Assembly: GCA_026874595.1 (NCBI GenBank)
Contig: CM049307.1
Span: forward strand, 25,521,079 to 25,585,078
Length of the DNA stretch: 64,000 nt
Reading direction: 5' to 3'
DNA from: Sipunculus nudus
Taxonomy: Eukaryota; Annelida; Sipuncula; Golfingiida; Sipunculidae
Positions 1 to 64,000 of this stretch are shown piece by piece. Within the stretch, counting starts at the first letter, position 1; the number at the start of each line of letters is the position of its first letter. The notes beneath the pieces were generated by a model. The model was not told the DNA's origin, searched no databases, and was given only the letters and a program-made list of their open reading frames with translations. The translations under genes were made by a program, and so were the position numbers.

Positions 1-3000
1 TATACTTATACATGAAATTATGGAGTGCATATTCATATTAGCATTCAAATACATTTGCAAAGTACAGCACCATATCTGGTATTTGTTCAGTTTCAGCCAA
101 ACAAAGTTCTTGAGAATCGAAAATAAACAAATATCACACATTTAAATAATGATCATAAGTACCTGGTTTTATGAATTTTATTTATATTCAAAAATAAAAC
201 TATAATATTCACTTTGGACTACCTTCACATCAAACCACACTAGACATAGCAAGAGCCTTATGACAATTATTTACATTACACAAATCATAATGAGAACTTG
301 TCTAAGATCTGATTTTTTATCATATTCAAATTTTTTATTAAAAAAAATGTATCAGAAAAAAATTTGAAGTATCTCAGCTATGAAACCATTATAAGTGTAA
401 AAAATAACCCAAGGATAAGAATACCCCATAAATTATACAAGGAGAAAACTAGAGATGGGCAAGTTTAATTTTTTTAACTGAAAAATATGAACCAGTAATA
501 TAAATTTCTATTATTTACATAGTCTTGTGACAGCTGTTACAGCCAAGTGTCTGAATGTCATAAGTGAAACATATTGACATCTTTAGTCAGTACTTGTCCG
601 AGTAAAATTAAAACATTTTGACATATTTTAACTTTTTTTTTAATTTGAAATAAATATAAATTAACAAGCTAAAACACTTGGAAAAGACTTGGAAATTTAG
701 ATTTATATTATCAACTGCATCTTTGTCAATCATTAATTTCCTTCATATAACCCCTAATAGTATAGAACAATATAATTTAATAATTTTTATGCCCCCGCCA
801 CAAAGTGGCCGGGGCATATAGTTTTACCCATGTCCATCCTTCCGTCCTTCCGTCATTCCGAAATCAAACAGTTGTACGGACTTTTTTTCGCAATGCCTGC
901 AGATATTGGCCTGATTTTTGGTGTGTGGGCAGATAATGACCAGTTACAGATCGAGTTCATGTTTTGTCCCGGTTGACCTACTTTTGACTGTTTTATGGCT
1001 CCTAAACTTAGAAAATTTCATGAAAAATAGAAATTTTCATGACATATACACATGTACGGACTTTTTTTTGCAATGCCTGCAGATATTGGCCAGATTTTTG
1101 GTGTGTGGGCAGATAATGACCAGTTACAGATCAAGTTCGCGTTTCGTCCCATTTGACCTACTTTTGACCATTTTACGGCTCCTTAACTTAGAAAATTTCA
1201 TGAAAAATATAAATTTTCATGACAAATACACATGTACTGACTTTTTTTCACAGTGGCTGCAGATATTGGCCTGATTTTTGGTGCATGGGCAGATAATGAC
1301 CTCTTACAGATCGAGTTCATGTTTTGTCTCAGTTGACCTACTTTTTGACTGTTTGACGGTGCCCTAACATAGAAAATTTCATAGAAAATATAAATTTCAT
1401 GACAAGTGCACATGTACAGACTTTTTTTCGCAATGACTGCAGATACAGCCCTGATTTTTGGTGTGTGGGCAGATAATGACCATCTACAGATCAAATTCTT
1501 GTTTTGTCCCAGTTGACCTACTTTTGACCTTGACTGCTCCTGAATATAGAAAGTTTAATGAAAAATAGAAATTTTCATAACAAATGCATATGTATGGACT
1601 TTTTTTCCGCAATGCCTGCACTCGGATACCACCCTGATTTTTTATGTGTGGGCAGATAATGACCAGTTACAGATCGAGTTCATGTTTCGTCCCCATTGAC
1701 CTTCTTTTGACCATACAATACCTCCTGAACTTAAAAAATTTTACAAAATTTAACAAATGTTTCTTATTTGCCCCAGGCGGGGGCATTCGTGTCATTCCGA
1801 CACATCTAGTTTTCATTATTAAAATTGAAAAGAAAAATACCAATGGTGACTCAATAGTGTTACTTAGAATATATTTTCATCCATCCATACAAAATCCATA
1901 AAACATCAGTAACTGCAAGGTAATTCCCTGTTAGTGTTACTCATCAATTGTCAAATTCCTTTTCTATTGATTATTATAGACCTATAAAACTTTATTTATT
2001 CATTGTATATTGTTATGCTGTTGGTCTAAACAACTAATAGATGAGCTGGGTTGGACACCTGGATCAGCTGTGGCCAGCAATAAGCTGCCCAGCTGCAAGT
2101 ATATGCCCCTCGTCAAGGGTGCATAATTGGCCTGAAAGGTCAATTTGGGGACATACAGGTGACTGAAGAGGGACTGTGTAGAGCCTGGGTCTGACATGGT
2201 CTCATAAAAACTTTAATAAAAGCTCCAGTTTTTGGCCAATTTTTTTCAACTTTCAAAACTAACAAGCTGAAATCCTTATTTCTGCATGATATGAAAATTA
2301 TATCAACACTGCTTACAGGAAACAAACATGCCATGATCAAAATTAGGCAAAATTTAAGGTACTGATTTTATATTTTTGCTAATAACTTATAAAATTTGAA
2401 AAATTCAAAACTAATTTTGCATATACAACTGAATCTTAATTAAATAATGTTATATCCCTGACAAAAAAAATCTCTAGCTTCAGCAATTTTCATGTTAAGG
2501 GAGTAAATATATTTTTTGTTTACAAAGTGCATTATGTTCGGGCCCATAACTTAAAACAATTTTGCAATACTCACATCATTCCTGGCATGTGCATAGAGTC
2601 TAAATAGAAGAACATGTATATTTTATATGATCAAAGTCAGATCAGTGGTTTTGATATTAGGCAGTCTTGAAGTGTAACAATGGGTTTTTAATTGAAAATT
2701 AAAGTTTTTTCTTAACATCTCAAAGGAATCAAATTCTAGTGACCAAACTTTTGGTATGGTAGGGGGGTTTGGGGGACATCTAACTGTATGCCAAATTTTT
2801 TTGAGCTGAGAGCTGGCCTGGGAAGCTGGGGAGCTGAGCTCTAGCAAACTGCATAACACTTGCTTGATCTAAACAAAACTTTCCATGGTGCTTGAAAAAT
2901 GGAATAAAATCAACAGTTTTTGATCAACTGGTTTCAAATTTCAGATGTTTAGAAATTAATTGGTTATGGCAATATGCTGTGAAAATTAAATCCACAGCAG

Positions 3001-3612
3001 TTATAGGAGAAAAAGGTGCCATGGTCAAATCTGGGCAAAATTTAAGGTACTGATTTAATATTTATGCTAATAACTAATAAAATTTAAAAAAATCAGGTCT
3101 AATTTTTGGTATACAATTGAATCTTGACTAAATATAGTTATATACCTGAATGAAAGTCTCTAGCTTCAGAAATTCTCAAGTTAAGGGAGTAAATATATTT
3201 CCTGAATTTTTACAAAGTTCATTATGTTTGGGCCCATTACTTCAAGACTTTTAAAAAATATTGAACTAATGTCTAATATGTACATAGGAAATATATGGAG
3301 GAATTAATATATCAAATATGGTAAATATCAGGTCAGTGGTTTTGATATTAGGCAGTCTTGAAGGGTAACAATAGGTTTTTAATGGAAAATTGAGGTTTTT
3401 CCTTAATTATTCGAAGGAATGTAGTCCTATAGTTACCCAATTTTCTGTATGGTAGGAGATTTTGGGGACATCTAAAGGAATACAAAATTTCCGATTTGTA
3501 GGTCCAACGGTTTCAAAACGTGCCAGTTTGACGGACGGAAGGACAGACGGACGGACAGCCGACGGACAAAGGACCACGACTATAGCTCAGGTGACTTATA
3601 GTCAGCTAAGCT
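1..3612. mobile_element. Dispersed element X1 (left end outside the window)
   Basis: Homologous along its length to X2 (54,500-56,634): for example, the stretches around 130-230 and 2,190-2,400 match those around 54,630-54,720 and 55,230-55,420. The interior contains a roughly 700-bp unit present twice (about 2,200-2,870 and 2,900-3,600). The right end has a GACGGAC-rich run and then the 29-nt hairpin at 3584-3612, whose arms start AGCTCAG and end AAGCT. Relative to X2 it has an extra ~1 kb insertion (789-1809) and about 440 bp more at 260-700. No long ORF is present, so it is non-autonomous. Confidence 0.7.
789..1809 (+). mobile_element. Helitron-like element H1 with five 180-bp tandem units, inserted in X1
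   Basis: Begins with a hairpin ATGCCCCCGCCAC / GTGGCCGGGGCAT (789-817, one mismatch). It carries about five copies of a 180-bp unit, with landmarks GCCTGCAGATATTGG near 895, 1075, 1255, 1435 and 1614. It ends in a small hairpin GTGTC / GACAC at 1789-1803, two bases before CTAG at 1806-1809 and a T-run. The related element X2 lacks this whole block at the matching place, so its limits are supported by a filled-versus-empty comparison. Tandem cores and a hairpin before CTAG are features of non-autonomous Helitron/Helentron elements. Confidence 0.65.
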
Positions 3613-3919
3613 AAAAAATCAGAAATTGTAGGTGGTGCCACCAAGATTGTGCAGCATGTACAGACCATCAGTCCCAATGATCATAGTAAGTTTTGTGAAA
3701 ATCCACACAATGGTTCAGGAGATAAAAGCTTCTGAGTGTTTTTCTATAATCAGCTCTAAAATGTAGAAAAATGGGTCAAGATCACGAATCTTTGAACTTG
3801 ACCGAGATTTTATCGATATGCATCTTCAGTGATGAAATAAATTTCCAACGGTAAATCCTTTTAGAGATATTCGCTCACAAGTTAAAGTTAACAGACGCCG
3901 GATGGACAGACGCCGGATG
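3613..3919. repeat. Fragment of another dispersed repeat with a GGTGGTGCCACC motif
   Basis: Lies between the X1 hairpin and the inverted H1 copy. It contains an imperfect GGTGGTGCCACC near 3,632 and a phrase about an opened, saturated tract ending in two GACGCCGGATGG copies at about 3,893-3,920. It reads like the interiors of the tandem-core repeats elsewhere in this window. No gene was seen. Confidence 0.4.
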
Positions 3920-4274
3920 GGACGAAACGCAAACTCGATCTGTAACTGGTCAATATCTGCCCACACACCATAAATCAGGCCAATATCTGCAGGCATTGCG
4001 AAAAAAAGTCTGTACATGTATATTTGTCATGAAATTTATATTTTTCATGAAATTTTCTAAGTTTAGGAGCCTTAAAACTGTCAAAAGTAAGTCAACAGGG
4101 ACGAAACGCAAACTTGATCTGTAACTGGTCATTAACTGCCCACACACCAGAAAATCAGGCCAATATCTGCAGGCATTGTGAAAAAAAGTCTGTACAACTG
4201 TTTGATTTCAGAAAGACGGAACCACTGAATGACGGACATGGGTAAAACTATATGCCACTTTGAGGTGGGGGCAT
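3920..4274 (-). mobile_element. Truncated inverted copy of H1
   Basis: In reverse orientation this shows the same start (ATGCCCCC, at 4274), the same leader into a GACTTTTTTTC segment, and two 180-bp units (landmarks at about 3,989 and 4,170). The CTAG end is missing; the copy breaks off near 3,920 beside GACGCCGGATGG repeats. It faces the intact H1 2.1 kb away. Confidence 0.65.
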
Positions 4275-4275
4275 A

Positions 4276-4977
4276 AAAAGTCCAACTACAGTATGCCAGG
4301 TATAATTCGAACAAAAGGCCAAGTATAATATGTCAGGTTTATTGCAGACGAAAGTCCAACTACAGAATGCCAGGTATATCCAAAACATAAGGCCACCTAC
4401 AGTATACCAGGTATATTGTTGACAAAAGGCCAACTACAATATGCCAGGTATATTGAAAAGAAAATTCCAACTACAATATGCAAAATTTACTGTGACGAAT
4501 AGTTTAACTACAGTATGCCAAGTATATTGTGAAGAAGAGTCCAACTACAGTATGCCAAGTTTATTGTGAAGAAAAGTCCAACAACAGTGTGCTAGGTATA
4601 TTGCAGACAAAAATCAAACTACAGTGTGCCAGGTATATCCAAAACAAAAGGCCATCTACAGTATACCAGGTATATTGTTGACAAAAGGCCAACTAAAATA
4701 TGCCAGGTACATTTAAAAGAAAATTCCAACTACAATATGCAAAATTTACTGTGAAGAAATTTTACAGTATGCCAAGTATATTGTGAAGAAAAGTCCAACT
4801 ACAGTATGCCTAGTATATTGTGAAGAAAAGTCCAACTAGAGTATGCCAAGTATATTGTGAAGAAAAGTCTAACCACTGTATGCCAGGTATATTGTGAAGA
4901 AAAGTCCAACTACAATATGCCAAGTTTATTGTGAAGAAAAGTCTAACTACAGTATGCCAGGTATATTGCAGACAAAG
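4276..4977. repeat. Minisatellite, 37-bp unit, about 19 copies
   Basis: Repeated units built around CCAACTACAGTATGCCAG, then GTATATTGTGAAG, occur every 37 bp. A higher-order duplication is visible: the block at about 4,345-4,580 is repeated with few changes at about 4,610-4,830. The array begins directly at the outer end of the inverted H1 copy. Confidence 0.9.
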
Positions 4978-5377
4978 TATATAAGACATCAGTAAGGTTG
5001 CAATATAAGGGACTGCCCACTTGTGTATATGAGCCTTATCATTTACAACGGTTTTACTTTTCGCAATAATTATCCTTTCGCAAGTATTGTGAATATATAT
5101 ATCTGAAACTCTTGGGAACAAAAAGCCAACCACACTATGCAAATACCTGGAAATGTCCTAAAGCAGGAAATGTTCGAAGGAAGAAATAGCAAAATAGAGA
5201 TGAACAGTGTATATAAATATATATCTTAAAGTTTATTAGTTTGGCATTGCCTGTTATAGCTATGTATTACTACATTAATTTAAATGAATGCATTTTGAAT
5301 TGTTAAAACAATGCTATTTTACAATATATCTAAACACAATGAATAGCCTACTAAATAAAACTTTAATGTATTCCTAC

Positions 5378-5531
5378 CTTCAAATGTCTCTTCCAGAGCC
5401 TTAATTTCTTCAGATGTAAAGTCTGCCATACCAAACTTAGGCCTTACATCTGGGGTCCAGCTTTTAATGATACCCAAAGCCTCAGCAAGACTGTCTTTTG
5501 TTTCATTTTGTAAAACGAATACTGCTACCAC
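5378..5531 (-). CDS. Exon D of the MULE/CaRF-like gene, transposase-core fragment
   Basis: This exon has a clean 3' splice site (TATTTTCAG) and a GTAGGA donor around 51 codons. The residues include LAEALGIIKSWTP, then PKFGMADFTSEEIKALEETF. This matches the MULE transposase-like pattern in which a W-x-P-x-x-x-P-K-F segment is followed by M-x-D and an amphipathic helix ending near a catalytic acidic residue. The exons expected before it (first catalytic Asp) and after it were not found. Confidence 0.6.
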
Positions 5532-7439
5532 CTGAAAATATGTATGTGTAACAGACATGGGTTAATATCAATTTGCTATAGCAAGAGTAATATTTATAGG
5601 ACAATACAGCTTTATAAAATGTTATTATGTACATCAGATAAAAGAGTGTAATAGCTATTGAGTATTGATCACAGTGATGTAGTAACATTATGCATATTAC
5701 TTCAATTTTCCTGCTACTTCATTATGTATATAAGCTGGAGAGACTTTCCCCTTATCCAGTGATTACTAGGATGTATCTATTTTTAGAATCTGTGCTCCTG
5801 GAGTTGCTCCTGGCCATGTTGATCATTTATCAGCTGTGTTACTGTTTTTAAGACAGTACTAAACTGAACAAGACAAACCACCAACCAAAAGCATTCATCA
5901 TTATACCATTTACTGTTATTTTTTGTATGTGATGCTTATAATCTCTTGCCACTACTACTTTTTATAGTAATAATATGAATGTTTTAATAGTGAACAGAAC
6001 ATATATGATGCTTGCACTTTTTTAAACTAATAGCTAAACTATACAGGACCCATATGTCACTTATTTCTTTTAAATTTCTGAAACTTTTCATGTTATTTCA
6101 AACAAACAATATAAATATGAAATAGTTACAGGGAATGCAAGTATTAAAGCTACAAGTAAAAATGATTTTTTTTTTTATTTTGCTGAAATGATTTGTACAT
6201 TCCAATCTTATACAGAAGAATCTTAAATGGGCTTCAAGTCATCAGGGGTCAAAATGCGAAAACAAAGTTATATTATTCATTGGAGGGAATTAGTTTTGGA
6301 ACCAGATTCCCTCCAAAGAAAAAGCATACCCTCATTTTGTACTTGCATTAGTGCCTTCAGTGTCTTTACCTCTTTGTCATTATATAAGCTTACAATGCAG
6401 CAAACTTAAATAAAAATTGATATAATGTTTAAATATTATCATAAAACAACTGTATTAAATCATTCAGTATAAAGGGGCCGGACAGACTGAATGTGCCAGG
6501 GGGACCTGTGCCAAAGGAGTCTCATTGTCAAGGCGACCACAACCAGGCCACCACCCTTCCATGTGTCAGGCCAAAGGACAGTTGGGAGAATTTGTCCCCG
6601 GGGTGTCACAGTGACTGGTTTGGAGATCATAAAGGAACTAATATCACATGAGCTTCTGGTGGGTCTTTCAAAGGCAGTCAACAATTATTTTCTTTGTCCA
6701 AGTTTTCAGAAAATCTTTTATTTAAATTTAAATTATTTTAAATTGTGCATATCTTTTTTATCTTTGGATGAAACAAGAATAAACTGGGTTTCCAATCATG
6801 CAGCTCAAAAAATAATATATTGGTCGGTAAGACAGAGATAGTGTTGGTTGGAAAACCAGAAGCAGAAAAAAACTGGGTGAATGTTTTTTTAGACACTTTT
6901 CTTTGAAAAAGACGTCAATGAATGTACAATTCATCATAGTCCAAGGTTTTCCAGCCAACAGGGCCATGCCTACAGACCTTTATCATAGAATCTTGAAAAA
7001 GAAAGTGAAAGGTGAATTTTGCTAAACACCATTGGAAGTATTTTGGTATATGTTGAAAAGTGAACAGTGCTGCTGATTCCCCCCAATAGATTGGGATTCA
7101 ACTGAACATTTTTATATTCCCAGCTGGGAACTGTGTTAGGCATTTAGATTTTCCGTTGTCAAAAATATTAATTCCTCATGAATTCTATACATTTTGACCC
7201 CTGGTAATAGATGTACATCATGTCAGCATTTTTGTGATGTGCAGCTGAAGATATGTGCTGATGACCAGTGGGTTGGATTAAAATAAATTTGATATTTAAC
7301 AGTGGTGACTGGCCAGGACTGAGAGGAATGTTAATTGGTAGTTCACAGAAGCCGTTTTCAAATGGAGATCTGATGCATGTTAAACAGAATCTAACAATAA
7401 TTTGAGGATTTGGGTGGCTTCCCCCCCAAAAAAAAAGTG

Positions 7440-7650
7440 TTATCCAAGACTTAACTAAGCTGATACACTTCCCCTTGCCACCAAACTCTCAGAACCTGTC
7501 CTCAGAATACTCTCTTGTTGTATGCCCACACCCTTATCAAACCCTGACCAGTATATTTCTCCAATTTTCTCAAAACTGCCCATGGGGGCTGCCATTTTGT
7601 TTACACATTAAAACCCAGATATCACATGTCACATGTTATAATTATGGGTA
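7440..7650. repeat. Dispersed repeat R1, copy 1
   Basis: Shares long stretches with 51,010-51,160, including CATGGGGGCTGCCATT and the phrase ending in TATGGGTATAC. It lies in the inferred intron between exons C and D of the MULE/CaRF-like gene. No coding signal was seen. Confidence 0.6.
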
Positions 7651-8504
7651 TACTTTTAGTGTCCATAATTATGTATTTTTGTGGCATAAAAGTATTTTGA
7701 CTTATCAAAAAAAGGTGAAACTTGCTCAACAAGGAGAAATGTATGCTAAAAACCAACCTGGTAGATATAAAGCAGTTTCTCTCCAGGCACAGTGCTATCC
7801 CTGCCATTTTCCACCTCTTTCTCTCTGTGTGGTGAGAAAACATCCTGAAGCTGAACCTGCTCTCCTCACCTACGTTTCACTAAGGGAACATCCTCTGCAG
7901 ATGAGGTGTAGGCTCTGAAAAAGCTGTGGTCACTTGGGCTGAGTTCTGCAAGCAATTTCTTCACATTGCCTTGGTCTATCCTTGCTTTTGTCTTGATCAA
8001 CAAAAATTAGTGTACACTACTTAAGGCTTATACTACTATTTAACTTTAAATTTCAATCCATATCTGATATTTCAGGGCTACAAACCAGCATTTACTGATT
8101 GATGCACAATTGGGTCTACAGGAGAGAAAACCAACATGACCTGTAATGATTTATCATTCCCCTGAATTTTTATTTAAAAATTAATCTAATTTTGTAATTT
8201 ATTTACAAGTATTGTATCAAACATAAATGTTACAATATGTAGAAAAGTGAATTAATATCAAACATTGAGTAAACTGTAAAAATAAGAACATGGGAGATTG
8301 TAGACAGAATAGGGTATCAATATTTATCACAGTTTTATTCTGAAGACAATGCAAAATATGATGCTACTGAATATTTTCACTGATCAAGGGGGCCATCACT
8401 AACCACCTTATAACTGACCTCCCTCAAAACTGCTGAAAAAATCAGGTGGTTCAACATTTACCTATAAATATAAAAATATATACTGGTATATCTCATTAAC
8501 TCAC

Positions 8505-8654
8505 CTGTCTGCCCAGGTGTAAATTATGCTCATCCTGTGATGGGAAGGAGCAGACATACTTCATTTCAACCGTAATATCAGTCGTTCCGGAGTCTAGGGC
8601 TTGCTGCAGCTTTCTCTTCATTAGAAACTTGCCTTCATATGATCCTTAACAAAC
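8505..8654 (-). pseudogene. Exon C of the MULE/CaRF-like gene, with in-frame TAA at codon 3
   Basis: The strong acceptor (a T-rich tract ending in GTGCACAG) and the GTGAGT donor bound 150 nt, a multiple of three. In the frame carrying the family-like YVCSFPSQDEHNLH segment (Pro-Ser then His-x-x-His), codon 3 is TAA. A weaker acceptor ten bases downstream (TTAAG) removes the stop but leaves the upstream exon out of phase. Either the gene is broken here or it uses an unseen splice choice. Confidence 0.5.
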
Positions 8655-10309
8655 CTGTGCACAGAAAACAAAAATATGACCTAATTTGTTGATTAAATCT
8701 AAAACTAGATTAAGGGCAGATTTTACACAGTTTGTCTAATCAGTCCTGCTCCAGATGCCCCCGACACACTAGCCATGAATACACAACTCCGAAGGCATCT
8801 ATATTGCACCAATAAAGGTATGTACTACAAGGCCATGATCCTACCTGTTGCATTGATATGGTGGTAAACAGCCTATATATTATCTTAAAATTAGGATATG
8901 GGAGATAATTTAGCACATAAGAGTACATGTGAACACAAACCAAAGTGTAAATCTGTCTATACGATAATGAATCATTTCCTGTATCATGCACAATTTAGCT
9001 TTCATTCAGTAACATGATCAAGCCATTCCTGTGTTCAGGCCGTCAGAAATTCAACAAAAATGCAGAGGGATTTTCCAATATGCTGAATGAAACTGCATGT
9101 TTCTAGCACTAGGTAGATGTTCTTAAAATGTATACTAAAACAGCCAATGATGGGTCTGGTTTATGTCAAATGACAGCATACTTGTCAGCCATTAGGAAAA
9201 TTTAAGAATGATGAAAATATTTGCATCCTCATTACGCATTACAGTGCGGTCCTTGAGATAAGATGTTAAGGCACTCTGACGCTGTAATGTGAAATGCCTG
9301 CACTCAATTACAGGCGAATAACTGTACATGGTCAGTTCAGTACTGACATAGAGTGGACTTTACATAACTTATATATATGTAGTGTCATATATGTGGCTGG
9401 ACAACCAAAAATTTACATGCACACAAGTTTCAGACAGTAATTATGCAAAAATTTAATTTATTCACTGACAGTAATTATATATGTAAACAACTATACTTCT
9501 TCATTGACAAGTATTTGGTGCAACTTTTCTTCATGAAAATAATTGTAAAATGTATGACACTTCATTTTATTTTTGCCCTGTTGATAAATAGAAAAGCATG
9601 GTAGTAAAATAATATTCTCCTTGTACAAGTTCTAAATAATGAACGTTTAATAAAATATGGCAAAACATACTTATTTTACAGACCAAATTCATGGATGGCC
9701 TATGCTGACTATCTTAAAGGCACATATAACATTTCAATTATATGTCAATTGTCTCATATTATTTGTTCACTCTGGTTGAATACAAAAGTTTCCCAGCAAA
9801 AGAATCCTGACACATGAACTTACTATCTTTAATTCACCTGTCTACACTTTGCAATGGTTCTCTGTGTGAGTAAACACAGTCCACATGTGTCTGTTACCAT
9901 TACAAGATCATGTGACCAGAGGTCCGACCTTTAGAATGCATGACAAGTCCCCAATAAGGAGAAGAAACATGAAAGAGGATACACACAAGAACTCTGGTTC
10001 GAAGCTTGAAAAATCTTCATTTGTATAGTTCCATGTTCCAGTCACCTGGTCAGTAGTGCTACATTTATATCTTAAGCACTAATGGCACCCGCCCCCATTC
10101 AAGCATTTTTGCCCCTTGTGTACAGAAGTTAGCAAATGGTTTTTAAAATAAAATATTGTTAGATACCATAGTGTTTAAAGGAGAACTATATTTCAAGTAT
10201 TTAACACACGTGGTATGTGAATAGGTCACTTCAAACTAGATCCACTGGTGATACACACAGATGATGGTATCACTTGTCGTATCTGATATGCCTTCAAGTG
10301 CCACATGCA
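8655..10309. other. No gene seen
   Basis: AT-rich DNA in the inferred intron between exons B and C. Apart from repeat R2 (9,845-9,940), no splice-bounded coding stretch, RNA gene or element end was recognised. Confidence 0.5.
9845..9940. repeat. Dispersed repeat R2, copy 1
   Basis: Matches 17,570-17,655: both contain TAAACACAGTCCAC, TGTGTCTG and GTGACCAGAGGTCCGA in the same order and orientation. The length of the element is unknown. Confidence 0.6.
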
Positions 10310-10600
10310 AACCAGCCTCTGTGGTCTATGTGTAGAGCAAAGGACTCAAAGCTGGGAGGTCACAAGTTCAAATCTCAAGGGAGCATCCAACCAAGTGTGG
10401 TATTCTGCAGGGTTAATGGAAAGGCTGTGCCCCACAGCTGTTTTTCACTCAAAGACTTGTTCATCTTTGTGGGCTTCTCAGTGTCACAACTGAATCACCA
10501 ATGATTACGCCCGGGCCCAAAGGTGTGGTAGACACCAGGTATAAAACGGCAGGAAATGAGTGCTGCTGGCGGGTCAAACAGTCCCAAAATAGAATAGAAC
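10310..10600 (+). mobile_element. tRNA-derived SINE-like element
   Basis: The first 75 bp read like a decayed tRNA gene. GTGGTCTATGTGTAGAGC resembles the A-box arm, AAAGGACTCAAAGC the anticodon arm, and GGTCACAAGTTCAAATCTC the B-box arm, in the right spacing. A tRNA-unrelated body follows up to an A-rich patch near 10,590-10,600. The short ORFs across it are not gene-like. Exact ends and target duplications could not be set. Confidence 0.6.
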
Positions 10601-10801
10601 TCAGGAGATATACATAGCTTAGGTTAAGGTACAGTTAAAAAATTGAGGTTAGTTACCTCCACAAATATAAACTACCAAATACATCAAATGTCAGACTATT
10701 TATGTAACTTACTAATATTAGTTTACTTTTGCTATTTATTATCTATGGCTATTCAGCATATCACTTGATATATAAAGATCAATTCATTTAGTGGATCTCA
10801 C

Positions 10802-10912
10802 CTTATATTCTGGAAATTTGATAATTTTCTTTATTTCTATTGTTGCAGGACATCCCATTTTCTTAGTAGGCTGCTGTAAACATCCGTTTCCTATGATAAT
10901 CTGTTCTTCTCT
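10802..10912 (-). CDS. Exon B of the MULE/CaRF-like gene, zinc-binding-like GCPA segment
   Basis: Read from the acceptor TTATATTCCAG to the donor GTGAGA this is 37 codons, including QPTKKMGCPATIEIKK and KFPEYK. The K-x-G-C-P-A-x-I pattern followed by F-P-x-Y is characteristic of the N-terminal region of CaRF-like/MULE proteins. Phase is 0 at both borders with this acceptor. A later AG four bases in would match the phase-1 end of exon A instead. The (TA)n tract just upstream lies in the preceding intron. Confidence 0.55.
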
Positions 10913-10934
10913 CTGGAATATAAATACAGCAATC

Positions 10935-10938
<4 letters not shown>

Positions 10939-10983
<45 letters not shown>

Positions 10984-10998
10984 TATATATATATATAT
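10939..10998. repeat. (TA)n microsatellite
   Basis: About 60 bp of TA dinucleotides with one ACAC interruption, just upstream (minus strand) of exon B of the MULE/CaRF-like gene. Confidence 0.95.
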
Positions 10999-10999
10999 T

Positions 11000-12727
11000 T
11001 GTGGTGGGAACCAACAAGCCTCCATATGGTTTAATAATGTTTTATTTCACAGAACCAAAGAGCTCAGGTCTTGAGGTGTACATTTCTGCAGTCAGCTCAC
11101 CTGTATACTAAGTGTACCACAGGGGGTCTTCTTAGTGATGGTGACATGAGCTGACTGATGCCAGACACAGCACGCCTAAAGTTTACTCCTGCACTAAAAG
11201 AGAGCGACTATAAATCACACAGTACAGGACTGCCTGCCCTGACTGCTGCTTTCTATATCAGACATGACCATGAGCCTGAATACAACAAAAACATATATTC
11301 AGCATGATAGGACACTGACTAAACATATTATAATAAAAACATTGTTATTCAAAATGCTACATATATATATATATATAAATTGGCTTGTATTAAGTTGTAA
11401 TATATCTGTTCAAAGTTAACATTTTAGAAAACCATATAAGCACACTAAGTTGAAAGGAGTACCTGTAAACAGAGGAAAAGAAGTTACTATAAGTTGAGAT
11501 TACTGAGTTGCATGGGCCTTGTCATATATTATGGTTTTTCAGGGGTGTTTTCATGTCAGTTTTTTCTTAAACTACTGCTATATTGGGGGGGGGGGATTGC
11601 ATAGGTGGATACTTTTACTGAAGCATGCACATTTAGTTCTTCTCTTTACACATAAAAGCCAGGGAAACATCATTATGTATATCTAAACTGTATTTTTTCA
11701 TGTTATTTCATCAGCTGTTTACCATGCGCCTCGCCTTGGTCTCCTTCCATTTTCTCTTCATTGTGAGCCCCTTATCTCATCCATGTTGGCAAATGTACGA
11801 CTTCCTTCCCATGAAGATAAAGGGTACACTGTCATACTTCAAGGACAGCCCATTCTGTTTTCTAGCAGACAGCTGCCAGTTAATCTTTGCAGATGAAGGG
11901 ATTTCTAATAAAAAAGTATAAAATATTATTTTTAAAATACATGAGGATAAAAGCAACATACAGCTATTTCTCACTCTCTTATGTTTAGCTGACATTGTGT
12001 TTTACTGAAAATTCATTGATCAGTGGTAACCATTTAACTGGAAAAGAATGAAGAAATCAAACATTTCCTATTGTTGTAGTTTTATATTGTTCTCTGTATC
12101 ATTACATATTATTCACTTAAAAGTGAGCTTTGTATTTTAAGATTCAAAAATTTTTATATTTTTGTCAAGTTTCAAGTTTTTATTTGCATATTTGTCAATT
12201 AATATTGGATGTCAGCAAAATATTATATAATACTCATGTTCCGAGACAGTAAAAAAAATGGTTTTACTTCCTAGGTTATGATATTGAAAACAACATATTT
12301 TTTTAGTATCAGCTTAGGTTTATTATAAAAGTGAGTTTTGATCAGGAGACATTAATGCACCATATTAAAACTGCACTTAATTTGCCTTGTAATATCTTCA
12401 AAGAATCTTACAAGATATTATTTAAGCGAGTCACAGAGATTAAAAGTAACCTGAATAAGAGATAAGAGTTTGCAAAGAATTTTTAATAAGTTTACATTTA
12501 TGCAATACAAAAATAAATCATTGTTCTAGGGATTTTCCACCCTCAATTTTCATGGATAAATTCTTATTTGCAAACAAAAGACCAGGTCATTTGTAATGCT
12601 GCTAATATGTGTACAAATTCCCAAAAATTCTTAAATGTATGGAAAATGGACTAAATTTTGTCTTGATCATATACACTCTGGGCAAGTGGTAAGCTGATAA
12701 TTTTTAGCCCTGACTGTACAGTCTCAC
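11000..12727. other. No gene seen
   Basis: Intronic-looking AT-rich sequence between exons A and B. It contains a short (TA)n near 11,362 and a G-run near 11,585, and nothing coding was recognised. Confidence 0.5.
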
Positions 12728-12853
12728 CATTACGAGCAAACCCTTTCTGACTTTCGTTCACAACATAGTGGAATGATGTCTCCTCTTCGTGGACAGCAAT
12801 TGCTTCTTTCACTTGTTTAAAGCTGGTAAATACTTTAATCTGGGTCATGATAC
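12728..12853 (-). CDS. Exon A of the MULE/CaRF-like gene, with start codon
   Basis: A 3' splice site (TGTCCACAG) is followed six bases later by an ATG. The 40 codons after it begin MTQIKVFTSFKQVKEAI and end in FARN, then a GTGAGA donor. The opening pattern of V-F-x-S-F followed by an amphipathic stretch is typical of the N-terminus of this predicted-protein family. The exon ends in phase 1. Confidence 0.5.
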
Positions 12854-13545
12854 CTGTGGACATACATTGTAACAAGCTGAGTTTGTGTGTTAACTTGTAA
12901 CAAAGAGACAGAGATAAATTAATACTTAGATGATAGACACAGGTAGATTTTATAATATTCAAGTCGGCCCACTTACAAGAATGTGGGGGCTAAGTTAGAT
13001 CTGGGAGTATGCCTGCATGCCCAAGCACTATACAAGAGTATTTAATACAGATATGTCACATCAAATGAGGCAGAAATATTTGCTGTTCTGCATTTTATCA
13101 TGATTCAAGCTTTCAAATAGGTCACAATACCATCAGATTTAGAAGTGTTCTTTCACAGTTTTCCACCCTTTATTGACCTTTATAAGTTTCCAGGAATACT
13201 CCGTATTTGATTCCTCATGTCATGTGATTCTTTAAATACACCCAACATGGGGTTGACATGAATGTAGACAGAACTGTTAATATTCTATTCTTGCACAATC
13301 CACCATCTGCTTAACCTGATACGTATCATCAGGAATCTTTTTCCTGTATTTTTTCCCATAATTGTATATACTGGAATATTTTTTTTTGGTTTACACCGGA
13401 GCTTTTGAATTTTACACAAAACAGGTTGATGTGTCACTCTCATGGACTTCTTTTTATTAAATTAATTGTTTAACCTTCTTCCTTCATTGCATGGTGTATC
13501 AAAAAGCTGTTCTAGTAATATATTTTAATATTTTTCTAAGATAAA

Positions 13546-14672
13546 ACAAGGAACCCATGGGTCACAGCACTCAGCTGAATGTGACAGATATAATTGTATC
13601 GCAATTGTTGTATGTATGTCTGTAAGATTTAATTTTGACAGATGTTATTTTTTTGTATTAATTATGTAGTTGAGCGGAATAGTAATATAGAAGTATCAGT
13701 ATTTCAAATATGTACAAGAATGTGTCTAAGGAAAAGTTGTATACATTGGATCGGAAACAGCAATGCAATTAAAAAATGTAACTAATGCAACATATCTGGT
13801 TGGGCAGGTGGGTGGGTGGGGGAGGACAGTTTTGCCAGGTGATTCTACATTTGTAAAAGCAGTGTTGCATCACTAATACGTTTACCCAGACAAGGCTGTA
13901 GGGACCAGATATGGCTGGTCTGGAGGTTCAAAATGTAAATACATTAGAGCCTCAGAAAAACTTCAATAACTAGAAATAATTTTTAAGCTTTTACTTTCAA
14001 ATTTCAGAATTTAACAGATTATATCTATATATATACGGATTGTGAAAAGTAAATCAAATGTTCTTACAAAAAAAAAAAACGTGCCATGGTCAAACTTGGG
14101 CAATATTTAAGGTACCAATTTTATATTTTTGCCAATATTTAAAAAAATTTAACAGATTTTGAACAAATTTTTGGTATACAAATAAATTTTGATTAATTTA
14201 AGTTGTATTACTGAAAAAAAGTCCATAGCTTTAACACTTTTTCTTTTAAGTGACCAAATATCTTTCCTGATTTTTTACAAAGTCCATTATGTTTGGACCC
14301 ATAACTTTTTTAAATATATAATACAGACATAATTTCTGGCATGTACATAGGAACTATATAGAGGAATATTTACAGTAAATATGAAGAAAACCAGATGAGT
14401 GGTTTTGATATTAGGTAGTCCTGAAGTGTGAACATTTTTAAAATAAAAAATTGAGGTTTTTCCTTAATATCTCGAAGGAACGAAGTCCTATTGACCCAAT
14501 TTTTCGGCATGGTAGGAGATTTTGGGGACATCTAACTGTATGCCGAATTTCAGATTGGTAGGTCCAATGGTGTCAGAATGTGCCAGTCTTACAGACGGAC
14601 ATCCGGCCGGCCAGACGGATGATGGACAATGGACCACAACTATAGCTCAGATGACTTATAGTCAGCTGAGCT
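13546..14672. mobile_element. Dispersed element X3, compact full-ended member of family X
   Basis: Starts with ACAAGGAACCCATGGGTCAC followed by CACTCAGCTGA, and ends with a GACGGAC-type run and the hairpin at 14644-14672 (ATAGCTCAGATGACT, then AGTCAGCTGAGCT). The interior from about 14,070 matches the second 700-bp unit of X1 and X2 (for example, GTGCCATGGTCAAA and CATTATGTTTGGACCCATAAC). Both ends are present at only 1.13 kb, so this may be an internally deleted form. Confidence 0.7.
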
Positions 14673-14950
14673 AACAAACCATTCAAAATATTTTCTCCAT
14701 ATTTTTTATTATTAAATATATAATACTGCAAAATTGATTATATGGGTCCTTCATAAGTTGCCTCAGACCCCTGGGACCCTAGAAAGCCCACTGGCACAGG
14801 ACTCTCCAAAATTCTGACCAAAGATTCCTGGACTCTTGAAAAATTTTCCTTATAATTGAAAGCCCTGATATATAATATTTTAGATGTCATCTTATTACAT
14901 CTCCCTTCAATTATTATATAGCTGTGACCACTTGTTTCAGCTGTCATTGT

Positions 14951-15154
14951 AGTGGTGGATCCAGAGGCCCGGGTCAAGGGGGTCCTCACCCCCTGCCCCT
15001 TTGGAGCCGAAACAACCTTATTTTAGGGTTTCAAACCAACCCTTATGACCCTGACCCCCTCCTTCCCGGACCAGAGGACCTTTTTGTTAGGTTTCTTTTT
15101 TTGTCTTCCTGGGCATGACGCTCCCCTTTCCAGAATTCTGGATCTGTCCCTGCA
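14951..15154. mobile_element. Short MITE-like element with GATCCAGA inverted ends
   Basis: Begins GTGGTGGATCCAGAGGCCCG and ends CCAGAATTCTGGATCTGTCC, so GATCCAGA is inverted at the two ends. The interior is GC-rich with G/C runs, unlike its neighbourhood. CATTG flanks both sides. The pattern resembles hAT-type MITEs of invertebrates, but an 8-bp duplication was not confirmed. Confidence 0.4.
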
Positions 15155-15259
15155 TTGAACACATGATTCTAAATATGTGACCATGAAGGTGAAAGATGCA
15201 CCTCAGGAAACTGCTGCACTATGTCTAAATAGGCCAAAATAGCAAATATAATGTAGCTT

Positions 15260-16330
15260 TAGCTTTATAAACAGTTTACCTTTAAGCTGAAGTAAGAACT
15301 AGAATACGGGTAGTTGACAAGAGACTTCTTGTATCTGCCAAAATCAGAGTGGAATGGGTGAAGTGAGGTATGGATTGAGTGGCAAGGGGAAATAGAGTGC
15401 AGTGTGTTGCATATTAGCATGGATGTCTGCAGCCGAAATGTGATGTTGGTTGCACCACCTACCACAAAATCCAGAAAGCTGTCCAAGTTGTATACATATG
15501 CAAAATTTTAGGCAGATAAGCCAAAACACTACTTGTATATGAGTGATTTTATCCCACAGCAGACAAACAGAAGGACTTGTGCAAATATGGTGGCAGCTGG
15601 TGCCACCAATTTTGTGTATGATAAAGAGCAATGTTAGATCAATACTCATGCAAAATATCAGAGGGAAATGTCCAACCAGTCCTGAGATATAAGCCTGAAT
15701 GTCTGCAGCGTTAACATAAATGTAGGTGGCGCCATCTGCCAAAAAATCAAGAAAGCTATCCAAGATGTATAAACACGCAAAAGTTTAGCCAAGTCAAACC
15801 ACTACTGAGATATCTGAGATCTAGACACATGCCATAGTTTTGCCCAATCAGTCAAACGGTTCCCGAGATATGAGTTTGGATGTCTGCAGCGTAAACTAGA
15901 ATGTAGGTGGTGCCACCTGTCATAAAATCAAGAAAGCTGTCCAGGATGTATAAACCTGCAAAATTTTAGGCAGATATGTCAAACCACTGCAAAGATATGA
16001 GTGATTTAACCCAAGGCACATGAACAGATGGACAATGTGCAAACATGGTTGCAGGTGGCACCACTATTTTTTGTGTATGTTATAAAGTTTAGTCCAAGGG
16101 CTATATTAGTACAACAAATTTTTCCTGATCAGTCAAACGGTTCCCGAGATATGTGGGTTTATAAGTGGAAACAGACGCACAAATGGACACTGGGCAGAGA
16201 GGAAAGGTCAGAGGTCAAAGCCAATTGGTTGGGCACCAGTTCACAAGTGACCTGATAATATGCGTAAGTTTCGGAAAAATCAGTCCAGTAGTTCTCCGGA
16301 AACAAACGCAGCGGCAGCAGAACCCGGTCA
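15260..16330. repeat. Tandem-core dispersed repeat, several diverged units
   Basis: A unit containing AAATCAAGAAAGCT, then CAAGATGTATAAAC, recurs near 15,460, 15,740 and 15,925. Each is preceded by a GGTGGTGCCACC-like motif and followed by CAAACCACTAC-type and CCCGAGATATG-type phrases. Units with TGTGTATG at about 15,612 and 16,073 alternate with these. The ORFs over it are frame accidents in repeat DNA. It resembles the interiors of pearl/Helitron-like elements, but no terminus was identified. Confidence 0.6.
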
Positions 16331-16537
16331 AAAACTTTGTTTTGGTTGATACAATTATATATTGTATAATATTGTATGACATAACTTAACATAGGTCTAT
16401 ATAGTGCCATAATCATTATACCATATTTAATTTACAATAAAATTATATTTAATAGACTACTAATAAGTTATATAAAGAAAAATCATATTACATTTTAGCA
16501 AATTTCAAATGTCTTTATTGGTAAAATATGAGTTATC

Positions 16538-16545
<8 letters not shown>

Positions 16546-16588
<43 letters not shown>

Positions 16589-16638
16589 ATGTTAAAAATT
16601 GCATTAAGGATATATATATATATATATGTATATATTAT
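16546..16638. repeat. Two (TA)n microsatellites
   Basis: About 40 bp of TA repeats at 16546-16585 and a shorter tract at 16610-16638, in AT-rich DNA without a gene signal. Confidence 0.95.
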
Positions 16639-17569
16639 ACATGATATATTGTTAAAATATAAAAAACAAATGGATGTTTAAATATATAAATCATTTCATA
16701 TTAAGCGTATTTTATAAATCATAATAGTGTTTTAAATTTTACTGATATTTAATAGCATTTGTAATGTGTTCGTGGATTTACTTTATAGGTTTCACCGCAA
16801 TTTACCGAAACAGCTAAACTAAGATGCACAAGCCAACTCCAGCAGTCAAGGCCCACCTTTTCCAGACCCACAATGTCAACCTCCAGAGTGGACCAAGATA
16901 TATTGTTCATTGAACCTTTTTTTAAAATAGTGCATCTGTGGGGAGAGGGTACGGAATTAAAATCCGGATGTCGGAAGTCAGATGTTGGATGACGTTTGAC
17001 GTGTGAGTGTACATATACATATGTTTACAATCTTACCAAATATAGTATTATGCGAGATGCTCACCGTTCTCTACATACAAATAAAAAAAATAAAATAAAA
17101 TTATATTAAACTAGCTGATAAAACCGGTATACCGGGCTAATTGCCGGGGTTGGGGAAATATTTACTGAGGTGTACTGTTGGCTCATTTTTATTCTAAAAG
17201 TTAACAGAAAATATAGGTTTTCAACCTGTCTCAATAAGATATGTATAAATATTTTTTAACATTTATTTTGTGGGGTTGTCCTCGTGGCAAGAAATTCATG
17301 CCCCGGTATGGACCTATAGTCAGTGATGTTTACATTTCGAACTGGAATGAGACGCGGGGGCATACAGGTTTTCGATGATATTTGACTGGATTCTATCGTT
17401 GGATGTATAAAGATTAGGTTGATGTGAGAAACACATGAAAGATTAATTAAAGGGACATAATCAGGATCAATATTATGCCTTTACTTTCACACTATCAGTT
17501 CAGTTTTGCTCTATAAATAGTTTACAGCAAAACCATCACAGCACACATTCCTCACATACGGCTGTTTAA

Positions 17570-17655
17570 CACTTTGTTATGCCTGTACGTGTTGGTAAAC
17601 ACAGTCCACGTGTGTCTGATTTCCATAACAAGGCACGTGACCAGAGGTCCGATTG
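17570..17655. repeat. Dispersed repeat R2, copy 2
   Basis: Second copy of the 9,845-9,940 repeat, about 80% similar by eye. It lies 50 bp after a TATAAATA sequence at about 17,512, which may belong to the repeat rather than to a gene. Confidence 0.6.
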
Positions 17656-17659
17656 AGAG

Positions 17660-19170
17660 GGGGCAACACACTGTGTCTTAGCCAGCGGAATCTTATATTA
17701 TAATTTTTGGTCAAGCCAGTCAGGGCATCTCCTGCTTGACACGTGTCTTGGCTCCGCGCTGTACACAGCCCCACGCACTGTGTTTATGTTGACACCTGCA
17801 ATCGCGCCCGGTCCACTGTTTTGAACACTCGTTTACGGGAGAAAGCAAACGGTTTCAAAGCAATTTTTATGCAGGTATAGAATTATTTTAAAGGGAATAA
17901 GCTATTTTCCGTGTTAACTCAACATGCTTTATAGGTGATTGGGCCCCTGTAAATGTACGTTGTAAAGAAACTGTTCCTGAAGAAAGAAACAGAAATATGG
18001 ATTACTTGTAAGTAGCAGAAGCGGACCCAACGGGACTCCACGCAGAGGGTCCGTTCCCATTTTCAGCCAACGCAACCTTTTTCATCGTATCAATCAAATC
18101 TTGAGGCCTGAATTAACCCCCGACACGTACCACTTCACCCCACCCACGTCTGTTCCTGAAATTGGGACCTCGAATTAGGTTTTGTTATTAATACACCTAG
18201 CTGGGTTTAACTCTCCATTTCATAAAGCAAGAAACGTGTTTTTTTTTATTGACCACACATGGGTGAGAGTCTCTTCCAAATGTAAGTTCCGACAGGCTCA
18301 AATCCCTCAATGAAAGCAAGCGTTGTTCATATGAATAATAGTAGTTATTAGGTTGAGTGACCACGATGCACGCAGTCCGGTCATGGCCTAATGCAAATCG
18401 GTTGTGCTCGGTATAACCTCCGTGCAAGTCAGTAACAATGGAAAAATCACTCAAAATTATATGTACATTAAAATTATTTATTCTCATATCACCTATGTCA
18501 CTGCGGTGATAATAACATTGAAAATGATGTATGGCACAGTATTGTATACACAACGCGGTTTTAGAGAACATTGCGAACATGCAGACGTGAACCGAATTCC
18601 TTTTATAAGTATTAGATTATATAATTGCATCTTGGTGAAATATGTGTATAATATGTTACGTACGGAACCTAATATAAACAGATCACGTATGCATGATGAA
18701 CTTTGTAACAGATATAAAAAAATCAGATTCTGTAACACTAGGCAGCGTGAAATGTCAAGGGGAATGAATAAAGAAGTCAGTTGTTTTTTTTTTTCTTTTA
18801 ACAACCCTAACATTACAATACACTAAATCAATACAATTATACAGTAAAACAGCGGTATAACAACAAATCAATACAATCGCACAGTAAAATACACAAAGTG
18901 CACTGTGCACAGTACCTGGATACCACCACCGCCACAACGATAAGTTCTTTAATTGTATACTCTCGGAGAATGACAGCTGCTAGTCCAGTGTAAAGCTCTT
19001 GTAACAATCCAGAAAGTAAACTGAAGTCCAAATGCATATAAATCAAGGAGGAAGACTGACGAAAATCTATAATTGCCGCACTCGTCGGATAAGGTCCCAG
19101 AAACTGACACACGTTTCTGCGTCCGCTAGAAATCTTCTCTGCTGCTCCTCTCGGCTCAAAAACATAGCCC
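17660..19170. other. Region downstream of the heat-shock-type promoter; possible leader exon
   Basis: A minus-strand segment from about 19148 to 18916 ends in a plausible GTACTG donor and could be a transcribed leader. It has a small hydrophobic ORF without family resemblance. The rest, down to 17,660, has no recognised gene. Confidence 0.3.
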
Positions 19171-19270
19171 CTTTATATACTCTTCACCCCAAGCCGGGAA
19201 TTTTCCACTTCTCGAACAGTCTAAAAGTTCTTACACAGTAAACTCGCGTTACAGGAATCATCTAGAAAAA
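19171..19270 (-). promoter_or_regulatory. Heat-shock-type promoter: two heat-shock elements and a TATA box
   Basis: On the minus strand a TATATAAAG box (19171-19179) lies 20-40 bp downstream of a cluster of alternating TTC and GAA triplets (about 19198-19225, with TTCGAGAA at its centre). A second imperfect set, TTTCTAGATGATTCC, lies at 19255-19269. Such inverted nGAAn units in front of a TATA box are the binding arrangement of heat-shock factor. No HSP coding sequence follows. The nearest candidate exon (about 19148 down to 18916, donor GTACTG) could be a leader spliced to exon A at 12853. That link is an inference. Confidence 0.4.
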
Positions 19271-20890
19271 CATCGCCGTACGTGTCTCTACATACCATGG
19301 TGTACACGTGAGCTCGCCCCAAGCCAGCATGACAACAAGAGTTAAACCAGTACGGATTAAACCGAGAATGTAACAAGCGGCCAGGCAAGAAATCCCCACA
19401 ACACGAGCCACGCCCGTGTCACACAATAAAAAGAGCACCTGTAACAAATGTAATACATATCTAAGGCCTACGACAAATATATTTTTAAATCTTAGATAAT
19501 AAGATATTTTTGTTGTTCTTACTTGTCCCTTGCAGAAATTTGAAATTTCTTTTAGATTGTTATTTCAGTTACAGCTTACATGTAGCAAAGATATCATTTT
19601 AACGTATAAAAGCTTTTTTCAAATATAACCTCTTGTTAACACACATAATAATTATGGTTCTTTTTTAGTGATGCACAGCAAATCAGCCGAGCTCGGCATC
19701 AGGCTTGGCATGTACCCACCCGGCGGCAGACTTGGCATCCTATATCCGACTCCCGACATTAGGGTTTTAGTCTGTACCCGGGGGGGGGGGTATATGTATT
19801 CTCCACACAGAAGTATGATCGGGCAATAAATCAACCTGAATCGCCTTTATATAGAAAACGTATTTGGTTCTATATTAATATGATAATGAAAGTGGCATTT
19901 TTATTATTTCCAGTACCAATAATGCCCCGATATCCGGAATGACTTTAAACTTGAACTTTGAACTTTATTACACTCAAGACTCATGAAAGACATATAGTCT
20001 TTCATACAGAGTAACTGAGGAAATGTTAATTTCTGATTATAATTGCCCTCAGTTGACTTTTACAAACAGTAAAATAACCATACATAACTATACTTGTGTA
20101 AATATAAATATAAAAGAAATGTAAATAATGAGATCCTTGTTAAACACAATGGTATTATATAAAATAGTAAACCTCAATTGTGCGAGACAATGCATACAAA
20201 AATGTATGAAAAATTTGAACGGTGAACAATACATATAATTATACCGTTCGAAGTGTATGCTTGGAGAATATAACGCAGATGGCTGTTTTGATTGGCCTCG
20301 GTTTGATGAATAATTCATCAGCACGGAAGTTCCTGTCAAGTAATGCTATGTGGATGTTGACAACTGTTACATGTATGAATCAGAACTTATATTTGGCAGT
20401 TTAATCACTTTGGTTCATTTCAAATATAGTTTTCGTGGCATTCGTATACATATGAAGTTCATTTGAGACTTCCCAGCGTAATCTACCACAAGTGATCTGC
20501 TCAATCAAGATCAACATTGATCAAGAAGGCGTGTCCAAAACGAGCTGTCAACCAACACAAAAAGACTCAACCGGTGAAACTGAACAGCAGGTTGGTGTTA
20601 CAAATATAGAAAACTGAAAAGATATAGCAAGGAAGACAGAGTATCCGTGTCGCTGGGAGGTTCACTACGTAGGCTAATAGAAAAGGTGCTGCACCTGTAT
20701 TGCAAACTGGTAAATGGTTTATATCCAGCTACTTGTATTTTGATTTTGTTCCGTATTTTTATCTTCTGCTTACTTACTGAGTTATACTTGTATATACATT
20801 TTAATAATCAATATTATCTAGCGGTGTTGGTGGTACATGCAAAGATTTTGATATATGTGTATGGCATTCCTTCTATTACCCTGGTAAACG

Positions 20891-22298
20891 GGTCTGTCTA
20901 AAACACGGAGAATCCGCGGAGAGATTGAGAATTTGCGGAGAATCGGTGGAGAATTGGCGGAGTTTTTTTATGCAATGATACTTTTGAATACACATTAAAA
21001 TCACTTAAAATCCCCAACTATATTACTATTAACTTATTTGCGCACTGTTAAATGAGCTAAATATTTAAAAAATCTCTACATTATTAAACATTTTATGCTT
21101 AACAATGTAGACTCAGATGTAGACAAGTGAATGCGTTACACAAAAGCTAACACCCGTCTGAGTACCAGCTGACACTAACAGATCTTTAGTCGAAACCGCA
21201 AAAGACCTAATCTTTCAACAGTTTATTGTGCAAACTATATCAAAACCATACACGTATATCAAATTTACAGATGGTAAACGAAATATATAATATAATTTTA
21301 AAAACATAATATTTCCTACATATATTGATAGATAAAAAGACTGTCCTCATTTATAGTGTATAGACCCAATTTAAATGCACAAATGAAAGTTGAAACACAA
21401 ACATTCGACCTTACACACTTTATACACAAACAAAGATTGCACCCTTCAGCTAATGAATCAACTTGGCAGTAGGATTAAATAAAAAAAAAAGAAAAAATAG
21501 TAAATATATGTATTCGTGGTTAAACAATTATATTTTTCTTATTCTGTACAAAATACACCACACTGTTTTCTGACCTTAACAATACAGAGTATAATAATAA
21601 TAAAAAAAAAGAATATAGCACAATGTACACATACATACAGCAATAGTACAAGAACGTATTTGTACAATCTTCATAAAACCATTTTATTAATTAATTTTAT
21701 TAATTGTTTTTGTTATTTCAAAGACATATGCACATTTAAAATGAAACGACTTATTACATTTTTTTATCACAATCAGTCAGGTCTTTGAATACATCTCCTA
21801 ACCCACATACACATTCAATCCAAATGGTTACAGTTGCATTATATTTAGGCTTTGGTATTCTAGGAAAAAGTTTTCTTTTAGGAAATGGTGTAAAATGCCT
21901 GAACTGTAACAAGCAACTATAAGTGTTGTTGTATTAATATCTGGTTAAAATGTTCAGTTTGTTTAATTTCTGGATTGAAACAAAAATCAACTGCATTTGC
22001 AATTGCAAAAGCCCACAGTTTCTGACGCTAATCGTTGTCTCTATGGTACCTGGCACAAATAAAATCTTAAAGAGATAAACCTACTTGTCCGAGCATCTGA
22101 GAGCTGAAGTTTTCGTGAATATACAGATTTTTAATTATTTTGGTCATTTAACAGTGAACAAATATGTTAAGAGTAATATAGTTGGAAATTTTAAGTGATT
22201 TTTACGTGTATTTAAAATCATCTTTGCATATAAAAACTCTCCGCAAATTCTCCGTGAATTCTCCATCTCTCCGCGGATTCTCCGGGTTTTAGACATAC
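20891..22298. mobile_element. 1.4-kb element with inverted ends and a 12-bp flanking duplication
   Basis: The left end has GTCTGTCTAAAAC and then GGAGAATCCGCGGAGAGAT. The right end is its inverse (ATCTCTCCGCGGATTCTCC, then GTTTTAGACATAC). CCCTGGTAAACG lies directly outside both ends (20879-20890 and 22299-22310). Subterminal GCGGAGAAT repeats occur at both ends. The interior is AT-rich with only short ORFs, so it is non-autonomous. The superfamily is not recognised. Confidence 0.75.
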
Positions 22299-23830
22299 CC
22301 CTGGTAAACGCCCTCCCCCCCCCCCCCCCCATGTGACCATGCACTGCCCAGTTTTGCTTTAGCTCACTGGTTCAACAGGGTAACCAGCACCCTGTCTCAG
22401 GAATAGAGGAGTGACTAAAGAATAACTCAGGCACTGTCTTAACAAAGTATGTGTGTATAGGGACAGATGATTTGATGATTGGAATTTATGTAATAAAGAA
22501 GTAAGAGGCAGGTCAAAATAAGTGGTAAAGTCAAGATACATGCAGCTAAATATAAAAATGTTTTCTGTTCACAAAAGTGTCATGTCTCAGAGAGGTAGGT
22601 GAGTTATTCTATAGTCGTGCCAGAATAGACTTGGTGCAACGGGGTCAGAGATCGTAGTTAATTAACGCTACCCCAGATCTGTCATCATGAATCACAAGGA
22701 TTAAGAAGTGTTCTGACAAAGTTTTCATCATCCTGGTCACATAAGAAAACATAAATTTAGTAATTCAGTGGAAGCATACTTATATGTCTGAGTTGACCTT
22801 TCATATATCGCATTTAAACAGTAAACCGATACACACACTCTTTGTGATATGAAATGTGATGAATTATCAGAATATCTGATATATTACCTTATCATGCAAC
22901 AGTTCAAATAAAGCCTGCACATTGTGACCATACTGCATGAACGGTTGAAAAATGTTTAGCCATCCTGGGTTCACCAGGTTCTTTTTTTGGCAGGTAAAAT
23001 TTAAGCAGTTACATTTCCATAAAACAATGGGTGACCATGCACAAACCAAGTTTTATATATAGGCCCTAAGATAGTAAGAATAGCATTTGTAAAATAAAAT
23101 ATGACTGGTGGTGTTTATACAAATAATCAAGGAACATTTTTGAAGTTTGGCGGGTACAGTGTAATATTTGAAGAAGGAGTGAAATGGTTTAATAATTTCT
23201 GTGATACAATTTGTAATACATTATAATTCTTTTAAAATTTAAGTTTATGGGCAGACAACAAACTTAATAGGTCAGACCTGTCACAGGTCAGAAAACATTT
23301 TGTTGATGAAGTTAGCTAAAGATGTGCAAGCCCACTTGGTCGACCCAGTGAGGTAGCCCTGTAGTCACCATTCTCTTGCATGCATGTTGGCTTTAATCTG
23401 CAAGGATCAGGATATTTAGTTTTAAAGAGGGAACATGGTAGTTTTTGATGAACCAATAGAACAGCATATATTAACTAATTAAGCCAAGGAATCATTGTGA
23501 TTAGCCCAAATAAATCGGACTCTGTATGTTAGCTAGGGCCTAATATAGAATTAATCAGGCCATCATCTAAGCTCCTGCATAAAGATCAGCTGAGGGCTAA
23601 TTGTTTGGCTTGTTGAGATTCATAAATAATGAATTGATGTATATGAAGTCACAGCATAAAACAAATGTTTCTTAGCAGAATATAAATTAAAATTATTTAA
23701 TTCTCTTATTAAATTTGTTAAGAGACAGTTTCAATTTCTTTGTATTAAAGGTTTTCTATTTTGATTTTCACTTTCTGCCTGTGACCCCTGCTATTGTAGC
23801 TTTAACAAATTTATTTAATTTTTTTTTCAG

Positions 23831-23922
23831 GTGATAGATAAAAAGTCACATTCGGTTAACCTTGCTGTCTGGTGGTGATGGCGAAGAATAACAGCAAAAG
23901 GGAGAAGAGCTCCCAAGAACAG
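23831..23922 (+). other. GGPS1: GGPS1 exon carrying the start codon, with spliced 5' leader
   Basis: A T-rich tract ending in CAG at 23830 is a good 3' splice site, so 47 nt of 5' untranslated sequence lie in this exon before the ATG and at least one non-coding exon must lie upstream. The exon codes for 15 hydrophilic, lysine-rich residues that are poorly conserved in the family. The donor is GTGACA at 23923. The first exon and promoter were not identified. A TATAAATA at about 17,512 and a GTAAAT donor-like site near 20,711 are only possibilities. Confidence 0.75.
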
Positions 23923-26900
23923 GTGACATGTTTATAAAATCCTGTATTGTTGTCATGTGGTTATAACATCAGACTAGAAAGCATCAGCTGGAAATAACCT
24001 GGCTTCTGATGACAGGAAATATTCAGACGTGTGTACAGTCAAGTAATATCAATAGGACAATTTATTGGTGCCAAGAATGTTTGTAACACTTGTGAGTTCA
24101 GTGTCTACAGTCAAGTGGGGAAACCATTTTAACCAGTCAGTTTATTACATGACAAACTAAAAATGATGATTAACTACTGAAAATAATAATTGAATGTGCT
24201 GGGAATGCTTTTCATTCATTGTGTATGTGCTAAGGCCAACACCCCAGCTCTGTGCTGTGCATGTTATATACTGTTTGATTTGACCTTTGACCTTTTATCC
24301 CTTTGCAGATCCTTCTGGAACCATATGAGTATATCTTACAGATTCCTGGCAAGCAGGTCAGGACTAAGTTAGCAACAGTAAGTTTTCATCAAATTATTAT
24401 GAGATACTTCCGCATGTCTGCATGTGTCTTCATTATCACTTACAGTAATACCATTTTGCATCTCAGCACCATTTTATGTTCGATCAGTGAAACATGTAAC
24501 CTTTGAGAGATATGTTCATACTAGATCATTCCTTTGTATGACATCATAAAATAGGATCAATTGCAAATATGTTTAATAGTATCACTCTGTAGCATATTGC
24601 ATTATTTAAACTTACCTGGTAGTTTAATTTAACTGAATGTGTTTTATTTTAGCTGGCACTGAGAAGCAAGGTGGTATTACCAGAAATGACAAAAAAAGGA
24701 AACTTAAAATACATATGTGTTTATTATGTATGAGAGTCACGTGTATCATATAGTGAAAGGAATAAATTCTGTTTTATGGAGCTTAGAAAAACTAATATTG
24801 GTTGTTATATTAATAGGCAATATTTAAAATTGATGGACAGAACTTTTTATTATATCTATCAATGAAATGGCAAGATACAAATACTGCAATTATCTGTTAC
24901 CAACCTGTTATGTCACTGCCATTACCTGATAACTGCACAGTTATCTTTATTTTATTGTTATTCACATGAAAATTTACACATTTTTAGATCTCATGAGTCA
25001 TGGTTATCTTATCAGGTTCATGAATAAAATAAAAACATTATTTTATTGTATATGACAAGACGGATATCACACTGAATGTGTTTTGTTTTTTGTAGGCTTT
25101 TAATTACTGGCTAAAAATACCAAATGACAAGTTGCAAATCATTGCTGAAGTTACTCAGATGTTACATAATGCAAGTCTCTTGTGAGTGGTTCTATTTATT
25201 TTCAACAAAAATGCAAATCAGTTTTAATGGGATTAATTCCGGCAAATTTTTATTCATTGTACTCACATATGAATGAATATTAAATGCTTTTTAGCTCAGC
25301 TGACTGAAAGTCATCTGAGCTATAGGGATCACCTTTTGTCCGTCGGCCGTCCGGCCGTCCTGGCGTCTGTCTGTTAACAGGGCACAAATCGTAACCGCTA
25401 GAACTGGAATCTTCTTACTTGACATCCAGGGAGGTCCATGAAAAATCTCCTTGGAAACCAGAAATTAGGTCTCTGATACCCATATCCTTCGAGCTATGGG
25501 GCCCCAAAGTACCCCCCAGAAAAGTCCAAAATTTCATACAAAAACTTCAATATCTCATTAACCACTTGACTGATGGTCATGGTTTTTGGCATACATATTG
25601 ATCATGAGAGGTCCCATCAGTTCCTGAAGACTGGTGGCGCCACCTGTATTTTTCGATTTTTTTACGAATTTTTTTCTCTATTTTTGAGACCTTTAAAAAT
25701 GTGAACATCTGTTAACAAGGCACAAATCGTAATGACTGGACTTAGAATCTTCATTCTCGACACATTGAGAGACCTATGAAAAGTCTCCATGGAAACCAGA
25801 AATTAGGTCTCTGTTACCCATATCCTTCGAGCTATGGGGCCCCAAAGTACCCCCCAGAAAAGTCAAAAATTTCATACAAAAACTTCAATATCTCATTAAC
25901 TACTTGACTGATGGTCATGATTTTTGGCATACATATTGATCATGAGAGGTTCCATCAGTTCCTGAAGACTGGTGGCGCCACCTGTATTTTTCGATTTTTT
26001 ACGAATTTTTTTCTCTATTTTTGAGACCTTTAAAAATGTGAACATCTGTTAACAAGGCACAAATCGTAATGACTGGACTTAGAATCTTCATTCTCGACAC
26101 ACTGAGAGACCTATGAAAAGTCTCCATGGAAACCAGAAATTAGGTCTCTGTTACCCATATCCTTCCAGCTATGGGGCCCCAAACTACCCCCCAGAAAAGT
26201 AAAAAATTTCATACAAAAATTTCAATATCTCATTAACTACTTGACTGATGGTCATGATTTTTGTCATACATATTGATCATGAGATGTTCCATCACTTCCT
26301 GCAGACTGGTGGCGCCACCTGTATCCTTCAATTTTTTACGAATTTTTTTCTCTATTTTTGAGACCTTTCAAAATGTAAACATCAGTTAACAAGGCACAAA
26401 TCGTAAAGACTGGACCTAGAATCTTCATTCTTGATACACTGAGAGACCTATGAAAAGTCTCCATGGAAACCAGAAATTAGGTCTCTGTTACCCATATTCT
26501 TCGAGCTATGGAGCCCCAAAATACCCCCAAGAAAAGTAAAAAATTTCATACAAAAACTTCAATATCTCAATAACTGCATCACTGATGGTCATGATTTTTG
26601 GCATACATATTGATTATGAGATGTTCCATCAGTTCCTGCAGACTTGTGGCGCCACCTTTATTGTTTGATTTTTTTACGATTTCTTCCTCTATTTTTGAGA
26701 CCTTTAAGGATGCTGGCATCTGTTAGCATGGCACAAATCGTAACGACTGGACCTAGAATCTTCATTCTCAATACACTGAGAGGTCCATGGAAAAAAATAT
26801 CCTTGGAAACCAGAAATTAGGTCTCTGTTACCCATATTCTTCGAGCTATGGAGCCCTAAAGTACCCCCCCAGAGTAGTCAAAAATTTCATACAAAAACTT

Positions 26901-29900
26901 CAATATCTCAATAACTACATCACTGATGGTCATGATTTTTGGCATACATATTGATTATGAGATGTTCCATCAGTTCCTGCAGACTGGTGGTGCCACCTAT
27001 ATTGTTTGATTTTTTTACGATTTCTTCCTCTATTTTTGAGACCTTTAAGGATGCTGGCATCTGTTAGCATGGCACAAATCGTAACGAATGGACCTAGAAT
27101 CTTCATTCTCAATACACTGAGAGACCTATGAAAAGTCTCCATGAAACCAGAAATTAGGTCTCTGTTACCCATATCCTTTGAGCTATGGGGCCCCAAAGTA
27201 CCCCCCCCCCCCCAGAGTAGTCAAAAATTTCATACAAAAACTTCAATATCTCAATAACTACATCACTGATGGTCATGATTTGTGGCATAACTATTGATCA
27301 AGAGGTGTTCCATCAGTTCCTGCAGACTGGTGGCACAACCTGCATTTGTTCGGGTTTTTTTTACGAATGTTTTATCTATTTTTGAGACCTTTAAAGATAT
27401 GAACATCTGTTAACAGGGCACAAATCATAAAAACTGGACCTAGAATCTTCATTCTTGACACACAGAGAGACCCATGAAAATTCACCATGGAAACCTGAAA
27501 TTAGGTCTCTGTTACCCATATTCTTTAGGCTGTATGGCTCCAAAATACTCCCCAGAATAATGGAAAATTTGATACAAAAAGTGCAGTATCTCAATAAATA
27601 CAACACTGATGGTCATGATTTTTGGCATACATATTGATCATGAGCTGTTCCATCAGTTTCTGCAGAGAGGGTGTGCCACCTCTATTTTTTTCAAATTTTT
27701 ACGAATTTTTTTTCTCTTTTTTCGAGACCTTTGAATATGTGGTTATCTATCAAGAGGGTACAAATTGCAACAACTGGACCTAGAAACTTCATTCTTGTCA
27801 TGCAAGGAGGCCCATGAAGAGTGCCTGTGGAAACTTGAAATTAGGTCTCTGTTACCCATATCCTTCAAGCTATAGGACTCTGAAGTATCCCTCAGAATAA
27901 TGGACAATTTGATACAAAAGCTGAAGTATCTGAACAACTAATACGGAGATCATCATGATTCTTTGCATGGATATTGACCATTAAGTGTTTTTAGCTCAGC
28001 TGACTGTAAGTCATCTGAAGTATCCCTCAGAATAATGGACAATTTGATACAAAAGCTCAAGTATCTAAACAACTATTGCAGTGATCACCATGATTCTTTG
28101 CATGGATATTGATCATGGAATGTGTAATCAGTTTCTGCAGTATGGTGGCGCCACCTGTATTTTTTTTATTTTTACAAATTTTTTTCTCTATTTTTGAGAC
28201 CTCATAAGATGCGGTCATCTGTTAACATGGCACAAATCTTAACAACTGGACCTAGAATCTTCTCTCTTGACATGCTGAGAGGCCCATGAAAAGTCTCCTT
28301 AAAAACTTGAAATTAGGTCTCTGTCACCCATAACCTCTGAGCTATGGGGCTCCAAAGTACCCCCCAGAATAATGGAAAATTTGATACAAAAGCTCAAGTA
28401 TCTGAACAATTATGATATTGATCACCATGATTCTTTGCATGGATATTGATCATGAAATGTTTCATCAGTTTCTGCATTCTGGTGGCGCCACCTCTATTTT
28501 TTCAATTTTTAGCTCAGCTGACTGAAAGTCATCTGAGCTGTAGGGATCACCTTTTGTCCGTTGTCTGTCCGGCCATCCAGGCGTCTGTCTGTTAACAGGG
28601 CACAAATTGTAACCACTATACCGGGAATCTTCTTACTTGAAATCCTGGGAGGTCTATGGAAATTCTCCTTGTAAACCTGAAATTAGGTCACTGTGACCTA
28701 TATTCTTCGAGCTATAGGGTTCTGAAGTACCCCCCACAATAATGCAAAATTTAATACAAAAGCTCAAGTATCTGAACAACTAATGCATTAATCACCATGA
28801 TTCTTTGCATGGATATTGATCATGGAGTGTTTCATCAATTTCTGGAGATTGGTGGTGCCACCTATATTTTTTTTATTTTTTACGATTTATTTTTCTCTAC
28901 TTTTGTGATCTTTAAACATTTGGTCATCTGTAAACAGGGCACAAATCATAATGACTGGACCTAGAATCTTCTCTCCTCACCTCCAGGGAAGCCCATAAAA
29001 GGTCTACATGGAAACCCGAAATAAGGTCCCTGTTACCCATATTCTGTAAGCTATGGGGCTCTGAAGTACCCCCCAGAATAAAGATTTGGTCATATATTAA
29101 CAGGGCACAAATCATAATGACTGGACCTAGAATCGTCTGTCCTCACCTCCAGGGAAGCCCATAAAAGGTCTACATGGAAACCCGAAATAAGGTCCCTGTT
29201 ACCCATATCCTTCATGCTCTGGGGCTCCGAAGTACTCCCCAGAATAAAGATTTGGTCATCTGTTAACAGAGCACAAATTATAATGAATTGACCTAGAATC
29301 TCCTTTCTTGATATGCTGGGAGGCCCCTGAAAAGTCTCCTTGTGCACCTGAAATAACATCTCTGTTACCCATATCCTTCATCCTATGCGGCTTTGAAATA
29401 CCCCCCAGAAAAAAACATTTGAATTTGTTAACAGGGCACAAATCATAATAACTGGACCTAGAATTTTATTTTTTGACATGCTGGGAGACCCCTGAAAAGT
29501 CATCTTGTAAACCTTGAAAATAGGTGTCTGTTACCCATATCCTTCATGCTACAGAGCTCCATAGTACCCCAATGAATATTGGATGATTTTATACAAAAGG
29601 TCAAGTTTGGAAAAAGTATTTCATTCAAATTTGACATTCAGATGATAAAATTACTTTTGTCAATGTCTTCCTGGTCAGCTGAGCGTCATGACCCCTGGGT
29701 CACTTGTTGTCAGTTATTACACATAAATATAAATTAATTTAAGGAAAAATATACAGTAAAACCTCGTTGTGTCGAAGTCGAAGGGACTGGTGAATTTACT
29801 TCGACACAACCAGAGTTCGAGACAACCGATGTTCATTATATTTAACCTTCTTGAGCCGCTATTATTATCGATAAATACTGCTCATGTATAGGGCCTATAT

Positions 29901-30033
29901 TATATAGTTGTCATAAATGATTGCATGAATCCTTTAGATTCTTATTGTTATATCTTTTGATTCATTTATTTTGTTGAGACGATATCTTTTAGCGTCATAA
30001 TTTTTTTAATTTGAAATAGAAAAATAGTGTGTG

Positions 30034-30074
<41 letters not shown>

Positions 30075-33000
30075 AACGAGGTTTTTATGGTCTTTACATC
30101 AAGCTTTCACCAAGCAGGCTGCGACGCCATAGCAAACAGGACACGAACAATATAAATGTGAAGCAGTAATACAGTATATAGTACTGTATGGTAAATAAGA
30201 GTCATTCTGATTTCATCTTCCTCCCTTTATATAGAGTCCTGTATGTTTATCCTAGACACATCAAAGGGAAGGATTGGATTATGTTTGGTTATCAATAACT
30301 TCTCATTAATGCTTTGTTGGCGAGAGAAGAAAGGCATGATCATGAGGGACATATTGGCCAAATAGGTAAACAACGGACTAGGTATGTAGGCCAACGCGCT
30401 TATTGAGTAAGATCCTTGCCGGTATTAATTATGTAACTGGTCATCGCGGCCGTAGGTATGGTTGTTGGACCATGCACAACTGTTGTCAAAACATTAAAAA
30501 GCGGCATGACCTCGAGTCGAGCGACAGACCCATCGCGCTTGATAATTGAGAGCCTTGTCAGTATTAATTAATTATGACTGGTCATTACGGGCCAATCATG
30601 ATTGATGGGCCGTGCACAACTGTTATCCAAACATGACTTAGAATTAAGCGATAGAAATATTGGCTGGGGACCAGCAAAACACCTCGACACATCAGGGTTT
30701 TCGACACATCCGACTTTGACACAAGCAGAGTTAAATTAGTAAGGCTTTAACTGTTTTTTGCAGGGACCCTTCATTCGACTTCGACACATGCGGAAATTCG
30801 ACTTAACCGAGTTCGACACAACGAGGTTTCACTGTATTTTAAATTATTTTACAAGTGTACATATCTGTTTCCATTGATGAACTGCTAAATCCTCTTACAA
30901 ACTGCTATGTATGTTTCAGTGTCAGTGGTGTAGTGGTGTCTATATTTGCACAATTGTGATTTCTATATATATGTCAAGGCCCAGATTGCGATCTGGACGG
31001 ATCTTAGATCTGTCCAGCCCAAATTGTGATCGCAGTTTGGGCTGGCCTGAACTGCGATTGCTATCCAGGCTGGCCAGATCTTAGATCCGTCCAGCCCAGA
31101 TTGCGATCGCAGTTTAGTCCGGCCAGATTGCGATCCTGTCTTCTTTGCTTCAGGATCCCAATCTTGGCAGGACAGATCTTAGATCTGTCCAGCCGAGATT
31201 GCGATCCTAAATTTGACCAGCCCATATTGCAACCCATGCTTTTACTATCACAGGAGTGAAACCTTGGATGTTTTACCAACTCATTTAGTATTGCATGGTA
31301 CCATTTACCCATAATAAATACAATTATACTACACAAAGGCAGTTAATAGTAGTTGGTTGGCACCAATCTTTTCAGTCTCGAAAATGGCGGTTGCACCATG
31401 CAGTGCTTGAAGTGTCCTCTTTCAACACACTTTTCCCCTTTGGAAGTATAATATGGCAACAATAAACAATATGGATCTCTGTACAAGTTTCTCTGCTAAA
31501 ATTTTACATGTTTAGAAATTAACATTGTGAGTCTACTTCTTACAAGATAGATGATAACAAACATCTCAAGAAAAAGAACTTATTTTTTAAGCATTTTCAG
31601 TAAGATTTACCGGGCATAATCAAAGTAGCATAAAAATTCTATGCAATTGCCAGACACGTAGAAATAAAGAGTGGATCTGAAATACCGTTTATTCATGTTA
31701 CAAGTGCTTGCATTAAACAAAGTGGTATACAAGGTATCAAACAGTATCTCAATGATTTGAGTGTGAAATATGACTTCTGCCATTAAAGATCATGAAATAG
31801 TCTATAACCCTTCAAGGGTACATTACAAAATTGGGCCACTTTGTTGCATGTATCCCAGTGATTGTATATTATCAAATGCACTCATAAAATTACATGGTTA
31901 TGGACTTATTATGTTTTTCATGTTTATAGTAGAATAATTTTGTTATGTTTTTCATGTTTATAGTAGAATAATTTCGTGAAAGGTATTATAAAAACATGAA
32001 TCAAAGAACACCAATTTATATTTTAATAAAGCTTGCTAAAGTTTATGAATCATATCAGTCAGTTTATTCAAGCAAATGGAAAGATCACAGGATCCCAGGC
32101 ATCATGAATAGGTAACTAATTAATCAGACCAAATCCTAAACAAGACAAGCAGAACAGTTACTGGTAACAAATTAATATATAATACATAATATTAAGGTTT
32201 ATTAAAAATACTGAATTTTTAAAAGATACATGATGGATGAAAGTATGATATTTAGATGATAGCCTCAAGGTTAATTTCAAAACAATTACTTGGAATTGAT
32301 CACTTACATGGGCTTTGCATTTTAGCAACTGCCTATAATTGTTTCATTTTTTTAACCTTTTCTAGCAAGCAGCATTTTTGCATGACCCTATTTGTATTAG
32401 GCCTATAATAGTATTTAATATGGGGAAATGGTACAATTCAAAACTAAATAAGTTGGTGAGACATCCCATGTTTCACTCCTGTGATAGGAAGGAATGAAAA
32501 GTGCCTTTTTGTATTATAACTGTACTAATTATGGGGAAATGGTACCATACAATACCAAATAAGTTGGTAAAACATCCAAGGTTTCACTCCTGTGATAGAA
32601 AAAGTTTGGATCGCAATATGGGCTGGTCAAGTTAAGGATCGCAATCTCGGCTGGACAGATCTTAGATCTGTCCAGACCAGATTACAATTCTGAAGCAAGA
32701 TAGACAGGATCGCAATCTGGCCGGACTAAACTGCGATCGCAATCTGGGCTGGACGGATCTAAGATCTGGCCGGCCTGGATTGCGATCGCAGTTCAGGCCG
32801 GCCCAAACTGCGATCACAATTTGGGCTGGACAGATCTAAGATCTGTCCAGATTGCAATCTGGGCCTTGACATATATATATGTATATTTTTTGTTTACATG
32901 GATCTTCTTGATTTATTTTCAGAATAGATGATATAGAAGACAATTCTCAGTTAAGGCGGGGAATTCCAGGTCAGTAGATGTCTCAAACATAAGCTTAATA

Positions 33001-36000
33001 TTATAAAAGTAATAAAAAGATAGTGCATGTAAACAGACACATAAATTACCAAAGAAAGCAGCATCAATCTTTTATCTGTGTCACATGTTCCTTTACAGCC
33101 TTCTGATTATTTGTGGTTGTGAAAAAGTTGAGGAAATATTGAATGCTGCTCCTTGGTATTTTCATGCAACATCAGTTACTGTGCAATTTGGCATTATTTT
33201 AAATATTCGATAAATGTTTTTCCACAATATTTTATGGCTCCATGGTTATCAAAACAATAACTCTGAAGATATTATTTCCCTTCATGTATTTTCTCTGTTT
33301 GTCTCATAAAATTGACACGGTCCTGGTTATCTTTCTTTGCTACAGTTGCACATAACATCTATGGGGTGGCACATACAATCAACTCGGCTAATTATATATA
33401 CTTCCTGGGCCTAGAAAAAGTGCTGACACTGAACCATCCTGAGGCCACCAAGGTGTTCACAGGTAAGAATCACCAGTAACATACAATCCTGAATTCATAC
33501 ATTATGAACAGTTGACCATTGATGGATGTGCATAACTCTGGTTTCTCAGTGAACATGTTTTCAGTGAAACTATGAGCTTATAATATAAGTCATCCAAAGG
33601 ATTTATAAAGTGAAGACATGAGTTTTCTCTGAACAGTTCTGCAAACAATAGGATGGTGTACTACATGCTCATTGCACTTGCTGAACCAAGTATGGCAACA
33701 CCTATGTGTATGGAACAGGTCTGAGACCTTTCAGTCAAACGAGAATGTTTTAGTTGTCTGATGACACTACATCAACCTATGGTCAAGTATATGTTTGTGT
33801 ACTTGGTACATGTACTCACTTTCAGAATTGTTTGTACTTGGCTTTAACCTTTTTTGTCATGTACTTGTCACATATGTCCTTGAAAAATAATTATTTTTAA
33901 AGTAATGGTCAGTTATATTATCAGCTATTATACCTGATACACAGGATTGCATTAGCACTGTAGGCCTTGTTCAAAATATACTTATATGAAAACTTACCCT
34001 GCTTCGACAACATTTGACCTGTAGTAAAACTTATTCAGGTCCCTATATTGCCTTTGAATAGCAAAAATTAAGTTACCTACTGTATTCTTCGATATTATTC
34101 TCAATGAGATTTTGAGTGTTTTGATTGTGAATGACAGGAGAGATAGGAATTAGGGAATTTTTAGAACTTTTAACAGAATGTTTTACTAATTTGACTGCTG
34201 AAAGTATGCTTCAATGCAGCATAATCCACAGAACAGTACAGAAAAAGAGTTTCAGTCACTTACCAGGCTGCCAGTAAAGTTAGAAGTTTCAGTTAGCTTC
34301 TCATATATATCACAGGGAAATGTATAATTGTATCCCCAGACAAAGTCGGAATACCTATGATGGTTTAAGCAGGGTCGCGCTGCAGAGATTTTGTTTGGAT
34401 TCGATAACTCAAAACAATTTTTACGGATATTTACCAAACTTGACAACTGCATAGATATGGGTGAGAGGAGGAAGCCTATTTTAAATGGCGTCATGACCTT
34501 TACTAGGAGAGTGACCTTGACCTTGAATAGGTCCATTTTGGGGGAAAATCACACAAATATCTCAAGAAATCTTGCATGGATTGATCCAAAAATCAACTTG
34601 ACTGAAGATCTTGGATAGTGCTGTCCTGTAACAGAAACTGGTGGTGCCACCTGTTATATTTTTCTTGTTTTCATGCCGTTAAATAACCCCATCATTGCGT
34701 ACTGTGAACATTATAAGTCAAAAACTAATGGACAGATTTCTTTCGTATTATGCATATACATAGACATTGGTTATGGGATGATGTATATCTAAATTGGGGT
34801 CATGACCTTTCCTATTAGAGTTGCCTTGACCTTGAATAATGCCATAGATGGTGAAAATCACACAAAATCATAAATATCTCAATAAGGGATGCATGGATTG
34901 GTCAAAAAATCAAATTGACCAAAGATCTTGGATAGCTTTGTCTTTTGTGGAAGCCAGGTTGCGCCACCTTCTGTCCTTTTCTTGTTTGCAGGCCTTTTAA
35001 TTTCCCATCATTGACACTTGACAGTACTGTGAGCATTATAAGTCAAAAACTAATGGACAGATTTGGCTGAAATTGTGCATATCCATTGATCTTGGATACC
35101 TCCATCTTTTATCCAAGACTGGTGGCTCTATCTGCAATCGTAATTGTGTGGCGTTGATCCGTACGTTTGCTTTCGGTGGAAAATGCCCATATCTCCGAAG
35201 TGGTTCAAGGTATTGGTCTGAAATTTGGCATGTCCATCCATCATGGAAAATTTCTCGTAAACCAGACAGGTGGCGCCACCTACCTTCCCGTGTTGGTAGA
35301 ATAAATTAATGCCCTTTTTTGAGAAGTGATTTGCCCTATTGGCCTGAAAATGTGCATGTCCATAGATCTTGGACTCCTTCATCTTGGTGCCATCTGCAAT
35401 CGTTTTGGCGTGGCGTCCATCTTTCAATGTGCTTTGGGTAAAATTGCTCATATCTCTGGAGTGGTTCAAGGTAATTGTCTCAAACCATCTTGGAAAATTT
35501 TCTCGTAAACCAGACAGGTGGTGCCACATACCTTCCCGTTTCTGTAAAATAAATTAATGCTCTTTTTTCAAGAGAGATTCAACATATTGGCCCCCATATT
35601 TGGTGAAAAATATTGTTTCTCAAGTTGATAGATGGAAGAAACCATTGTCGCTTGCCAAGTGTCAGTATATGCTGCTGAAGATGGGGGGCCTATTCTAAAA
35701 TGGGGGGAGGGGTTGTCTAAAGATACTATGGCACCTGCGGTGCCAAGAAATATCTAGTTTATTACTGATTTGTTTGAGGTAGAATATGGTCCAGCTACCT
35801 GTAATACGATTCATATGTGTTTATACTGATTCTGAACTATATTCTATTTTAGAGCAGCTTCTTGAGCTTCATCGAGGGCAGGGTATGGATATTTATTGGC
35901 GAGATGCTTATGAATGTCCCAGTGAGGAGGAATACAAAACTATGGTTATCAGAAGTAAGTCATACTGTACTGCCCAGCTGTGACCTGGAGTTTATTTTTT

Positions 36001-39000
36001 CTCCGGTTTATGTTTTTATAAAAAAAAATTTGACTGAATGTTCTCTCTCCCTGATGTTGTTTCTACTCAAAATGAACCTCTTTAAGATTTCGCACTGACA
36101 GCAGGGACTACTTGTCTCAACTGTCAAACTTCAAAATCAAAATTTGTTAGATTTCAAGAAAAATCATTCTGTTTACATTTCACATGCACATGTTTATAAA
36201 ATATTACATAGTCCTTACCACAAGAACAACAATGTTTATGTTATTTGTCTTGAAACAATTCTTATTAAGCACACTCGAATGGGACTACATTGTCCTCATC
36301 ACTACACTGATTTATACCTATATGCCAGTGGTGTATTTAGAAGCCCCGGTGCATTGTGGGTGGCAGGTTTTGACTCCAGCAATCCCTAAACAGCAGAGTT
36401 GTACTCCTGTGAGTCTGAATGTGCACATTGTGGTCTGAATGTGATGTATGATATAAGATGCCACAAGCATTCAGCATTCTGCATTACCACTAAGTTCAGC
36501 TAGTCAACATAAATACAGCCATGTTCTTTATAATTTAGTTATCTCTTTGGTCTCATCACTATGCTTCTCTTTTTGACAAACAAGTCCATTATTATTTGTA
36601 CTTACATGTTGCCCATTCTTGATTAATAAGGTACAAGTCTGCTCGAATTGGGCTGAGACATGTCTTCTATTGACCAAGTTCACATGGGCTGAGTTCACTT
36701 TGATAGTTAGGAGGCACTGTGATTGACCCCTCCTAAATTACCCAAATAATGTCAAAGTCTGCAGAATTTATGGGAAAATGACACATCTATGAACACATTT
36801 AGCATCGTTCCCAACATTTAATGACGAAAAAAAAGGTATATCTGAGGTGTAGCCTCAGAGAAGTTGCGTAATAACAATCATTTATAATATATATATTGTG
36901 CCTGTTTTACATTGACTGTAACCTTGATACCTGCAGTCTCTCTAATTTTGAAGGTCAGCTGGTTTTGTTATTATGGGGTATTACTTGTGCCAATTTAGGC
37001 ATAATAACACACAAGGATGGAAGATATCATTTGCTCTCTGAACCCATGTGGTAAAACATATAAACCAGTTGAACTGGTACATGTATTTTATTTAACATAT
37101 AATTCAGATTTCTCAATTTTTTCACTCACTGTTGGGCTATAAGAACAAGTAAAAGTATTAATTATTTAGATTAATTATGAAATAAATGATAATACTCTTC
37201 TGTTTTTATTTGCAGAAACAGGTGGCCTATTTGGTCTTGCTGTGAGGTTAATGCAATTATTTAGTGAAAATAAAAGGTTGGTTTTTAACCTAATATGATT
37301 TGTACCATAATTTTTCAATACTAAACGGGATGATAGGTATTAATTTAAGATGAATTTAACAGGAATTACATTTTCATTAACCTTATTAACAGGCACTGGA
37401 AAAGTTGGCAGATATATCAGTTTGACAACTATTCAGTGTGACATTTTATAAATGTGCTGCAGTAAAAATCTTGATGTACAAAGTGGTATTCTGTTTAATG
37501 ATAGCAAAGCAAAAAGGGTGACTTTGGAACTAAATTCAGTCATGTAGAAGTTTGGTGGCATTTGTTTATATTGTTAAGGTCCTTTAAAAATTTTGCAATC
37601 CCTAAATATATAATGTTAAACATATAATGTTTTATGTTGTTAAATAAAATTTCTTTTGTTAGTATGTGTGTAAACCCCTTTTACTTTGTTTCAGTTTTGT
37701 AAACATTTTTGATATAAGTGCCATATTTAATAAAATGCAAGTTACAAAAAGTTATCTGCTACATTAACCAGTTAGTGTATGTATGAATGTTACTTAATTA
37801 TATAATTAGGGACTCATGTCTAATTAATATTTCAGAATATCTAAAGATGCAGGTATAGATGTATGACATTATTTGTATTTACATCTTTATTTATATTTGT
37901 ATACCATTAAACTTAAGGTATGCATCAGAATAACTTTTATTAAGAAAATATTTCTCAGCCGCCATCTTGGACAAGACATTGGGTTTATAGGTTACAAACT
38001 TACTTAAACTTAAGTCACTGGCATTTTCACCATTCAGCAATTTGTTAAACTCCTGAAAACATTTGGTATATGAGTATAAACATTGGGCATATGAGTACTG
38101 AGAGCAAAATTACAGCAGTTTTGTAAACAGTAACTTATGCCCATTTTAGTGTAAATTACATGTAATCAGCGGCTATTTTATATGCTGTCTTAGATTTGCC
38201 AGTCACATGTCTACTCTGTGATACTTAAGTTGATTTTATTGGATTACTTGACCTCAAAACTTCGTAGTAGATACCAAAATTACAATTATAATAATATAAT
38301 AAATATAGATGATTGATGACCATTATGGAATCATTGTGGCCATCTTGGGTCCCATTTTGAAAATAACAACTTTCTATGAGTCTGAACTTGTGTTTTAAGT
38401 TTGCATGTACATCAGCAAAAAAGTTCGAGATTAAATACATGTACCATGTTTGTTCTAATGTAGGGTATGTTGCGTAAGCCATTTGTATAAAGGACACAGC
38501 AGAATATAGTGCACCTAGTGCAGTTTTGGATATTATTTTTACCCAATATTTAATATTTTGTTGTAAAGGAAATGGTTTCAGTCAACATGGCAAAAAGTTT
38601 CAATTAGTTCATTTTCATCAGAAAATGTAAAACACTGAAATTGGCACAATTTTTAAAATGGATCACACATTGTATTTTTATTGTGAAGACCACATTCACT
38701 ATTAATTTTTGTTGGTGAAAGAGCCCCACTAAAGACTATTTGTCCCATGTGGCCCTTTGGAGGGAACCTTTCTGCCTCAGATCATATGGTTTTGTATTTC
38801 AGTGATCTGAAGCCCTTGCTGGACAGTTTGGGCCTCTACTTCCAAATCAGAGATGACTATGCCAACCTGTATTCAGAAGAGGTAAGTTTTCGACAGGGTA
38901 GGATGAAGCCTTTATATGTATACTTTTGTGGTAGGACCAAGCCTAGGGGTTAAGGCTTGTGACTTCAGATTCAATAGCATACCTGTAGACAGGTGAAAAA

Positions 39001-41460
39001 TAAAGAAGATTACTTTTATTGTGACACTACTTGTCATCATCTTTGCATGACATGTAAACTGAGCATGATACTATATTGTATTACATATTATCTGATTTTA
39101 TACTGTTTTTTATATTTGATGGAAATGAAATTTAAATTTTTTTTTTTTTTTTTTTTTGGGGGGGGGGGAGGGTCAAGATATTGGTTGACTGTTTGATACC
39201 TCAGTGACATTCAGAAATGATTTCTGTCTGTGTTTCAGTATGAGAAGAACAAAAGTTTTGGGGAGGACCTGACAGAAGGGAAGTTCTCCTTCCCAATCAT
39301 ACACGGAATAAAAAGTCGACCAGATAATAATCAAATCATGAGTATCCTTTGTGACATGAGAAACTACTACCTGTATAGGGCTGACATATTTATAAATATA
39401 GTAGAGTGTCATTTATCTGAACACTGTTTATAAAAAAAAAAACAACTGAGAACTGACATTTTGAATGTTTATCTGAAATCTGAACAATTTACAATCCAAG
39501 CAAATATACAGAGATTAGCTTGGTAAGTACCAGTAAGGCAAATTTATTGTCCAGGACCAATAAGCAATAATTCTATGTACATGTATTTTACATGAGACAT
39601 CATTTAAATTGATGGAAAACTTTACAAAATGTTGTTGTCAAGGACTAACTTAATCAGTTCCTGTCTGTCAGTATTTTGGAATAATGGTGAATCCTCCAAA
39701 ATCAGTTATCCAAACATTCATTTGTTCATACATAATCACTTTTCATTATGATACAGAGTCCAATATCATATCAGTAATATTATGAACAAGAGTCAGATAT
39801 CATATCAATATGACCGCATCATATATCATATCAGTATCATTATGACAGTCATATTAGTATCATGACAAAGAGTCAGATATCATATCAGTAATATTATTAC
39901 ACAGAGTCGGATATCATATCAGTATCATTATGACAAAGAGTCAGATATTATATAAGTATCATTATTACACAGAGTCGGATATCATATCAGTATCATTATG
40001 ACACAGTCAGATATCATATCAGTATCATTATGACTCAGAGTCAGATATCATATCAGTATCATTATGACACAGTCAGATCTCATATCAGTATCATTATGAC
40101 ACAGTCAGATCTCATATCACTATCATCATGATACAGAGTCAGATATCATATCAGTATCATTATGACACAGAGTCAGATATCATACCAGTATCATTAGATG
40201 TCCCTGACTATGTATGAACAGGATGATGAAATATATTACCATCCAACATACTAAGGTAAAACTTTATTGGTTAGGAATCAGTAAACCGGCATCTGATTGG
40301 CTAATGGCTTCATAACCAAACTAAATGCAGTGGCTGATTCATTATTGAGGCCAAGGTATGGTACACTTTAACCAAGGAGAGCTATGACATAGATTCTGAA
40401 CTGTAATACATGTACTACTGTCCATACATGGATCTATTATTAGAAGCCCAACAGTGTTTTGATAGTTGTTTCCCATTCTGATTTTATGTCTAAAAACTGA
40501 ATCATTTTTGTTAATTCTGTCAGATTTTGGCAATATGCAAAGACTCAAAATGCAATTCAATTGATAAGAAAAGTCATGAATCTTTGAAATGAATCCTTAA
40601 CTATGTCAGGTATACTGAGACAAAGAACAAAAGACCTGGAGGTGAAGAAATACTGCGTCCACTACCTGCGTCAGATTGGATCCTTTGATTATACAAAACA
40701 AGTCCTCATTGAGCTGGAAAAACAGTAGGTTTATAAATTACATATTTGTTTTATTTTTACACAGCTTTTATGTCACACTTTGGCTTGACTCTATAAAGGT
40801 AGTTTCTTAAAAAAAATTCATCCATCAGACATTGTGGATTTAGACAGTATTTAATTGTAATTGGCCTAAAGGTATTTGCACATCGATAAGCATAGATTTT
40901 TATTTAAACTGAGCTGGTTGTGTGGGAAAAGCATGACAAAATATTGTGAAAAGTAGCTGCTTTTTTTAGATTGATCTAATATGGATAAGAATAAGAGTAC
41001 TGCATGGAGAAAGTTTATATCAGTTATCAGCCTCTGTATGTCAATCAGTTGTCAATCAATATATTGTCATTAAATGAGGGCATTGTAGTCACACTTGAAA
41101 TATAATATAAAAGAAGCATTTTGCATTGTGTTCATCATCCAATAGATAGATAAACACTTGCTGAGGAAACCACAAATATGATACTCCAATTACATGTGGA
41201 GCAGCAGAGCATATTGTAATTATCTTGGATTCATAATGACCTCTAGTACCTCTATAAAGCCACCCTATCCCTGGTATCCAGTATTTTATACATCCTCTTT
41301 GTGCCTGTGTAATGTCAGTGCATACTAACCATATCATGTATAAATGATGTAGCTTTACAATAACAATTTATCTTTCAGGACACTGGACAACATAGCAACT
41401 TTAGGGGGGAATCCCCACCTAGAAGGATTGATTGAAGATCTGAAGAAAATCTACAGATAA
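23878..41460 (+). CDS. GGPS1: Geranylgeranyl diphosphate synthase (GGPS1), complete, 11 coding exons
   Basis: This enzyme joins isopentenyl diphosphate to farnesyl diphosphate to make C20 geranylgeranyl diphosphate, the donor for prenylation of Rho/Rab proteins. Coding exons read from the sequence: 23878-23922, 24309-24377, 25096-25181, 32923-32969, 33346-33462, 35853-35954, 37216-37276, 38803-38881, 39239-39341, 40610-40724, 41379-41460. All have AG/GT borders and consistent phases, and together give 906 nt, or 301 residues plus stop; animal GGPS1 is about 300. Seen in the protein: GKQVR at 29-33 (diphosphate binding), first Asp-rich motif DDIED at 69-73, RRG at 78-80, GQGMDIYWR at 130-138, [10 protein letters not shown] at 156-165, second Asp-rich motif within FQIRDDYAN at 189-197, and [10 protein letters not shown] at 212-221. 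The motif spacing is that of the animal (type III) enzyme. There is no signal peptide or membrane segment, so it is expected to be cytosolic. The ATG is the first one in its exon and has G at +4. Intron 3 (7.7 kb) and intron 5 (2.4 kb) are packed with mobile DNA. No break or missing catalytic residue was seen. Confidence 0.97.
25293..29707 (+). mobile_element. Element Y1: composite tandem array of ~338-bp and ~166-bp units in GGPS1 intron 3
   Basis: Starts with the hairpin at 25293-25321 (AGCTCAGCTGACT / AGTCATCTGAGCT), then CCGTC-rich sequence, then units marked by GGCACAAATCGTAA near 25385, 25724, 26060, 26396, 26734, 27074, 27418 and 27758 (period about 338). The last units (28938, 29106, 29271, 29436) are only about 166 bp. 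It ends at the TGACC..GGGTCA palindrome and CACTTGT at 29707. A second full hairpin at 28511-28539 and a partial one at 27993-28019 show that it is made of more than one insertion. The palindrome GGTGGCGCCACC occurs once per long unit. The ORFs here are repeat accidents. Confidence 0.8.
29754..30834. mobile_element. Tigger/pogo-like MITE flanked by TA
   Basis: Ends CAGTAAAACCTCGTTGTGTC and its inverse GACACAACGAGGTTTCACTG lie between TA dinucleotides (29752-29753 and 30835-30836). CAGT ends and a TA duplication are typical of Tc1/mariner-pogo elements. Further TTCGACACA-type repeats lie inside both ends. The interior has a (GA)n tract and a directly repeated segment of about 100 bp (near 30,390 and 30,535). 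There is no transposase ORF. Confidence 0.75.
30035..30070. repeat. (GA)n microsatellite
   Basis: Uninterrupted GA dinucleotides for about 36 bp, inside the Tigger-like MITE of GGPS1 intron 3. Confidence 0.95.
30973..32870. mobile_element. Foldback element with 369-bp inverted arms in GGPS1 intron 3
   Basis: The left arm (30973 to about 31341) starts GTCAAGGCCCAGATTGCGAT. The right arm (about 32502-32870) is its inverse, ending CTGGGCCTTGAC. ATATATAT lies outside both ends and may be an 8-bp duplication, although TA-rich flanks make this weak. The arms are built from repeats of GATCGCAATCTGGGCTGGAC-type sequence with the internal palindrome GGACAGATCT-T-AGATCTGTCC and GCGATCGC. The inner 85 bp of the right arm is duplicated at about 32,421-32,507. 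The 1.1-kb centre has no ORF. It lies 52 bp before the GGPS1 exon at 32,923. Confidence 0.85.
34430..35757 (+). mobile_element. Helitron-like element H2 with tandem core in GGPS1 intron 5
   Basis: The interior has diverged units with ACTAATGGACAGATTT, GACCTTGACCTTGAATA and GGTGGCGCCACC or close variants, at about 300-bp spacing (34.5, 34.8, 35.05 and 35.33 kb). The right end is a hairpin TGGCACC-TGC-GGTGCCA (35729-35745), eight bases, then CTAG (35754-35757) and T. A hairpin shortly before CTRR next to T is the standard Helitron 3' end. The left end is approximate. There is no Rep/helicase ORF, so it is non-autonomous. It ends 95 bp before a GGPS1 exon. Confidence 0.6.
39755..40197. repeat. 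Minisatellite, 30-34-bp unit, GGPS1 intron 9
   Basis: About 13 units of the form AGATATCATATCAGTATCAT plus TATGACACAGAGTC, some shortened, in a continuous array. It lies between the exons ending at 39341 and starting at 40610. Confidence 0.9.
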
Positions 41461-42125
41461 CATTTAAAGATATATTAACAAATTTTTAGTATAGACTTAG
41501 CTTGTGTAGTAGGTTTTATATGATATGAAACTTGATGTATGAAGGTATTTCCCAAATTTTCTCTTTACCTCAAACCCTTATCCTCCGGCTATAAACGGCA
41601 TTGTATCTCCCAGATTTAGCCACTGAAATTAAATTATGAAAATGCTCATCTGTATGAACTTAAGCTATTGCACAAATGAGTTAATATATAGTAGGTAGTG
41701 GATCTGGTTTTAGAGATCCTTAGTGATAAATTAACAAAATGTGTCAAAATATATTTGTCAGTGACTTTTTGTTCTTATTGAGAGAGTTGTATTGTCTGTC
41801 AGCTCAAACATATATTTTCATTTTTGAGAAACTATTTGTTGTGGAAATTGTTTTGGAGTACTTAGTAAGGCCATACAAAAAAATTATCCTATGGATTCAT
41901 CGCTGCTATTTTTCGTGGATCAACATTTTTTTGTGGGGGTTGAGGGCAAATGAAGACCAGGTCCATGGTTATTTTGGTAATTATAGTCTGTTCCAGTACC
42001 CCTGTCCACTTATTTTTTCCTGATTTTTTTTGTGTCTAAGAATGCTAAAACTCTTTGTCCCAAGGACAGAAAGAGAAAAATGCAGAATGACCGTAACTGT
42101 TATTAGAATAAAAGCCTATCTTTTG
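41461..42125 (+). other. Probable GGPS1 3' untranslated region with polyadenylation signal
   Basis: AT-rich sequence follows the GGPS1 stop codon without a coding signal. The first clear AATAAA lies at 42107-42112, about 650 nt after the stop, which would be an ordinary 3' UTR length. The end of the transcript is inferred from this hexamer alone. Confidence 0.5.
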
Positions 42126-45100
42126 TGATTTTCCTGTTAACACTTTAAATCCAGTTCATGAGTAATATGTCTGTTCTGTAAGGACATCTTGCCACTGATC
42201 TGTGAAATGGGCATATCAGGGAATAGTGATGATGTCATAATAGACGTGACATACTAAATGGCACCAACATTCATGGGACCAATGGTCTAGAGCTGCCTGT
42301 CTCTGTTTACAGCCAGACTTGAATTCTCCACATGCACACACTTCACTGTTACGTCACATTACTTTATATCCATATCCAAGGATGATAAACAATGGCCACA
42401 TATTATGGACACCATGAACCGCGGATATATATGAGACATGTCAACCAGGCCGTAAAGTAAATAATATTTATATTATGAGTAGGTAAGGTACCAACAATTA
42501 TGCATTTGCCTCTTTATGGCATTGGTGCAAATTTTATTTGGCAATTTTGTCTTGTGAAGAGATTATCACAAAAATCAGGTGGACAGGGGTAGTTGAACAG
42601 ACTATAGTGCTATGACTCAAAATCTAATCTAAATGGTTTGGAAAATGGACTGTTTTAAGAACCGGAGCAAATGCAAGTATTTCCCAGGCAGGCTGGCAAA
42701 ATTATGCATAGTGTGTCTTTATTGGTAAAATATAAAGAAAAAATAATTGCCTGATTGCACCATATATTTCCCCCCAGGGTCTGTAGAACAGTATGTTTCT
42801 TTGTTGTAGCCTAAAGAGTTGTTTTATAATAATCAAGAAGAGAATTATTATATTCACCATCAAGTCAGGATATTATTAAGAAGTAGTATCAGTGCAATTA
42901 ATCTCCTCTAATATACTGTGGTTGGCTTCATATTTTGCTTATTTTTCTTTTTTTCAGTGTTTGGCAAGGGTTCAACTTTTGCAAGTTAACCATACAGTAA
43001 CACACACAGATTAAATCCATAACTATATATAGTGGCTTGATATATGCACATAATATAAAAAATTGGAGAAGAACACAGTTATAGGAATGTCAAAGAAGTG
43101 GAAAATCCTGTTTATTAATGGTAGATAATATAAGAGATTGTTATTATTTACAATATCAGTTTTGATTATGGGTAATATAACAGATGTGTTGCTATTTATA
43201 GAATCATTCCTTAGCCTTTTGACATCTGATTCTACAGGCTTGGATTATGTATGTGAAAAGTTAGTTTGATTTGCCATAAAGTATGAATGTTTACCTATGT
43301 AGGTCAGGTGTATCATTCACAAAGGTTTATTTAGGTGATAATATCCTGTTCACAAATAACAAAAAATTTGAAACCCTCACAGATAGCCAACTGATTGTTC
43401 AGGGCCTCTCTTCTTGAGTTGGACAGCATTAAAATATCCATGTTGTAAGCCATTAATCCTTCAATATTCTAAGTGTATGAATTATGTACCTGTAAGACTA
43501 TGTTGTGAAATCTTTCTAACGAGACACTGTAATTATCATTGTAATGGCCATGTTTCTCACCAGTGGACAGGATGATTCATTTGTTCCCTGTTCAAACTTT
43601 ATGACAACAAAACCCCTTGACAAAGGTCTTAACCTAAGTTTTAGGCCCTTATCAAGTTCACCCGCAGGCTGAATAGATTCTAGTCATAGATACCTTTAAC
43701 TGAAAGCAACTTTTGAACTACATGTATGATTATAAAGACCAGCGGAGCCAAGTTTCATGACTGCCTTTGTCAGTAAGAGCAAATGATAAATCCAGTAGTT
43801 TTATAATCCTAATAAACATATTAGCATGTGCTTTTGTGTATTGTTTGTGCAATATTTGTACACCTCACAAAACACAGGAACTTGATGGGAATAGCATTTA
43901 CCAGAATGAGGTAATAGATTGTATTAAGAACACAGATGTTCTCCCTTAACTGTCCTCCTTCACTTGTTCTAAATTTCTTGTGTTTTAACCACTGCTGTGC
44001 ATAGCAAAATTCTCTGGGTTTCACCACCAGGGCTGGTACATGAGCATGCATGGTATTACATTGTTCATTTAGCTCCAGGTTTTAAACAAATGACACCCTG
44101 CTGAGGCTCTTGTTAGTCTGGATTTGGGTCCTGTGCCAGACCCGGTGTAATTTAACCAACTAGAGAGGGGCATAACGGGTTTAAAACTTTGAGCTGAATA
44201 CACAATGCAGAGACACGCCCTCATTGGTCTGATAACAATTCTTTGTTTTGATTTTTAAACATGAAATGCTTAGCCCCACATTCTTGTAACATTTCTATCC
44301 AAAGTGTACCAGAGTCAAAATATGCAAAAGTAAAGTCTTTATCATGGAATAGTGCTCATTTATTATATTATTATATTATTTATTAAAGTATTATAGAGTT
44401 CTCCAATAAACACAAACATCTGGTTTTATGGTCAATGTTTTGTTACCCAACTGCAGAAGTAGGTTCCTTTTCATTTAAGTTAATTTGGATTTTAACTGAT
44501 AAAAAAAGTATAAAGTGTAAATTTGTGTAAAAATATGCAGCCTGTTTGGTTGTTTAGCATCATTATTTTCTATTAAAATGTATATATCAAAAGTGAGGTT
44601 GGTGAATTATATTTAGGGCAACTTTTGAAAAACAGCTTTATTGAAGATCTAGCACAAACATATCCTGAAGAAAGAGAAAAAAAACCCCCCAAAATTCTAA
44701 TGAATGATTTACACTTAGGAAGACCTTAGATTTAAAAGTCCACCTCCTAATAATTTTGACCCAAATACAGTAAAAGTGTAAAACCTCCCTTAATGACCAC
44801 CTCTGTTAAAAGACCACCTCAAAATGACTGATTCTTTTTGCGCTTTTATATCTGTAAGTGGTAAAGTAGAGGGCCACTAGAGGGCAGCACCAGTCCAGGC
44901 CTAGATAACCTGAATGTACATCCACATGGTGCGGTCATAGAATAAACCTGCTAGGACCTAACTCAGTATTACTGAGTATTTACAATATCAGACTTTGCTC
45001 TGACAACCATGTCGAAAATGTGGCCACGTATGAAGATCATAATATTTAGATTTTAATGTGCTGATAAAACCAGTTAAAGCCTTGATTCACTTCCCTATGG

Positions 45101-46464
45101 GAAGAGGCATGAACTTATTGAGTACATTTAATATCAGGCCACATCCAAAACTATCACCATACACATCAAACACAAGAAAAAAACACTTTAAATAAAAAGT
45201 AAATGTATTTTACTTTGTCAAATAGGATACATACGTTTTTTCTATCAGTAATGTTAAAATTTAGGCCTTGAATGGCAAAATATGAAGGGACAGTCTTAGT
45301 ATACAATGGTTAATTCAAGCTTTGATACAGGCAATGTGGCCTTGTGTGCCAAGTCATTGATTAAAAAGTGAGAAGTATGAAGTATGCTCTATTGTTAACA
45401 GTACAGAGTGGTTGAATTATACAGGTGATGATGTGCAATATCGTTGCTGCATACTGATCAGTCCTGTCACCTAGTGTGGAAAAGTAGAACTGATTTTGCA
45501 CACACCCTGACAGGATCTGTTCATGATCACTGTCTCTCACATGCACAATGCTTTCCACAATTTACTGACACTGAGAGTGTTGTGTATTCTCATTTCTGGT
45601 AGTACAGTAAGTCACTCATCAGCAAACTAAAACTGTACAGTCTGTGAAATAATGCAAGTTCACGAATGCACCTCCCACCAATGATGTGATGTCATATAAT
45701 GAGCATGAGGGGCTTGAAAAGTTACATCACACAACATGTTTGTGGAGTTTTATACTCATCTTTTTCTGTTGAAATTCGTTGATATTTAATCAAATATCAA
45801 CAATTATAATGCATTTACCAACAACACGTAGCTGCATAAGATAACAGCTGCTTTTACATTTTTGAATAATATCCAGACACTTTCAGTTTGAAAATGACCT
45901 ACAATTTGAACTCCTTTTTATATAAGCACCTTTTAAGGCCAACAGAAAGCATGGCAAATCCAAATCCTTGCAAATATCAAATTTCCCTTCAATATGATGA
46001 GCTTGATTCCTGGGGAAACAGTTTTTGCTGTATGAATTTTAAACCAGGAACTGTTTTCACTGGAGTACCAGGTATGTGAAATTAACTAGTGTAATGATAA
46101 CATTACAAATCTCTATCCACATATCTCTGCAAGTAGCATCACCAGGAAGGTGGACTTACACAGATATGATGCTGGTTTCATGTTCAATTTAGCATGAAAT
46201 TTCCACCCTACATTTAAATTTCAATTGCCTTTAAAGGTACACCTGCATGTAAATTTCACCTGCATATAAATCTCAACTGCATGTAAATTTCGCTTCCACG
46301 CATGTGCATCTAACCTGCTTGTAAATTTCACTTGTTCATCAATGTCACCTGAATGTAAGTTCCACATATAAAGTTTCTTCTCAGAATTCACAACCAGTGC
46401 AAATAAAATAAAAATCCACTTTTACAGTACCACATTACCTGGGGCCTTAGTCTCACAACTGTTA
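42126..46464. other. Intergenic region between the convergent GGPS1 and ASH2L genes
   Basis: AT-rich and without recognisable exons. A TIR-like segment near 44,768 reads CCTCCCTTAATGACCACCTC. The ASH2L 3' untranslated region presumably extends into the right part; a minus-strand AATAAA lies at about 44,635, but no transcript end could be fixed. Confidence 0.45.
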
Positions 46465-46745
46465 TCATGCATGAAATGTCCAATTTTCCTGTCTCACCCA
46501 ATATCAAACATGAAATGTCCAATTTTCATGTCTCAAAACCAATATCAAACATGAAATGTCCAATTTTCCTCTCTCAAACCCAACATCAAACATGAAATGT
46601 CCAATTTTTATGTCTCCAAACCAATATCAAACATGAAATGTCCCATTTTCATGTCTCAAAACCAATATCAAACATGAAATGTCCAATTTTCATGTCTCAA
46701 AAGGATGATCATATATTAAATGTCCAATTTTCCTGACTCAAAAAA
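46465..46745. repeat. Minisatellite, 41-bp unit, downstream of the ASH2L stop
   Basis: Six to seven units containing AACATGAAATGTCCAATTTT start near 46471, 46510, 46551, 46592, 46633 and 46674. The array begins about 240 bp after the ASH2L stop on the minus strand, so it may lie in that gene's 3' untranslated region. Two longer diverged units (about 46,840 and 46,900, ACTGACTGTC / GTGCACTGAATTTTCC) lie between it and the stop. Confidence 0.85.
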
Positions 46746-46987
46746 TATCCACATTACTTTATGTATTACTATCCATGCACTAAATTTCACTTCTTTATCC
46801 CCATCTGACCATTTTAATGTACAAGTTACTGACTGTCTGTGCACTGAATTTTCCATTTTGTTTTCTCCATCTAATCATTCTATATTATGTGTCACTGACT
46901 GTCCATGCACTGAATTTTCCATCTAATTCCAGATCTTATCATAGTACTCGGTTCTTGATGGATAAGTTGAGTATTGAGTGGTTCAGG

Positions 46988-47099
46988 TCAAAACTCTGGT
47001 AGCTGTCCCTCATGGTCCACGTGGTACAACATGTCTCCCAAAGTGTGCTCTAACATAGACTCATCGACTGCCTCGCACATCTACAATAATAAACAGTTT

Positions 47100-47147
<48 letters not shown>

Positions 47148-50100
47148 ACACACACTGATATTGCGCTTACATGTCCACCTGCAGGAGTGGCCAAAATGGT
47201 CATATTAGTAGGGTGCACATGCACATGTTAGCAGAAGGTTTTTATAATGATGTACATTAGTCCGAGACCTAATAGAATGGTGGTCATGATAGCAGGGTGG
47301 TCTTCAAGCAAGATTTCACTGTTTATATTAAAGCATTGTTGGCTATTACCACCTCTCTTTCAATTGAAATGTTACCTGTTTAAGCAATATGAGGACACCA
47401 CCATGGGATGTACCAGTCTCTAGCCTTTCTACCAGGCTTTACCATTATTGTTTTATATGGAAGAATAAGTAGATGCATTTGCTCATGGTCTATGCTGAAT
47501 GACAAAGCAATATATCAGTGTCCCTTATGGAACAATATACTGTTCATAAATGTTTAACATCAGTTAATTAAATTAATGGCATCTTCAGGGTTCTGCTCCT
47601 GCACTTAAACACAAACTTGCATGTTCTTGAGATATTCTAACCATTATGCTATAACAAAATATTTTGTGTTTTATGAATCACTTTTTGTTAGATAAACTGT
47701 ATATGTGTATTGTTTTATACAGCCACTTACAGGTCTAAACGCAAGGTCTTTTGGCTTATGCTTGAACACAGGTCCAAAATTGACTGAAACCTGAAAATAT
47801 GAAACTGTATTAAAATTAATCCATATATATACAAACAGCATTTGCTTAAGTATATATGCAAGCAAATAATTCACAAGAGCACTGTATCAGTGAATAATAT
47901 CCCTGTTTCCGAGTCTGGTGTCTTATATGTGTGACCTCTGACTTAATTTGATATGCACAAATTATGCCGGGAATTGAATTAAGGCGAGAAACTCCAATGA
48001 TAATATTTGTAGTGAGTATCAATACTATCATGAAAATCCATCCGTTTTGGTCAGTCTTTATGGTGCCACCAAAGTCTGGCGACCTTTAACCTCATAAAAT
48101 ATGCATTACTTTGCTATGTAGCAAAATTAGATGAGATTTTACATTGGTTAATATCTTATGAGTTTAATGGAAACCCATCATATCCCTGGTAAGTTATCAA
48201 ATCAACACCACAAAGAAGCCTGGTGAACTCTGACCTCATTTCTGCCAAGAACCAAACTCAGGGCAATTAATCAATAGGTCAACTGGTACAGTGAGTTTTG
48301 TAAAAAAATCCATAAAATTCCTGGTAAATTCTCACAGTAACGCTAAAAGTAAACGGATGGATGGAAGGATACCGCCTATACCATAATTCAACCTGTCTTG
48401 GATAGGTGTATAACAAGCTATCTAGCGATTCAGTGTTGTGAAAAAAGCTTGATTAGGAGGACACCACTGGCTTCATTCCCTGTGCACACCATGACTGTGG
48501 CGCCACCTTCAGCATATTTCTGATATACCTATTACCTAAGCATGAGGTGTACAGCAATCTTATCCCGTCCCAAAATCCCCTTGATACTTTGCAGCTCGTG
48601 CTCGTTTGACATGTGACATGCTTTTGTAACCAATTGAACTCTCACATTTCATTATTATTCAAATATGTTTTTGTGAAATTTAGAATTATCTGAGCAGTTT
48701 TGCTTTATGCAATGATGTTAGGTTCTTGTAAATTTTTCTATTGACCTAAATATATTATAAATGCTACTTACAGTTTACATCTGTGCAAAGTAGTCATATA
48801 TTATGGGTTTGTATTACTTAAATTTATTGGATCAGTTTCTCTCCCAGGTTGAGCATTTTCCACCATTTTAACCTAAACATTTTGATGGAAGCCCCCTCTC
48901 ATACAACCTTTATTAGCCTCCCTTGGTTGCAGTACACTCCTAGCTACTCTTAAATCCTGCCAGTCCAAGATATCAGACACATTAGTTATCTTTAAACACC
49001 CCCCCCCCCCGAAAAAAAAAAATGAGGATCTTTTAATTATTGGAATATAAACATTTGTTTAATAGCAAGTCTAATGTAGGAAATCCTAATGAAACATCAA
49101 TGTTTATTTTTATATACTTTACAATATTATATAAACCACTGTTAATAGAAAGAGGAAACCACAGTCTGACCCTGGAGATCCCAGTGCATTGTATGTCTGG
49201 CCTGTAATAAGGATGTATTAACCACAGCATCCTTCCTGGACCACGAAAGAAACACATCAAAACTGGGCTCAGCTGTGAGATGTACTCCGTTCCTTATTAA
49301 TCCTGATTTATACACGGTTACTCAATCCATCGGTATTGCTTAATCATGGGGATGCAATATCTGAGTTCTTCAGAACTGTTCCTTATCGGTATCTTATCAA
49401 AGGAATACCTGGAAGTCTTATATCATCCTTAAAGAATACAGGTGGAACTTTATCACCAAGCCTGTTTTTTAATACCTAAAGACTCAATAATCAGTGAACT
49501 AATGCAGCACAGCGTAAACTTAAAAGTTCTGCACGCTACTATCTAAATATTAAGTTTGAAAAACTCGTCATATTAAACCCCTGCTTTATACCTGGTTGCT
49601 GATTTGTATGGACTATTCTTGGAAATTTTTACCTTTGACCCCAAAAAACCTTTTTTGTGTAACGGTAGTTTAAAAGAGACCTTACAGCTCTGATAATACC
49701 AAATAATATCTCAAACAAATCCATAAAATATCTAGATCACTCACAGGAAATACACCTATACTAAGTCTAATTCTGTGATTTGATGGACTGAAGCCAGATG
49801 CAATGCAGACTTTATTTGAATTTGTTCAAGATATGAAAAAGCTAGAAAACTGTAACTTTAGTATTGATCATGAGGAGCCTGAGAAACTGGCACTGAAATA
49901 ATTTTTTCGAACAAGAGGACTGCAAACATGCTTAGTACACCTGCTAATGTCTTAGGACCTCTAACCTCATTAAATTGCTGAGAATTAAAGTGACATAATC
50001 ATGAAAAATATTATGTATTGAAGCCCTGGTAAGTTTTCGAGGTGACACTACAGTTAACAGACTGACAGATGGACTGATGAACCATGGGTATACCATAATA

Positions 50101-50719
50101 TGTCCAGTCACAGACAAGTTCACATGGAATTGTCCATAACTGGAATGGATTGAAGAGAACGTGGCAGTCAAAATCATAGAAGTCTATTTTGTGACTTACC
50201 TGAGCATTTTTGAATAAGGAAATGGCTGGGAAATATGTTCCTTCAAATATGTCAGTCCATGCAGTCCCCTGACTCTCACCATTCTTGTAGAACACTATCT
50301 GTAATGTCAGTGAAAGGGAATATAACGAGGAAGTATGTCATTACCAAGTATTAGCTCTGATAATGATATTTTCAAATTTATAAAAATATGGAAATGGTCA
50401 TTTGTCATTTTGCTCATACTGGGGCTTAAAGTAGTGAAAAAAGGACATATTCTATGATTTGTATGAACTTGAACTACAATCAACCTGAAAATTTGATTTG
50501 TGATTCCTAGTTTACCATGAGGCCTTGTAATATACAATACATTTTGTGATTAAGGACCAATGACAGATGTAATAAAAGAACCTATAAAGCTGGTGTTGAA
50601 GGGACCAACAATCTGAAACACCAAGGTTCAATAAATGTTCTTTGGCAATTATTTCAGTAATTTAACTAATCACTGCTTGGCTTATGTGGGCAACACAAGT
50701 GGTGGGGCAAAATCAACTT

Positions 50720-50811
<92 letters not shown>

Positions 50812-51448
50812 TAATATTGCAATGATATATAGTATACTGATGCACATAAATCAAGCTACATTTTTAGTTGTCTTAATGCTACAAAAGAAAAAGTGTACCT
50901 TATTCTGATTTTAGGATTTGAGTGTGGTAAAAAAGCATTATTCCACTCTACACTTTGCCCTACATATCCCTTTGCCATCTAACTTTACCTGCAAATGTCC
51001 TTAAAGTACATTCACATCACATCCCTATGGGCACCCAAAATAAACCCTGACAGGTTTATTTCTCACGTTTCTCAAAACCACTCATGGGGGCTGCCATTAA
51101 CAAACTAAAAACCAGATGTCAAAGGTCAAATGTCATAATTAAGGGTATACCACAAATAATTATGATTCCATTGTTGGTGTTGACACTTCATAAAGCCACA
51201 GTGTGTTTTAACATTTAAGTTTCTTCAAGTCCATAAAGCTAATTATAATTTTTATTTTTTTATTTATATTTTAGTTCTTATGACATTCAAGAGTCTTGAC
51301 AACTGTAGGCATCTTGTTGATATATCATTGAGCTCTGAAGATAGCTTTTACTGACCTTGCTGCCTGGGGCTGTAACTAAACCCCTCTCTGCCTCTGATAC
51401 ATGGTCCTTCTCTTCATAATACAAATGGCTCTTGAACTTGACAAGTGG
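46988..51448 (-). CDS. ASH2L: ASH2L C-terminal part: four last coding exons (end of SPRY domain and DPY30-binding helix)
   Basis: ASH2L is the core SPRY-domain subunit of the nuclear MLL/SET1 (COMPASS) histone H3K4 methyltransferases. Exons in transcript order: 51448-51356 (31 codons), 50298-50200 (33), 47790-47731 (20), 47080-46988 (30 plus stop). All are phase 0 with AG/GT borders. Recognisable segments are [37 protein letters not shown] and [14 protein letters not shown], which match the end of the ASH2L SPRY domain in order. The last exon carries [12 protein letters not shown], the C-terminal helix that binds the DPY30 dimer. The tail after it is short and acidic and differs from the vertebrate proline-rich ending. 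About 80% of the protein, including the PHD-like and winged-helix regions and most of SPRY, is not in the window. No exon was recognised between 51,449 and 64,000, so the rest should lie beyond the right edge. The gene converges tail-to-tail with GGPS1. Confidence 0.93.
47104..47143. repeat. (TA)n microsatellite beside the last ASH2L exon
   Basis: Pure TA dinucleotides 24 bp upstream (minus strand) of the terminal ASH2L exon, so it sits right at the branch-point side of that intron. Confidence 0.95.
47991..50199. other. ASH2L intron with diverged repeat fragments
   Basis: Two related fragments (about 48,060-48,400 and 49,930-50,100) share phrases such as TGACCTCAT or TAACCTCATTAAA, CCTGGTAAGTTnTC and TATACCATAAT, and the first has a GGTGCCACC motif. 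This looks like old copies of a tandem-core repeat. No exon was seen here. Confidence 0.4.
50722..50815. repeat. (TA)n microsatellite
   Basis: About 90 bp of TA repeats in the ASH2L intron between the exons at 50,200-50,298 and 51,356-51,448. Confidence 0.95.
51010..51160. repeat. Dispersed repeat R1, copy 2
   Basis: Diverged copy of the 7,440-7,650 repeat, in the same orientation, in the intron just downstream of the first ASH2L exon in the window. Directly left of it (50,915-50,960) is a segment with GTGTGGTAAAAAAGCATTA that recurs at 63,930-63,975, so the full repeat is probably longer than the R1 match. Confidence 0.6.
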
Positions 51449-51930
51449 CTGTCAAAAAAGGGAACATGAGCTGTTACCACATTTGTTAATAAAATTTCAC
51501 ACTCAGTTTTCTTCTTGCTTCATGACACTTTTATTAATCATATAATGTGTACTAATAAAACCCTAATACACAAAACAAATTTAGAGATTTGCCGATTGGT
51601 CATTTATAAGCTTACCACACAACTATGCAGTTCTTTTAAATAGTAGCTCTAGACTCTTATCAACAGGATCATTTATTATTACACACAATGGCAACATAGC
51701 TAGAATAAGTGCTGTGAGGGGAGTAAAATCCTATATGAGATTTCAAGATGAAAACATAAAAGTGATTATTATACAAGTAACAGGTTTCAAGCATGGCTGA
51801 TGGTGCAATGAACAAAATTCTCCTTACAGATTGTTCTTACTCTGAGCATATATCAGTACACAAAATAAGAAAATATTAATTTAAAGTGTAAATTTTCAGT
51901 CATATCTAGCATGTAATATTTTTGTATTTA

Positions 51931-54900
51931 ACAAGTGACCCATGGGTCATGACACTCAGCCGACTGACATGTTGACAATATGTCCTTTCACAGACAACTA
52001 ATTAAGGTAATGTAGGTGGCATTGTTCATGCATATTAGCTTAAGTTCATCAAGACCCATAAGCACAACAAATCTGATGTCAAACCAACCAGCCTTTCATG
52101 AGGAATCTGGCAATTTGTGTGTATTTTGCCTTTCTAGGGTGCTGAAACATACCCCAAAACTCTAAGTATGTAGTTCACTGTGACCCAATTTCAGGTTTCT
52201 GGGGAGAAATTTTGAGGTACTATCAGGATGTAAGTTAGAAGATTCTGGGCCCAAAGGTTATGATTTGTGCCCTACTTTGGTATCAAATTTTCAATTATCT
52301 GAGGGTACCTTATATTTATAAGCCATATAGCACAGAAAATATGGGTAACAGAGACCTAAATACACATATCCAAGGAGATTTTCATAGACCTCCCTGGATT
52401 TAAGGTTAGAAGATTCCAGGTCCAATGTTTATGATTTGTGCCCTGCTTTGGTATGAAATTTTTTAATTATGATGGGGGGTGCTTATAAGCCCAATAGCTC
52501 AGAGAATATGGGTAAGGGAGACCTAATTTCAGGTTTCCATGGAGACTTTTCATGTACTTCTCTGGATGTAAAGTGGGAAGATTCTATGTCTAGTTGTTAT
52601 GATTTGAGCCCTGTTAACACAGCATCTTTTGAGGTCTCAAAAATAGATAAAAAAAAATAGTAAAAAATCGAAAAAAATACAAGTGGCACCACCAGTCTGC
52701 AGAAACTGATGAAAAACTCCATGATGAATATCCATGCAAAGAATCATGGTGATCAATGCATTAGTGGTTCAGATGCTTGAGCTTTTGTATCAAATTTTTC
52801 ATTATTCAGGAGGGTTCTTCGGAGCCCCATAGCTTGAAAAATATGGGTACCAGAGACCTAATTCCAGGTTTCCAAGGAGACTTTTCATGGGCCTCCCTGC
52901 ATGTCGAGCCAGAAGATTTTAAGTCCTGAGGTTACGATTTGTGCCCTGTTAACAGATGACCACATCTTTTAAGGTCTCAAAAATAGTGAAAAAAAAAATC
53001 ATAAAAAATAATAAAAAAATACAGGTGGCACCACCAGTCTGCAAAAACTGTTGAAACACTCCATGATCAATATCCATGATAAGAATCATGGTGATCAATG
53101 CATTAGTTGTTCAGATATTTGAACTTTTGTATCAAATTTTTCATTATTCTGGGGGCTTTGGAGCCCCATAGCTGTAAGAATATGGGTAACAGAGATATAA
53201 TTCAAGGTTTCCAAGAAGACTTTTCATGGACCTTTCTGGATGTTAAGTGAGAAGTTTCCAGGTCCACCATTTATGATTTGTGCCCCGTTAACAGTTGACG
53301 GCATTTTTGGAGGTCTCAAAAATAGAGGAAAAAAATCATAAAAAAAAATTGAAAAAATACAGCTGGCACCACCAGTCTGCAGAAACTGATGTAACATCCC
53401 TTGATCAATATCCATGCAAAGAATCATGGTGATCAATGCATTAGTTGTTCAGATATTCGAGCTTTTGTATCAAATTTTTCATTATTCTAGGGGGGGGGGG
53501 TACTTCGGAGCCCCATAGCTTGAAGAATATAGGTAACAGAGACCTAATTCTAAGTTTTTCAAGGAGACTTTTCATGGACCTAACTGGATGTAAAGTAAGA
53601 AGATTCCAGGTCCAGCGTTTACGATTTGTGCCCTATTAACAGATCATGGAATCTTTAAAGGTCACAAAATAGAGAAAAAAATCGTAAAAAAATAGAAAAG
53701 TACAGGTGGGGCCACCAGTCTTCAGGCACTGATAAAACACTCCATGATTAATATCCATGGAAAGAATCATGGTGATCAATACATTAGCTGTTCAGATATT
53801 TGAGCTTTTGTATCAAATTTTTCATTATTCTGGGGGGTACTTCGGAGCCCCATAGCTCAAAGAATATGTGTAACAGAGACCTAATTCCAGGTTTCCAAGA
53901 AGAACTAATAATGGACCTCTCTGGATGTAAAGAGAGAAGATTCCAGGTCCAGCGGTTACAATTTGTGCCCTGCTAACAGATGACGGCATCTTTTGAGGTC
54001 TCAAAAATAGAGAAAAAACAAGGGACCTATGGGTCACGACGCTCAGCTGTTATATATAATAAAAAAATATTATTTAGAAATGAGGCACATGCTGGTTTTG
54101 TGTGGTAATAAATATAAGCTGTATTATGAGTTGTTGTTGTTTAGCTTATGTATGATTTTGATAGTACCTTTGGAGACAGGGAAGAGGATTGATTTCATTT
54201 ATTTTATTAACAAATGGAGTACTACTGTCACACAGATTTTGACTTGGCCATATAACTTTTAAGCAGAACATATAATATAAGAGTTTAACTATTTATTAAA
54301 AAAATTACAAATATTGTCCCAAATATAATTTTTATTAAAATTAATAAGAGAATCATATGATTTTTTAAAATGAAATATAACTGATATGATTATTAAAAAA
54401 ATATTAAAGAATATATTCATGAATGCATTCATGAATACATTTTGAAAGTATTTGCACGAGTATTCATATACTTTCATTTTTACCTGAATTCCCATTCTTT
54501 ATGCAAGAAATTTTATAATGGAGTACATAATCATATTCGTATTTAAATACAATTACAAAGTATTCGCACCACGTCTGGTATTTATTCAGTTTTCACCAAA
54601 CAATGATGTTGAGAATCCAGAATATACAAAATTCACACATTTAAATAATGATCATAAGTACCTGGTTTTATGGCTTTTATTTATATTAAAATATAACTGT
54701 AAAAAATTCATTTTGGACTAATTTCACATCAATGTACACACTAGACACAGTAGGAATCTAGATTAATATTATCAACTGCATCTTTGTCTATCATTAATTT
54801 CCTTCATATAACCCTTAATGATTAGTAATGAATAATATGATTTACTTCTTTATCATTAAAAATGAACTGAAAAATGCCATAGGTGACTGCATGGTGTTAT

Positions 54901-57007
54901 TTGGAATATGTGACATTCTACCCATCGATACAAGATTTTTATATCATCAGTAACTGCAAGTTAATTTCCTGTTATTATAAACTAACAAATTCCTTTTCTA
55001 TTTTTCTTTAATTTGTTGTTAAAAACCAATAAAAATTTATTAATTTATTGTTTATTGTTATGTTGTTGGTTAAAACTACTAGATGAGTTGAGTTGAACAC
55101 CTGGATCAACTGTGGCTGGCCATCAGCTGCCTGGATTCTCCCCTCAAGCGTGCATAATTTGATGAAAGGTCAACAAGGTCAACATACAGGCGACTCAAGA
55201 GGGGCTTGAGAGAGCCAAAGTCTGACAGGGTCTCATAAAAAACATTAATAAAAGCTACAATATTTGGCAAATTTCTTTCAGCTTTCTAAACTAAAAAGCT
55301 GAAATCCTTATGTGTGCAAGATATGAAAATTATATCAACAGTGCTCACGGGAAACAAACGTGCCATGGTCACAGTTGGGCAAAATTTAAGGTACTAATTT
55401 TATATTTATACTAATAACTTATAAAATTTGAAAAATTCAGAACTAATTTTGGGTATTCAATTGAATCTTGATTAAATAATGTTACATCCCTGACAAAAAA
55501 AATCTCTAGCTTCAGCAATGCCCTTGTTAAGGGAGTAAATATATTTCTTGATTTTTTACAAAGTGCATTATGTTTGGGCCCATAACTTAAAAAAAATACA
55601 CAATACTGACATCATTTCTGGCATGTGCATAGTGAATGTATAGAAAAATATGTATATTATATATGATCAAAATCAGATCAGTGGTTTTGATATTAGGCAG
55701 TCTTAAAGTGTAACATTGGGTTTTTAATGGAAAAATTAAGTTTTTCATTGATATCTTGAAGGAATTAAGTCCTAGTGACCAAATTCTTGGCATGGTAGGG
55801 GATTTTGGAGAAATCTAACTGTATGCCAAATTTAAGGAACTTAGAGCTGAAGCTCGGGAGCTGAGCTCTAGCAAACTGCATAACACTAGCAATATGTGAC
55901 ATGGTGCTTGAAAACTTGAATAAAATCTACAGTTTTTGATGAACTGGTTTCAAATTTTTGGTGTTAACAGTTGAAATGCTAACAAAAACATGCTGTGAAA
56001 ATTAAATCCACAGCAGTTACAGCAAAAAAACGTGCCATGGTCAAAGTTGGGCAAAATTTAAGGTACCAATTTTTTATTTTTGCTAATATTTTTAAAAATT
56101 TTAAAGATTTTGATCTAATTTTGGGTATACAATTTAATTTTGATTAATAAAAGTAATATTACTGGAAAAAAAGTGCTTAGCTATAACAAGTTTTGTGTTA
56201 AGTGATAAAATTTCTTTCCTGATTATTTAAAAAATGCATTATGTTTGGGCCCATAACTTTTTTAAATTAAATAATACAGACCTAATTTCTGGCATGTACA
56301 TAGGAATTATATAGAGGATTATTTATAGGAAATATGAGGAAAAACAGATGGGTGGTTTTGATATTAGGCAGTCCTAAAGTGTGAAAATAGGTTTTTAATA
56401 AAAAATTGAGGTTTTTCCTTAATTTCTCAAAGGAATGAAGTTGCAAAGACCCAGTTTTTGGCTTGGTAGGAGATCTTGGGGACATCTAACATTATGCTGA
56501 ATTTTGGATTCCTAGGTCTTACGGTTTCAAAACGTGCCACATCTACGGACGGACGGACGGACGGACGGACAGACGGACGGACGACGGACAATGGACCATG
56601 ACTATAGCTCAGATGACTTATAGTCAGCTGAGCTAAAAATGGTAAAAAAACGAAAAAATACAGGTGGCGCCACCAGTCTGCAGAAACTGATGAAGCACTC
56701 CATGATGAATATCCATGCAAAGAATCATGGTGATCAATGCATTAGTTCTTCAGATACTTGAGCTTTTGTATCAACTTTTCTATTTTTCTGGGGGGTACTT
56801 CGGAGCCCCATAGCTCAAAGTATATGTGTAACAGAGACCTAATTCTAGGTTTCTATGGAGATTTTTCATGGACCTTTCAGGACGTAAAGTTAGAAGATTC
56901 TAAGTCCAGCGGTTAAGATTTGTGACCTGTTAAATGGACAGACGGCCAGACGAACGACGGACGAAGAGTGATTGCTAAAGCTCAGATGACTTACAGTCAG
57001 CTGAGCT
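51931..57007 (-). mobile_element. Element Y2: inverted relative of Y1, split by nested X2
   Basis: Starts with ACAAGTGACCCATGGGTCA and CACTCAGCCGA, then shows short units (GATTTGTGCC landmarks at 52263, 52433, 52603, about 170 bp apart) followed by long units (52938, 53276, 53622, 53961, about 340 bp apart). The last long unit is cut at 54017 and resumes at 56,635, then ends in the hairpin at 56979-57007. Without X2 the element is about 2.46 kb. Orientation is opposite to Y1, with the same order of short and long units from its palindrome end. Confidence 0.75.
54018..56634. mobile_element. Element X2, 2.6 kb, inserted in Y2
   Basis: Starts ACAAGGGACCTATGGGTCAC and CGACGCTCAGCTG, and ends with GACGGACGG runs and the hairpin at 56606-56634 (AGCTCAGATGACT / AGTCAGCTGAGCT). 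On both sides lie the two halves of one Y2 unit, so the limits are well supported. The interior matches X1 from about 54,500, without the H1 insertion, and includes the doubled 700-bp unit (about 55,230-55,850 and 55,890-56,600). No long ORF is present. Confidence 0.75.
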
Positions 57008-60000
57008 AAAAAACATGTTAAATGATTCATTCATATATTATGGTCTGTCGTGGTTTATAGTTCATTTATCATTTTTAATACTATTTGTTTCCTGTTCCAT
57101 AATCTTAAAAAGTGTAGTCAATGTAAATACATTACCTTTTACAATTAAAAAGTATGTAATCTAGGTCAATTTGGTAAATCTTTAACTCTGTTCACATGCT
57201 CTTGTATTTAACACTTAATTGTAGCTTTAAAAATGGACCAATAACTTCAAAGGCAAAATCCAGGTTTAACTCCTGATTTCTGCCATTAAGGAAAGGATAG
57301 CTTTCCACGAAAGACATATTATTATGAATTATTAATTGCAAATTATTATATTTTTCTTATTGGTTTAAAGTTTATTTCTTGCTGTCTCTCTTTTTAATGA
57401 TGCCACATTTTATAACAATTATGAAAGAAACCCCTGTTTTGTGCCAGAAGCAACACATGTGGCTTCCAACAATTTAGCCTGCCATGTCATGAAACAGTTT
57501 CTGAGGAAACAGGTAATCTGTGAGTCTTTGAACATCTCCATAGACCAGGGCATTCTCAGAATTCACAGACAGTGAAGCCATATCCTGAGACAATATATTG
57601 ATTAAATGTGCGGTCATAAATCTCTGCCCTAGAACACTGGATCGAGTGCTTAAAGGCGATACCAGCATCACTACTGCATGGTCTTACTTAAATTTTTCCC
57701 CAGGGAGAGGGGCCTTTGCTTATCTTGTCAATATATAAAATATTTTTTGTTTGTTCATATACAGACATTCCGTCTGAGGCATTAGTATATTCTATGTTTC
57801 ATGTTTGCTTTTTCTTCAAATAAAACAAATAGTATGTACATGTATATATATTATACATATGATTTAGATTCCATATGATTATTGTCCTTCGGCAGCTGAA
57901 CAGATTATATTTCAGAGATTAGTATTTATTATGTATCTTTACTCTTTGAAAATGTTCATTCAAGAAAATATATGTAACCAGAAACTTTAAAGTAATCAAA
58001 GACCACAATCTCAACTAGGATCTTTCTCAACCTGTGCTGTGTACACACCATGGTGGGGCACAGGTCAGCTCTAAAACAAAGGCAGCCCTAAATACAAGTG
58101 AACGGCCCTGGCCTGCTGGGAATCACCCTTTGGCTTACAATGGTGAGGAACCCTTTAAATTAATAACATGATACAATAATCCAGATTACCTCCAAAATTA
58201 AATGGATATTCCCTTAGATTACCCTACTCATCAATAAATTTCGTCAAAATCTGTGCATAACATTTTGAGTAAATTTGGTAAAGTTGCTAACAGACAAACC
58301 AAACAACCAATCAAGGGTTAAGTTAATCATACTCCAGGTACATTTGGCAAATATCGCCATCTACAGGCCAGAGTCTGAATCACATCAGATAAGTGACTGA
58401 TTAAACTTGGTGGAGTCTGATGGATCCAGCTGGCGAGCTTGTCCTCATGTGCCAATGTATCACTTGAACCCCCCTGAGCAGAGCCTGTGTCACAACGCTC
58501 TGGTGTGCTTAACGTCAATCTGGTTATGATGGATGGTCCCTCCAAGACCGCACCATTAGAGTGCTGGTCTTCAGGACGTCCTCAGAGCACAGTGTATCAT
58601 TTCTTCCTGGCTTCCTCATACGCTGGGCCGGGACAGAAGAAGTGCAAATTGCCAATACCGAATTTGTGGATCCATTTCTTGGACATGATTAAATCCAAGA
58701 AATCTAAGAAAAGATGTGTCCTACCACAGTGAATTTTGAGTGAATACATTTAAGTCGCATGATTTAAAGTCTTTAATGTTTGTGTTTGGTCCTTATATAA
58801 GTAGTTGACAGAAATGATAGTAATGGCCACCTCTGCCAGGCAGATACCCTTAAAGGACCATACTCTGATACCTGACCTCTGTTAACTTAAGAGATAATCT
58901 GTTGAACCTTAAATTTGATAAATATAGGTCAGAAAATGCCAATGCCACTGCAAACAGGGTGTTCGTTTTGTTTCAATCCATGTGTTTATAACATGTTCCG
59001 GGCCCACCAAACACATTTAATAAGGACATCTGGCAGCAAGTCAGATGAAGAATTTTGCAAAGGACATTTTGCAATGAGTGACCTTCAACTGCAACCAACC
59101 ACCTTGTTTTACACAGTTTTCCTGTTTGTCAACATTGCTGTGTTTACTAACAGCTTGTGGATAAACAGTTTTATACATTCATCACAGAGGTTTTATAAGA
59201 CCCTTTTTAACAGGAATTACTCTTACAGTTGATGAGAAAGGAAGAAATCAAATAAATTTTCTTGAAAGAGTAGGTGAATAGCTGGCTTTAAAAAAAGGAT
59301 TTCTTTGGAAAACTGTTCATATATGTAGTTGAGTGTCATGTTTGGTATACGGCTGACACTGTGTTAAAGGAGGAACAAGTTACCAGCCGAATGAAAATAA
59401 CCATGTGAAAATCAATGTTGTAACATGAAGATACATTATTTTGAACATGTAATGTCCAAGTTTTCTCAATGTTACAAATGGAAATACTCCAGATGGTACA
59501 GGTTTTATTTAGATATCACATAAAATCTCTGCAGTTGACAAATAAATATATTGCTGTGTGGCCTGGCAGTAATAGTGATAAAACAATTATGATGTTTGAT
59601 CATACGATTAAAAAATGGCTCTTTCAGTGATTCACATTTGTTGGTTATATTAACTATTATCCTAGTTATTAGAAGTTTCCATATGGTATGGTTCATTAAA
59701 ATTATAGGGATCTCAGTTTATGACAATTAATGGTTGTTCAATGCTCTTTTTCTCAAATATATTTCAATGGGATATGAGCTAGTACATGTGCACCCCAGGA
59801 AATTCCAAAACACATGATTATACACGTGTCAGGGGTGATTCTATGTGAAGTCATCCTGCTTATAGTGATGTCATTCTTATTCATTTAACAATCCTTTTTT
59901 TTCAGATCATTAATGGCACTAAAAATTAATCAGTGACTTTCAAATATAATTGTTAATGTGATTGAATGTTATCCCTTAAAAAACCTGTCACAGGCAAAGT

Positions 60001-63000
60001 TGGGCAGACCTGTCCGAATGCAAGAATGGGTAAAATGTTAATTAATAATAATGTTTACTCATATCAAATTTATTTTACACAAAATCTCTGGTTGATATGG
60101 TGCTGGTTTCTTGTTAAAAATTTGCAGGAATACCTGATTCATGCCCTGGAAAGTAGTTCTTTATTAAAAATAGTATTTCTCAAAAAGAGCTTTCCTTGGT
60201 GAACGGATAAAATATTAAAGTTCTTCCTGCATTGTGTCTTCTCCCACACTTATTCAAAAAGGAACCCACATGGCCTACGCTCATTTATCCAAACCAACAG
60301 GAAACCTGGGTCAGCTAAGTACAGATCAATAAGACTTTATCTGTCACAAACATGTATCTGTGTTTTCAAACATAACCTTGGAGAGAGTGAACTTGCCATG
60401 CTTTCAAGGTAGTTTCATCCTTAATCAATCAGCATCAATCTACCACAGGATGAAGCTCTATCAGAGCTCCATTGAACATCATGTTCCCATATCAAAGGCT
60501 GCTTCTTCTGCATTATCTAAATGGAACTAAAATAGATGGGTTTGTATTAAATGGTCAAGGTCAGCTCATCTATAGCTCCTAAGGTGTAGCTATATTTAGA
60601 GTTTGGTGTATTGGGGATTGTCAATGCATCATGCTTTTGACAGCAACCATCTAAGTGAATTATTGGGTAATAATTATTCGTAAGCAGCTACTGAGCATAC
60701 CAAACTAGACAGTAAATCTTCTACAGACAAACCACACAGCTAGAGAACACCACATCTCCCTCCCACACATACATACTTCTGTTATGACTATGTGATATCT
60801 CATAATACTACATTTATAATATTAACAATTATCATCAGTTTCACTTTCAAGCAATAACTAATATGTTAGCACCACACTCTCCTCTGTCTGGTTACAATCC
60901 TTAGCCTCGTGCCACCCCTGGTGTTGAAACTCTGAAAAACTTGCTATACAGAGCAGTGGTTAAGACGGGAGATCTGGAACAACTACATTGTATGACACTT
61001 AGGCCTTGTGTAAGGGGTGTATGAGTACAAGTCTTTGAAGATTCATTTGCACTGCATGGTTTGTCTGGGGTAAAAAAGACTTTTTCTTTTGCTTCTTTCA
61101 AGCTGTAAGGTCTTTCACACTGCTGCAAATATTGCAAGGCTACCATTCTGAAGTTCAATTAAATAAAATGCCTAAAGTTAAACATAACAACGCATTAGCT
61201 TAGCTAGTTTATTTAAATTATATGCCCTAATTCAAACACTGGAATACATTTTCTTAGACTCGCTATAGCACATACAATATCCTCAATGCTCTTGTATTTG
61301 TATGATTGTGAATAACCATTCATGGCATAGAGCCTTTAAAATGTTTACCTAGGAAGCAGGGATTAGCTTTTAACTCATCAAAAGCTTAATTAATTGGAGA
61401 ATCGACGGTTATTATATTATGAATCTGCTACTGGCCAGCTCTCAGCTACTCAGCAAATTGAGATACATCTTCCTAATGATGGGCAAGGTCACATCTTTCT
61501 TTCCTTTGCCGACCTTTGACTGTGTTGCTTATAAGAGCACTGCTTCCTGTAACTTATGTAATTTTTGTCAATTATTAAAAGGACATGTACATCTATCTCA
61601 AGCCAGAGTTGTTACCTTTTTTTTAAATGTGTGATGAGTAAAAGGGGGTACCTGGATACATGGTAGCTACAGTTGCTTAAGTATAATTCTGTAATGGAAG
61701 TATTCACAGAACAAAATCCATCATACGGGTGAACATCCACACCCCCGGCATGTTGACCCTCCATCCCTCACTTATCATCCCTGATGGAGGATAAGGAAGA
61801 TGAAGAAGGGGCAGCTGCTGATGAGATGTACCCAGTAGAGGAGCTGGCAGTTCTCAGTGTAGAGGGCCTGGGGTTTGACCTTGCTGCTGTAGTCAACAGA
61901 TAAGACTGTTGGCCAAGTTTCCAGCAAAACACTGCTGCTTGGGTATCTAACTAAGCACTGCTAACTTGTCAACATATTACCTGGTGAGTAACCTGTAGCT
62001 TATATTAGACAAGATCCCTATGTTTTGCCATATCATATTTTTGTTTTTGTAGTGTAAGTATCTGGAAACAAGTGCTTTGTTCAGCTAGCTGTCATGGCAG
62101 AATATACAATGTTTATACCTGAATTTGACATGGCATGGTGTGCAGGTTATAACATGAAGCTTTGTAACACCAGTAGCTCCACAAAAACAGTCAAACAGAG
62201 GTTCTTATTTACACCTATCATGTTGTCAGACCTGACAGTCTGTCTGTTTGTACCACGTCTGCGTATAAAATTCCAGATAAATTACATTGGATTTATGTGA
62301 CATCATATAGAAGCAGTGCTGGAAAGAAGAATTATGTAAAAGCAAATGATACATTTTCATATCTAAGTCTGTACATCTGTTGTGAGACTAAATAACAAAG
62401 AACATCCATTGCTGCTGGCATCTGGTGCTCACCTAATCAGTTATTAATTATGTCAATAAGGGTTTTACACAGGCTTGGGGGCATGTTCAACATGATGACA
62501 GCAGTTATATTTTGGGGCCATGTGATAAGGCCATACAAAAACAATTTTTATTCTAATGACATGTGTAACAAATATAAGGTGCTTGCAGGCAATTTTTTTT
62601 ACCAGATGCAATATGTGGAATTTTGTCCACTTACCTATAAAACAGAAAATTTGAGGCAGTCTTGAAATGGTGCACATGATCGACACAAAAACTAGTGCAT
62701 TTTCCAGACCATTAAAAATTCTTTTAGGGAATTTGTGCCATAGCACACATTAGCAACATTACCAAGGACCTGGTCTTCTTTTACACAAAAAAAAATGGAA
62801 GGGGTGAATATGTAGAACAATATTATTTTGTATATGGTCTAACAGAAGGATATGATTCCGATATGATTTCCCTGCAGCTCCAGGGATGAACAGATCATGA
62901 AATAAAAGTAACTGTTAATGGAGGGCTGCATTGAAAATAAAACAAATATAATATTCAAATAAATAAACACACAATTTTCTACAGTGTTAAGGAAACTATA

Positions 63001-64000
63001 GTTTACTCACTAAATAATAATTGAACGGTATTTTTTGGGAAGCCTTGATATGTACTTACACATGGTATTTCAATGTGTACAGGCTCTTAAATGTTCCCTA
63101 ATGTGTAAATTCAAAACTTTTTGAGTAATTAAACTCCTCAAAAAAGTGTCTTTTATAAGCTCTTTTGATTTTTTACTTAATATCTGCCCTTCACACTCAG
63201 GATAGATTTATGCAGGTTTATGTAAGTTTTTAAACCAGTAATTAGTTTTGAATTTTTATTTCACAAATCCGGTGGTTTAGAAGGTCCTAGTCATGTGTAA
63301 TCTTGAGTTAGAACGCAAGACCTATAACATCACAGGTTTAACTTTATATATGCACCCCCACACAGTAAAATGACACATGCTTCATCACAAATAGTGTAAA
63401 ACCTGAGAAACATTAATGAGCTGGCTGTGGTAAATTTTCACAAAACTCCCTGAATGGGACTGAAGCCACACCAGTCTAGTTTATGGACTGCTTAATGGCT
63501 GCTGTCCAGATTACTGCTGACAGCTGTGTCAGTTTATTGTTGTGACTGCAAAGAAAATATCACCGGGCTCATTCCTGGAGGTCTTTCTTATTATTACTGT
63601 GAGAAACTCCAAAAGAAATCATCACTTCTTTATATGGTCCTCCACACCCTACAAGTCCATTTTTGTTTATGATATTATTGCTTTTTTCTCCCAAGCACTA
63701 ACTTGGAGAGCTGACCTTCATACTCCGCCGGAGGTGTTTTATGGGTTACATTCTGATTTCCCAGAAGGAATGCAATTTTTCTGAGTACTCCATGTTTGGA
63801 CCTACTATAACCTTCGGCTGTGCGAGATTACTATTCAATAAATAAAACAGAAACATAATAGGTTGTATCTGGGACAAGATACCCATAGAAAAAAGTTTAC
63901 AAATGCCTCATTCGACTATAATTTGAGGATGTTAGTGTGGTCCAAAAAAGCATTATTCTACTCTAAACTTTGTTGTTCAAAAGTTTAATGAAATCTAAAT
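57008..64000. other. No recognised gene; probably ASH2L intron or upstream DNA
   Basis: Seven kilobases without a confident exon. Short open stretches exist (minus 57,474-57,671; minus 60,960-61,150; plus 61,784-61,903), but none has a recognisable domain together with good splice borders. A fragment at 63,930-63,975 matches 50,915-50,960. Confidence 0.5.

Follow-up and report, generated by a model that had tools for sequence, protein, structure and literature searches.

The repeats described here, of types X, Y and Z with a fourth type, V, are very probably HINEs of one superfamily, mobilized in trans by a Helentron Rep/helicase without target duplication. They come from a window of 64,000 nucleotides (C2:25,521,079-25,585,078) in the 1.43-Gb genome of Sipunculus nudus (GCA_026874595.1), and look like a very large superfamily without protein-coding content, passengers of Helentron rolling-circle transposons. 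The original prediction, of one end-recognizing machinery moving different bodies in the manner of HINE or pearl-like elements, is supported by the common ends, their ordered pairing, the T-run targets and the copy number, but the interiors that it took to be unrelated share a core.

Recognition of the ends was assessed both in the window and genome-wide. The shared-end family is real, with both end types lying where they had been predicted. In the window, the palindrome alone is weak evidence, with seven matches (up to 3 mismatches) against 2.59 expected and 3 of 100 shuffles equalling it. The subterminal inverted repeat (subTIR) adjoining the palindrome has four matches against 0.79 expected, a number reached in none of 100 shuffles, and the hairpin arms are also above chance (27 against 15.2 and 30 against 10.1 expected; 0/100 shuffles each). 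The 5' hairpin folds better than shuffled sequence in X, Y and Z (z = -4.4, -3.6 and -4.4, respectively); the fold of the 3' palindrome segment is no better than that of shuffles (z 0.02). Searching the genome with the end sequences, as had been proposed, yields tens of thousands of copies: 54,828 matches to the 3' end (up to 3 mismatches) against 216 for a reversed control pattern, and 17,077, 13,031 and 3,821 exact 5' ends of X, Y and Z type, each with a control count of 0.

The ends of the copies first listed in the window are confirmed, but one more copy, X0, has to be added as a fifth, its 3' end lying to the left of the window (Table 1). Y1 is corrected to three hairpins against a single palindrome end. 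The doubled 700-bp unit ascribed to X interiors is found in X2, at about 670 bp, but is absent from X1. Positions 873-1714 and 3917-4279 of the window hold a 180-bp tandem repeat within X0 together with inverted partial copies just beyond it.

Table 1. Elements in the window and their ends.
Feature	Position in window	Strand	Remarks
X0, HINE cut by window start	1..3612	-	5' hairpin at 3584-3612; 3' end some 480 bp beyond window; other tandem repeat inside
X1, complete short HINE	13546..14672	-	1,127 bp
X1 3' end	13546..13584	-	subTIR, palindrome, CTTGT, then T
X1 5' hairpin (subTIR + IR)	14644..14672	-	X-type sequence that was folded
Y1, composite HINE	25293..29707	+	337- and 166-bp tandem units
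Y1 outer 5' hairpin	25293..25321	+	TTTTT directly before
Y1 second 5' hairpin	27993..28021	+	truncated, within a unit
Y1 inner 5' hairpin	28511..28539	+	upstream spacer one letter off commonest genome-wide junction
Y1 3' end	29669..29707	+	then T
Y2, HINE with 337-bp units	51931..57007	-	split by X2
Y2 5' hairpin	56979..57007	-	
Y2 3' end	51931..51968	-	
X2, complete HINE	54018..56634	-	doubled unit; inside A/T-run of Y2 unit
X2 5' hairpin	56606..56634	-	GTCC-type microsatellite on inner side
X2 3' end	54018..54050	-	

The elements read in the opposite direction to that first proposed: the hairpin is the 5' start and the palindrome end is 3'. At the 5' start, a T-run is followed by the hairpin AGCTCAGCTGACT-NNN-AGTCATCTGAGCT, TATAG, a GTCC/GTCT microsatellite and core sequence; the hairpin represents, as in HINEs, an inverted repeat (IR) beside the 5' subTIR. 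The 3' terminus consists of TCAGCTGAGCG, then TGACCCATGGGTCA, then CTTGT, with T next outside. The palindrome TGACCCATGGGTCA sits 5 bp from the 3' end, again as in HINEs, and the 3' subTIR begins about 33 bp from the terminus. By eye, the subTIRs of the two ends are identical over 12-13 bp in Y; in X and Z the match covers 9-10 bp or includes a mismatch. The A-run said always to follow the hairpin is present, with at least five A, at six of seven hairpins, but X1 has AA alone. Two other HINE characters are a microsatellite and/or central tandem repeats, which are present, and a lack of coding capacity: X1, X2, Y1 and Y2 contain no stop-to-stop frame of at least 110 aa. X0 has two such frames, both in its internal 180-bp tandem repeat, and the 13 partial V interiors hold one frame of at least 100 aa, 109 aa long.

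Pairing of the ends was examined with profiles of both in 264 kb, comprising the window and 100 kb either side. The 24 five-prime and 21 three-prime hits form 19 nested same-strand pairs by per-strand bracket matching with a limit of 7 kb (18 if one near-symmetric hairpin is put on the other strand). By comparison, 5,000 random placements gave a mean of 5.1 and a maximum of 12 pairs, label shuffles a mean of 8.7 and a maximum of 15, and reversed polarity three. The two ends therefore work together; their independent occurrence, which would have spoken against the family, is not the rule. Five 5' hits on the + strand are unpaired, namely the two surplus hairpins of Y1, one from e64099, a second Y element with a double hairpin, one weak hit and one other.

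The insertion sites are T-rich. Among the sites tabulated from these hits, 19 of 20 5' ends have a T before them and 17 of 19 3' ends have one after them, and a T also follows the 3' end at all 30 other loci inspected. The nesting of X2 in Y2 supplies one empty site: once X2 is taken out, the two sides of Y2 form an unbroken 337-bp unit in which, apart from what the T-run leaves ambiguous, no target sequence is duplicated. T context and this empty site together correspond to the T-rich, unmodified target of HINEs. A 3' end within a Y unit occurs 85 times in the genome (control 0), and the 51 readable junctions sort by spacer length into three spots (15, 20 and 16 junctions), all in the T-rich part of the unit; since the search required CTTGTT, the T at these junctions is there by construction. 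A palindrome close to GGTGGCGCCACC recurs in the repeat units of V and Y (L003, L022, L020, L029, Y1 and e64099), near the T-run used by nested insertions.

The inversion of the subTIRs between the two ends could point to TIR DNA transposons of the MITE kind, whose cut-and-paste transposase would recognize the AGCTCAGCTGA inverted repeats, and bivalve pearl elements were first named MITEs (PMC7492417). This is, however, highly improbable in view of the T-run context of insertions and of the amplification of internal 5' but not internal 3' junctions (see below). The pairing of terminal inverted repeats with target-site duplication that defines such transposons is not what is seen here: the ends are asymmetric, with a hairpin at one and a palindrome plus CTTGT at the other, and duplication is absent at the one nested empty site.

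How the interiors are related was addressed by profile comparison. When profiles of the first ~170 bp of each interior are compared, X, Y and Z match one another, revealing a homologous core that opens all three interiors and recurs along the Y array, and the 5' modules align past the microsatellite. Several X-Y matches in the core are weak, at E 7e-5 to 0.01, and those between X and Z are at best only E 1.2e-4 and 3.3e-5. The claim of unrelated interiors thus fails in part, the bodies aligning at their start. X, Y and Z would then go back to a single ancestor that carried a hairpin, a GTCC microsatellite and a core of ~165 bp, the last amplified differently, as 337/166-bp arrays in Y and as ~670-bp doubled units in some X. 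The idea originally put forward, that unrelated cargos were captured independently between common ends, would fit the absence of nucleotide BLAST matches at E 1e-8 between the interiors of X1 or X2 and that of Y1, and the capture of filler DNA has been considered in oyster HINEs (PMC7492417); with the core and the aligned modules against it, we regard it as unlikely for the elements as a whole. Capture may nevertheless account for the more distal regions of X, Z and V, the profile comparison having covered X, Y and Z. Descent from a single element suggests that bodies of different appearance can belong to a single HINE lineage, and would favour growth of a satellite-like array from an element's own core over capture, two routes both left open in the account of oyster HINEs (PMC7492417).

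From these features we infer a mechanism of copying. A Helentron Rep/helicase supplied in trans would nick at the T-run ahead of the 5' hairpin, one strand would be copied towards the subTIR/palindrome/CTTGT end, acting as terminator, and the copied strand would be joined to a T-run elsewhere without target duplication. The 5' end would be merely a start, so that copying would pass over internal 5' ends and halt at whichever 3' end came first; an element could therefore multiply even with additional 5' ends inside it. Rolling-circle copying that runs from the hairpin to the palindrome predicts such a combination, with a start open to read-through and a stop that is not.

Composite elements bear on this polarity. 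Y1 and e64099 both have an extra 5' hairpin within the array, and its position in the unit is almost identical in the two. Exact inner 5' junctions number 846 genome-wide (control 0), or 6.5% of the 13,031 exact Y 5' ends, a lower bound since the unit motif had to match exactly. Among 100 listed inner junctions the spacers are identical in 61, within two edits in 23, at three edits in two and clearly different in 14; a single composite therefore arose and then multiplied. In the mirror case, the 51 readable internal 3' junctions have 43 spellings, the commonest seen five times, and look like independent nested insertions with no amplified composite. The 5' and 3' counts derive from unlike exact motifs, with X-type 3' ends left out.

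Alternatively, the inner 5' junction could have spread through segmental or tandem duplication of host DNA. Local duplication does seem to happen, as suggested by a run of five Y-type 5' ends about 10.4 kb apart (C1:3,705,037-3,746,532), probably a tandem duplication, and some inner junctions lie 0.4-1 kb from each other. Yet the junction is scattered over C1 on both strands (93 of 100 listed places), and Y1 and e64099 have outer 5' ends with unlike 20-bp host flanks, making duplication an improbable source compared with transposition of the composite itself. The amplified internal-start composite, set against unamplified internal 3' ends, amounts to natural evidence for the direction of copying, in a field where biochemical studies are described as still needed (PMC4067079). 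Helitrons are already known to combine several 5' termini with a single 3' terminus (PMC6591975), the arrangement of several starts and one terminator being the same; those described there are canonical plant elements, differing in ends and target from the elements here.

In C1:96,429-6,929,314, near the end of this contig, X- and Y-type elements fall into common orientation blocks, the longest of about 1.1 Mb, the effect being modest elsewhere. The 100 listed Y 5' ends at 0.1-6.9 Mb of C1 form 18 strand runs against 49 expected. Merging same-strand neighbours less than 12 kb apart leaves 67 items in 18 runs against 32 expected (reached in 1 of 20,000 shuffles), and merging at less than 30 kb leaves 54 items in 18 runs against 25 (460 of 20,000). 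Y pairs 5-200 kb apart in this listed set share a strand in 81-89% of cases. For the 100 listed X at 0.1-3.2 Mb, the nearest Y lies on the same strand in 47 of 51 cases under 20 kb and in 84 overall, agreement beyond 1 Mb being 36 of 51; 84 of these X lie on one strand, and circular shifts reach 84 in 2 of 52. The reverse-complement pattern lists the same places with strands flipped, and strand-ordered listing is therefore not the cause of the blocks. Farther along C1, same-strand pairs are 34 of 52 for composite Y at 5-500 kb (reached in 99 of 5,000 shuffles), 18 of 28 for Z-Z at 5-200 kb (544 of 5,000) and 26 of 39 for Z against composite Y under 200 kb (172 of 5,000). Within the 264 kb the effect is weak or absent, at 11/15 under 20 kb, 12/20 at 20-50 kb and 9/26 at 50-100 kb.

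A regional strand asymmetry, for example replication-fork direction with single-stranded T-runs on the lagging-strand template, might decide which strand receives the insertion. We think this distinctly unlikely, but if true the orientation domains would be a record of fork direction. A simpler alternative is that elements nested in the T-runs of their own older copies, or that DNA was duplicated locally. All four nested elements in the 264 kb share the orientation of their host element (one hairpin being read as +), so self-nesting could yield strand blocks.

A long Rep/helicase member with the same ends, which it had been proposed to look for, was not found in a search that probed one Rep element in part. 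Rep domains do exist in the genome. In 6.4 kb beside one intact Rep frame neither end profile matched; the nearest 3.5 kb appears to be inside the Rep element itself, whose own ends lie beyond the stretch read. Eight Rep matches have open frames of at least 1,882 aa; those at C11:50,385,293 and C7:31,578,448 have open frames of 2,235 and 1,882 aa. The 3.5 kb of L051 recurs at 98-99% in three other places, with repeats of several hundred bp seen by eye. Beside a Rep element, L052 (C11:50,374,800-50,377,699) holds what by eye is another HINE-like family, distinguished by its subTIR, with a GCTTGCCGGAAATC-type hairpin and a 3' end of TGACC..GGTCA palindrome plus CTTGT, two copies apparently lying head to tail.

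The elements lack a CTRR terminus, as originally remarked, but this is no anomaly, the HINE/Helentron ends described in PMC4067079 lacking it too. Canonical Helitrons with diverged ends, outside the Helentron branch, would show the same rolling-circle polarity, and in a Helitron several 5' termini may accompany a single 3' terminus (PMC6591975). They are nevertheless a very unlikely identity, since the subTIRs and 5' hairpin match HINE definitions (PMC4067079). The canonical marks are also missing: there is neither 5' TC nor 3' CTRR, and insertion is in T-runs, not between A and T.

With the HINEs and Helentrons of Thomas et al. 2014 (PMC4067079), the elements have in common subTIRs, an IR beside the 5' subTIR as in DINE-1, a 3' palindrome, microsatellite and central repeats, and a T-rich target left unmodified. 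The subTIRs given there are of 11-15 bp, a range that takes in the 12-13 bp of Y but is longer than the identity of just 9-10 bp in X and Z, and in mite HINEs the palindrome and subTIR lie 8-35 and 38-60 bp from the terminus, against the closer 5 and about 33 bp here. The Cg_HINE elements of the Pacific oyster (Vojvoda Zeljko et al. 2020, PMC7492417) share the left flank of subTIR, IR and GTCY/GTCC microsatellite, the satDNA-like array, the right-flank subTIR and palindrome, and oligo-T insertion; in that account, too, the autonomous partner was not found. Cg_HINE 'group 2' has related flanks and unrelated repeats (PMC7492417), whereas the differing arrays here share a homologous core; the 337-bp and ~670-bp units and the counting of composites with internal 5' ends are further differences. 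The bivalve pearl elements (Gaffney et al. 2003), likened here by their description in PMC7492417, have short arrays of ~160-bp central repeats and were later filed as non-autonomous Helentrons (PMC7492417). The elements are thus of the HINE kind already known, to which the present analysis adds the polarity result and the core homology that corrects their reading as unrelated cargo.
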